Assembly (NCBI GenBank): GCA_021397835.1
Contig: JAJFZO010000256.1
Span: 4,597,009 to 4,661,008, forward strand
Direction: 5' to 3'
Source: Moringa oleifera
Taxonomy: Eukaryota > Streptophyta > Magnoliopsida > Brassicales > Moringaceae
Length of the DNA stretch: 64,000 nucleotides
In this document: piece after piece, positions 1 through 64,000 of the stretch
Position numbering within the stretch: position 1 is the first letter of the stretch
How the letters are laid out: each line of letters begins with the position of its first letter
Position numbers and translations under genes: made by a program
The notes under the pieces: model-generated
Databases searched by the model: none
What the model saw: only the letters and a program-made list of their open reading frames with translations
Told to the model about the DNA's origin: nothing

Positions 1-3000
1 CTCCTTGTGAAAGAAGAAACCCTATTCTCACACTTTCTTGTATGGTGAGTCCAACACGGGGTCCGATTGCACTTATAATCAGAGTCTTGATGATAATTAA
101 ACCTGCCAAGAGTGAAAGTACATTTGGCCACTCTCGAGAAAGGAGCTGCACAGGAAAACAAATGACATGCATAAAAGAAGATGCAGGCTATAATTATCAC
201 TATATGCTGCTTTAGGAGTATAATTTACACATGCACGTGCAGTAGACACACATTCACATCCATGTATCACCCATAAGGCAAAGCAGGAGTCCTGTTAGAT
301 TTATATAAGCTAAAAGATAATAGAATTAGAACACTGTGGAAGACTGAAATCACCTGCACATCGACTGAAGTCCCTGTAGTCACAAAGAACAACCCAAGAA
401 GTAAGCCTCTAAATGGCCTTATATCAGCTTCAATCTGTGTCCTGAAATTTGTTTCTGCTAAAAGTGCCCCGGCAAGAAAAGCTCCAAGCTTCGGAATAAA
501 ATCAAATTCAAATTACTAAATAATATAAAACCACAAATCTTAACCACTTGCTATCATTGAGAAGAGATAAAACCGTATCACTGAAGCCTAGCTTCTGGGT
601 GATAAGTGAAGTCCCAGAAACTGTTAGCAGGCAGAGAGCAACAAAAGCTTCCGTGCTCCTTGTCTCTGCAACAACCTGAGGTCGAGGAACTTAGCTTAAG
701 CTCTAAAATGTATAAAGCTTTGGAGGTTTCAGGCAAAAGAAACAAAAGTCATCATAAGTAAAAGAAAAAAACATGATCGACACCTCGAAAACTCGCCGAA
801 GGACATATTTTCCTCCAAGAGAAAGCAGTCCTAATCCACCTAAAGCTTTCAAGCTTTCTTTAGCAAGCATTGGCCAGATAGTTCCCTCAACTAGATTCTG
901 CAAAATATTGACAAAATATAAAGGTAGTAAAAATGGATACCAAGCATATGGATATAATAATTCCAATATAATCAAATTTCCAACAAACCAAAAATTGGTA
1001 GTGAGTTCATCTTGACTATCTAAACCATACTCCTGTTGTTGACACATACTACAGGAGTTTCTTCTATTATTAACCACAACAACAGAAAACTATATGAACA
1101 GGAGCTCAAATCACAGCCATACTAACTAGGAGCTGCTATTAACATCATAGAGTAGAATACAAACTGCATCCACTTAGGAAGATTAGAGCTTCTCTAAAAC
1201 CAAAATGAACACATGAAATAAAGTTCTTAGTCCTTCCATTTAAAAGATTGACATTTTAAAGGCACTAATTTTCTGAAAGGGGGAAAAGGAAAATTCTCTT
1301 ACCTGGCTCTCTAGCACCGGGAGAATGACTAACAAAGGGACAACTGCTATGTCCTGCATATACAGAGTATAGGGTCAAAAAAGTGCTACTGACATCACAA
1401 TTTGATAGAAATCTAATATATTAAAATGGAGAACCCAAATATGAGTCCAAAATGGGACCTGTAAGAGAAGAATCCCCAAAGTTGCCGAGCCATACCTTGT
1501 TGGGAGCTCACCCTTTTCTGCAAGAAGCTACAAATTACAGTTGATAATATCTATTATGCTCTCTGGTCAAAAAAAGATAATATCTATAATGCTCTTTCTG
1601 ATATTCCCAGCCCCATATCGATATTTAAGAAAAACAGGAGATACAAAACTCAACAGATTAAACAAATATCTTTACTCTTGTGTTAATCTATATTCCTATT
1701 TTTAATTGATTTTTTGTTTCTCTTCTTCCCTTTTTGCAGGGTAGGTGCAAATAAGTTTCAGAGTTCAAAGATAAGAACAATTACAGGACCGATAAAAACA
1801 TCACAAATAGATAAAACAGAAAGTAGAGGATGACAGGAGGACAAGAGAAGAGGCGTTGCAGCATAGTACTCAAGCGGATCTATGAATTCACAGAAATGAA
1901 AGACTAATTATCTTGTAAGACTGAATACAGCCCAAAACTTCAAGCAGATATTTTCAACTGCAGTCTGCAGGGCATAAAATTGTTTTTTAATATCTAAGAC
2001 AATAAAGAATCACAACAACACCAGCACCAAATTACTGAATTTCCATGATCAATTAAAAACAACCTTATCTTCCAATATTATATCTTCCACCAATTCAAGA
2101 TCTATATCTGGAAAGGAAATTACCACCAGTATTTTGGTATGAAGCAAAGCACCTAAATATGCAAGCAAAAGGATAGTAAACGATATGATGCAGCATGCAG
2201 TCTTATGCCTGCATGCATGAAAACAAAATTGAAAAGCTTAGATATTTTGCTGACAAACGATTAAGTTGAAGGAAAAGTCACCATCTCCACCCCACCACAA
2301 CAACCACCCCCCCCCCCCCCCCCCAAAAAAAAAAAAAAAAGAAAGAAAAAGAACGTACTTATATTAATGGCCACTGTCATTTTAGCTAACAGGTGAAATA
2401 CAGTGCCCTGAAATGGATGTATTAATAGGATGACATGAATTCATGTTCGTGATCCCACATAGAGGTCGATATGCATTAGGGAAAAAAAAATTATATTGCT
2501 CCACCAGGGGATCTTTCCAAGTTCACATATGGTAAGTATATTTCTATAATGGCAATTATGATAAGAACCTTGGGAGAACTACATTCCAAAAGGTAGCTAT
2601 TGAAGTGGGAGAATCCAAAACCTTACAACCCCCACAAAAGAAGCTTATATTTCTGATGTGGGATCAAATCTCATACTTTGCCTAACATTCCACCACACTT
2701 CGCAATCTGGTCCCAAAGCAGGCTAGCTGTGCACTAGTGTCCCTTGACTAGTCTAGGGCGAAAATTACAATATCAGAGTCACCACTTGTGCAACACGATT
2801 GTAACCGGAAGACATGATGGATGCTCTGATACCAATTAATAAGAACCTTGGAAGAATCACAACCCAAAAGCTACCTATTGAAGTAAGAAAGCCAAACCCT
2901 CATAACCCCATACAAGAATGCTTCTGATGTGGGATCAAGTCTAATATCTTGCAACTATGATTCTAACAAGTTACCATATGGCTAAATCAACATATGTCAA

Positions 3001-6000
3001 AAAAAAATGCTAATTTTTCCATCATGATTTTAACAAAAGCTACGTATTTTGCAGCCTACCTTCTCATTATGAACTAAATCAGCTTACTTACATTATCATA
3101 GCTACAACCAGCAATATATCCCACTTGCAGCCCCCTCATAAGCAAACTCAACTTTGATGGATACAGCAATAACAGTTGATGTTTTTCGGTATGTTATTAA
3201 ATCATGTCAAAAAATGCAACAACAAAATAAATCAGTGATAATATATATAAACACACACACACACACAGCGCCAAATTATCAAATTTATATCCAACCTCAA
3301 TCTAAAATTTCCGTTCACTGGTGTAATTGGATAAATAAGCTTAGCATCCAGAGTGGCTGGTTTTTTTATTTCGATGTCCATTATTAGAAGATCAAGAGCA
3401 GCTTATACACCACAGGATATTCATGTATGTAGATCTCCTTTCTTTTATGAGCATGTAGGGTTCTCAGTAATATAACACAGCTATAGTTACATAAATTACA
3501 TCAAAGTAGCAAGAGGTTGAAAAGAATGAATTTATGCACCATACATAAGTAGATCCCATCCTTACCTGCATAATTAAAATTCAGAAGTTTATTTATGGCA
3601 CTGTTTTCTCAGATGTGATATTTACCAGCAAAGGAAAAACAGATGCTTAGAGAAAATCATCTCATATATCAACAAATATAATACCTGCAGTACAAAAGAC
3701 GAAGATGACAAAGACAGAGCAGCACCAATCACTACAGCCTCATCAATGCTTCTGATGTTGACCTACAATGTATTTGAACCAGATATGAGGGAAAATCATA
3801 AACCCCAAGATAACATACGATGGACAAATTTAGTCAGAAGGCTTTCAATATCGAGCTTGAACTCAAACGACAGAATCCATACATCAAAATATCTGAATTT
3901 ACATATTTGAATGATGCTCAGGTTAATTTTCTAGAAACAGGAAACTTTCTTCATTTCAATGGGTAACAAACCATATTTTATTCATCTAATTGGGTTGAGT
4001 CTATAACAGCGTTGGATTGTGACCCAATTGCAAATGCTGGTGATGCACAAGACAACCCAAATGCAGACAGTAGACTGGTGCTGGAGCTCTGCGCTGAAGA
4101 ATTTCTCATCCCATAGTTATACACACAAATACATCATACGGGGAGTACACTAGTGGTAAGTAACATAAGCAGAGGATACACATACATGTGTTCATAAACT
4201 GAATGAGCAGTATCATATGCTTGTATTCTTTGCATAACCAATTATCTCTCCTATCCCTATACTTGTTATAGAAGAAGTCTTGAAGACTAATCCCACGTAA
4301 TGCCGCTGTGGACATATTTTATCAATTCACTCCAGGAAGCTACAGTGACCAGCTAACAAAAGTCTCTAACAAGACATGGAGAACACCATGATCTAAAGTG
4401 TTTATGATCATTTCTCTAGTGTTCTAAGAGACCAAGGAGTTCTTTTCATTGGTTTCACTGTGTAGTATTAACATGTGTTTGTCAAAATCAAGGTACGCAA
4501 TGACTTAAATTTAAGTTTATATCATGAGACCTTGATTTCCTACTGAACGAAGAACAAACAACTACAACTAACCCCAAATGACATCATAACTCAACCAAAC
4601 AAAACAGTCACCTTGCAAGTTACATCAATCGGCATACCAATGACCCTTGTGTCCCAAGGCCAATTATGGCAAAACGTTCATTTTAATTACTTATGTAAAT
4701 CTATATTGAAGAAAGAATATCAATTAAATAATAATCTTGAATTCTTAAGTGTAAGTTTGCCAATATAGCATGTCTTGCAAGCTACTTACACATACAAGTG
4801 TGCGTGAGATAGAGAAAGAGAGACAGAGACAGAGACAGAGATAGGTAGAGAGAAACAGCATGTAACTGATAAACCTATTATTAGGTTCACAAATGCTAGG
4901 CGTAAGAGGCAGTAATGCTAGTGTATTGGGTGGTGCAGTAAGGGGTAAAAGTGCCTTTGTGGGTGGAATCTTTCTGTTAATGCTAGTAGCTGGTTATTGG
5001 TCTAACTAGACAAGAGGAATTAGCAATAAGTAACTCTTAGGCGAGAGAGAAACAGTTATGGGAATTATTATTCTAGTTGCCTAGAGAGGAAAGTACCAGG
5101 GCTCTCAAATTGCCTGGTTTTGTATTGAGCTGATATTAATCAAAGGTCCTTTCATTCAACTTTTTGTGTGAATCTTGTGTGAACTCACCAGCAACTTAAT
5201 GATACTAATGTCCTTCACAAGAAGAGGGCATCAAAAAGGCAATTAGGCAGTGATATTTAGGTAATTACAGAAGCAATTTTTTTTTCTTTTATAAAAAAAA
5301 TTAACACTTGATATGTGGCAAGTACAGAACCAAAATTAATACCTAGGAATATAAAGAACAGGAAATATACTTCCCACCAGTTTTTTCCTTGGATTGCCAA
5401 TAGGTGGTTATCTTAGTTGAGCTAGAACCATGATCGCTGTTGACCTTGATGGCAAATAAAATGATATACAGGAAAAGGCAAAATACATATCAGATACATA
5501 CATGCCAACAATGACAATGAGGAGAGATCAACCAACTTGAAGACCAGGACAACACATCTAAAACAATTTGACTTGGATAGGATCTACCAAATAAATGAAT
5601 AATAATCTTTGCAGCAAATTCAAAGAACGAAAGAGAAACAGAGTTCTCACCAGATCGGGCCTTGAATGGAAAAGGAACTCCAAGATTTTTGTTCCTATAG
5701 CATCATTCGGTGGAAGTTCAAATGACGTGAAAGCAAGTGTGGATAGCACAACCTTCAAAAGAGGATAAAGAAAAAATAAAAAGAAATAAGGTTATAAATT
5801 CAAAGACTCAACCAGAAACTCATATGATCATATACGTTAAAAAGAACCCAATATCAAGAGTTATATCCTTTAAACTTTATGAAACAGCTAGAGTAATTTT
5901 GAAGAGCATGTTCAACACTAATGTGGAAGAAGTATCATAGAAAATTAAAATTTTTTAACTACCCTTAAGAGAAATGATCAATACAAAGTAGGTTACATAA

Positions 6001-9000
6001 AACACTTATCATTTTAATATGAACAAGTGAACCGATAACCACAGAAACCTTAAAATTTAGATAGTTAGATCACTCTCAATATATTATGACGATTTGTTGA
6101 GGCCATAGCAAACTTAGTTTTTGGATTAGTTTCTCCACGAGCTCCATTCAGATTCTGAAATCTATCGGGTCACCTAAGAGCTCAAATGAGTTGCTATTTG
6201 AATTGGAGATAATTCAGTTCCATGTGCAGAAATGCATATAAGCTCCTCATCCTCTCTCCAGCTTAATTTCAAAGATGATCCTCATTTTGACTTAAATTTT
6301 GGTAGACCTCCAGCCATTATCCAAGCACAAACACCAGAAGTTTCCATGATTGTAGCAATTAATTGCATGTTATACTGATACCATAATATACTGACATTAT
6401 GCATGCTGAAATTATTAGTCACTAACTTCAGTTATGCATGCTGACATTATGCTACCTAACTTACATGTCATAAACCTTTAAAGAAACCTGTGAAAGCACT
6501 AATGTCTACTGTCACCAGAATCTTGCCAGCAATCCAGGTTTTATTTTGCATTATCATGCCATTTAATTACAGAAACATAAGCACCATGCATTTTGCAAGA
6601 CTATTGAACTCCTATTGACAAATGAATTTAGAGTTTCCACCAAGAACAGACCTGAGTAAATCCCATGCCAAAAGCAAATCTTGCAAGAGCCTTCAGACGT
6701 GCAAGTGAAAGCTCTAGACCCATCTCAAACAGCTGGAAAAAGAAAAGTATTAATCAAAAGTTGATATACATTATATTCAAAAAGCATGCTACATAAAGCT
6801 TAGCCTCATAGAATAACAAGCTTCTTCCTAAAATCATATCATTCATCCATGAAAACTATCCGAAAAGACAAAAATCACAACTACAGAATGCCGGCATGCC
6901 CAACGGCAATGATGTGGGTGAGAACAACAAATATACAGATAATATGATGCTGGTGGCAATAATGCAAACAAGTCCTGCAGCAAAACAGCAGCAGGACTTG
7001 CACCTTGGGATATGGAGTCACTGGACTTACCAAGAAAAGGATTCCCCACTCTGAGAGAACTTTAACATCTGTAAGATTCCTAATCAGACCAAACTGATTG
7101 AGTACAATACCAGCAAAAAAGAAACCAAGTATCTGGAAACAATCACCAAGCATTTTATCAGCTGAGACATAAGACAAAGAACCTCTTAAATCTTTTTTAA
7201 AATATCAGCTACTTTCACAAGTAAAGAGCAGAAAACAATATTTTGCAAGCTAGCATGCGTGTACAAGTGCCTACATACAAACATGTAGGTAAAGGAGTAC
7301 ATGCATGCATGTCTGTATGTCTGTGTGTGTGTGTGTGTGTATACAGTCACGCACACACATATTTACATACAAGTACCCACACACACACAGAGATACATAT
7401 GTGTGTGTCTCAGTTTATATACACATATTCTGCATGTATATATATGTATAACTGTATGTACATATGAATGTACCTATGTGTACACACACATAAAGACACT
7501 CCTTTGAGAGCCTCAACTCTTTACGAATTAGAATTAAAATTACAGAAGGAGAAGTACCAAAAAAATTTATATTTTTGAGAAGCACCAATCTTGTTCTTAC
7601 AGGGCTAACTCTAAGAATCTTGAATGCAGGGACAACAAGGACTGTCACAGCTAAGAATGTTAAAGTATCAAGTCCTAAATCATTGATAACATCAACAGCA
7701 CTGGCAACATCTAGAGCTGCATGCATCTGCAGTCTTCCCATACGATGCAGTTTGTTGTTGGAGAGAGAGTATCCTCTGCAACTAGACAGTGGGGAAGTCA
7801 ACATAAGCATATACTGAAAACTATTTCTTGAGACAAAGGATTGATGATTCATTCCATATTTTATGGCATTTGACTGCATCCGCATATGCTGCTTTTGGGA
7901 GTACAAGAAGCGATAAGAAAGCCAACAAATGTGTGAAAAATCATGAGAGTATGCCCTAATTGGGTAAGTTTGTTTGATGATGCCATATTCCTGCAACATC
8001 ATGAATGAAGGAAAGGGGTCAGTGTTCCAAGCATTACTTCACTGCCGAGAAAAAGAGAATAACAGATTAAATAGGTAAAGAAAGAATGGCTTTTTGGAAA
8101 AGAGAAAAGAGAAAAAAAAAAAAAAAAAAAGAGAAGGAAAAAAGAAGAATGGATTTTTTTGTATATTGAGACATCATTTCATTGAACATAAAAAAAAAAG
8201 AAATTATTACCTTTGAGGTTTCTTGATAGAAATTGAAACAATATTATTCATCAATTTTTTTTATTTAAATCTTCTGAATTCTTTTTGTTTAACCTTACAC
8301 TTTACTACACGTACCCTGTTGGTCCTTTACGTGTTAATATTTACTTAAATAATATTTAATTTTATCTTATTTCCTCTCCTATTCTCCTATATTTCTTACA
8401 AAGTCTAGCAACTGCATCTTGTCAGTATTATGGGCTCTTAACTCATATTTTTGTCTTATGCTAAGTAGATTATTACATCGGACATTCTTTTCTAGAAGCT
8501 ATGCCAATATACAATGTATTCTTTTAACATTCTAAAATTAGATAATTTTATAAAAATAGCAGTTAGATACTGCATTGTAATATGACTAGCTTTTACAAAT
8601 GATATAACAGCCTCAAAGAAGGAAAACTCATTTCAAGTTAAAATGTTATTCAGCTTCAAGTCCTGAAAATGTTCCAACTTTGCAGCGGTACATCATGATC
8701 ATGCATGTATATGTACAAACATGTATGAACACCTTTATGTATGTAACTAAGCATAGTCATGAAGTTCAAACATCATCAAAAATAAAGTTCAACTTCAAAT
8801 CAGGTAAAATGAAATGGAACACACCTGTACCTTCTTTTTTTTTTTCACTCATTATCCTTTTTCTTTTTCCTCTTTTCTGTTGTGTATGTGTCTGTATTCC
8901 TAAATAAGAAGTTCATTCCATTTTCATTAAGGCTAAATGAAATAACGAAGTTCAAAAACTTGTCCTTCTAGTTCATGGATATTGAAGCAAAACCATTGCA

Positions 9001-9148
9001 AAAGATTATCGAATACAACAACAACCTTTGAAATAAATTTTCTTGATAGGAAAACAAAAGCAGAAACCTAAGCAAAAAAAAAAAAAAAAATCAATTGAAA
9101 AACAGAGATTACCTTAGGAATGTGGCACAAAGAAATCGATTCCAACAT
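1..9148 (-). CDS. KEA3: K+ efflux antiporter 3, chloroplastic (KEA3), 3' part outside the window
   Basis: KEA3 is a thylakoid K+/H+ antiporter of the CPA2 family that relaxes the proton gradient when light falls (family knowledge). Twelve exons can be read by homology, all joined in phase 0: 9113-9148, 7601-7990, 7031-7132, 6652-6732, 5651-5752, 3685-3762, 1459-1527, 1303-1353, 784-897, 574-675, 354-488 and 1-145. They give about 468 residues before the edge. The start ATG at 9148 opens a 12-residue exon ([12 protein letters not shown]) resembling the known KEA3 N-terminus. A plastid-type leader follows to about residue 110, then [18 protein letters not shown] and the exchanger domain. The CPA2 Gln-Asp pair (LLLQ-DIAVVP, residues 286-287) lies exactly on the exon 7/8 junction. 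The C-terminal KTN/RCK domain would lie outside the window. No frame break is seen, so the gene looks functional. Confidence 0.93.
2307..2340. repeat. Poly-C/poly-A simple tract
   Basis: About 18 C residues are followed directly by about 16 A residues inside a KEA3 intron. Such a homopolymer junction is prone to length error in sequencing, so its exact length should not be trusted. Confidence 0.9.
2559..2968 (-). mobile_element. TRIM (miniature LTR retrotransposon) in a KEA3 intron
   Basis: Two direct repeats of about 130 bp (2559-2687 and 2837-2968) share blocks such as TAAGAACCTTGG, CTATTGAAGT and CTGATGTGGGATCAA. Read on the minus strand both begin TGTTAG; the left copy ends TTATCA and the right copy TTATTA. 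Two bases inside the minus-strand 5' LTR is TGGTATCAGAGC (2834-2823), the standard primer-binding site for initiator-Met tRNA. A purine-rich stretch (AAGTGTGGTGGAA, 2700-2688) abuts the other LTR as a polypurine tract. The internal part is only about 150 bp and non-coding, which is the definition of a TRIM. Flanking AATTA (2554-2558) and AGTTA (2969-2973) could be a target duplication with one mismatch. It does not disturb the KEA3 splice sites at 3685 and 1527. Confidence 0.85.
4810..4858. repeat. GA-rich microsatellite
   Basis: Imperfect GAGA/GACA repeats (agagagacagagacagag and similar) lie inside the KEA3 intron between exons 5 and 6. No other function is visible. Confidence 0.7.
4880..5200. 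other. GC-richer block in KEA3 intron, possible retrotransposon LTR fragment
   Basis: This stretch differs in composition from the surrounding AT-rich intron. It has phrases typical of LTR ends, for example a GAGAGAAAC tract, CAGGGCTCTCAAATTGCC and TTTGTATTGAGCTGATATTA followed by TTCATTCAAC. I cannot see a second copy, a primer-binding site or a target duplication in the window, so a solo LTR or fragment is only a suggestion. Confidence 0.25.
7243..7500. repeat. CA/TG-rich alternating repeat cluster
   Basis: The KEA3 intron between exons 2 and 3 carries a run of GTs (about 7320-7340) and several CA and TATG tracts, with CA blocks facing GT blocks so that stems could form. Open frames across it in both directions are low-complexity artefacts, not genes. 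Confidence 0.85.
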
Positions 9149-9339
9149 AGCGATGATAGTCAGTGATAGAAGCACCCTAAATTGCAGAAGCTAAAACGCA
9201 TTTGCTGTTTCACTGATAAACCTTAAAGACACAAGCGCCAGTTTGAGCTCTGGATATTCTTTTAGAATTCAGTTATCGCGCGCGTATCTACTAAGGCCAA
9301 AGGTGAGGAAGCCGAGCGACCACGTTGGAGGCCCCATAA

Positions 9340-9358
9340 GATTGGAGTATATATACTA
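9340..9358 (-). promoter_or_regulatory. Possible TATA box of KEA3
   Basis: On the minus strand this reads AGTATATATACTCC, about 200 bp upstream of the KEA3 ATG. The position is plausible for a core promoter, but transcript data would be needed to confirm it. Confidence 0.35.
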
Positions 9359-9479
9359 TTACATGATTGAAAGCGAGAGGAGAAGAGAGAGAGATAGAGA
9401 ACTGCATGTGGAGGAAATTGAAAGGATTTGGCCAGAAATGACTTCTGCACATCAGCTAGCGCTTCAGCCATGAGAAATA

Positions 9480-10928
9480 GGATGATTTCTTAAGCCGGAC
9501 AGTACATCTGGTTGACACGTGGCTGTTGCAGATAACGACCAAGTGATTATCTGAATAGGAAATTACATTGTTATAACAAAAACGGAAATAATTTATATAG
9601 ATAATAAGAGTAAATATAAAAAAATTGAACTAAATTTGTTTTTTAATTTAAACTTGATGCGGATCAAATATTTTAATTAATTTTAAATTATATTTTAATT
9701 CAAATAACGTTAAAATTTTAAAATATATTTTTAAAAAATAATTCAACTATATTATATATTTTATTTAAAATTATTTATTCAATTTAGGAATTTTTTAATG
9801 AATTTTTTAAGATTTTAATAATAAAAATTAAAAACAAAAATACATCTATATTCATTATTAAAAAAATAAATTTATATATATAGTAATGTAAATATTTTTA
9901 TATATTTATGAAAATTCAAATCAAAATTCGTTTTATAAGTTTTTCATTAATTTTTCAATTTTTTAATAAAATTTAAATTAAACTAAATTAAATAATATAT
10001 ATATAATTCCTCCAATTCATATTTTAGTGTATAAATAAAAAAGCATAATTTAAAATTTTTTTATTTATCTTAATACTAATAATAAAAATAATATCAATTT
10101 TAAGAAATAGTGTACCTATATAAACATTTAATTTTTGTAAAATACAACCTTCAAATCAATTTTGTTTTTAAATAATTTGAAATCAAATCTAATAGGAGCA
10201 TTTCCGCAGCCAGTAACAACCTTCCTTTTCCTTAATTTGACATCAATAAATTTAGGACACATGGCGGAGTTCTCTTTTAAATTTCTCAAAATTGATTTTT
10301 TTAATCAAATAAATAGCAAATAATGAATAATAAAATCAGTAAATAAATGATAAATACTCAATAATAAAATCATAATACATATTAGGTATATAACTTCATA
10401 TAAATAAGAGGAATATGATTTCATTATGCTTAAATAAATATAAAACAGTACTAATAAAATCAGAATGCGCCACCCAATGTGATGCAACACAATTAATATC
10501 TTAATTTATCTAACATAAATAACTTCTTTATCCTTTTCCTTGTTTAAATAATAAATGAAGAAATTCTCCTGCTAATAAAACATATCACAGAATCTATACA
10601 AATAGTGAAGCCAAGCCAATCTATTGCTGGTAATCTATTTCAATCCTAAGAAGCTGAGAATTCGAAACCAGCTGCAGGAAAATAGGAGAAAGGTGCATCC
10701 ATGGTGGAGATACAACACTTTCATCATGGAATCAAACAGCATTAATACATTTATTGTGTGAAAAGCATGAATACCTGAATTCCAAAAGATCTTTAGATTC
10801 GATACAAGGGGATTGGAAAACAAAAGAAGAACAAACGGAAAAATGTTTTTATTAGTCTACCATCATAGAATTACCATGTCTTCTGGAGAATCAGTGACCT
10901 TGAAACAAAATAATGGCTACAATAGACA
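9480..10928. other. AT-rich intergenic stretch between KEA3 and MSRB1
   Basis: This is mostly poly(A/T)-like sequence with no coding signal. It holds the KEA3 promoter side at its left end and the 3'UTR of MSRB1 at its right end. Short open frames here are low-complexity and show no family resemblance. Confidence 0.7.
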
Positions 10929-12893
10929 TCACTGGGAAGAATTTGCAGGAACAAACTTGAGTGAGATGCTGTTGACGCAATGGCGTTCATCTGTGGGTGT
11001 CCGGAAACCCTCACGTTTAAACACATGACCCAAATGCCCACCGCACGCTGCACATGTAATTTCAATTCTCATCCCATCTGGGTCCGGCTGATAACATATG
11101 AAAATCTTAGTTAGTTCACAGAAGATGGATATGTACAAGAAAGTTATATACATTTCGGGAGAAGAACTGCAGTAAATTGGAAGGAAGCTCACATTGCGAT
11201 TTATGGCTCCAGGCAGTCCTTCGTAGAAAGCTGGCCAGCCACAGCCTGAGTTAAATTTGGTAGTGGATCTGTAGAGAGGAGTCCCACATCCTGCACAGTA
11301 ATAGACACCCTCTTCGAAGAACTTGTCATATTCCCCAGTACCTGGATACCTGTATAGGAACCAAACGAGGCCAAGATCTATCTATTTAAGCACTAAAGAA
11401 GACAATTCAGTTTCTTGCTGGGATGTCTAGTGAGAACCATCAAAGGAAATCATGCATCTCATTTCTCTTAGGAAAATACTAAAGCATACTATGTTTACTA
11501 TTGCATAAGTTGCAATGAATACCTCTAACCCACCATTTGGGTTCTGTGCTCAGCAAAAGATGAATGATTTTTGATATCTCACAATGGCTAATTCAACTTC
11601 ATTCATATTACATAATTATCATTCCTCCGCCAAATTATAATTAAAGAAGGTCTCATAACTAGACTTCGAAAACTAGCAAAGAAGAAAGGACCATGATTCA
11701 AGGACAATATATTTCTTCAAGAACATCTATTTTCTGGAGCAATTGTGCTGTCAATCCACTCTATAAAAATAAAAATTAAAAAAAAAAAGTGAGAACCAAA
11801 ACTTTCAGTGCATTTCTCTTTATGTCATAAAACTTTCAGATTAATGGCCCTGCTTGCTCCTTTCTGTTTAGATAAGCCAGTTTTTCTAAAAGACAACCTT
11901 AGGTTGTATTGGAATAAGAGTCTCTAGTTAAGCTCCTTATGCAACAACATCTGAAGCTTGCAAAGTCAGACAGCCACTGCCCACTCGAAAGTGTGTTTTT
12001 CCAGCCCCTTAATTTATCTGACAATCAAAGGGCCTGATATTATTTTTGTTGTCAGACTCCTAAATCTATCAAATGCTAGCTTGCTCAGATATCTCAAAGT
12101 GACCCATGAGTAGGGTATCCTACTGTCTTCTTCAAGCTCAGTTAAGTTGACAGCAAATGTGATCCTCGTAGCGCAAGTTGCTGCTCGATTACACGTTGAA
12201 CCAACTGTTTATGGCACCACATTACAGCTATTTCTAAGATCATGGAAAACTGAGAAAAAAGCGCTGTTTCTCTCTTCGGTGAAAATTAGTCACCTGCTAA
12301 ATTTTTACATTTTAAATCAAAACATAAAAACATTCAATTCCTCCCAGATTCCAGAACCAATTTCTGAATGCGATGTCTTCTTAACCCGAATTTTTAAGCT
12401 ATCATTTGGAAATCTATCACATGCATACTTCTTTGAAAACAGAACAACAACAGTAAAGTGAAAACTCATAATAGTGACACAGAAAGAAACTAAACAACCC
12501 AGAATCTTAATCAGACCATGGAAAATTTTCTTACTCAGTCCCTTTCTGCCTCAAAATCCTAAACTGCTCAGGAGACAGAATAGCACGCCACTCCTCCTCC
12601 GATTTCTGGACCGACCCACCAGCAGCCATGGCCACAACACCGCTGCCTCGAAAGCTACGCTTGCTCCGGTGAAGAGACCAGCCAGACCCAGACACAGAAA
12701 TGGAGTCAATGATCGGTTTAGGTGAAGAAAACGCCAAGTGGCTGCTGCAAATAGAGTTAGACACAGAATTCGGCGCAGAGAGGAGGGTAGAAACGAATCT
12801 AGAGAGTTTGGGTTGGCTCGTGGTTTTGCTGTTGGTGAAGAGTATGATTTTAGAGGAAGAAAGAGGCGTAGTTTTGAGAACGTGGAAGCCCAT
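10929..12893 (-). CDS. MSRB1: Peptide methionine-R-sulfoxide reductase B1, chloroplastic
   Basis: MsrB enzymes reduce the R form of methionine sulfoxide in oxidised proteins; the B1 type works in plastids (family knowledge). Three exons join to 224 residues: 12535-12893, 11193-11349 and 10929-11087. The ATG at 12893 opens a Ser/Leu-rich leader of about 90 residues that fits a plastid transit peptide. The SelR domain runs from about residue 97 (EEWRAILSPEQFRILRQKGTE) to the end. Two zinc CxxC motifs are at Cys138/141 and Cys184/187. GGHLGHVF and the catalytic cysteine in DERHCVNS (Cys209) are intact. The PDPDG insertion in exon 3 matches the B1 type rather than B2. Nothing is broken. It reads in the same direction as KEA3, which lies downstream. 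Confidence 0.93.
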
Positions 12894-12899
12894 TTGAGA

Positions 12900-14740
12900 G
12901 GGAGAGATAGTGGGATAGAGAATCTCAAAATTGGTATCTTCCGGTTAGAAGATCACTTGTTAGGTGCCACTGGATGTAAGCCTCACCTTCTGGAGTTTAC
13001 CGGTCAATTTCCTTTTCCTCTAGTTACTAGTCTCAACTCTCAACGGATCCATCACCTTCCATTTTCATTTTTTCTCCAACAAATACAAAACTTCCAGCAT
13101 ATTCATTAATTTATGGGAAGAGGTTACAAAATGAAAAATTTGAACTATTGTCAAATAAAGTATAATATTTAGAAAGAAACAAATCGATTTGCAAACAGCT
13201 TAAAAATTAAATTAAAAATATTTTATGTTTAAATATAATTTAAACAAAGTTTATATTTCATCTCAAATATAAATTTAATTTTTATAAATTGTCAAAATTT
13301 TAATACTGTAAATTAAAAAATATACTTACACAATTTAAAAAATTAGATTTTTTTAATATAACAACTTGAATTATATTAATCTAAATTAATATATAAAAAT
13401 TTGATTTATTATTTTTTAATTTTTTAAAATTTATGTGATTATATAAAATAAATATTAAAATATTATATAATTTTTAGCTTTTTCTCATTTATTTAATAAC
13501 ATGTGGAGAATTTTTTTTATTTTCAATGATGTAGATGCCTATTATAGTAAGTAGCTTAAACCTGAGCAATATACAGCTTCATTTTAGAAAAAATTATATT
13601 TTATTGTTACAAAAATAATTTATTTTAATATAAATATAATATAAAATTATTAATTAATTAAATATTTAATTACAAAATAAAAAAATATAGAATTAATTTT
13701 AAAAAATTCATATTCAAACAAAAATGAGAAATGAATTTGCATACAATGACGCTGAAATGCACAAGAATTTGCTAACTTTAAATGAAAAGTTTCGTCTCAT
13801 TATTATCACTTGATACTTTAATTTTGGATTTCAAGATATTTCATATAAACACAACTTGGAAAAGCTAAGAATAAAAGAATTTTTTTTTACATTAAAATTT
13901 AAAAGATAATATAATTATAAATTTATAAATAAAATAAAAATAAAAATTTTATAAATTTTTTATGTTTACTCCGAATGACAAATCAAACCTCGTTTTTTAA
14001 TCTCAGTCGAGATAAACTCTGTTGTTTGTACATCGAGCGAAACAAATTTTAACTTAACGTTTCAATAACGTCATTAAGATTTGATGAGGGTAACAACGAG
14101 TTTTCAAAACTTATACCTTACATAACAAAACAACACCTTACAAAATCTTGTTTTGAGTATTCAAGTAACACTTACGCTCACACTCACTTGACAGTATCAG
14201 AAGAAGATGAAGCCTTTGACTTAAACTTTTTGATTTTCGACAAACTCTACATCTAATCCCTTACTTACACTTTTATATTTGAAGATTGAAGCTTTTCAAG
14301 TATTTTTTTGCAAAAAAAATGTTATTTGTTTATGCTTAATGATGCACAAATTAGGGTTTTTATTTTTAAAAAGCTTTGTGGTCCCCCAAATACAATGTAT
14401 GTGTCAGGTTGATATTGCATGTTTATCTTTTACCTTCACTTTTGTAGTAAATTATCAAGGGTAGGCTCAATATGTTCGACATGATTCGTTGACTAATTTG
14501 GCGAGATGCTAAGGAATTAACTAATTTATAGTAGTATAGTGTTTGGGACCCTAATTCAATTAGAGATTTAACTAATTTATATTTGTTTTACATTTGATAT
14601 ATTGATTTTGGTTGTAATTTGATAGTTTCAATTGTTTGTATTTGCTGTGCTAGGATTTGTAAATGTGTTAGTATCTTAGGCGATAAAGAGAAATTGTCAC
14701 TTATATTCAATTATAATGAATTGTTTAATATGATATATTT
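12900..14740. other. MSRB1 upstream region and AT-rich intergenic DNA
   Basis: The first 200 bp upstream of MSRB1 are GC-richer and probably contain its promoter and 5'UTR. The rest is AT-rich with no gene. The left end of the decayed Mutator-like element may lie within it, but I could not find terminal inverted repeats. Confidence 0.6.
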
Positions 14741-14749
14741 AAACACCAA

Positions 14750-17700
14750 TTGAGTTTCTTTGTCTTTTATCTAGGAGTTCACATGAATTCGTATTACTTT
14801 ACATGCCACTTGCATCATAATGGACACTTAATTGACCCACCTGTTAAGAAATATTGCTCAGAAGAGGTTACTACATTTGATGATGCTGATAGTGATAATT
14901 TTTTCTTGATAGAAATTGTTAGTATGTTAAGAGAGACTGAAGTTTAGCATGGTTGTGCTAAGTTATTTTATGTATATCCTAGTAAGGCTATGGAAGATGG
15001 CTTAATTGAAATAAACACTGAGAAGTATTTAATTGACATGTTAAAAGTAATGTTTAGTTAGAGTAGAAAGATACATATTTATGTTAAAAAACCATTAAGG
15101 ACTCAAAGTAGTGCCAATGAGAGTGATGTTATGAATCAACCAGGTAATATTGCCAGTAATGTTGATGTAAATAAGAAGGTTATTCATGTTGATAGTAATA
15201 TTGATGCTGATATAAATAAGGATGGTGTCAGTGGTACAATTAGTTTTGGTAGTGATGAAAAAGACCCAATGAGGTTGAGGATATTGGTGATTTTAAAGAT
15301 AGTGACTATAATGTAGATAAAGATAAAATGTCATGCATAGAGCTAATCCTGATGTGCCTATGCATGACATATGTTATGGTGCTGGTACAGCTGGTATGTC
15401 AAGGTTTGATGACTTTAAAATATACTATTCAGATGAACTTCACACTTCACCAAACAATGATGAGAGTGTAAAACCCAAAATAGAATGGAGTTTAATTTTG
15501 TTGATAATCTTGTATTCAAAGTTGAGTTAGTGTTTGTCACAATAAATAATGCTAGAGATGCAATGATAAAGTATGTTATTAATGGTGGCTACAATGTAAA
15601 ATTTATAAAAAATGAGATCAATAGACTCAGGGTTGTTTATAAAGAAATGTGTAAATGGACCATTTTTATCTTGCAGATAGGAAAAAAGTCAATCTTTTGC
15701 AGTGAAAACATATGTTCCTACTCATACATGTAATAGATCATTCAAAAATAAATATGTAACTTTAAAACTCTTAATTAAAATTACATAAACTTGGTTAGAA
15801 GAGATCTTAAAATTAATATAAAATTACATAAACTTGGTTAGAAGAGATCCTGAAATTAATATTTTTACACTAATAGAGACTATGAAGGTAGATTTAGTAT
15901 GTGTGGTGTCTAAGAATGTTTATGTAAGGGGAAAGAGGATGTCATTATTTGAGATCTATGGATCTGAAGGTAAATAGTATGGAAGATTGAGAGATTATTA
16001 TGAGGAGGTTAGGCAGCAAAATCTTAGTAGCTTTCTCATATTGAGTTTAGATAGAGTCACATCAAATGAAAATTTCATATTTCAAAGAATTTATGTTTAT
16101 TTAGATGCTTGCAAGAAAAGTTTTTTGGAAGATTGTAGGCCAAAAATTAGTTTATATGCTTGTTACTTGAAAGAGAGGGGATAAGGGCAACTGATGACAA
16201 TTATTAGCATTGATCCTAATAACAACACATACCTCATTACATATGGTATTGTAGATTATGAGATGAAAGAGTGTTGAACTTGGTTTTTGCAACTTCTTTT
16301 AATTGATATTGGTTTCATGAAGGACCATGTTGGACATTCATGTCTAACAATATAAGGTATGATACTGTTTTGTTTAATTTTTTTTTTACTTTTACTTTTT
16401 TATATATCATTAGTTAATGTTGGGTATTTATTTATTTATTTATGGATTAATACCAACATTCGAGGAGTTGGTTCCAAATGACCACATTAAATTTTATGTA
16501 AAACACTTGCATGGTAATTTTTAGAAACTTTTTAAAGGAAAACTATTGAAAAATTTGTGGTATAGTGCAGCTAAGGCAACTACTAGTGTAGAATTTAAAA
16601 CTTGTATGGATAGGTTAAAGGCCATAGATGTTAGAGCTTATGAATGGTTGTTTAGGTCACATCTAAAGCATTGGTCAATGCATGCTTTCTCAGGCAGATC
16701 TAAATGTAATATGCTTTTGAATAATCTATATGAGACTTTCAATGCTTCAATACTTACAGCTAGAGATAAACCTATTTTACAACTCTTAGAGGAAATCAGA
16801 ACTTGTTTGATGAAAAAAAAGATATGTAAATACAGATAAGATGTTAAAGTATAAGGGACTTTCATGTCCTAAGATTCAACATTGTTTGAAAAACATAAAG
16901 TTGAAATGTAATACGTGGATGCCAATCTAGTCTAAGGATATAAAGTATCAAGTTAGTTCAGGAAAGAACAGTATGTTGTTGATTTAGTAAGCCACAAATA
17001 TAGTTATAACAGATGAAAACTCATTGAAATCCCCTGTGTGCATGTGATTTCTGCTATATATTACCATAAAGAAAACCTAAAACACTATATTGATTCATTT
17101 TATCATAGGAAAAATATATATTAAATATTATTCTTATTTGATAAATCCATGCAATGGCTCAAACTTGTGGCCTTAAACTGGATTAGATCCTTTTCCAACC
17201 ACCTGTGGTTAGAAGACTCTAAGGAAGACTAAAAAAGCAATAAAGGAAGGATGTGCTGTAAAAATGTCTAGCAAAAATTTGGTATGTGCAGTAAAAAGAT
17301 ACAGAAAAACTTATTAAACTTTTCAATGTTAATTTTGGTTTGATTTAGTTAAATGAATTTAATAAGATTTTTGTATGCATATATAACATAAAAGAAAGCT
17401 CACAAAAGAAATGAAGAAACTTTTATGGGGTTTAAGGTTTCTAATACCATAAGAATGACGCAAAGTAGTTCATCAATTTCATCATCTGCTTGTTCTGTCG
17501 AATCTGGCCCATCATCAAGCATTGTAAGTGTTTTTTAGAACTCAACTTAAGTGTAAGTATAAGAAGTTACATACTTACCTTACTAACTTTTCTTTAATAC
17601 TATATATAATATTACAGGGTGCAATACCATCAAATACATTAGTAAGATTTACTGTATCTTAGTATGATAATTCAACTACAGTATCAGGTAAATATTTGAG

Positions 17701-18240
17701 ATTTTTTTAATTAAGTAATTTTATAAAATAATAATTCTGATTAATTTCACTAACAATGGTATAAACAACCCTAATAATCTATCCAATAACAACCACATTC
17801 TAATTGCACAATCAGATAAGAATTTGTAATTCATGCTGTCATTTTAACTTTTTAATTTTATAATTAAAAATTTGTAGTTTATTATTCATTAACAGGGGCT
17901 GAAATACACTCAGCAACCTAGCTAATAGTAACCTCAATCATCCAGCCTTAAGTACCACAAATAACCTCATTTACTCAACCAACTACTCCCCTCTTCACTA
18001 ACCACCAACATTTAGACTGCTAACCTAACCATCCAAATAGTAGTATAAACCTCAATGAGTAAACCTCTAGTATCATCAATGACAAAAAAAGCATCTATAC
18101 TAAATAAGTCAACTTTAAATTCAAATAATCTAGGTCCAACATTCAGGACAACCTCAACAAACACTAGAGTCCTTTTTGTCAGACCTCAAGGTTTCAAAAT
18201 CAAAATTATGGTAGCTAAAAGGGTTAGACCCAGTAAATGA
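14750..18240 (+). mobile_element. Degenerate Mutator-like (MULE/MuDR) transposase remnant
   Basis: Frame-broken pieces in order match a plant MULE transposase. The N-terminal PB1-like domain has MNSYYFTCHLHHNGHLIDPP (14784 on) and then FYVYPSKAMEDGLIEINTEK. The zinc-type DNA-binding part has AVKTYVPTHTCNRSFKNKY (about 15697). The catalytic core includes RIYVYLDACKKSFLEDCRP and, after a stop, GQLMTIISIDPNNNTYLI. Next comes AKATTSVEFKTCMDRLKA (about 16570), then SKCNMLLNNLYETFNASIL. The first catalytic Asp, usually in GLDG, is replaced by Tyr (SLYACYLK). There are many stops and frameshifts, so the element cannot make transposase. The tail (LFVRPQGFKIKIMVAKRVRP) ends at 18240. No clear terminal inverted repeats or target duplication were found. 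Confidence 0.85.
15777..15862 (+). repeat. 43-bp tandem duplication inside the MULE remnant
   Basis: The phrase AAAATTACATAAACTTGG followed by TTAGAAGAGATC occurs twice, 43 bp apart. It lies in the transposase coding region and adds to its breakage. Confidence 0.85.
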
Positions 18241-21200
18241 AAGCCATCAATATTTGCAATGTAATGAACTTTTGTTACGTTTTATTATTTGGTAGCTTAC
18301 AATGTAATGAACTTATGTTATGTGTTATGAAACAATATAGTAACTTGATAAGGTATCTTAATAATTTGTAATGAATTGAAGTGGATGAAATGAATATTAA
18401 AGTTATTTGGTAACTTAAAATGAATTGAAGTGGATGAAATGAAATTTGAAATTATTTGGTAATTTGTGATGTAAGAACATGTGTTATGGAATAACTAATT
18501 TAGTATGAATGAATAAAGTTTTTCTAGATTTTAATTATCAATTTGGATGTAAAATAGATGGATGAAGGATTTCATTGGGGATGTAAAATTGGTAATTATA
18601 TAAATGAATTAGTCATGGATGTTACGTTTGGCATTTATGTTGATGCATTGGTCATGATCATTTGGGATGTAACTTTTGGTCATAAATGTTGAATTAGTTA
18701 TGATCATTTGTGATATAACTATTAATCATAGATGTTGAAATATTAGTTATCACCATTTTGGATGTGTCTAATTGTATTGATCATGACCATTTTTATTTTA
18801 AGTTGTTATACGTAAAATAGTCATTTCAATAAAAAACAAACTTATTATACAAACTTAATAGACATTAGAACAATAACCATATATATATCAAACTTAGTAT
18901 ACATTTAAAATGGTCATTACCTTAAAATGGTCATTACCTTACACATATTAAACCATCAAAGTACATCAAATTTAGTTAATATAAAACTAACAAAAATATA
19001 AATTACATTAATAAGATTAATACCAATCAAGCTCACAAAGTCATTATATTACGTAAAGTTAGTGTACATTACACAAAGCCAAAATAGTTCTTCTTCTTGT
19101 ACATAAAACTAAAATGCTACATAAGTAGATGACAAGGAAAAACAGTGTAGCTCATGTTCTTATACCAGTTTTCTTTCTTACTCCTTCCAATGTAACATAT
19201 AATCAATATATTTTAAGCAATAATCCAAGATAGCACAACAATCTTTTTATAAAATGCAACTTTGTTCTATAGTCTCTGCACCTGACCTAGTAATTTTGGC
19301 AACACCTGCATTACACAACTACAAACTGGAGCATTATACCATCGAAAGTATCCACAAAACCATGCTTCTATAACATCAAAAAGATCAATAAGTTATGAAA
19401 CTTAAATGGGCAACAACCTTGATATGCATGGAGTATCTAGCAAACATTATTATGAAAGCAAAACCCTTGGTCTCTTATTTGGCAATAATTTGCATGGACT
19501 TGTTTTCCTATTGTTACTAGTTATAATATGAAATTAACAAAGCAAAGGCATCTTATTGGGTTGCATGTAAATAATGAAGATGCTTTTTTTGCAAATTCAC
19601 TAACATCAAATCTAATACTTACATTTTTTGCAAATTCACTAATATCAAATCCAATGCTTACTCTTTTTGCAAATTCATTAACTAATCAAAGTTTACTATT
19701 ATAACTAAATTTAATAAACATCAACACTAACAAATAATTACAATAAAAGTTAGAAACTCTACCTCTAAAGAAACAAATTAATTGAAGTTCACTAGCATTA
19801 CTAATATTAACAAACATCAACACTAATAAATAATTACAATAAAATTAAAAATACTACCCCATTTCGATCACATCCTCAAAATTGTCTCTTTGGGTTCTTC
19901 AATGTCCATGAAGTGCATAATTTCATCCTATAGTTACATGAGCATAAGAGAATATCATATTACAAAGTATCATTTTCTTTCATCGATTGATGAATAATGC
20001 TGTAAATTGGAGACGTTTTTGGCTAAAATTAACCTTTGATTTTTCCTTTAAATCAGCATTAAAACCTCAATTAGTCAACTAATTTTGAAAATCTTTCAAA
20101 CTTAACCTAAGATTTCAGTTACCCTTTTTTGAAACCCAAACTTGCTTTGTGACAATAAAGTTTTTATTACAAGAGGGAAATCAAATCACAAATCCAATTT
20201 TACCCGATCATTAATGAAAATTTAGAGCTTGAAATGTCACATTTTGAATATTAAGTTTTGATTTGTCACTCGAAATATACATTAGAAATTTATGAAATAT
20301 TTACCCTAAAATATAAAATATATATAATAAATAAAATTCAAAGGTTTAAAGATATATATATATATATATATATATGAATATATTAGTTAATATTTTAAAA
20401 TTAAACTTATTTGTTAAATTTGAAATTTAAACTTTAAATCATTATCAATTTAAAATTCTACAACTTAATGTTAAGCTTATCAATTCAAATTCATTTTTCA
20501 CATAAATATATTTAAATATAAATTTTAAAATTACAAAATAAATTATAATATATAAATAAAAATTAATATTCACATCAATGGCAAGTAAAAATTGAAGCTA
20601 TCACTTTAAGAAATTATTAAATGTTTTGCTATATATCATTCATGAAAATATATAACCAAATTTGTATTTATCTTTATATAATAAATTTTTAGTTTTTAAT
20701 TAAATATAACTTGATGATTACATGTTATATATTTGTTCTTATAATTAGTTCCAATAAATATGAGTACTGATTGATTGAATTATATGAATAATTAAGTATG
20801 TCTATATTTAATTAAACGTATATACCATATAGCAATGTAAAAATCAAAATTGCAATCATATATAAATGATCAAATAATAATAAAAAATTTAACTCATATA
20901 TATATATATTAATAGTAAATAGAATATTTTTAAATAACCAAATTATTTATTATTTTATTTTAAGTAAAAATTATGTAAAAATACAATATTTGTTTTTTAT
21001 TATCAAATGTTCAAAATGTTACCAATCAAACATCATATTCTAATTTGGATTAAATTAAATCATATCAAAAAATTAATAAAATAAATTTTGATTTAAATTT
21101 TTTATAAATACAAAAAATTCAAATTACTATTATAAAAAAAATTTAAAATTTATTAAGCATGAAATTTTTGTTAAAATTACTATTAGAAATTTGAAAATTT

Positions 21201-21780
21201 TATTAAAAATATTTTATGAATTAAAAATTTTTTAAATTTAAAAAAGCTGTAAATGGAATATAAATTTTATTAAAATTATATTGAGATATTTAATAATAAA
21301 ATATTATTAATTATTATAATTACTTAAATTAAAATTTAATTTAAATTAAATTAATAAATCAATTTATTTGGCAACTAAGATGGCCATCAAGTTTTATACA
21401 ACCGTTATGGTTTTAATTTTTATATTACATTTTCTCCTACACCTTGATTAATCACCTGATTGATTGCTATATTTGGCTTTTGTTTATTTCTAGCCAAGTT
21501 TTATTTTCAACTTCTGCTTGATAAAGGAATTAATAAGCTGTAGTAGATTTTATTTTATTATCTTAATATCTGGAAGTCATTTATTTTTCATAATTATAAT
21601 ATTTTTTATATTGTATTATAATTCCTTCAAATATTTATGATCTAATTACAGAAATTAAAAAAACCATTTATTCACTTCTTGGTTCATTTTTTATTATCTT
21701 AGCCAAAATTATCTCAAAAATAGGAGGGACACATTTGGTGGCATAAACGGAATACTTCGAGGGCATTCCTGACCTGAAAA
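18241..21780. other. AT-rich intergenic DNA, likely MULE 3' flank and decayed repeats
   Basis: No coding signal is seen. Direct repeats such as GAATTGAAGTGGATGAAATG (about 18373 and 18423) and several variants of a TTGGTCAT/GGATGTAA phrase (18540-18790) suggest decayed tandem repeats after the transposase. A roughly 45-bp motif with GCAAATTCACTAA occurs three times at 19590-19690. A TA dinucleotide tract lies at about 20350-20375. Confidence 0.6.
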
Positions 21781-21829
21781 GAAAAAGATGGAGGGGACAC
21801 ACGTTTTCCTGTCTTCTTCTGAACGTTCT

Positions 21830-21940
21830 CGCACGCTTGTATTCTTGACTATCTTGCTTCGCTTGCCTGTCTCCGGCACATTCTTTCTCTCTCTCTCCCC
21901 TCCGCGAGTTCGTCACTTCAACTTCGATCCCGTATTGGTA
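21830..21940 (+). promoter_or_regulatory. Probable promoter/first 5'UTR exon of the RMD5 gene
   Basis: A CT-rich patch (CTCTCTCTCTCCCCTCCGCG) and a GC-richer island rise out of AT-rich DNA just before a likely donor near 21936. This matches a plant Y-patch core promoter and first untranslated exon. The exact start of transcription is not determined. Confidence 0.4.
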
Positions 21941-22610
21941 TTCATCTATAATCTCTTGAAATTGACTTTGCTTGTCTATTCTTGTGATGATCTTGTTTCC
22001 ATGTGGTTCCGGAAAACCGAGAGAATGAGAAAAATTACTGTTCTGGTATCTCTTTTTTTTTTTCCCCTCCTTTCTTGTGGGTTGACTTCTGGCGTTATTT
22101 GTTGGAAATTTTACAATTTTTTTCGATTAAATTTAGCATTACGGATTTCTTTTTGTTTGAATGTTACAGGGAAAGAAAGTTTTAATTTCAATTGTACTCT
22201 TTCTCTTTTTTCTTTGTAAAGACAGTTATCAGTAATGTAGTAAGATTTCAATTCCTATCTATATATATATGTACTTCTATTATTGCATTCGATTGGATTT
22301 CATTATGCTATGTATAGATGAAAGAGGGTCTAGTGACATTGTTGTTTAAGTGGTCTTAAACTATGCTGTTCTTTTGTTTATTTCTATTTTATAAATATAA
22401 AAGATCTGGTCTACACTTTTCAGCTTCAATTCTAATTCTGTTCATGGACCATAGTGAAAGTGAATTTGGTTAAGACTGCTTGCATTAATAGCATCTTATT
22501 TTTGAATATTGTATGGATTTCTTGTTCATTGTATTGAGATTAAGGATGAAAGTTTATTATGATGGTGTTGTCTAGCTTTTCTAATTACAATTGTGCTTTT
22601 TTCGTTGCAG

Positions 22611-22652
22611 TGACTAGCTGATAAAGTGGAAGGTGTCAGTGCCTCAAGAAAG
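22611..22652 (+). other. Probable second 5'UTR exon of the RMD5 gene
   Basis: A good acceptor (TTTTTTCGTTGCAG) and donor (AAG|GTATGC) bound a 42-bp segment without an ATG. The next acceptor, CTCTTTTTCAG, ends at 27461, only 24 bp before the RMD5 ATG. This leaves a 4.8-kb intron within the leader. Confidence 0.5.
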
Positions 22653-25600
22653 GTATGCCCATTTCTCATAAGAAATTGAATCTGGATACCAGATGCATGG
22701 AGTTAACATGTCGCATGTCTGTTTTGTGGCTATATTTTCTTAGGCTGGAATTTGTTGTCTCACCAGTGTTATGGCTACTAATTCTACCCTTTGGTTTCTA
22801 CTTTCTACCCCTTTTTCATTTTTCATTCTCTTTGTGGTAAAGTAAAATTTATCGAGAAAGACGACACCCTTTTGAACAGCTGAGATAGGTTTCACATTGA
22901 TAATTACTAGCTTTCAACCAATTAATATTTCAAGCAATTAAATAATATGATAAATTTAATGTGTTGATTAATCCTGTCTTTAACACATGCATGTAAATTT
23001 GTAGTAAATTGGATTAAGCTCATGCTATTTAACAATAGTTATTAAGTTCAGAGAAGTAAAACACTAGAAAAACATGCTATCTTCTGGGTTAATTAAATCT
23101 GGTATAACAATATCAAGCTCTCACCATTCATTAAATTATATTTTAGAAATCAAAATGGCATTGATCTCATGCTATGAAGTTGCAGATAATAACTTTAGAG
23201 GAAAAATAGACATTCAGTGTACTGGGGTGACTGTCTGTAGGCAGTCCCTGTCGAGACCGCAAATGTGAATACTAGCTTGAATTTAGAACTGTTACTATCC
23301 AGGATGTATAATGGATCGAGGATAAGAGAGAATGGGAGATGCGATTAGAGGATTGGTGAGAATCTGTTTTGAGATGGAGATGATTTCTGACTAATACAAA
23401 AAGGACCTTAACTTGCTAACTATTTGAGTGAAAGTGTGGTGAAATTCAAGGAATTAGACTTGCCATTTTATTCTTTGTGCATAAAAACATTACCCAACTA
23501 CTGGAAGTTGGCCAAATTAATGCATGAATAATGTTCTTTCAAACAGTGAACACATGTTGCTTTCTGTTTTAATTGATAGCCCAGGTTAGTCATCTCTTAG
23601 GATTGGGTATTGTTATTGTGCCTCTATGACATATGCACACACAGATGAAAGAGAACCAATTTTAAGAATATACCTTTGTGAATGACTTTAGTAGATAATT
23701 CATGAACATAAGCACTTCTTCTTGTCTTTTTCCGTTTTCGAGGATCATTGTCAGTGTGGAGTACAATTAGGATATTTGGCATCTTAAAGGGGAAAACTCT
23801 TTATTTTGTGGGAATTTTCATTTTAATTTTATTTTCTAATTAGCAAACATGTTGTTGCCTTCCAAGTTATCTTTTGTCTTCCGTAAATTGTTTGCACTGG
23901 AACTTTTGATTTCTTGTCAAGCACTTTTGTGCTGACCCATCATTTTCAGATTTACTGCTAACCAAAGGGCAGAGACTTATCCAATATTGAGAAAATGTCA
24001 ATGTTCTTGGAGCACAGTGCTTCATTCTGCATACATTAAGGGGTGGCTTGTGATGGCCACTGGTAGGTCTGACATGTACGGATGTGTAGCGTGTTGTCCC
24101 AGGAATCAAAAAATATTGAGAGAATTTGAGTGGTATTGGGGCAAAGTGCTCGATTCTCCATATATGCAGGGTCTACTTTTTTTCAGTATGGTGCCTCTGG
24201 AGAATATTCCCAAAAGTTGACTTGTATATGTAAAAACTAGTACTTCTTTGAAAGATGTTGCCTTCAGACTTATGTGGAGAGAAGCCTAATGAAGTAATTT
24301 GTTATAGTGGAATAATATATTATTTCTACCATAAAATATTAAAGGTGTATTTGGAAGCTACTTGCTACATCTTAAAAGTCCTACGATAAGTCACTTGTTG
24401 TTGATGTGTAGTCTGTTGCTGATCTGGATTAAGTGTAGATTCAATTTCAAGTCATGAAGGGTCAGCCTTTGCACAAAGCCATGTCTAGTTTGACCTAGTT
24501 TGACTGTTTTATGCCCCTCTTATGTTCATTGGGCTGTTTTATTTGCATCCTTGTAAAGTTCTTTAGGTTCTTATGTTATTCCAGGTAAACAAGCATGCTT
24601 AGTCTTGAAACTTACATGAAGCATCTGTTGATTTCGGGTAGGAATGGCTTCTATCCATGATCATATAGTCTCTTTGATTTTTGGTTGGTAATTTATGAAT
24701 GCAGAAGCTGTTGAAGTAGTTCCCCATTTCTCATCTTTCAAGGTCAAAGATTATCTTTGATACTGATGGGACTCTATTTACTAGAATCTAGATATGGAGT
24801 CTCTGTTAATTCTTATTTAGTAAAATCTAGACGTGCAGTCTCTGTTATTAAATGACATAATCTTTCATCTTTTTCATTTGTCTGGATTTCATCTTATGTA
24901 GTTATGGGAACTGATAATGGGTAGTGGTTATTTCACAAGTTTGCCGTAGTGTTTTGTTCTAGGAGTGGAGAATGAGTTTTGATGATATGAATATTGTCAT
25001 TCCATTCGACATAACATTTTGCTGGGGTGTGTTATGAGTATTTTGGTTAGCCATGATGATGTCAATGTGACAATTCTCTCAATAGAGTAGTATATTATGC
25101 TTGAGGACAACATTAGTCAAGTATTTGGGGGATTTGGTTCCTTTAGCAATGGAGGGAAATGTATGTTACATGTAAACTTACAAATGCGATGTGAAACATT
25201 TGTTAGACAGATATCTTTGACCAATGGTTAAAAGATTAGTTCTTGGTGGCTTTTTCCCTTTCTCCATGTAGAATTAAGGTTTATCTTTAGTGTATATAAT
25301 TCTTTTACAAACAACTCAGTACTGTGCTATTTAAAGTAAATCTTATATAAGCAATTCATTATTGCATAATTAAATTTCTAGAAAGACAGGTGTTAATGCT
25401 TGTTGACTTGATTAATTCGCTGACTGACACTGTATGCATACACTTATTGGATTGCATACGTATGTATGTATAAGAAAAAAGAGAAATAAATTATGAAGGA
25501 ACAAATAATGCATCAGGAAAATTAATTTGTTCACTAAGGAAGTTGTAGCGGAAAAAAAGAAATATGATTGACAAAGAAGATGGGAATAATTAAAATTAAA

Positions 25601-27485
25601 ATGTTGTTAATTGTTACTTGTTAAATATTTGGTTTTGCTACTTTGACGTATGCTAATTTCATTGAAAAATTGGAATCAACCATGACAAATAAAACCAAAT
25701 TGATTTTTGATTACATTGACACATTATCAAGATTTCTTGATATTATAAACTTTTATCCTGCAGGTTGTTTCATGTTGTTTTTCTGGTGCAATTCAATCAG
25801 AATTTTTTTTTTATTTCATATATAAAAAAGATATAATAAAGCAACTAATAACATGCATTATTAATCATGTAACACATATATACGTTATCTAAACCATATT
25901 GCAGCATCATTGGCAAAATAAAGTTTCAAAAATAAACAAACTTGTAATTGTGTATTCCATTTCCTTCTCTGGACATGGAGTTTGTAGTTGAGGAGAGAGT
26001 GTTGTCACACTGGTTGATGTTCTGATGGCAGCAGCCTTGAAAGAGTGTTCAAGTTCCGGCAGTAAAATTGGGGGATTTAGGGTTGACATGTAGAAGGGAG
26101 TAGGCTCATTAGGGGTAGACAATATAGGAAGGAGAACATCTAATGTTTTCATGGTTCTATTAGCTTTAGACTTCTTCCAAAGAGGATACTTTGTTTACAA
26201 ACATGACATGGTTACTGCATCATTTTAGTTAACCATTATGAATATGAATTCTGATCTGTAGATAGCCATAATTAAAAATTGAATTGTGAGGGACTTTATG
26301 GTGAAAAAACCTTATTGACTTTGGGGCCCCTGTATATTGGTCTTATTATTCACTATAGTTTATAATCTTATTTTATATGGGCTTAGATAGTATGCAGTTG
26401 AGGCTGATAAGTTGAGTTCTAGCTGGCTTGAATAGGTGCCACGTGAATTGTGTAAATAAGGACGCCTATTACTGCAGTTAGCTTTAACCCAGAATTGTAA
26501 AGGTCAGCAGAATTGTGCCTGGTTGCTTATTTGTTGATGACCATTGCCATTTGTCCCTTCCTTGAACTAGTCTGTGGATTTAGGCTTTCTTGTATTATGT
26601 ATTAGAATTATGCAATTATGTGAATTGGCACTTCCTTTTTATTTTTTAGTGTTACAAAATGTTATTAGATAGTGTTGAATTTCATGCATGCTCATACGAA
26701 TTGATTAACATAGGCCTTTGACACAATCCTGAACCAGGTGAAAGGAGTGTTGCTTGTGGTCAAAACTTGATCGCTCGTCTATATCTTACTTGATGAATGT
26801 GTTTCTAAACCTTTGCAAATATCACTAGACATCAAATTCGATTAGGTAAAACTAATTCATGAAGCAGCTTTGAGTAGGATATATGAATAGTTTTGTTTAT
26901 TTCACAGAGTAACAGCTGTATATTAACGATCTGCTGACTGAGCTGGGTTAGGGCTCTAAGAAGCTCAGGAGGACAAGTAAAGAAACAATAAGCTTTCTGA
27001 TGGTTTTTTGTACACATATGCATTCATGTGCATGTGTACATCGAAGCATGTGCCTTTCTTTTGTTGGTTGTGCTGATTTATTCTTAGGTTGCTTATGGTT
27101 CTACTTCTCTAATGCTCTCTTACAGCAAGCACTTTCTTTCAGCCACTTGCCTGCAGTGAAACCTACCCTTTAAACATAAATATGCAATAAAGTCAGACAT
27201 CTCTGAATAAAATGTTCATCTTTTTTTTACAAACACATCCTTTTCCAAGTCTGCTTCTCATATTCTGTTAGTGCTCAATAATTCATTTTTATATTTGTGA
27301 TGATATATGTTATGTATATTTCTATAAGAAAGTATGCCTCATACAATTTTATATCATATCAAATTTCCTTTTGTTTGACAGTTTCCGTCCTGAAAATTTA
27401 TTTACATAGTTCATTGGATGCCTTATTGGATTCATGGTGATACGGTTCGTCTCTTTTTCAGGGTCTTACCCCCTCTAATTAACAA

Positions 27486-28643
27486 ATGGAGCTTAACACA
27501 GTAAAAGATGCATTTGACCGTGTTGCTAAGAAGCAAAAATTATCGTACTCTAAATCCCAAGAAGTGATTGATCAAGTTGGCCGTGAAATCGAACTGACAG
27601 TGGCGAAAGTCCAGTCAATTAATGACCCTATGTCCCCTGTGGATCTGAAATCCATTCTTACTGAGCTCAAACTCAAGATCAATGCTCTTTGTCCACTCCC
27701 CCAATTAGAAGTTTTGCAGAAGGAACAAAATGTAAACCTTGGCAAGTATGCAAAAGTTATTGAGAAGTCTTTCAACCCTGATATATCCAAGGCATACAGA
27801 AATGTTGATTTCGACTTCCACTTAGTGAATCAGATCATTGCGTGCCATTTTTATCGGGAAGGCTTGTTTGACCTTGGAGATTGCCTAATAAATGAGGCTG
27901 GGGAACCAGAGGCAACTGCACTGAGATCTCAGTTCTTTGAAATGCATCAAATACTGCAGGCTATGAAATTTAGGAATCTTGAGCCTGCTCTGAAATGGGT
28001 TTCTGCCAACTGTGATGCACTTGAGCAAAATGGTTCAAATCTTGAGCTGAAACTTCACCGGTTACAATTTGTTGAGATTTTAAAGAAAGGAAATCGGGAG
28101 GATGCACTCACTTATGCTAGAACTTACCTTGCTCCGTTTGCTTCCCATCATTTGGATGAGATCCAGAAGCTTATGGCCTCCCTCTTGTGGGTAGGAAGGC
28201 TTGACAGGTCCCCGTATGCTGAGTTGATGGCTCCATCCCATTGGGACAGATTGACTGAGGAATTAACCAGGCAGTTTTGTAGTCTCATGGGGCAGTCCTA
28301 CGAGAGTCCATTGAGTGTGGCAGTAGCAGCTGGCATTGAAGGATTGCCTACACTCCTAAAGCTGGCAAATGTAATGGCTGCAAAGAAGCAGGAGTGGCAG
28401 ACAATGAAACAGTTGCCAGTTCCTGTGGAATTAGGGAAGGAATTTCAGTTCCACTCGATATTTGTTTGTCCTGTGAGTAGAGATCAAAGTAGCGAAGAAA
28501 ATCCCCCTATGCTGATGCCTTGTCTGCACGTTCTCTGCAAGCAATCTATCATGAAACTTTCGAGAAGCAGCTCGAGAACATTCAAGTGCCCGTACTGCCC
28601 AGCTGAGGTATCAGTTGCTCAGTGCAGACAATTATTTTTCTGA
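27486..28643 (+). CDS. RMD5: RMD5/RMND5-type E3 ubiquitin ligase subunit of the GID/CTLH complex
   Basis: The RMD5 (Gid2) family supplies one of the two RING subunits of the GID/CTLH ubiquitin ligase (family knowledge); plant substrates are little known. The single coding exon gives 385 residues, full length for plant members. The start is an ATG 24 bp after a splice acceptor. The N-terminal 110 residues are helical and charged. A LisH motif is at about 113-145 (DFHLVNQIIACHFYREGLFD), followed by the CTLH and CRA helical region to about 300. The C-terminal degenerate Gid-type RING begins at FVCPVS (Cys328) and continues with CLHVLC (Cys346, His348, Cys351) and CPYC (Cys368, Cys371). The protein ends CRQLFF. 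No break is seen. Confidence 0.93.
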   Translation: MELNTVKDAFDRVAKKQKLSYSKSQEVIDQVGREIELTVAKVQSINDPMSPVDLKSILTELKLKINALCPLPQLEVLQKEQNVNLGKYAKVIEKSFNPDISKAYRNVDFDFHLVNQIIACHFYREGLFDLGDCLINEAGEPEATALRSQFFEMHQILQAMKFRNLEPALKWVSANCDALEQNGSNLELKLHRLQFVEILKKGNREDALTYARTYLAPFASHHLDEIQKLMASLLWVGRLDRSPYAELMAPSHWDRLTEELTRQFCSLMGQSYESPLSVAVAAGIEGLPTLLKLANVMAAKKQEWQTMKQLPVPVELGKEFQFHSIFVCPVSRDQSSEENPPMLMPCLHVLCKQSIMKLSRSSSRTFKCPYCPAEVSVAQCRQLFF

Positions 28644-29790
28644 TGTTAGTTCCCAAGACTCTCTCTTGAACTGATAGCAAATGTTATGTGGGTGATGGTG
28701 TTCATCAATATAGGTATTTGCACTAAACATTCATTGGTTACCAGATTGAATATAAAAATTCTTTATACGGTATTATTTTCTATAACAAATCAATTAATTA
28801 CGAAAAAATCAGAGTCTGAAAGTGCAAGAACTGCAGATAAACTGGCAGTGCTGAAGTGCAGCCACACAGGAAACCATTTCTATGCTTTCTATGCAAATTG
28901 AACAACAAAGACTATCTTTTCTTTTTTTTGGAAATCCGTCATAAATTTTTGAACAATAATCTTTAAACATATTTAGTTGATCAATTTGCATTATACTGTA
29001 TTTGAATCTAAATCAAGTTATTAATAAAAAATATTTTTATTCATTCCAATTAAAAAAAGGCCGGAGAGATTAAAAAAAATTAGAAGAACTCAAATTAAAT
29101 AGATTTAGATAATTGTAGAATCAAAGTTAAAAAGGTAATTCTTAGATTATCCAGAATTTTGATCTAAAAAATTATTTTTTTAAAATAAAAAATTGATATT
29201 AGAAAAAAAAAAACCAATTAGTAGTTACTTTCCAACAAACCAGAGAATCATAAACATCCTAAATTTTAATTTTGATATATATATATATATATATATAGAT
29301 AACATAATTATACAATTAATTAAGTAAAACAAAATTAGTTTACAAATTTGACTTTAAAATCAAAGTTTAAAAATTCACTAAATCTGAATATTGTATATTT
29401 TTCAGAATTCTCATTTTATGGTTGGAAAATCTTCCATTAATCTGGAAGTTAAAAAATTCTGTATATGATTTGTTTGAATTTTTTAAAATATATATTTTTT
29501 AAAATAATGTGTATTTTAATATCATAAAAAAATTCTAATAAAGACAATTATTTAATTAACAGAAATTAGTGTATGAATATGAAGATGAGGCAGAACTTGC
29601 TCAAACTCTTCCGCAGCTTGAAGGAAAAATACATAGGAAAAGAAAAGCAATACCTAGAAAGATGTCCACTCTAACCAATCTTGTTCATTATCAGAGTCAT
29701 CAAATGCCATTCATTCAATAAAATAATCTTAAAATTACACTAAAAACAACTCATTCTGCACATCAACTTCCCATCTTCAATTTCTCTCTG
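28644..29790. other. AT-rich intergenic stretch between two convergent genes
   Basis: It contains the 3'UTR side of the RMD5 gene on the left and that of the small minus-strand gene on the right. A TA dinucleotide tract is at about 29276-29297. No gene is visible. Confidence 0.65.
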
Positions 29791-30255
29791 TCAAAACCAC
29801 AACATCCTCTTCCACCCAGGAAACAAAGCCGAAGGAGAAGGATCAGAGGAAGGAACGACTTCACCCAAATGTTCTTCCACCATTTCCTTTACAGACCTTG
29901 CAGATAACGGATGGAAATTCACACCCCACTCAGTCACAAACCCTTTAACGAAGACCCACTTCTCCTCTTCGCTGATGCTTCTCCACTTCCTCTCCACTTC
30001 CTCTTCTTTCAAGGCCAAATACTGGCAAAACTGAGCGAACAGGAGTTCTTTGCTCCTCTTCATGGCTTCTTCCTTCTGGGTCAGATGGGTATTCATCTTC
30101 GCCACCTCTGTCGCCAATTCTGATGCCAGCTTGGCATCAGTGGTGTTGCTGCATGTGATTTGGGATCTGTGTCGAGTGCAGAGGACGGGATTGGGAAGAA
30201 ATTTCGGAAGTTGGTTGAGCGTATTTGGGGGAAGAATATGGATTCTTAGAGCCAT
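29791..30255 (-). CDS. Small conserved-looking protein of unknown function, probably plastid-targeted
   Basis: I do not recognise the family with confidence. A single exon gives 154 residues from a true ATG at 30255. Residues 1-36 are rich in Pro, Leu, Arg and Ser with few acidic residues and end near RSQITCSN, like a plastid transit peptide. Residues 40-80 are charged and probably coiled coil (LASELATEVAKMNTHLTQKE onwards). The C-terminal part has Trp-rich motifs: EEEVERKWRSISEEEKWVF, VTEWGVNFHP and PGWKRMLWF at the end. Codon usage and the clean frame in otherwise AT-rich DNA support a real gene. It converges with the RMD5 gene and lies upstream of the 3' end of TBL12. Confidence 0.7.
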   Translation of the reverse strand: MALRIHILPPNTLNQLPKFLPNPVLCTRHRSQITCSNTTDAKLASELATEVAKMNTHLTQKEEAMKRSKELLFAQFCQYLALKEEEVERKWRSISEEEKWVFVKGFVTEWGVNFHPLSARSVKEMVEEHLGEVVPSSDPSPSALFPGWKRMLWF

Positions 30256-30359
30256 GTTGATGTTCTGTAGGTTCCCGGTGTTGGCTAACTTAGGTATTTT
30301 GGGGGATTTAAGATTTTGGTCTTCTTGGTATTGTTTAGATTAATAAAGATGGTGCGGCG

Positions 30360-32050
30360 AAGGAAGAGACTTTTAGGATCCCTTGGCTGCTTCATGCGTT
30401 TTTGCGGGATCACGATTATGCGCTCATTTAAGGTCAGTCGAGTTTTTTATGAGGCTGTAAAAAACATTAATTTAATAAAATTAATAGTTTAAATTATTTC
30501 TTTATTTTTATATTAATATTAATATTATAAAATATTAAAATATTTCTATAATTTTTATTAAAATATTCAACATAAAAATCAGATCAGCGCTATTTGGAGA
30601 GGTCTTGATGGTATTATCCTCATCATTTATCTGATTTACAAAAATATCTCACTGGAATCCAAATATCAGATTAATATTATTATTTTTTAATATTCTTTAA
30701 AAGAATATAAAAATTTTTAAATTATATTTTTTATTTACACCTCAAAATAAAGATAAAATTAATGATATATTTTATGGTTTAATTATATAAAAAATTTCAA
30801 TATCTCTATTTAAATAAAAAAATTTATATAATAAATTTCAATTTAATAAATATTTAAACTATTATAATAAAAATTAAATTATTCTATTAAAAATATATAT
30901 TTTAAAATATTTATATTATTAAAAATTTTAAAAATTATAAAAATAATTTATAAATTCAAAATTGTTCGGAAACCAATGAATAATATCGAAATAGATTGTA
31001 GAATTATGTTTAGAACATTTTAATATCGAAAATATTTTTGACTTTTTATAAATATTTAATTAAAATTTAATTTAATTTAAATTAAAATATTAAATATATA
31101 ATTAATTTTATCAATATATCAATATTTAAATTAAAATGAGAATTTAATTTAAGGTTTTTTTGTTATATTTGCTCAAAAAATTTAATGATAATTTTTTTTT
31201 ATACATTGTCTCAAAAATATGTTTAACTGTGATAATGGTAGAGGTGATTTCAGTTTGAAAAGGTTTTGATTGGGTTAAAAAATATGAAATTTCAATTTAA
31301 ATCAAATTATGATTCATTTTTTAAAAAATAAATTTCATCTTATAAAACTTTTATACACTTTTGATCGCATGAGATTTATCTCAAGAAAAATTTTACTTAA
31401 AAAAATATTTTATAGATTTAAAAAATATGTCAAACAATTATGTTATATCTAATCGACACATATATTATAAAATAGATAAAATCTAACACAAAATGTGCGA
31501 AGAATCATGACATTGTATATGCTTTACAAAACTCAGATGGAGCAAGTCTGCATTATAAGATTGAAATCAATATTATATCAGCCAAAATAGCTAGCATTAT
31601 AATCTCATGCCACAAAGACATTTCATTTTCAAATTCCACTGCCAAGAAGGAGACCAAACAGGAGAAACAAATGAATGAATATAAAGAGCTATTCATCTGT
31701 GGAAGTAACACCCAGTGATTCAGCTTAACCACCCAGCACATAAAATCCCCTGAACTCAACTTACAAGAAAAAAAGAAAAACAATTTAATACTCATACCTG
31801 TTACAATTTAGCAAATAATCCTGATTGAGCTCCTCCTAAAGAAAACAATGATATAATGTCTTTTCTCTAATTTAAGGCTATGAGTTCTTTTCTCCATGAA
31901 GGGAAGCACCGAGGTTGCACTCTCAGTAACCAGCATTTCACATTTGGATTCCTCTCTGCGTGTTTGGGTGCCACTCAGCCTCTTCATCTTGTGCCCGTAA
32001 ACATTTTCAAGTTTGACCACTAAAACAATGTATGGTATTCTTTCTATTGT
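30360..32050. other. AT-rich intergenic stretch upstream of the small gene and 3' of TBL12
   Basis: The sequence from about 30,450 to 31,450 is nearly pure A/T with no gene. The GC-richer part at 31,500-32,050 is probably the 3'UTR of TBL12; open frames in it match nothing known. Confidence 0.55.
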
Positions 32051-32053
32051 TCA

Positions 32054-34490
32054 TCACCCTGTCTGAAAGTTGTTGTGGATGAGTTCTGCTAATATATCAA
32101 CCCATGTGTCCGGGACACCAGGTAGGCACCAATGCATACAGTCTTGACCCCAGATGGCAACGGCGTCCTTCTTACCCAGCCAAATAGCTGGATGGGCATC
32201 TGCCCTGAACTCACTCAAGTGAGTCAGATCCAGTAATTGAACATCTGAGCCTTGCAAAGCCTTTACAATGAGATGGTTAAGTTTCCTGGCTTCCTTATTC
32301 ACTCCATTGTTGCTGGGATCAAACCACAAGTCAAGCTGTCTTGGTGTTAGAGTCAAATCTTCATGAAAGATACTATTGCACCAGAGAAAATCAAGGTCTC
32401 ATAAGTGAAGCATACTACATGTTTTTGGTTCAATTTTATCCCATCTCCATATTTCTGAGTATTGTGGGTAGCAATGCACTACCTCTACTTGCAATGCGAT
32501 AACTTCCAAGAAAAAGTTGCAGAATTTGATTTAGATATAAATTAGGTATTAACAAAAAAAAAAAGATTGGAAGTAATCATCAATTCATACCTGAAGTTCC
32601 TCAAGGGGCTTATCAAACAAGCAACTACCATTTTGATTCCACTCGCCACCATGAAAGTGCCGTGGTGACTGCAATCGCCAGAACTTGAGAGTCTTGCTAG
32701 GAATTTCTTGTTGTATGTAGGAGATCATGTGTTCAAGAACAACTTTAAGACCATCCAATATCCCCAGAGGGGGTTCTAATGGTTGTCCCGCATGATAAAA
32801 CACAAGTGGCGTCTCTTTAGGGAATTTATCATAACCCCACCTACTCAAGACACAGATTATCATGCTTTCGAAAGGTTTCCACATAGTTCAACCATTAAAG
32901 ATAGGCCAAAGTAGATAGGTTCAGGAACTGCAACTGAAAGATAAAGCATGGAACCCGCTAGATATATAAAAACATTTGTCCATACCTGCATTTCCAGTTG
33001 ATTTTCATTACCTCAAGTATTCATGTTATCATATGTCCATTAATCTCCATTGCTTTTTTAATAGTTATACCATAAACCATAAACCATTGTCTGATGTCAC
33101 CGAGGAATGGTGGCAGCAATCATGAATATCGAGCTGGTTTTCGAGACAAAAAGTCTCAAAGCATTGAAAACAAAGAAACTCAAGTCCATTCATCAACAAT
33201 TTTATGCATCAGCAAGAAGAGAAAGTATTTACCAATGTCCAGTGTTGAAAACAAGGACATCGTAGAAGTCGGTGACGTTGATCCAGTCATCTGCAGGAAT
33301 ATCAACATCCACTCGATGTATTCCTTTCAATCCATCTTGATCAGCAAGGGTGGATGGTTTCGGCTGCCACCTTTATTTTATCAGTTATAAGCACATGAGG
33401 TCGGCATTTCAAAGAATAAAAGGTCAATTCACAACTCAAACTAAGACATATCAAACATCAAGAACATGAATTGATTACACATACACACACTGGGTACAAA
33501 AGGCCAAAGTTTTGAGGCAAGTATAGAGTATAACCAAACTAAGAGATAAAGAAGATCAAAGTGGTAAATAGTTTAACAAGAAGCAGCATTACTTATTTCA
33601 GTTCATCCACAACCAATTCTCTTATATTTCAATGATCTAGCCTTTGCTTTTGATGCAAAGCATCCAAATTTTTATGGCGCGGAGGAAAAACATGTACAGA
33701 GGATCATAACAGCTGAACCATATATGTTCACTACACATTTAGAATTAGCAATTAGATTAGAAATCCTAAGAATAATGCCAAACTCTTTTTCACGAACCCT
33801 AAATTGCCACGTTCTAATCATCTTGCACAGTATAAAATTTGTACTCAGAGGATTAGGCGAAAAACTACACAAGTGGCAGTGGCATCTTAAATTTGAGCAA
33901 TAAAGTGGAAGAAAAGAAAAACCATAGGCAAAAGGAAAAGATAAATGCCAATGATCATACTCATATCTCGCGAGGAGAACTGCCCGATGATAAGCAACCG
34001 TGACATTGAACTTGGGGAAATAAGCTCCTCTCCAAGCCCCTTTCTTTTTCCATTTCTTGGCACCCGGATCACCCACTCTAAGTATACACAAAAGAGAAAC
34101 CAAGAAGTTCTCATTCAGAGAATCTCCAACGAACCCAATATTCCTATTCCTCATCAGATTCAGAAACTGAACTGGATCGATTCGTGGCAAGTGGCAGTCG
34201 TACGGCACCCATTTCCAGGAATTGATGGGATCCATGTTCTCCCTCTTGTTCTTGAGGCAATTCCAGGCGTTCCTGTGGAAAGGGCATGTATCATTGTAGA
34301 AGGGTTTTGGGTTGTGGGGATCAAGGACCCAGTGGCCATTGAAGAGATTGCAAGCAGAGGGTGGTGAAGAGGAGACATTGCTGACTTTTTGGGAAGGAAC
34401 GAAAAGGAGAGAAGAGTAGAGAAAGAGAAGGAACACCGACAGAATTATGAGGTACTGGAGCAAGAACGAGGAGGGGAGCTTAAAAGGCAT
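32054..34490 (-). CDS. TBL12: Trichome birefringence-like protein (TBL12/13 type), polysaccharide O-acetyltransferase family
   Basis: TBL proteins are Golgi type II membrane proteins that put acetyl groups on wall polysaccharides (family knowledge); the substrate of this subgroup is not settled. Four exons join to 399 residues: 33961-34490, 33233-33370, 32591-32840 and 32054-32335. Residues 1-9 are cytosolic and about 10-31 form the membrane anchor. The TBL domain starts at [11 protein letters not shown]. The esterase-like GDS motif is [10 protein letters not shown] (Ser124). The C-terminal DxxH motif is in [11 protein letters not shown] (Asp371, His374). All junctions conserve the frame, including the split Trp codon between exons 2 and 3 (GHW-WGYDKF). 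It is head-to-head with APO4; the two genes probably share a promoter. Confidence 0.9.
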
Positions 34491-34700
34491 CGTGGCTGTG
34501 GATCAGACCATCATTTAAGTAATAACGAAAGAATAGAGTGGCCAGGGAAGCTTTCGTACAACTCTTGTTATTAAAGCCGTAACCGCTTAACTGGGTTCTT
34601 ACTAGTAGGTTTGGGCTGATATTTTACTCCTTAATTAAAAGAACCTTAAATGCCCTGTGCTGGTCATCTTTCTCTGCCGTCCCTGTAGATTCTCTCCCTC
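34491..34700. promoter_or_regulatory. Probable bidirectional promoter between TBL12 and APO4
   Basis: Only about 200 bp separate the TBL12 ATG from the CT-rich start of the APO4 leader exon. TC-rich patches (CTCTCCCTCTCTTTG at about 34691) occur on the APO4 side and GA-rich sequence on the TBL12 side, which is the same Y-patch on the other strand. No clear TATA box is seen. Confidence 0.5.
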
Positions 34701-34898
34701 TCTTTGATTTTACTATTTCTATTCGGCTTTCTCTATGAATCACCCGCCCTGCTAATTCGCCTTGTCTCTAAATTTTCGAGGTTAGGCTTCTTACTCCTCT
34801 CCACACTTCCTCTGTCTCCGTATCTACCATTTTTCTCTCCTTCGACTCTCACACATACAGGAGAAGACGCACTTGAGCTTGATTGAAGTTTCTGTTAG
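34700..34898 (+). other. Probable 5'UTR exon of APO4
   Basis: The segment ends at a good donor (CTGTTAG|GTAATAC). The matching acceptors are at 35820 or 35969, upstream of the coding start at 35997. The exact 5' end is unknown. Confidence 0.45.
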
Positions 34899-34993
34899 GT
34901 AATACAGTCCCCCGATTCTAACATCATTCCATTTGATTAATACTTGGAACTTTTTTTTTTTTTGGCTTGTGACATGTTTGTCAAAATGCTCCA

Positions 34994-35425
34994 GTGGTAC
35001 AACTTATCTCTGTGATATGTAAACCTCAAGTGCTATTTGCAATGGCTCGTGTTGCCCGGACTTTACGACGATCAAATTGTCCATCTTCTATGTTGATGAT
35101 GTTATTAGTTAATGAATTTTCTCAAGAGCTTAGAAAAGCTCATCCTGCCATGGGGAAGAAATCATGGAGTAGCAGTTGGATAATTTCTGGGAATTATAAA
35201 GCTGGGTTTGGGTCCTCAATAATTTTAAATAATTGATGTGGGGAAACAAGTTTCGATGTTTTTCTTTTTGGGTGTTATCCTAAGCCTGACCCAAAGGCAT
35301 GGCTATTGGAATCCCTCATCAAAGCTGCAAGCAGAACTTCTAGGGCACGGCTGGATACAGCTGCAGCCAAAAGCTGTTGGTTAGACATCCATGGGCATAC
35401 TAAATTATTAATGGGGCTACAAAAT
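34994..35425 (+). other. Unidentified open stretch in the APO4 leader intron
   Basis: One frame stays open for about 140 codons apart from a single TGA at 35234-35236, and contains an ATG at about 35041 (MARVARTLRRSNCPSSMLMM). After the stop it continues as CGETSFDVFLFGCYPKPDPK. No family is recognised. It may be a decayed exon of another gene or simply GC-richer intron. Confidence 0.25.
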
Positions 35426-35755
35426 AAATGAATATGAATCTTTTCACTGAGGGGTTGTGCTATCCATCAGATCAGTGATTCTTTTGTTCCCTTTATCTCT
35501 AGTTTATTTCTCAGCTTTCAGGATTCAAAGTTCAATGGTACCAGTTAACATTGAAGTTTCAACCTCTTATCCATCTAATAACTGGCAGTTCTTCTCACCT
35601 ATACAATAAAAACGCAACAAATAGAAAATAGAAATGGCATGAGAGATGAGACATTCATTGATTATGAACATGAAGTTGCGTACTTATAATCACCCCAGAA
35701 GAAATTTTTTGTTCCCATACATGAATATGAGCCACTCAGACCATTTTTGGTTCCT

Positions 35756-35905
35756 TGCATTAGGCACTATTTTAATGTCATTTTTCAGTGTATCTAATTT
35801 CATCTAATGCTATATTCCAGGGTACAGTAAAGAAACTAGTTTGCACAATATTGTCTAGAAAAGTTTGAGGCATTGCAAAGCTGCATGAGAGAATTGCTCA
35901 AAACT
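35756..35905 (+). repeat. Tandem duplicate of the APO4 splice acceptor and first coding exon start
   Basis: This block repeats, 149 bp upstream, the intron end, acceptor and first coding bases of APO4. Both copies contain CTGCATGAGAGAATTGCTCA and a preceding TCTAATTTCATCTAATG-like phrase. In this upstream copy the ATG is ATA, and a TGA (AAAGTTTGA) falls in the former frame. It could serve as an alternative leader exon but not as coding sequence. Confidence 0.85.
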
Positions 35906-35996
35906 TTGCATCAGACATTGTTTTATGTCTTTTCTTGTGTATCTTATTTCATCTAATGATATATTACAGAGTACGGGAACGAAACTTGTTTGCACA

Positions 35997-38072
35997 ATGT
36001 TGTCTAGACAAATTCGAGGCGTTGCAAAGCTGCATGAGAGAATTGCTCAAAACTTTGCTACTAGATCAATACTTATAAGTAATTTACAAATTCCCTGCTG
36101 TTTGTTCTCTGCTGGGTCGATTTACACTGACCTTCCAAGGAAGCTTAAAAAATCTGAGCGGAAACCATGGGTCACAACCATCAATGACCTCAAGCGTAGA
36201 GCTAGACGAGAGAAGAAAGAGAGGCAGATGGTGTGTGAAAGGATTTTACGACCTCCAGAAAATGGGTTGTTGATTAAAGAATTAATTCCAGTTGCTCATG
36301 AAGTGTATGCTGCCAGATGTGAACTACTTACCTGCATTTCAAGGGTCTCAAAGGGCAGTGCAATATACACGTGCAGGTAAACAGGAATATTTCTTGTATC
36401 ATCATTAAGTGAGCGAAGTTTTGAGCATTGTCCGAGTATGAGGCTGGGCCTCTGAAATAGTTGAAAAAGCTTCAGAATTCTAAGAATGGTTGGCAGAAAA
36501 TCATAAATTGGGCCATTAGAAGGACAAGAATGATACTGTGAAGGAAGAACACTAAAAATGTTGATCAGTATACAGTGGAAACATATGTTGCCACAGATTT
36601 TCAACAACTACTTTAGTTTCTTAACTATAATGCCTCTGAGTTGTTCTAGTATTTTCTGCAATATGTACCTCAACTTCCTGATTTTTTGAAGGACAAATAT
36701 GGATGTAGACAATTACTTAGATATGTGTTGCCTATGCAGTGACTTTGATCCTTCAAAATGCAATATGGCATCCAGATATGAAAAGTGTAACTAAAATAAT
36801 TAACATGGCTAGCTTATTAAAGAGAGAATAAAAATTAAAGCAGATTTTCCAGTTGTTGTTCATCTGCAAGGATGGATATTCATACAAACTTTATGTAATT
36901 GCTTTCTGATATGTGCAGTGTGTGTGGCGAAGTTCATGTTGGTCATCCACCGCACAAGATCAAAACGTGCAATATCATTGGTAGCCTGACAAGCAAAGAA
37001 CACAGTTGGAAAAGGGGAGATGTGGATCATGTATTGCCTCTTGTTGAATCTTTTCATCTATATGACAGATTAGGAAGAGCTGTCTCTCATAATGAGCGGC
37101 TGCAAGTAGATCGAATACCAGCAATTGTGGAATTGTGTATCCAAGCTGGCTTTGACATCCCTGAATACCCAACTAGGAGAAGGGTTTTCCCTGCTTACTG
37201 TGTTGCTGGTAGGATTATGGATTTTGAGCGGAGGTTTCCAAAGGAAGATGCACCTGGCAAAGACATAACTACATCTGGGTTTTGGCAGAAGAAAAAGAAC
37301 TCAGTTGAAGATATCAAGTCTATGGACTTGCAGCCAAATGATGTAAAAGGTTTGTTTCCTTTTGGATTTATTAGCGTTCCTTTTTATTCCTGGAGTGTCA
37401 AAGTTCTCTTCTGACAGCAGATGATCTTATATTCTCTGTCATGTTGCCGAAACTGCTTTGACATCTTAGATTGGTTTTTTCGTTATATCTTCCGAGATTG
37501 TTATCAATTTGAAAGTGTTCTGAATTTTGATTAAAAATTATAGCTCTTTAATGTGATCTTTCATATGAACACCAACTCATTGTTCCATCATCTGATTACG
37601 AGATTCAACAATGTTGTTAGATATATGGAACACAGTTCTCAGGTTCTTGATTTCTGCTGTAGGAACTGCTGCTCGAGGGATGCAAGCATGGGAGAGAATG
37701 AGGTCAGGGGCCTCCAGACTTATGCAGAAATATGCTGTCCAAGCTTGCGGATATTGCCCAGAAGTCCAAGTGGGGCCTAAGGGACATAAGGTAAGGAATT
37801 GCCAAGCTTACAAGCACCAGATGAGGGATGGGCAGCACGCATGGCAGGAGGCAGCACTTGATGATTTGATTCCTCCTGTATATGTGTGGCATGTGCGGGA
37901 TGTTGAGAGTGGCCGGCCACTGGTAAATAATTTGAAGAGGTACTATGGTAAGTTGCCTGCAATAGTGGAACTATTCGCACAGGCAGGGGCCCCTATCAGT
38001 GATGATTATGCTGGTGTGATGAGGGAAGATGTAGCAGTCCCTAGCTTGAACGAAGAAAGGTTGGTTATCTGA
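35997..38072 (+). CDS. APO4: APO4-type protein (accumulation of photosystem one family), probably mitochondrial
   Basis: APO proteins are plant-specific RNA-binding proteins that help splice organellar introns; APO3 and APO4 are mitochondrial (family knowledge). Three coding exons join to 406 residues: 35997-36376, 36919-37349 and 37663-38072. The ATG at 35997 is followed by an Arg/Ser-rich presequence of about 50 residues. The basic stretch SERKPWVTTINDLKRRARRE is typical of the family. The two APO motifs are zinc-type: Cys126/129 with His and Cys144 (CSVCGEVHVGHPPHKIKTC), and Cys299/302 with Cys317 (CGYCPEVQVGPKGHKVRNC). Each is followed by an IPAIVEL or LPAIVEL block. A 5' leader exon probably lies near 34700-34898. 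APO4 is chosen over APO3 from the overall motif wording; this is likely but not certain. Confidence 0.88.
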
Positions 38073-39960
38073 AGCAATGAGTCAGATCTGCATCAGATTC
38101 TGCCGTTCTGCATTACTTGAAGCATAATAGCAGATAGAGATGGCGAAAGCAACAAGCTTTGCAGCTTCTTGGAGTTGATCAACCAGCCTTGGAGTTGTTG
38201 CTCAGTGATACTCATTGAGCAACTTCAGGATTAAGAAAGGAAATTCAGGATTTTATTTATTGATGATTAAAAAGAAGGCGAGTCAAGATTTGATTTTGCT
38301 CATGCTAGATAGGCGCTTAAGTGACCATAGTTCTTCTCCTTCATTATCAAACCTTATCCCAAGGCAATTCCTGGTTCTTTTTCTCTCACTTCAATGCTTG
38401 TTTGCTCTGGGATCTTTCAATCCAACTTGTGCTTCCAGAAAATAGTGTCACTTGAGCTAGGATGGAAGCACGCTTGAAGTTGATCTTCTAAGGTGCTTTT
38501 GGGTGGGAAACTTGCAACAAGTGAACGGAATGATAATGTTGGATGATGTGGGTCTTTGATGAACAAGTCAGTAGGTTATTTTGGCAGAGTAATGGTATGG
38601 AAAAAGGTGTCCTCCTTTCTCTCCAGGGTAGGGTATTCTACTATGAAGTCCAGAATTGTGTGCTCTTTGATGGCAGTTGTTGGTCTGAGCCGCATGGTGA
38701 ACTCTCCCAGCTCAATTGCCTACTTCAGCATTCTTCCCAAGATCTATGGCTTGTGCAAGTATCTTTACTGTAATGCTGCGTGCCTCAATATACAGAAGTA
38801 GATTTGGAGCCACCAAAAATCACCCTAGGAGATCTAACTTCCACGTGGGCTTCCATCCCAGCTTGAGTGGCACTATTTTTCCAAAGCATCACCAACAAAA
38901 GGCTCAAGCTGCTGACTCATCTAGAAAGAAGTTTTCTCCTGCTGTTTGCCATTCTGAAGGTAAATCTGGCACAGGCTGGTATTATTTTGAGCATCTTATC
39001 ATTAGTTTTCCTAGAGAGACCAGTCTCATACCATTTCTGTTTGCCTTTCATTTATGGAATCTCAGTCCAACTTCCTTTGGCAAGCTTCTGTTTGTTTTTC
39101 TTGTAAAACCACTGATATGTGTATACTGCTTGAGTTAACCTCATATGCCATTCAGCACATTTAGAAAGTTGAAGCTGCCCCTCAAGTGAACTGGACATGA
39201 CTCTATCCCCTCAGTAGGGTTGAAGCTGAGTTTACAAGTCAATCTTTAAGTCGATTTTCAGTCTCTTCCACCAATTGAATTAATTTGGATAACTTGATTG
39301 ATTCAAGACTTTTTCTAATACTTGTGTTTTGTTTCAGTCTGTAGATCTTGCTGCGGTTTCTCTGGGAAATTTCATTTGGACAATGAAGTAATATACAGAT
39401 TTAGAAGATTGATGAGACCCAGAAAGCTGGAGATAGGGTGGCCCTTTTAGACCTTTACATGGTGACCATCTGCCCAATGCATCACATCTGCTTGACTGAT
39501 TTACATTTGGAAAAGTCTTACGCATTTCCATCTGCTTTATGACTTGGGAATACTTCTCAAGAAACTAGTTTTCATGCCCTAATCTGGCATAGGGTTAACC
39601 TATATTTTTGTTTGGTGTAAAATTATATCAGTTTCTCTTCTTAAACTTTGTTTTTATGAAGTGAAACAAACCAGCCTTGCTTTTACTTGTTTTTTTTTTT
39701 TTTTTTAGTTTCAACTCATTTTGTGTGTTTGTTTTTAGGATAAATATTAAAAAAAAAAACATGATTTACCTCTATCAAAATTTTATAATTTTTTATTATT
39801 AATTTTACACAAAATATTAATTTTGTTTAAATTTATTTATTAATTTTTTTAAAAAATGATGTAAATCAAAGATCTTATATAATAAATTTTGACGATTAAA
39901 TAATAATCCAAATTTGTGGTGAATATAAGCACATAGTTAATCTCATGTATATTCCTTTAT
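38073..39960. other. 3' flank of APO4, no gene recognised
   Basis: The part to about 39,700 has moderate GC and could hold a long 3'UTR or a decayed gene. Frames of up to 140 codons at 38716-39138 match nothing I recognise and overlap each other. After 39,700 it becomes AT-rich and passes into the left edge of the RING-H2 array. Confidence 0.5.
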
Positions 39961-40121
39961 TTAACATTCAATGTATTGGTGCAGTTCTAAAATCAAATTA
40001 TGGATATTTTATATTCATGGCATTTTTTTATTTCTCATTCTATTCTTTTTTTTGATAGTTGCCGTTTGCTTCTTGCCCCTGTGTTTTGCATCGCAAATCA
40101 CGCTTCTTTCATCTTTTCTCC

Positions 40122-40892
40122 ATGAAAACGATAGTAGTGGAATGCGAACTCACGCAAATGACTTTGGCATAAAGATTAGGTTCCATTTATGTCTTTAGCA
40201 TTGTTGTCAAGGAGACTCATTGGACATTATTTCAACATCTTGACGAGCACGAGACTTTAATCCAATGGGGCACACTTTCAACTCGATCATTTACCTTTTG
40301 CCTTCTTTTTTTTTTTTTTGTTCTTTTCAATGCTGGGCGGCTTTACAACCACATACTGGATGAGTTCTCCCATATTAATCTTGACCTTGATTTTTGCACT
40401 TTTTTTTACCTCATGCATATATGATATTGTCCTCGAGTTGGTCCCTCCAAGGTCTCGCTCTAGGCAGCGTCGAGGCTTCCGTGTGAAAATTCATGTGAAG
40501 TTTGAAAGGAATCAGTTGTTTAATAAAATAAAACACGGGTCATGCTTTTGCGAATCAATATGATAGGTTCTCTTAACTGATAACGATCAACGATAACGTT
40601 AAGTCTGAAACTTGGAGCAATGTCATGGATGAGGTTCTTTTTGAATCACATGCATTAGACTCTAATGCGTCGGACCCTCGTCGCTGGAAAAATGAAAACA
40701 AAGAAAGCTTTTAAGACATCGACAATAGAAAAAAAAGATGAAGTAAGGGATTGTACTATTTATCTGGTGGAATTATCATATAGAGAGCTAGTCATTGAGA
40801 TACCATGTTCTCATACGTTTCATGAAGCTTGTCTCTTAGGTTAGTTAGTAATTAATAACTCATGCTTTCTTTGTTGTCGTGCACTTAATTAA
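40122..40892 (+). pseudogene. RING-H2 gene, array unit 1 (dead)
   Basis: It aligns along its length with the intact array genes. The frame from the equivalent ATG reaches a TAA after about 16 codons, and there are later breaks. In the RING the second cysteine is Tyr (DCTIYL). The conserved Trp codon after the last zinc ligand of the loop is TAG (LLG-stop-LVINNSC). The end (LCCRALN) is still recognisable. No TATA box like that of the intact copies is found upstream. Confidence 0.88.
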
Positions 40893-42508
40893 TGCATCGA
40901 TATCTAATAGTTAGGATTTTTTATTTTTCAGTTAGATTTATATTTGTTTTTGCATTTTTCATGAAATATATTAACTATTTTATTGTGTACAATATACTTG
41001 TATTTTTTAATGTATTTTTAAATATTTAATTCAAAGAGTTAATGAATAAGATTTAATTACCTCTTTATTATGTTTAATTAAATTTATTATTATAGATATT
41101 AATAATTATTAAATTTTATGTATAATGACAAATATTAACATCAATTTCATGTAAATCTTGGCGTAATCCATTTAAAAAATACTTGAAATGCTGTCACTTA
41201 TGTACATTAAATATATTAAATTAAATTAAAATTCATATAATATATAAATTATATATTTTTTATTATTATAAAAATATATTTATATTTCAATATTAAATAT
41301 GATATCTTAAATTAATTTTTTATATTATTATTAAATTAGTAATTAATAAAATTTATTTTTTTATTATTAAAAATTTTAAGTATTATTTTGTATAATAAGT
41401 TTTTTACAACAATTATTAAATTATATTTTAAATTTTACATTATAAATTACTATTTACTATTAGCCTAAAAACTGAATTATATCAAGAAAAAAAATTTATT
41501 ACTAAGGTTACAAATTAATGTAAAAAATTAATTTATAAATAAATATCATTGAATTCAAAATGTAAAATTAGGTAAATAGAAGTAATAAAAAATATATTAT
41601 TAAAATATAAAATTATAAAATAATTAACATTAACATTAATATTTTTTGAAAATCTATTTTCTATTTCATACTGAAAGTAGAAATTGTCACTAAAATACAT
41701 ATGAATGACATTTTAAATCTTATATTATTAAAATTATGTATGTTAATAATATATATTTTTTATTTCTAGATTATAAGTAATTTAAAATAATTAAAAAAAA
41801 TTTATAGTAATTAAAATATAAAAATATATAATATTTATAATGCAATGCGTTTTGAAATCATGCGATATTAATAATTATTAAAATAAAATTAAATATCAAT
41901 AAAAAAACGTGTTAATATGTTATATTTTCTTAAATAAAGTATGTATTAATGCATTTTGGGTTATGATGTAATGTTACTTATTAATTTTATTTTTTCAAAT
42001 AGTAATCTCCTTATATGTGATATAATTGGGGAACTCATTAATATGAACAAATAAATATATATTAAAATAACCATCACGTTGATTTTGTTTAAATTTAAAA
42101 TTTTAAATAAATTTAATATTATTTTATAATTTACATTTTAAATATAATAACTTTTAAACTAAAATTAACTTTAAAATGCTATTTTGCAATTTACAATTTA
42201 CAATTTTTTACATATGATTTCAATTAACAAGGAATGAATTACACTTTAAGTAAGTTTTTAAATTGAAAAGTTTGAAAAATTGATCTCTCATTTTCACTTG
42301 ATAAAAAGATAATTTGTTTAATTAATGAAAGATATATTGTTTATTTATTAAAAATTATGAATAATTAAAATTAAAATAATATTTATTTTATTTAAAAATG
42401 TTAAATTTTTTTAATAAAAAATATTTTTAAATAAAATATAAAATAGTTAATATTTATAAGATAGTTATCTACTTAGAAAATTGCCCCAAACAAAAATCAA
42501 AATTTTAA

Positions 42509-42560
42509 GTGAGGCTTAGTTGCCCTGAAGGTGGCCTTGTCTTGGTGGTATGATAAAACT
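42509..42560 (+). repeat. GC-richer spacer island, upstream of unit 2
   Basis: This is a diverged copy of a phrase found in each spacer. Shared cores are GGCTTAGTTG/A, AAGGTGGCCTTG and TATGATAAAAC. It stands out in DNA that is otherwise nearly all A/T. Confidence 0.85.
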
Positions 42561-43273
42561 TTAATAAAATTATATACAAAAAAAAGATATTTCTATAAAT
42601 TGAAATTAAATCATTATAAAAAAACCTAATCGATGTAATAAATTAGAAAAATAATCCCTCATTCAAGAATATATATTAAAATTTTAATATTGATAGAATT
42701 TTGATGTATATTATATATTGAAACGATATCAATTTAAAATTTAAAAAACATCAATTTTATCAATTCTATAAAAGTTAAAATAAAGATTAAAATTGAAATC
42801 TTTAAATAAAATTATCATTAAATTAAAACTTAAAAAATATTTATATAGATATAAAAAGATAAAATAACACTTTCTTGGTAAGTTTATCTTTAAAAAAAAA
42901 TAATTTTCATGAAACAATGAATAATTTTTTGAATAATGATTGGTACAAAAAAGTTCCTCAAGATATAATTAATCAAGTAATTTTCAAGAATATATCATAA
43001 AGCTTGATAAAATTTATAATGGATAAACTTTATATTTAATAATCTAAATAGTAATTTCATCTTTCTATTAATCTATTTGGATGGAAAGATCAGCATGGAA
43101 GCAAATCAAACCTTTTTAGGATTTGGAATTCCTATTGTATAAAGCTTGTATTTGCTACTAGATGTAAAAACCCACACCTTTCTATTTCTCATTCTAATCT
43201 CCTCTTTGATAATTGCCCTTTACTTCTTGCTTTTTTATTTTGCATCACAAGTCGCTTCCTCTATCCCTATTCC

Positions 43274-44039
43274 ATAGAGACAAGAAAAGTAAAATTCTAA
43301 CTCACGCAAATAGCCTTAGGATGAATACTAGGTCCCATCTATGTTTTTAGCATTGTTGTCGAGGAGACTTACCGGATGTTTCTCCAACATCTTGACGGCC
43401 ACGAGACTCTAATCTAATGGGACACACTTCCAACTTGACCTTCTACCTTTTGCCTTCCTTTTTCTGTTCTTTTAGAGGTTGGGTGGCCCTACGATCACGT
43501 GCTGAATGAGTTTTTCCACATCAATCTCAATCAAGATTTGTGCATTCTCTTTACCTCATGCAAATACGATATCATCCTCAAGTCGATCCCTCCAAAGTCT
43601 AGCTCTAAGGGTCGTCGGGGCTACCGCATGAAAGTCCATGTGAAGGTTGAAAGAAATCGATTGTTCGATGAAACATATCATGAGGCCATGCTTTTATAAA
43701 TCAAACAATGATAGGTTCTCCTTAGTGATAATGAACAACGATAACATTGAATCTAAAACTTAGAGAGACATCACGAATGAGGTTCTTTCTGAGTCATGTG
43801 CATTAGACTTTGATGTGTCGGACACTAATCGGTTGAAACATGAAAGCAGAGTAAGTTTTCAAGACATCGACAATAGAAAAGAAAATGAAATAACGGATTA
43901 TACTATTTTTCTCGTGGAATTATCATCTGGAGAGCTAATAATTGAAATACCATGTTTTCATTTGTTTCAAGAAGCATGTTTTTTAGGTTAGTTGGTGATT
44001 AACAACTCATGTCCTCTTTGCCGTCGCACACTTTGTTGA
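43274..44039 (+). pseudogene. RING-H2 gene, array unit 2 (dead)
   Basis: The ATG equivalent is ATA (CCATAGAGACAAG), and several stops or shifts break the frame; one piece at 43499-43699 remains open. In the RING, the first two cysteines are Tyr and Phe (DYTIFL) and the second His is Gln (HLFQEAC). The Trp codon is TAG as in unit 1. The end is LCRRTLC. The upstream TATA equivalent has decayed to CTATTTGGAT (43073). Confidence 0.9.
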
Positions 44040-45720
44040 TGCACCGATATATGGTAGCTAGGGTTTGACTTTTTCAATTAGATTTACATTTGTTTTTGCA
44101 TTTTGCATACAATTTATTCACCATTTTCTTATGTATAAATACTTGCATTTTTTTTGGATGTATTTTTAGATAATTAATTTAGAAAGTTAATGAATTAAGA
44201 TTTATTACCTTTTTACTATGTTTAATTAAATTTACTATTATTGATGTTAATAATTATGAAATTATATATATAATGATAAATATTGACATCAATTTCACGT
44301 AAATCATGACATAGTACATTTAAAACATACTTGAAATTGCTTTCACTTATGTATATTAAATATATTAACTTAGATTAAAATTTGTATAATATATAAATTA
44401 TATATTTTTTATTATAAAAATATGTTTTATATTTTAATATTAAATATGATATCTTAAATTAATTTTTATATTATTATTAAATTATTTATTCATAAAATTT
44501 ATTTATTTTATTATTAAAAATTTTAATTATTATTTTGTATAATAAGTTTTTTTTACAAAAAATTATCAAATTATATTTTAAATTGTACATTACAAATTAC
44601 TATTACTATTAGCCTAAAAACTGAATTCTATTAAGAAATAATTTATTACTAAGTAAAAATTTAAAAATATTTTTACTAAAGTTACAAATTAATGTAAAAA
44701 TTAATTTATAAATAAATTTCAATAAATTTAAAAGGTAAAATTATGTAAATAAAAATTATAAAATAATTAATATCAATATTAATATTTTTCAAAAATATAC
44801 TTTCTATTTTATAAGCGAAAGTAGAAATTGTCACTAAACTACATATGAAGACATTTTAAATCTTATATTATTAAAATTATGCATTTAAATAATATGTATT
44901 TTTTATTTTCTAGATTATATGCAATTTAAAATAATAAAAAAATTTAATATAATTAAAATATTAAAATATATAAAACTTACAATGCTATACATCTTGAAAT
45001 ATTATGATATTAATGTTATTAAAATAAAATTAAACATCAATAAAAGAACGTGTTAATATGTTATGCTTTCTTGAATAAAGTATGTATTAATCCATTCTGA
45101 ATTGTGATATAATGTTATTTTTTTATTTTATTTTTAAAAATAATAATTTTCTTATATGCGATACTAATTAATTAACTCACTAATGTGAACAAATGAATAT
45201 ACATTAAATAACCATCATGTTGAAGTCGTTTAATTTTAAAGATTTAAATAAATTTACTATTATTTTATAATAAATATTGTAAATATATATTTTTAAACTA
45301 ATCTAATTTTAAAATTTTAAATAAATTTAATATTATTTTGAAATATATATTTTAAATATAATAATTTTTTAAACTAATATTAACTTTGGAATGATTCTTT
45401 TACAATTTAAAATTTTACATAAGATTTCAATTAACAAGGGATGAACTACACTTTAAGTAAATTTTTAAATCGAAAAGTTTGAAAATTTGATCTCTCATTT
45501 GAATAAAATTTTCATGTGATAAAAACATAATTTTTTAATTTATGAAAGATATATGTTTTATTTATTAATAATTAAAAATAGTAAATTATTTATTTTATTT
45601 TAAAAATGTTAAATACTATTTGTAATAAAAAATGTTTCTAAATAAAATTATAAAAATAATTAATACTTATAAAATAATTATCTACTTAGAAAATTGTCGG
45701 AAACAAAAATAAAAATTTTA

Positions 45721-45773
45721 AGTGGGGCTTAGTTACCTGTAAGGTGGCCTTGTCTTGTCTGTATGATAAAACT
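45721..45773 (+). repeat. GC-richer spacer island, upstream of unit 3
   Basis: Cores GTGGGGCTTAGTTAC, AAGGTGGCCTTG and TATGATAAAAC are present, closer to the young copies than the island before unit 2. Confidence 0.88.
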
Positions 45774-46400
45774 TCAATAAAATTGTATCCAAAAAAATTA
45801 TATTTTTATAAATTGAAATTAAATCATTAGAAAAATAAACCTAATAGACGATATCTTAATCATAAATAAGTCACCAAAAAATAATTAATAAATATTTAAA
45901 ATAAATAAAAATAATAAAATAAAAAATAATTAACCATATAAATTAGAAAAACAATCCCTCATTCAAGAATATATATCAAAATTTTAATATTGATATAATT
46001 TTGATGTATAATACATTTTGAAACTATATCGTTTCAAAATTTAAAAAACATCAATTTCATCAATTTCATAAAAGTTAAAGTAAAGATTAAAATTCAAATT
46101 TTAAATAAAAATATCACTATAATTAAATTTTAAAAATTATTCATACAAATAAAGAAATATAAAATAACACTCTTTGAATAAGTTTATCTTAAAAAAAAAG
46201 AATTTTTATGAAATAATGAATAATTTTCTGAATAATGATTGGTACAACAAAGTCGTCCCTCCTTTTTTTAAATAGCTCCGACTTGTCAAGATGCAATTAA
46301 TCAAGTAATTTTCAAAAATATATCATACAGTTTGATAAAATTTATAATGGATAAACTTTATATTTAATAATATGAACAATAATTCTATTTTTTGGTTAAT

Positions 46401-46410
46401 CTATATGAAT
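46401..46410 (+). promoter_or_regulatory. Weakened TATA box of unit 3
   Basis: CTATATGAAT stands where units 4-8 have CTATATAAAC, 205 bp before the ATG. The A-to-G change should weaken it if the site is a TATA box. Confidence 0.45.
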
Positions 46411-46605
46411 GGAAAGATTAGAATGGAAGCAGATCAAATGCTTTCAGGATTTGGAATTCTGATCGTATAAATCTTGCATTTGTCACTAGAAATAAAGAAA
46501 TCCCACACCTCTCTATTTCTCATTTAGTTTCCTTTTTGATAATCACCCTTTGTTTCCTGCCTTTATGTTTTGCATCACAAATCGTGCTTCCTCTATCTTT
46601 TTTCC

Positions 46606-47370
46606 ATGGAAACAAGAAGAGTGGAATGCGAACTCACGCAAATGGCTTCAGGACCAAGGTTAGGTCCCATATGTGTCTTTAACATTGTCATTGAGGAGAC
46701 TCACCGAACATTGCTCCAACATCTTGATGGCCACGAGACTTTAATTCAACGAGACACACTTCCAACTCGACGCTCTACCTTTCGCCTTCCCCTTTCTATT
46801 CTTGTTGAGGCTGAGTGGCCTTACGACCACGTGCTACATGAGTTCTCCTGCATCAATCTTGACCCAGATTTATGCACTCTCTTCACCTCATGCATATATG
46901 ATACCATTCTCGAGTCGGTTCCTCCAAGGTCTTGCTTTAGGCACTGCCGGGGCTTCCACATGAAAGTCCATGTGAAGGTCGAAAGAAACCGATTATTTGA
47001 TGAAATAGAACATGGGGCCATGCTTTTGCGAATCAACCATGATAGGTTCTCCCGATTGATAACGAACAACGGTAACGTTGAGTCTGAAACTTGGAGCGAT
47101 GTCTTGGATGAGGCTTCTTCTGAGACATATGCGTCAAACTCCAATGCGTCAGAGACTGATCGATTGACAAATGAAAGCAGAGTAAGCTTCCAAGACATCG
47201 ACAGTATAAAAGAAGGTGAAGTAGGGGACTGTATTATTTGTATGGTGGAATTATCATCTGGAGAGCCAGTCGTTGAGATACCATGTTCTCATATGTTTCA
47301 TGAAGCCTGTCTTTTAGGTTGGTTGGTGATTAACAACTCATGTCCTCTTTGCCGTCGCACAGTTGGTTGA
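46606..47370 (+). CDS. RING-H2 finger protein, array unit 3 (intact, diverged)
   Basis: A single exon gives 254 residues from the first true ATG (TTCCATGGAAAC). The frame is open for 12 more codons upstream but without an ATG. RING-H2 proteins usually act as E3 ubiquitin ligases. The C-terminal RING is complete: C-x2-C (DCIICMVELS), then C-x-H-x2-H-x2-C (CSHMFHEAC) and CPLC, ending RRTVG. The N-terminal 200 residues resemble only the other array members; motifs include THRTLLQHLDGHE, LFTSCIYDTILESVPPRS and RNRLFDEIEHGAMLLRI. No signal peptide or membrane segment is seen. It differs from units 4-7 at many positions throughout, while those four are nearly identical to each other. Confidence 0.85.
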   Translation: METRRVECELTQMASGPRLGPICVFNIVIEETHRTLLQHLDGHETLIQRDTLPTRRSTFRLPLSILVEAEWPYDHVLHEFSCINLDPDLCTLFTSCIYDTILESVPPRSCFRHCRGFHMKVHVKVERNRLFDEIEHGAMLLRINHDRFSRLITNNGNVESETWSDVLDEASSETYASNSNASETDRLTNESRVSFQDIDSIKEGEVGDCIICMVELSSGEPVVEIPCSHMFHEACLLGWLVINNSCPLCRRTVG

Positions 47371-48560
47371 TGCACTGATATCTGATAGTTAGGGTTTTTT
47401 ATTTTTTCAGCTAGATTTCGTTTTTTTGTGCGTGTCTTTGCAATTTATTCACCATTTTATTATGTACAAATAATTGCATTTTTTTGCATGTATTTTTAGA
47501 TAATTAATTCAAAGAGTTGATGAATAAGATTTAATTAAATTTATCATTAATTTTAAGTATTATTTTGTATAATAAGTTTTTGACAACAAATTAATGAATT
47601 ATATTTTAAATTTTACATTATAAATTACTATTACTATTAGCCTAAAAACTGAATTATATAAAATAATTTATGACTAAGTAAAATTTAAAAGTACTTTTAT
47701 TAATGTTACAAATTAATGTAAAAATTAATTTATAAATAAATTTCAATAAATTTAAAATACACAATTATGTAAATCAAAACTATAAATATTGATATATTAT
47801 TAAAATATAAAATTATAAAATAATCAATATTATTATTATTACTTAAAAATATATACTTTCTATTTTATAACCAAAAATAGAAATTGTCATTAAAATACAT
47901 ACGAATGACATTTTAAATCATATCTTATTAAAATTGTCCATGCAAATAATATGTGTTTTTTATTTTTAGAAGTAATTCATGATAATTGAAATATTAAAAT
48001 ATACAATACTTATAATGCAATACGCCTTGAAATAATATGATATTAATATTATTAAAATATTAGTAACGTCAATAAAAGAACGTGTTAATATGCTATGCTT
48101 TCTTACATAAATTATGTATTAATGCATTCTAAGTTGTGACATAATGTTATTTGTTGAATTTATTTTTTAAAATAATAATCTCCTTATGTTAAAGCCGTCT
48201 GATTTTAAAAATTCAAATAAATTTAATATTATTTTGACATATGTATTTTAAAATTAAATTTTTTTAAAACTAATCTAATATAAAATTTTAGTAAATTTGA
48301 TATTAATTCATAATATATATTTTAAATATAAGAATTTTTTAGATTAATATTAACTTTGAAATGACTCTTTTACAATTTATAATTTTTTACATATGATTTC
48401 AATTAACCAGGGATGAACTACACTTTAAGTGAACTTTTAAATTCAAAAGTTTGAAAAATTGATCTCTCATTTGAATAGAATTTTCAAGTGATAAAAATGT
48501 AATTTTTTAATGTATGAAAGATATTTTTTATTTATTAAAAATTTAAAATAGTTTAAATAA

Positions 48561-48914
48561 GTAGATGTTAAAGAATTAATTAGATTTTAAATAATCAACT
48601 ATGTGTTAGTTAGATGTTCAGAAAAAATATAATTAGATGCCACTTAGTTAGTTATATATTAATTTATTAATTGGTTAGTAACTAACTAATTTGAGTTTAT
48701 AGTAAGGTATCAGTTATATAATTAATTAAATAATAAATTAAATGTTTCTTAGTTAATTAGAAAGGAGTTAGACGTCAATTAGATATTAAAAGAATGTTAA
48801 TTAGATAAATAATTAATTAAGTGGATGTTAAGTAATTAAGTAGATGTTAAATAATTAATTAGATTTTTACAAATTAGATTAATTAATTAATTAATTAGTA
48901 GCTAATTTATGAAG
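48561..48914. repeat. TTAGATGTTAA-rich block in the spacer after unit 3
   Basis: Many variants of TTAGATGTTAA and TTAATTAATTAG are packed into about 350 bp. The block recurs in each later spacer but not in the spacers after units 1 and 2, so it was gained between those stages. Confidence 0.85.
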
Positions 48915-49054
48915 AATCTCTTACTTATTTTTTTTTAAATGTTAAATATTATTTTTAAAATATAAATTGTATTTAAATAAAAGTATAAAATAATTAATAT
49001 TTATAAAACAGTTAACTACTTAGAAAATTGTCATAAACTAAAATGAAAATTGAA

Positions 49055-49106
49055 AGCGGGGCTTAGTTACAGTTAAGGTGGCCTTGCCCTGGTGCTATGA
49101 TAAAAC
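49055..49106 (+). repeat. GC-richer spacer island, upstream of unit 4
   Basis: AGCGGGGCTTAGTTACAG, AAGGTGGCCTTGCCCTGG and CTATGATAAAAC lie about 0.89 kb before the unit 4 ATG. This form is identical in the later spacers. Confidence 0.9.
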
Positions 49107-49734
49107 TTTGATAAAATTATATCCAAAGAAAATTATATTTCTATAAATTGAAATTAAATCATTATAAAAAGAAAAAAAAAACCTAGTCGATGATATGTTA
49201 ATCATAAACCAATCACTAAAAAATATATACATTTAAAAAATAGAAATAATAAAATAAAAATAATCAACCTAATATATTAAAAAAATAATCCCTCACTCAA
49301 AAATATATGTATTAAAATTTTAATATTGATTGAATTTTGATGTATATTATATATTGAAACAATATCAATTCAAAATTTAAATAACATCAATTTTATCAAT
49401 TTTATAAAAGTAAAAGTCAAGATTTAAATTCAAATGTTTAAATAAAGGTATCGTTAAATTAAAATTTACAAATTATTTATGCAAATTTAGAAAAATAAAA
49501 TAACACTCTCTCTATAAGTTAATCTAAAAGAGAAGAATTTTAATGAAATGACGTACAATTTTCTGAAAAATGACTGGTACAACAAAGTATCCCTCCTTTT
49601 TTTTTTTAAATAGCTTCAACTTGTAAAATTATTAATCAAGTAACATTCAAAAATATATGTTATAGTTTGAAAAAATTTATAGTGGATAAACTTTATGTTT
49701 AATAATTTGAATAGTAATTCTATTTTTTGTTAAT

Positions 49735-49744
49735 CTATATAAAC
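49735..49744 (+). promoter_or_regulatory. TATA box of unit 4
   Basis: CTATATAAAC is 206 bp upstream of the ATG, the same distance as in units 5-7. The leader would be about 170 bp long. Confidence 0.65.
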
Positions 49745-49940
49745 GAAAAGATCATAATGAAAGCAGATCAAATGCATTTAAGATTTGGATTTCCAATCGC
49801 ATAAAGCTTGCATTTGTCACTAGATGTAAACAAAACCCACACCTCTCTATTTCTCATTCCAATCTCTTTTGTAATAATCGTCATTTGCTTCCTGCCTCTG
49901 TGTTTTGCATCAGAAATCACACTTCCTTTATCTTTCCTCC

Positions 49941-50705
49941 ATGAAAACAAGAAGAGTGGAATGCGAACTTATGCAAATGGCCTCTGGACGAAGATTAAGT
50001 CCCATGTGCGTCTTCATCATTATCGTCAAGGAGACTCACCGGACGTTGTTCCAACATCTTGACGGCCACAAGACTATAATCCAATGGGACAAACTTCCAA
50101 CTCGACGCTCTATCTTTCGCCTTCCGCTTTCAGTTCTTCTCGAGGCTGGGCGACCCTATGACCACGTGTTGAATGAGTTCTTCTGCATCAATCTTGACCA
50201 AGATTTATGCACTCTCTTCACCTCATGCGTATATGATACTGTCCATGAGTCGGTCCCTCCAAGGTCTCGCTTCAGGCGTCGTCGGGGCTTCCGTATGAAA
50301 TTTCATGTGAAGGTCAAAAGGAGCCGATTGTTCGACGAAATAGAACATGGGGCCATGCTTTTGCGAATCGACCATGATAGGCTCTCCCAATTGATAACGA
50401 ACAGTGATAACGTTGAGTCTGAAACTTGGAATGACGTTATGGATGAAGTCCCTTCTGGGTCACATGCATCAAACTCCGATGCATTGGACATTGATCGATC
50501 GACGAATGGAAGTACAGCAAGCTTTCAGGACATCGACAGTAGAAAAGAAGATGAAGTAGGGGATTGTAGTATTTGTCTGGTGGAATTATCATCTGGAGGG
50601 CCAGTCGTTAAGATACCGTGTTCTCACATGTTTCACGAAGCTTGTCTTTTAGGTTGGTTGGTGATTAACAACTCATGTCCTCTTTGCCGCCGCGCAGTTG
50701 CTTGA
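49941..50705 (+). CDS. RING-H2 finger protein, array unit 4 (intact)
   Basis: A single exon of 254 residues begins MKTRRVEC, where the other intact copies have METRRVEC. A candidate start 36 bp upstream is a TTG, so it is not used here. The RING-H2 ligands are Cys209, Cys212, Cys227, His229, His232, Cys235, Cys246 and Cys249 (spacing C2C-14-C1H2H2C-10-C2C), ending CRRAVA. Residues 1-200 contain a basic centre (PPRSRFRRRRGFRMKFHVKV) and an acidic Ser-rich linker before the RING. Differences from its neighbours include KRSRLFDE and DRLSQL. It is probably a soluble E3 ligase; the target is unknown. Confidence 0.87.
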   Translation: MKTRRVECELMQMASGRRLSPMCVFIIIVKETHRTLFQHLDGHKTIIQWDKLPTRRSIFRLPLSVLLEAGRPYDHVLNEFFCINLDQDLCTLFTSCVYDTVHESVPPRSRFRRRRGFRMKFHVKVKRSRLFDEIEHGAMLLRIDHDRLSQLITNSDNVESETWNDVMDEVPSGSHASNSDALDIDRSTNGSTASFQDIDSRKEDEVGDCSICLVELSSGGPVVKIPCSHMFHEACLLGWLVINNSCPLCRRAVA

Positions 50706-52108
50706 TGTACCGATATCTGATAGTTAGGGCTTTCTACATTTTCGGTTAGATTTACATTTGTTTTTGCATTTGCTTGTAATTTATTCAACATTTTATTATG
50801 CACAAATTCTTGTATTTTTTGGTGTGTTTTTAGATAATTAATTTAGAGAGTTGATGAATAAGATTTAATTAAATTTATGATTAATTAATATTAATAATTA
50901 TTAAGTTATATATATAATAACAAATATTAACAATAATTTCACGTAAATCTAAACGTAGTCTCTTTAAAAATTCTCGAAATGCTTTCACTTACCTATATTA
51001 AATATATTAAATTAGACAAAAATTCGTATAATATAAAAAATAATTTCAAGTATATATATTTTTATTATTAAAAATATATTTTATATTTTAATATTAAATA
51101 CGATATCTTAAATTAATTTTCATATTATTATTAAATTAATAATTTATAAATTTTACATTATAAATTACTATTACTATTAGCCTAAAAACTGAATTATATT
51201 AAGAAAATAATTTATGACTAAGTAAAATTTAAAAGTACTTTTATTAATGTTACAAATTAATGTAAAAATTAATTTATAAATAAATTTCAATAAATTTAAA
51301 ATACACAATTATGTAAATAAAAATTATAAATTTTGATATATTATTAAAATATAAAATTATAAAATAATTAATAATATTGTTAATACTTAAAAATATATAC
51401 TTTCTATTTTATAACCAGAAATATAGAAATTGTCATTAAAATACATACGAATGACATTTTAAATCTTACCTTATTAAAATTGTGCGTGTAAATAATGTAT
51501 ATTTTTTAATTTTTTAGAAGTAATTCGTGATAATTGAAATATTAAAATATACAATATTTATAATGCAATATGCCTTGAAATAATATGATATTAATATTAT
51601 TAAAGTAATATTAACGTCAACAAAAGAACGTGTTAATATGCTATGCTTTCTTGCATAAATTATGTATTAATGCATTCTAAGTTGTGATATAATGTTATTT
51701 GTTGAATTCATTTTTTTAAATAATAATTTCCTTATGTTGAAGTAGTCTAATTTTAAAAATTCAAATAAATTTAATATTATTTTGTCATATATATTTTAAA
51801 TATAAGAATTTCTTAAACTAATTTAACATAAAATTTTTAGTAAATTTGATATTATTTCATAATATATATTTTAAATATAAGAATTTTTACACTAATATTA
51901 AATTTGAAATGACTCTTTTACAATTTACAATTTTTTACATATGATCTCAATTAACCAGGGATGAACTACACTTTAAGTGAACTTTTAAATTGAAAAGTTT
52001 GAAAAATTGATCTCTCATTTGAATAGAATTTTCAAGTAATAAAAATGCAATTTTTTAATTTATGAAAGATATTTTTTATTTATTAAAAATTTAAAAGAAT
52101 TTAAATAA

Positions 52109-52458
52109 GTAGATGTTAAAGAATTAATTAGATTTCAAATAATTAATTATATGTTAGTTAGATGTTTAGAAAAAATATAACTAGATGTTTCTTAGTTAGT
52201 TACGCGTTAATTTATTAATTGATTAGCAACTAACTAATTTGAGTTTATAATAAGGTATCAACTAGATAATTAATTAATTAATGAATTAAATGTTTCTTAG
52301 TTAATTAGAAGGGAGTTAGACGTCAATTAGATATTAAGAGAATGTTAATTAGATAAATAATTAATTAAGTGAATGTTAAGTAATTAAGTAAATGTTAAAT
52401 AATTAATTAGATTTTTAGAAATTAGATTAATTAATTAATTAGTAGCTAATTTATGAAG
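52109..52458. repeat. TTAGATGTTAA-rich block in the spacer after unit 4
   Basis: The same 350-bp block as after unit 3 with scattered substitutions; near-identical to those after units 5-7. Confidence 0.85.
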
Positions 52459-52598
52459 GATCTCTTACTTATTTTTTTTAAAATGTTAAATATTATTTTT
52501 AAAATATAAATTGTGTTTAAATAAAAGTATAAAATAATTAATATTTATAAAACAGTTAACTACTTAGAAAATTGTCATAAACTAAAATGAAAATTGAA

Positions 52599-52650
52599 AG
52601 CGGGGCTTAGTTACAGTTAAGGTGGCCTTGCCCTGGTGCTATGATAAAAC
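52599..52650 (+). repeat. GC-richer spacer island, upstream of unit 5
   Basis: Same wording as the island before unit 4. Confidence 0.9.
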
Positions 52651-53268
52651 TTTGATAAAATTATATCCAAAGAAAATTATATTTCTATAAATTGAAATTA
52701 AATCATTATAAAAAGAAAAAAAAAACCTAGTCGATGACATGTTAATCATAAACCAATCACTAAAAAATATATACATTTAAAAAATAGAAATAATAAAATA
52801 AAAATAATCGACCTAATATATTAGAAAAATAATCCCTCACTCAAAAATATATGTATTAAAATTTTAATATTGATTGAATTTTGATGTATATTATATATTG
52901 AAACAATATCGATTCAAAATTTAAATAACATCAATTTTATAAAAGTAAAAGTCAAGATTTAAATTCAAATGTTTAAATAAAAGTATCGTTAAATTAAAAT
53001 TTACAAATTATTTATACAAATTTAGAAAAATAAAATAACACTCTCTCTATAAGTTAATCTAAAAGAGAAGAATTTTAATGAAATGACGTACAATTTTCTG
53101 AAAAATGACTGGTACAACAAAGTTTCCCTCTTTTTTTTTAAATAGCTTCAAATTGTAAAATTATTAATCAAGTAACATTCAAAAATATATCTTATAGTTT
53201 GAAAAAATTTATAGTGGATAAACTTTATGTTTAATAATTTGAATAGTAATTCTATTTTTTTTGTTAAT

Positions 53269-53278
53269 CTATATAAAC
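53269..53278 (+). promoter_or_regulatory. TATA box of unit 5
   Basis: CTATATAAAC, 206 bp before the ATG. Confidence 0.65.
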
Positions 53279-53474
53279 GAAAAGATCATAATGAAAGCAG
53301 ATCAAATGCATTTAAGATTTGGATTTCCAATCGCATAAAGCTTGCATTTGTCACTAGATGTAAACAAAACCCACACCTCTCTATTTCTCATTCCAATCTC
53401 TTTTGTAATAATCGTCATTTGCTTCCTGCCTCTGTGTTTTGCATCAGAAATCACGCTTCCTTTATCTTTCCTCC

Positions 53475-54281
53475 ATGGAAACAAGAAGAGTGGAATGCGA
53501 ACTCATGCAAATGGCCTCGGGACGAAGATTAAGTCCCATGTGCGTCTTCATCATTATCGTCAAGGAGACTCACCGGACGTTGTTCCAACATCTTGACGGC
53601 CACAAGACTATAATCCAACGGGATAAACTTCCAACTCGACGCTCTATCTTTCGCCTTCCGCTTTCAGTTCTTCTCGAGGCTGGGCGACCCTATGACCACG
53701 TGTTGAATGAGTTCTTCTGCATCAATCTTGACCAAGATTTATGCACTCTCTTCACCTCATGCGTATATGATACTGTCCATGAGTCGATCCCTCCAAGGTC
53801 TCGCTTCAGGCGTCATCGGGGCTTCCGTATGAAATTTCATGTGAAGGTCAAAAGGAACCGATTGTTCGACGAAATAGAACATGGGGCCATGCTTTTGCGA
53901 ATCGACCATGATCGGTTCTCCCAATTGATAACGAACAGTGATAACGTTGAGTCTGAAACTTGGAATGACGTTATGGATGAAGTCCCTTCTGGGTCACATG
54001 CATCAAACTCCGATGCATTGGACATTGATCGATCGATGAATGGAAGTACAGCAAGCTTTCAGGACATCGACAGTAGAAAAGAAGATGAAGTAGGGGATTG
54101 TAGTATTTGTCTGGTGGAATTATCATCTGGAGGGCCAGTCGTTAAGATACCGTGTTCTCACATGTTTCACGAAGCTTGTCTTTTAGGTTGGTTGGTGATT
54201 AACAACTCATGTCCTCTTTGCCGCTGCAGTTGCTTGATGTACCGATATCTGATAGTTAGGGCTTTCTACATTTTCGGTTAG
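53475..54281 (+). CDS. RING-H2 finger protein, array unit 5 (frame-shifted C-terminus)
   Basis: The single exon gives 268 residues, against 254 in units 4 and 6. All eight RING ligands are kept. Two bases are missing just after the final CPLC (TGCCGCTGCAG where the others have TGCCGCCGCGCAG). The tail therefore changes from RRAVA to RCSCLMYRYLIVRAFYIFG, which is hydrophobic. Other differences include ESIPPRS, RRHRGF and RSMNGST. The protein may still be a working RING ligase with an altered end, or an early pseudogene. Confidence 0.82.
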   Translation: METRRVECELMQMASGRRLSPMCVFIIIVKETHRTLFQHLDGHKTIIQRDKLPTRRSIFRLPLSVLLEAGRPYDHVLNEFFCINLDQDLCTLFTSCVYDTVHESIPPRSRFRRHRGFRMKFHVKVKRNRLFDEIEHGAMLLRIDHDRFSQLITNSDNVESETWNDVMDEVPSGSHASNSDALDIDRSMNGSTASFQDIDSRKEDEVGDCSICLVELSSGGPVVKIPCSHMFHEACLLGWLVINNSCPLCRCSCLMYRYLIVRAFYIFG

Positions 54282-55640
54282 ATTTACATTTGTTTTTGCA
54301 TTTGCTTGTAATTTATTCAACATTTTATTATGCACAAATTCTTGTATTTTTTGGTGTGTTTTTAGATAATTAATTTAGAGAGTTGATGAATAAGATTTAA
54401 TTAAATTTATGATTAATTAATATTAATAATTATTAAGTTATATATATAATAACAAATATTAACAATAATTTCACGTAAATCTAAACGTAGTCTCTTTAAA
54501 AATTCTCGAAATGCTTTCACTTACCTATATTAAATATATTAAATTAGACAAAAATTCGTATAATATAAAAAATAATTTCAAGTATATATATTTTTATTAT
54601 TAAAAATATATTTTATATTTTAATATTAAATACGATATCTTAAATTAATTTTCATATTATTATTAAATTAATAATTTATAAATTTTACATTATAAATTAC
54701 TATTACTATTAGCCTAAAAACTGAATTATATTAAGAAAATAATTTATGACTAAGTAAAATTTAAAAGTACTTTTATTAATGTTACAAATTAATGTAAAAA
54801 TTAATTTATAAATAAATTTCAATAAATTTAAAATACACAATTATGTAAATAAAAACTATAAATTTTGATATATTATTAAAATATAAAATTATAAAATAAT
54901 TAATAATATTGTTAATACTTAAAAATATATACTTTCTATTTTATAACCAGAAATATAGAAATTGTCATTAAAATACATACGAATGACATTTTAAATCTTA
55001 CCTTATTAAAATTGTGCGTGTAAATAATGTATATTTTTTAATTTTTTAGAAGTAATTCGTGATAATTGAAATATTAAAATATACAATATTTATAATGCAA
55101 TATGCCTTGAAATAATATGATATTAATATTATTAAAGTAATATTAACGTCAACAAAAGAACGTGTTAATATGCTATGCTTTCTTGCATAAATTATGTATT
55201 AATGCATTCTAAGTTGTGATATAATGTTATTTGTTGAATTCATTTTTTTAAATAATAATTTCCTTATGTTGAAGTAGTCTAATTTTAAAAATTCAAATAA
55301 ATTTAATATTATTTTGTCATATATATTTTAAATATAAGAATTTCTTAAACTAATTTAACATAAAATTTTTAGTAAATTTGATATTATTTCATAATATATA
55401 TTTTAAATATAAGAATTTTTACACTAATATTAAATTTGAAATGACTCTTTTACAATTTACAATTTTTTACATATGATCTCAATTAACCAGGGATGAACTA
55501 CACTTTAAGTGAACTTTTAAATTGAAAAGTTTGAAAAATTGATCTCTCATTTGAATAGAATTTTCAAGTAATAAAAATGCAATTTTTTAATTTATGAAAG
55601 ATATTTTTTATTTATTAAAAATTTAAAAGAATTTAAATAA

Positions 55641-55990
55641 GTAGATGTTAAAGAATTAATTAGATTTCAAATAATTAATTATATGTTAGTTAGATGTTTA
55701 GAAAAAATATAACTAGATGTTTCTTAGTTAGTTACGCGTTAATTTATTAATTGATTAGCAACTAACTAATTTGAGTTTATAATAAGGTATCAACTAGATA
55801 ATTAATTAATTAATGAATTAAATGTTTCTTAGTTAATTAGAAGGGAGTTAGACGTCAATTAGATATTAAGAGAATGTTAATTAGATAAATAATTAATTAA
55901 GTGAATGTTAAGTAATTAAGTAAATGTTAAATAATTAATTAGATTTTTAGAAATTAGATTAATTAATTAATTAGTAGCTAATTTATGAAG
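55641..55990. repeat. TTAGATGTTAA-rich block in the spacer after unit 5
   Basis: Near-identical to the block after unit 4. Confidence 0.85.
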
Positions 55991-56130
55991 GATCTCTTAC
56001 TTATTTTTTTTAAAATGTTAAATATTATTTTTAAAATATAAATTGTGTTTAAATAAAAGTATAAAATAATTAATATTTATAAAACAGTTAACTACTTAGA
56101 AAATTGTCATAAACTAAAATGAAAATTGAA

Positions 56131-56182
56131 AGCGGGGCTTAGTTACAGTTAAGGTGGCCTTGCCCTGGTGCTATGATAAAAC
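56131..56182 (+). repeat. GC-richer spacer island, upstream of unit 6
   Basis: Same wording as the island before unit 4. Confidence 0.9.
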
Positions 56183-56803
56183 TTTGATAAAATTATATCC
56201 AAAGAAAATTATATTTCTATAAATTGAAATTAAATCATTATAAAAAGAAAAAAAAAAAAACCTAGTCGATGACATGTTAATCATAAACCAATCACTAAAA
56301 AATATATACATTTAAAAAATAAAAATAATAAAATAAAAATAATCGACCTAATATATTAGAAAAATAATCCCTCACTCAAAAATATATGTATTAAAATTTT
56401 AATATTGATTGAATTTTGATGTATATTATATATTGAAACAATATCGATTCAAAATTTAAATAACATCAATTTTATAAAAGTAAAAGTCAAGATTTAAATT
56501 CAAATGTTTAAATAAAAGTATCGTTAAATTAAAATTTACAAATTATTTATACAAATTTAGAAAAATAAAATAACACTCTCTCTATAAGTTAATCTAAAAG
56601 AGAAGAATTTTAATGAAATGACGTACAATTTTCTGAAAAATGACTGGTACAACAAAGTTTCCCTCTTTTTTTTTTAAATAGCTTCAAATTGTAAAATTAT
56701 TAATCAAGTAACATTCAAAAATATATCTTATAGTTTGAAAAAATTTATAGTGGATAAAGTTTATGTTTAATAATTTGAATAGTAATTCTATTTTTTTGTT
56801 AAT

Positions 56804-56813
56804 CTATATAAAC
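56804..56813 (+). promoter_or_regulatory. TATA box of unit 6
   Basis: CTATATAAAC, 206 bp before the ATG. Confidence 0.65.
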
Positions 56814-57009
56814 GAAAAGATCATAATGAAAGCAGATCAAATGCATTTAAGATTTGGATTTCCAATCGCATAAAGCTTGCATTTGTCACTAGATGTAAAC
56901 AAAACCCACACCTCTCTATTTCTCATTCCAATCTCTTTTGTAATAATCGTCATTTGCTTCCTGCCTCTGTGTTTTGCATCAGAAATCACGCTTCCTTTAT
57001 CTTTCCTCC

Positions 57010-57774
57010 ATGGAAACAAGAAGAGTGGAATGCGAACTCATGCAAATGGCCTCGGGACGAAGATTAAGTCCCATGTGCGTCTTCATCATTATCGTCAAGG
57101 AGACTCACCGGACGTTGTTCCAACATCTTGACGGCCACAAGACTATAATCCAACGGGATAAACTTCCAACTCGACGCTCTATCTTTCGCCTTCCGCTTTC
57201 AGTTCTTCTCGAGGCTGGGCGACCCTATGACCACGTGTTGAATGAGTTCTTCTGCATCAATCTTGACCAAGATTTACGCACTCTCTTCACCTCATGCGTA
57301 TATGATACTGTCCATGAGTCGGTCCCTCCAAGGTCTCGCTTCAGGCGTCGTCGGGGCTTCCGTATGAAATTTCATGGGAAGGTCAAAAGGAACCGATTGT
57401 TCGACGAAATAGAACATGGGGCCATGCTTTTGCGAATCGACCATGATAGGTTCTCCCAATTGATAACGAACAGTGATAACGTTGAGTCTGAAACTTGGAA
57501 TGACGTTATGGATGAAGTCCCTTCTGGGTCACATGCATCAAACTCCGATGCATTGGACATTGATCGATCGACGAATGGAAGTACAGCAAGCTTTCAGGAC
57601 ATCGACAGTAGAAAAGAAGATGAAGTAGGGGATTGTAGTATTTGTCTGGTGGAATTATCATCTGGAGGGCCAGTCGTTAAGATACCGTGTTCTCACATGT
57701 TTCACGAAGCTTGTCTTTTAGGTTGGTTGGTGATTAACAACTCATGTCCTCTTTGCCGCCGCGCAGTTGCTTGA
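57010..57774 (+). CDS. RING-H2 finger protein, array unit 6 (intact)
   Basis: A single exon of 254 residues with all RING-H2 ligands and the standard CRRAVA end. Private change: MKFHGKVKR (Val to Gly). It shares LRTLFTSC (Cys to Arg) with unit 7, which suggests that these two are the closest pair. Confidence 0.87.
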   Translation: METRRVECELMQMASGRRLSPMCVFIIIVKETHRTLFQHLDGHKTIIQRDKLPTRRSIFRLPLSVLLEAGRPYDHVLNEFFCINLDQDLRTLFTSCVYDTVHESVPPRSRFRRRRGFRMKFHGKVKRNRLFDEIEHGAMLLRIDHDRFSQLITNSDNVESETWNDVMDEVPSGSHASNSDALDIDRSTNGSTASFQDIDSRKEDEVGDCSICLVELSSGGPVVKIPCSHMFHEACLLGWLVINNSCPLCRRAVA

Positions 57775-59177
57775 TGTACCGATATCTGATAGTTAGGGCT
57801 TTCTACATTTTCGGTTAGATTTACATTTGTTTTTGCATTTGCTTGTAATTTATTCAACATTTTATTATGCACAAATTCTTGTATTTTTTGGTGTGTTTTT
57901 AGATAATTAATTTAGAGAGTTGATGAATAAGATTTAATTAAATTTATTATTAATTAATATTAATAATTATTAAGTTATATATATAATAACAAATATTAAC
58001 AATAATTTCACGTAAATCTAAACGTAGTCTCTTTAAAAATTCTCGAAATGCTTTCACTTACCTATATTAAATATATTAAATTAGACAAAAATTCGTATAA
58101 TATAAAAAATAATTTCAAGTATATATATTTTTATTATTAAAAATATATTTTATATTTTAATATTAAGTACGATATCTTAAATTAATTTTCATATTATTAT
58201 TAAATTAATAATTTATAAATTTTACATTATAAATTACTATTACTATTAGCCTAAAAACTGAATTATATTAAGAAAATAATTTATGACTAAGTAAAATTTA
58301 AAAGTACTTTTATTAATGTTACAAATTAATGTAAAAATTAATTTATAAATAAATTTCAATAAATTTAAAATACACAATTATGTAAATAAAAACTATAAAT
58401 TTTGATATATTATTAAAATATAAAATTATAAAATAATTAATAATATTGTTAATACTTAAAAATATATACTTTCTATTTTATAACCAGAAATATAGAAATT
58501 GTCATTAAAATACATACGAATGACATTTTAAATCTTACCTTATTAAAATTGTGCGTGTAAATAATGTATATTTTTTAATTTTTTAGAAGTAATTCGTGAT
58601 AATTGAAATATTAAAATATACAATATTTATAATGCAATATGCCTTGAAATAATATGATATTAATATTATTAAAGTAATATTAACGTCAACAAAAGAACGT
58701 GTTAATATGCTATGCTTTCTTGCATAAATTATGTATTAATGCATTCTAAGTTGTGATATAATGTTATTTGTTGAATTCATTTTTTTAAATAATAATTTCC
58801 TTATGTTGAAGTAGTCTAATTTTAAAAATTCAAATAAATTTAATATTATTTTGTCATATATATTTTAAATATAAGAATTTCTTAAACTAATTTAACATAA
58901 AATTTTTAGTAAATTTGATATTATTTCATAATATATATTTTAAATATAAGAATTTTTACACTAATATTAAATTTGAAATGACTCTTTTACAATTTACAAT
59001 TTTTTACATATGATCTCAATTAACCAGGGATGAACTACACTTTAAGTGAACTTTTAAATTGAAAAGTTTGAAAAATTGATCTCTCATTTGAATAGAATTT
59101 TCAAGTAATAAAAATGCAATTTTTTAATTTATGAAAGATATTTTTTATTTATTAAAAATTTAAAAGAATTTAAATAA

Positions 59178-59527
59178 GTAGATGTTAAAGAATTAATTAG
59201 ATTTCAAATAATTAATTATATGTTAGTTAGATGTTTAGAAAAAATATAACTAGATGTTTCTTAGTTAGTTACGCGTTAATTTATTAATTGATTAGCAACT
59301 AACTAATTTGAGTTTATAATAAGGTATCAACTAGATAATTAATTAATTAATGAATTAAATGTTTCTTAGTTAATTAGAAGGGAGTTAGACGTCAATTAGA
59401 TATTAAGAGAATGTTAATTAGATAAATAATTAATTAAGTGAATGTTAAGTAATTAAGTAAATGTTAAATAATTAATTAGATTTTTAGAAATTAGATTAAT
59501 TAATTAATTAGTAGCTAATTTATGAAG
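59178..59527. repeat. TTAGATGTTAA-rich block in the spacer after unit 6
   Basis: Near-identical to the block after unit 4. Confidence 0.85.
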
Positions 59528-59667
59528 GATCTCTTACTTATTTTTTTTAAAATGTTAAATATTATTTTTAAAATATAAATTGTGTTTAAATAAAAGTATA
59601 AAATAATTAATATTTATAAAACAGTTAACTACTTAGAAAATTGTCATAAACTAAAATGAAAATTGAA

Positions 59668-59719
59668 AGCGGGGCTTAGTTACAGTTAAGGTGGCCTTGC
59701 CCTGGTGCTATGATAAAAC
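59668..59719 (+). repeat. GC-richer spacer island, upstream of unit 7
   Basis: Same wording as the island before unit 4. Confidence 0.9.
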
Positions 59720-60341
59720 TTTGATAAAATTATATCCAAAGAAAATTATATTTCTATAAATTGAAATTAAATCATTATAAAAAGAAAAAAAAAAAAACCT
59801 AGTCGATGACATGTTAATCATAAACCAATCACTAAAAAATATATACATTTAAAAAATAAAAATAATAAAATAAAAATAATCGACCTAATATATTAGAAAA
59901 ATAATCCCTCACTCAAAAATATATGTATTAAAATTTTAATATTGATTGAATTTTGATGTATATTATATATTGAAACAATATCAATTCAAAATTTAAATAA
60001 CATCAATTTTATAAAAGTAAAAGTCAAGATTTAAATTCAAATGTTTAAATAAAGGTATCGTTAAATTAAAATTTACAAATTATTTATACAAATTTAGAAA
60101 AATAAAATAACACTCTCTCTATAAGTTAATCTAAAAGAAAAGAATTTTAATGAAATGACGTACAATTTTCTGAAAAATGACTGGTACAACAAAGTTTCCC
60201 TCCTTTTTTTTTTAAATAGCTTCAAATTGTAAAATTATTAATCAAGTAACATTCAAAAATATATGTTATAGTTTGAAAAAATTTATAGTGGATAAAGTTT
60301 ATGTTTAATAATTTGAATAGTAATTCTATTTTTTTGTTAAT

Positions 60342-60351
60342 CTATATAAAC
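60342..60351 (+). promoter_or_regulatory. TATA box of unit 7
   Basis: CTATATAAAC, 206 bp before the ATG. Confidence 0.65.
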
Positions 60352-60547
60352 GAAAAGATCATAATGAAAGCAGATCAAATGCATTTAAGATTTGGATTTC
60401 CAATCGCATAAAGCTTGCATTTGTCACTAGATGTAAACAAAACCCACACCTCTCTATTTCTCATTCCAATCTCTTTTGTAATAATCGTCATTTGCTTCCT
60501 GCCTCTGTGTTTTGCATCAGAAATCACGCTTCCTTTATCTTTCCTCC

Positions 60548-61309
60548 ATGGAAACAAGAAGAGTGGAATGCGAACTCATGCAAATGGCCTCGGGACGAAG
60601 ATTAAGTCCCATGTGCGTCTTCATCATTATCGTCAAGGAGACTCACCGGACGTTGTTCCAACATCTTGACGGCCACAAGACTATAATCCAACGGGATAAA
60701 CTTCCAACTCGACGCTCTATCTTTCGCCTTCCGCTTTCAGTTCTTCTCGAGGCTGGGCGACCCTATGACCACGTGTTGAATGAGTTCTTCTGCATCAATC
60801 TTGACCAAGATTTACGCACTCTCTTCACCTCATGCGTATATGATACTGTCCATGAGTCGGTCCCTCCAAGGTCTCGCTTCAGGCGTCGTCGGAGCTTCCG
60901 TATGAAATTTCATGTTAAGGTCAAAAGGAACCGATTGTTCGACGAAATAGAACATGGGGCCATGCTTTTGCGAATCGACCATGATAGGTTCTCCCAATTG
61001 ATAACGAACAGTGATAACGTTGAGTCTGAAACTTGGAATGACGTTATGGATGAAGTCCCTTCTGGGTCACATGCATCAAACTCCGATGCATTGGACATTG
61101 ATCGATCGACGAATGGAAGTACAGCAAGCTTTCAGGACATCGACAGTAGAAAAGAAGATGAAGTAGGGGATTGTAGTATTTGTCTGGTGGAATTATCATC
61201 TGGAGGGCCAGTCGTTAAGATACCGTGTTCTCACATGTTTCACGAAGCTTGTCTTTTAGGTTGGTTGGTGATTAACAACTCATGTCCTCTTTGCCGCGCA
61301 GTTGCTTGA
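60548..61309 (+). CDS. RING-H2 finger protein, array unit 7 (one-codon deletion at the end)
   Basis: A single exon of 253 residues. Three bases are missing after CPLC (TGCCGCGCAG), so the end is CRAVA instead of CRRAVA; the RING is otherwise complete. Private change: RRRSFRMKF (Gly to Ser). LRTLFTSC is shared with unit 6. It is likely functional. Confidence 0.87.
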   Translation: METRRVECELMQMASGRRLSPMCVFIIIVKETHRTLFQHLDGHKTIIQRDKLPTRRSIFRLPLSVLLEAGRPYDHVLNEFFCINLDQDLRTLFTSCVYDTVHESVPPRSRFRRRRSFRMKFHVKVKRNRLFDEIEHGAMLLRIDHDRFSQLITNSDNVESETWNDVMDEVPSGSHASNSDALDIDRSTNGSTASFQDIDSRKEDEVGDCSICLVELSSGGPVVKIPCSHMFHEACLLGWLVINNSCPLCRAVA

Positions 61310-62712
61310 TGTACCGATATCTGATAGTTAGGGCTTTCTACATTTTCGGTTAGATTTACATTTGTTTTTGCATTTGCTTGTAATTTATTCAACATTTTAT
61401 TATGCACAAATTCTTGTATTTTTTGGTGTGTTTTTAGATAATTAATTTAGAGAGTTGATGAATAAGATTTAATTAAATTTATGATTAATTAATATTAATA
61501 ATTATTAAGTTATATATATAATAACAAATATTAACAATAATTTCACGTAAATCTAAACGTAGTCTCTTTAAAAATTCTCGAAATGCTTTCACTTACCTAT
61601 ATTAAATATATTAAATTAGACAAAAATTCGTATAATATAAAAAATAATTTCAAGTATATATATTTTTATTATTAAAAATATATTTTATATTTTAATATTA
61701 AGTACGATATCTTAAATTAATTTTCATATTATTATTAAATTAATAATTTATAAATTTTACATTATAAATTACTATTACTATTAGCCTAAAAACTGAATTA
61801 TATTAAGAAAATAATTTATGACTAAGTAAAATTTAAAAGTACTTTTATTAATGTTACAAGTTAATGTAAAAATTAATTTATAAATAAATTTCAATAAATT
61901 TAAAATACACAATTATGTAAATAAAAACTATAAATTTTGATATATTATTAAAATATAAAATTATAAAATAATTAATAATATTGTTAATACTTAAAAATAT
62001 ATACTTTCTATTTTATAACCAGAAATATAGAAATTGTCATTAAAATACATACGAATGACATTTTAAATCTTACCTTATTAAAATTGTGCGTGTAAATAAT
62101 GTATATTTTTTAATTTTTTAGAAGTAATTCGTGATAATTGAAATATTAAAATATACAATATTTATAATGCAATATGCCTTGAAATAATATGATATTAATA
62201 TTATTAAAGTAATAGTAACGTCAACAAAAGAACGTGTTAATATGCTATGCTTTCTTGCATAAATTATGTATTAATGCATTCTAAGTTGTGATATAATGTT
62301 ATTTGTTGAATTCATTTTTTTAAATAATAATTTCCTTATGTTGAAGTAGTCTAATTTTAAAAATTCAAATAAATTTAATATTATTTTGTCATATATATTT
62401 TAAATATAAGAATTTCTTAAACTAATTTAACATAAAATTTTTAGTAAATTTGATATTATTTCATAATATATATTTTAAATATAAGAATTTTTACACTAAT
62501 ATTAAATTTGAAATGACTCTTTTACAATTTACAATTTTTTACATATGATCTCAATTAATCAGGGATGAACTACACTTTAAGTGAACTTTTAAATTGAAAA
62601 GTTTGAAAAATTGATCTCTCATTTGAATAGAATTTTCAAGTAATAAAAATGCAATTTTTTAATTTATGAAAGATATTTTTTATTTATTAAAAATTTAAAA
62701 GAATTTAAATAA

Positions 62713-63061
62713 GTAGATGTTAAAGAATTAATTAGATTTCAAATAATTAATTATATGTTAGTTAGATGTTTACAAAAATATAACTAGATGTTTCTTAGTT
62801 AGTTACGCGTTAATTTATTAATTGATTAGCAACTAACTAATTTGAGTTTATAATAAGGTATCAACTAGATAATTAATTAATTAATGAATTAAATGTTTCT
62901 TAGTTAATTAGAAGGGAGTTAGACGTCAATTAGATATTAAGAGAATGTTAATTAAATAAATAATTAATTAAGTGAATGTTAAGTAATTAAGTAAATGTTA
63001 AATAATTAATTAGATTTTTAGAAATTAGATTAATTAATTAATTAGTAGCTAATTTATGAAG
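62713..63061. repeat. TTAGATGTTAA-rich block in the spacer after unit 7
   Basis: Near-identical to the block after unit 4, with small private changes (for example TTTACAAAAATATAAC). Confidence 0.85.
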
Positions 63062-63201
63062 GATCTCTTACTTATTTTTTTTAAAATGTTAAATATTATT
63101 TTTAAAATATAAATTGTGTTTAAATAAAAGTATAAAATAATTAATATTTATAAAACAGTTAACTACTTAGAAAATTGTCATAAACTAAAATGAAAATTGA
63201 A

Positions 63202-63253
63202 AGCGGGGCTTAGTTACAGTTAAGGTGGCCTTGCCCTGGTGCTATGATAAAAC
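63202..63253 (+). repeat. GC-richer spacer island, upstream of unit 8
   Basis: Same wording as the island before unit 4. Confidence 0.9.
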
Positions 63254-63863
63254 TTTGATAAAATTATATCCAAAGAAAATTATATTTCTATAAATTGAAA
63301 TTAAATCATTATAAAAAGAAAAAAAAAAAAACCTAGTCGATGACATGTTAATCATAAACCAATCACTAAAAAATATATACATTTAAAAAATAAAAATAAT
63401 CGACCTAATATATTAGAAAAATAATCCCTCACTCAAAAATATATGTATTAAAATTTTAATATTGATTGAATTTTGATGTATATTATATATTGAAACAATA
63501 TCAATTCAAAATTTAAATAACATCAATTTTATAAAAGTAAAAGTCAAGATTTAAATTCAAATGTTTAAATAAAGGTATCGTTAAATTAAAATTTACAAAT
63601 TATTTATACAAATTTAGAAAAATAAAATAACACTCTCTCTATAAGTTAATCTAAAAGAAAAGAATTTTAATGAAATGACGTACAATTTTCTGAAAAATGA
63701 CTGGTACAACAAAGTTTCCCTCCTTTTTTTTTTTTAAATAGCTTCAAATTTTAAAATTATTAATCAAGTAACATTCAAAAATATATCTTATAGTTTGAAA
63801 AAATTTATAGTGGATAAAGTTTATGTTTAATAATTTTAATAGTAATTCTATTTTTTTGTTAAT

Positions 63864-64000
63864 CTATATAAACGAAAAGATCATAATGAAAGCAGATCAA
63901 ATGCATTTAAGATTTGGATTTCCAATCGCATAAAGCTTGCATTTGTCACTAGATGTAAACAAAACCCACACCTCTCTATTTCTCATTCCAATCTCTTTTG
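63864..64000 (+). promoter_or_regulatory. Promoter and leader of array unit 8 (gene itself outside the window)
   Basis: CTATATAAAC at 63864-63873 and the leader up to CATTCCAATCTCTTTTG match units 4-7 base for base. By the fixed 206-bp spacing the ATG would fall near 64070, past the edge. Confidence 0.85.

Follow-up and report, generated by a model that had tools for sequence, protein, structure and literature searches.

Organization of the RING-H2 Gene Array

Self-blastn and repeat analyses of the window, i.e., the whole 64,000-nucleotide stretch of Moringa oleifera DNA analyzed here, revealed seven intronless RING-H2 genes placed head to tail, all in one orientation, from about position 40,025 to the right end of the window. 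The units that carry them lie on the forward strand with a start-to-start spacing of 3.15–3.54 kb. Unit 1 (40025..43178; self-blastn and repeats) forms the left edge of the array and lacks the 5′ flank that the other units have. It is followed by unit 2 (43179..46513; self-blastn), the mosaic unit 3 (46514..49847) and the recent units 4 (49848..53381), 5 (53382..56916), 6 (56917..60454) and 7 (60455..63976), the last with a private 14-bp deletion in its spacer. Unit 8 is cut by the window edge: its first ~24 bases (63977..64000, a position derived from repeats and self-blastn) end upstream of the start codon. An earlier note on this DNA had described eight head-to-tail units; the head-to-tail arrangement was confirmed, but the window holds seven genes plus this short fragment. 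The right end of the array falls outside the window, which closes within the array. No blastn match (E 1e-5) was found between the array and positions 1–38,000, and neither Rfam (gathering thresholds) nor ARAGORN gave matches in the whole window. An RMD5 gene neighbors the array.

Five of the seven genes, all on the forward strand, are intact. U3 (46606..47370), U4 (49941..50705) and U6 (57010..57774) each encode 254 amino acids. In U5 (53475..54281, 268 aa) a 2-bp deletion past the last zinc ligand alters and lengthens the C-terminus, and U7 (60548..61309, 253 aa) has lost 3 bp, i.e., one codon, just past the last zinc ligand. U3, already recognized as intact yet diverged, differs from U4–U7 by 14.4–14.8% in the gene. 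The two leftmost copies, also on the forward strand, are dead, as had been proposed. U1 (40122..40892) has four in-frame stops (codons 17, 150, 196, and 239) and frameshifting indels, and its second RING cysteine is lost. In U2 (43274..44039) the start codon ATG is changed to ATA, and the reading frame shows seven stops (codons 9, 17, 48, 55, 142, 163, and 239), one frameshift and loss of zinc ligands. Codon 239, a stop in both, encodes Trp239 in U3–U7. The GC content of the dead genes is 0.375–0.386 vs. 0.448–0.467 for the live ones.

The RING Finger and the N-Terminal Part of the Protein

All five intact copies match the Pfam model zf-RING_2 (PF13639) with 54.9–56.1 bits against a cut-off of 27.3 (E 1.1e-14 to 4.6e-15), and in all five the eight ligands follow the C-C-C-H-H-C-C-C pattern with a single spacing. 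The finger is a standard RING-H2, with the RINGs of RLIM, Arkadia, and RNF165 as its best relatives of solved structure, and from this domain the proteins are predicted to be RING E3 ubiquitin ligases. No N-terminal transmembrane helix was detected by Kyte-Doolittle analysis in any of the five copies (highest 19-residue mean 1.21–1.26, starting at residue 209 or 235); the array proteins are apparently soluble RING-H2 E3s.

When 5.8 billion proteins were searched with word seeding, no relative of the remaining ~200 N-terminal residues turned up. In Pfam searches of the first 200 residues of U3 and U6 at E up to 10, U6 gave no match and U3 one chance match (spidroin, E 0.2). A homologue search yielded two matches at E 0.001 among 267 candidates, and a profile search 13 at E 1 among 1914; the listed profile matches cover 20–45% of the query, and all 13 carry a RING model. 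In a control search with the neighboring RMD5 gene, 1049 of 4120 candidates matched, with at least 120 of them listed. As RMD5 is far better conserved, this control shows that plant proteins were covered, not that a fast-evolving family would surface. Structure prediction from a single sequence gave a mean pLDDT of 34.5; a nine-sequence model reached 43.7, with 36 residues at 70–90 and residues 1–205 all below 50, too low for the N-terminal part to be usable as a model.

Probable Near-Simultaneous Splits Among the Old Copies

The earlier note had read the array as a left-to-right age gradient, i.e., steady rightward growth in which every unit is younger than its left neighbor. The dead copies do lie on the left and the intact ones, with the recent tier, on the right; moreover, U3 falls with U4–U7 in the spacers and at codon positions one and two. 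Synonymous divergence, however, shows no gradient: dS is 0.395 for U1–U2, 0.413 for U1–U3, 0.361 for U2–U3, and 0.381 for U3–U6, with overlapping bootstrap intervals, and it is about equal (0.36–0.46) across all old pairs. From this we infer that U1, U2, U3, and the ancestor of U4–U7 split at approximately the same time. The third-position tree is likewise star-like, with an internal branch of about zero between U1/U2 and U3–U7. U1 and U2 appear older because dead genes drift without constraint, and their total divergence is inflated by weaker constraint (pairwise dN/dS 0.44–0.56) and by GC loss. Neither do private ungapped substitutions in U4, U5, U6, and U7 (10, 5, 3, and 9) show any trend, and the right end of the array lies beyond the window. 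Steady rightward growth is therefore very unlikely; in its place we find two tiers, the old pairs equal in dS and the U4–U7 pairs far lower (0.006–0.024), together with a mosaic U3.

What speaks against this reading is that U1 and U2 come together at first and second codon positions (branch 0.049, support 96; 22 sites vs. 6 and 3 for the two alternatives), while at third positions the three groupings tie at 5:5:5. The grouping could reflect a shared, already dying ancestor instead of independent decay. The stops at codons 17 and 239 common to U1 and U2 were rejected as proof of joint death: when four and seven stops were drawn from the 16 one-step sites (the codon-9 stop of U2 is not at such a site), at least two were shared in 61% of random draws.

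Recent Amplification of U4–U7

U4–U7 differ from each other by 0.4–1.6% in the gene, with a gene dS of 0.006–0.024, and by 0.11–0.49% in the spacer. These values bear out the near-identity of units 4–7 in gene and spacer and the very recent amplification at the right side that had been proposed. The four units are a separate recent burst. Counted over the coding part and spacer, leaving aside ~76 bases at the start of every unit, adjacent pairs differ by 15, 13, and 12 substitutions, pairs two apart by 18 and 19, and the pair three apart by 23, so that neighbors differ least, as stepwise unequal crossing-over would leave.

As the recent spacers are 99.5–99.9% identical, a range where assemblers err, and the window ends inside the array, we considered that one or two copies had been laid out repeatedly during assembly. 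Such an artefact is very unlikely, since private substitutions occur in each of U4–U7 and private indels in U4, U5, and U7, five ungapped sites are common to U6 and U7, and every unit has the same orientation.

Instead of new duplication, continuing gene conversion between old copies could also account for the likeness of the recent units, as the earlier note had allowed. Sequence exchange is indeed suggested for the U3 spacer: differences between U3 and U6 drop from 89/1339 to 10/918 at ~48,936, a step reached by none of 500 permutations, and a second step lies near 47,590. Accordingly, the stretch ~47593–48936 is of intermediate divergence next to an old gene, and the distal spacer from ~48,936, near-identical to the recent units, belongs to the recent burst. 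An unequal crossover would explain this mosaic equally well, and it is only here that exchange is indicated. Among U4–U7, no ongoing conversion is seen: each of the five ungapped sites that divide the four copies into two pairs groups U6 with U7, and none conflicts. Tree support for this grouping is nonetheless low, at 67 for the coding part and 56 for the distal spacer; the tree of the proximal spacer disagrees with it at support values of 27 and 63. In addition, the likeness spans whole 3.5-kb units, not patches. Homogenization by conversion is thus improbable, and new duplication is the preferred explanation for the recent tier.

Selection on the Array Genes

The old intact pair U3–U6 has a dN/dS of 0.28 (0.19–0.42). 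Residues 1–200 alone give 0.26 (0.16–0.40), and residues 201–254, a RING part too short to say much, 0.37 (0.10–1.66). This pair is under purifying selection, and no arms race is visible in these sequences.

The proposed link to defense, reproduction or genetic conflict, in which positive selection would drive the copies apart, as it does in an arms race with pathogens, would agree with a raw density of differences among U4–U7 that is greater within the coding part than elsewhere (odds ratio 3.67, p 0.0004) and with recent-copy pairwise dN/dS values of 0.43–1.46, although the intervals were very wide in the three pairs, of six, that were bootstrapped. However, all 32 variable ungapped columns involve G or C, and the coding excess is lost once it is counted per G/C column (odds ratio 1.45, p 0.36); on this ground, positive selection was rejected for the recent copies. 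The 10 amino-acid-changing and five silent substitutions among U4–U7 (three codons with gaps excluded) are about what weak constraint or drift would give with the numbers of sites available. Together with the dN/dS of U3–U6, these data make a conflict-driven expansion highly improbable, and the proposed link found no support.

Discussion

The paralogues at this locus share one orientation, some are live and others dead, and recent duplicates are among them, as expected of a birth-and-death array. We consider it very probable that this locus of a papaya relative (Brassicales) is such an array, built from a small gene that lacks introns and codes for an apparently soluble RING-H2 E3 ubiquitin ligase, with old near-simultaneous splits and a later re-amplification. 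This is ordinary gene duplication and loss, not a new system. Against this reading we count that young RING genes were described as having Ks above the prediction of a recent-tandem model (PMC6651606).

ATL genes are mostly intronless. The ATL family resembles the array in having RING-H2 genes in tandem arrays attributed to birth and death, mostly of two to three genes, with nine in one listed array (PMC3161093), and arrays of more than 20 are mentioned elsewhere (PMC3738576). ATL proteins, however, have an N-terminal transmembrane helix, a GLD motif, often starting G-L-D, that lies between this helix and the RING, and frequent patterns of their own, given as R-x-LP one residue ahead of the third ligand and [I/V]D-x-WL past the sixth (PMC3161093). 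ATL membership was rejected: no such helix was detected by the Kyte-Doolittle analysis, and the exact GLD triplet is absent from all five intact copies, which read KIPC or EIPC instead of R-x-LP-x-C and LLGWL instead of [I/V]D-x-WL. Like the array proteins, the BTL / Rabring7 / BCA2 ligases carry a RING-H2 and lack a hydrophobic helix at the N-terminus, but are described as having an N-terminal C2/C2 zinc finger and tandem BTLs as scarce (PMC3738576). BTL membership was rejected as well, since no such zinc finger was found, C-x2-C occurring outside the RING in none of the five intact copies.

Also comparable are the tandem, often intronless RING E3 genes of Brassicaceae, many of them under relaxed selection; in Arabidopsis lyrata 58.1% of RING genes were predicted to be tandem and 35.4% intronless (PMC6651606). 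In contrast to these, the present array belongs to another lineage, its N-terminal part has no detected relatives, and whole 3.5-kb units were amplified. F-box proteins are SCF subunits, whereas the array protein is a single-chain RING. The F-box superfamily nevertheless offers a parallel, its genomic drift being likewise a lineage-specific turnover of ubiquitin-ligase genes (PMC3030570).

In the birth-and-death history that we favor, U1, U2, U3, and the ancestor of U4–U7 would have arisen by old duplications close together in time. Both U1 and U2 would then have lost function and decayed toward A+T, while purifying selection continued to act on U3 and the U4–U7 ancestor. One gene would have been re-amplified much later into U4–U8, probably by unequal crossing-over between the AT-rich spacers and not by conversion, and the distal spacer of U3 would have joined the recent block at the breakpoint seen at ~48,936. 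By the roles of RING-H2 proteins, the C-terminal finger is expected to bind an E2 and the N-terminal ~200 residues a substrate.

The one unexplained point is that no relative was detected for these ~200 residues. Tentatively, and with considerable doubt, they may form a domain for substrate recognition that either originated in one Brassicales lineage or diverged there past the point of recognition, so defining a RING-H2 subfamily specific to that lineage, which purifying selection has maintained for a time of dS ~0.4 and which is now re-amplifying. Though only one locus, the array shows that a dead-to-alive order of copies can mimic an age gradient when the splits were about simultaneous, and that coding divergence above that of the spacers can arise from base composition alone.

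Organization of the array and its neighborhood

Self-comparison showed that the RING-H2 units are arranged head to tail from approximately 40,025 to the right edge of the window. According to the ends of the blastn matches, units U1–U7 start at approximately 40,025, 43,179, 46,514, 49,848, 53,382, 56,917, and 60,455, with start-to-start distances of 3.15–3.54 kb. The eighth unit (U8) starts ~24 bases ahead of the window edge. As only these ~24 bases lie inside the window, the window contains seven readable genes; the head-to-tail organization described in an earlier note was confirmed, but not its count of eight. A blastn comparison (E 1e-5) of positions 1–40,000 with 38,001–64,000 gave the self-overlap as the sole match. 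In U1, homology to the array extends only ~97 bp upstream of the start codon (40,025–40,122), and this unit thus lacks the 5′ flank common to the others. Should this point mark the start of the duplicated unit, U2–U8 would take their promoters from the 3′ end of the unit before them.

Judged by its gene content, the window is flowering-plant nuclear DNA. An RMD5 homologue with CTLH and RING domains (27,486–28,643) is intact, with one open frame of 385 aa, and is unrelated to the array. It matched 1049 proteins; the best among the 120 listed was that of Carica papaya (86% identical), one further match reached 85%, and the others among the matches listed did not exceed 80%. These identities put the plant in Brassicales, close to papaya although probably in a different family. 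Also present are a DUF7026 gene (29.8–30.3 kb), a PMR5/PC-esterase gene in two pieces (32.1–34.5 kb), and an APO RNA-binding gene in two pieces (36.9–38.1 kb). Directly ahead of the latter, a 149-bp unit is repeated 1.8 times with 89% matches (35,788–36,058).

Ages of the copies

The old pairs, i.e., those among U1, U2, U3, and U4–U7 (represented by U6), gave dS values of 0.395 (0.279–0.547) for U1–U2, 0.381 (0.268–0.514) for U3–U6, 0.413 for U1–U3, 0.361 for U2–U3, 0.452 for U1–U6, and 0.414 for U2–U6. These are equal within error, and the branch separating U1/U2 from the rest is close to zero (support 52) in the tree of third codon positions, which argues against the proposed left-to-right age gradient. 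In the tree of codon positions 1 and 2 this branch measures 0.049 (support 96). Twenty-seven sites pair U1 with U2. First and second codon positions account for 22 of them, and at 22 of the 27 the dead copies carry A/T where U3 and U6 carry G/C. These sites fit parallel decay, at least partly; U1 and U2 may also descend from a common ancestor that was already dying.

The rightmost units are near-identical in gene and spacer, as had been noted earlier: U4–U7 differ mutually by dS of 0.006–0.024 and by 0.11–0.49% in the spacer. At the Arabidopsis rate of 7e-9 changes per site and year, which may differ from that of this plant, the spacer divergence corresponds to roughly 0.08–0.35 million years.

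Mosaic structure of U3 and exchange among units

U3 differs from U6 by 15.1% (136/901) at 46,530–47,430, by 5.6–8.0% from 47,593 to 48,782, and by 1.1–2.2% from 48,783 to 49,864; a gap of ~200 bases in U3 interrupts the alignment at 47,430–47,593. When a single break was fitted to the spacer, its optimum fell at 48,936 (89/1339 vs. 10/918 differences), and none of 500 permutations was as strong. Applied to the U1–U2 spacer, this test gave a much weaker break (33 of 500 permutations), with a log-likelihood gain of 4.9 compared with 23.9 for U3–U6. Given the sharp break at 48,936, the start of the recent block (U4–U7 plus the distal U3 spacer) lies within the U3 spacer.

Among U4–U7, all five ungapped informative sites group U6 with U7; tree support for this pair is low (67 for the coding part, 56 for the distal spacer), and the proximal-spacer tree has another topology (support 27 and 63). 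Adjacent pairs differ by 15, 13, and 12 substitutions, those two units apart by 18 and 19, and those three apart by 23. Least divergence between neighbors is the pattern that repeated unequal crossing-over would be expected to leave. With neighbors least different, the pairwise substitutions bear no sign of later exchange among U4–U7, such as the ongoing gene conversion raised as an alternative in the earlier note.

The spacer 3′ of each recent gene holds a ~370-bp imperfect inverted repeat (51,055–51,425 and the same place in U5–U7), 68% identical to its own reverse complement (blastn with the low-complexity filter off). This repeat could represent a hairpin element or a chance product of AT-rich DNA. 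U3 lacks part of the corresponding sequence, near 47,574–47,593.

Protein products and selection

The intact copies U3–U7 each have a single open frame coding for 253–268 residues. All five share identical RING-H2 spacing (residues 209–249) and exceed the Pfam cut-off; among solved structures, the RINGs of RLIM, Arkadia, and RNF165 match best. None of these copies has a markedly hydrophobic segment in its N-terminal part, a GLD triplet, or a further C-x2-C pair outside the RING; they therefore fit neither the ATL nor the BTL family. U5 and U7 have lost 2 and 3 bp, respectively, directly after the last zinc ligand, with the ligands intact. Of the pseudogenes, U1 is interrupted by frameshifting indels and by in-frame stops at codons 17, 150, 196, and 239; U2 carries ATA in place of the start codon, together with seven stops and a single frameshift.

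A protein search seeded by shared five-residue words revealed no relatives of the N-terminal 200 residues; as such words are required, a fast-evolving known plant family could escape it. Two of 267 candidates passed in the single-protein search and 13 of 1914 in the profile search, all 13 with a RING model (20–45% of the query aligned). Structure prediction of the N-terminal part yielded no usable model. The U3–U6 dN/dS was 0.28 (0.19–0.42) overall, 0.26 (0.16–0.40) for residues 1–200, and 0.37 (0.10–1.66) for residues 201–254, which are too few to tell. The value for residues 1–200 indicates that the N-terminal part is constrained as a real protein.

Among U4–U7, variable columns are more frequent in the coding part than elsewhere (odds ratio 3.67, p 0.0004). 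Each of the 32 variable ungapped columns (49,865–64,000) includes G or C, and none of the 2643 A/T-only columns is variable; counted per G/C-holding column, the odds ratio was 1.45 (p 0.36). Base composition thus suffices to account for the coding excess. Ungapped codons contain 15 substitutions, 10 amino-acid-changing and 5 silent, all within codons 2–188. Neither the U3–U6 dN/dS nor the U4–U7 substitutions gave a sign of an arms race, the recent copies alone having little power.

Relation to known RING gene arrays

The titles, abstract openings, and passages covered gave no description of this locus; the main texts of the Moringa and Bretschneidera genome papers lack the word "ubiquitin" and contain "ring" 0 and 1 times, respectively. 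In Arabidopsis lyrata, 58.1% of RING genes are predicted to be tandem duplicates and 35.4% to be intronless; a significant share of young RING genes changes neutrally, and their Ks exceeds that of a plain recent-tandem model (PMC6651606). ATL genes are reported to form species-specific tandem arrays (PMC3161093). The Moringa array is of the same kind as these.
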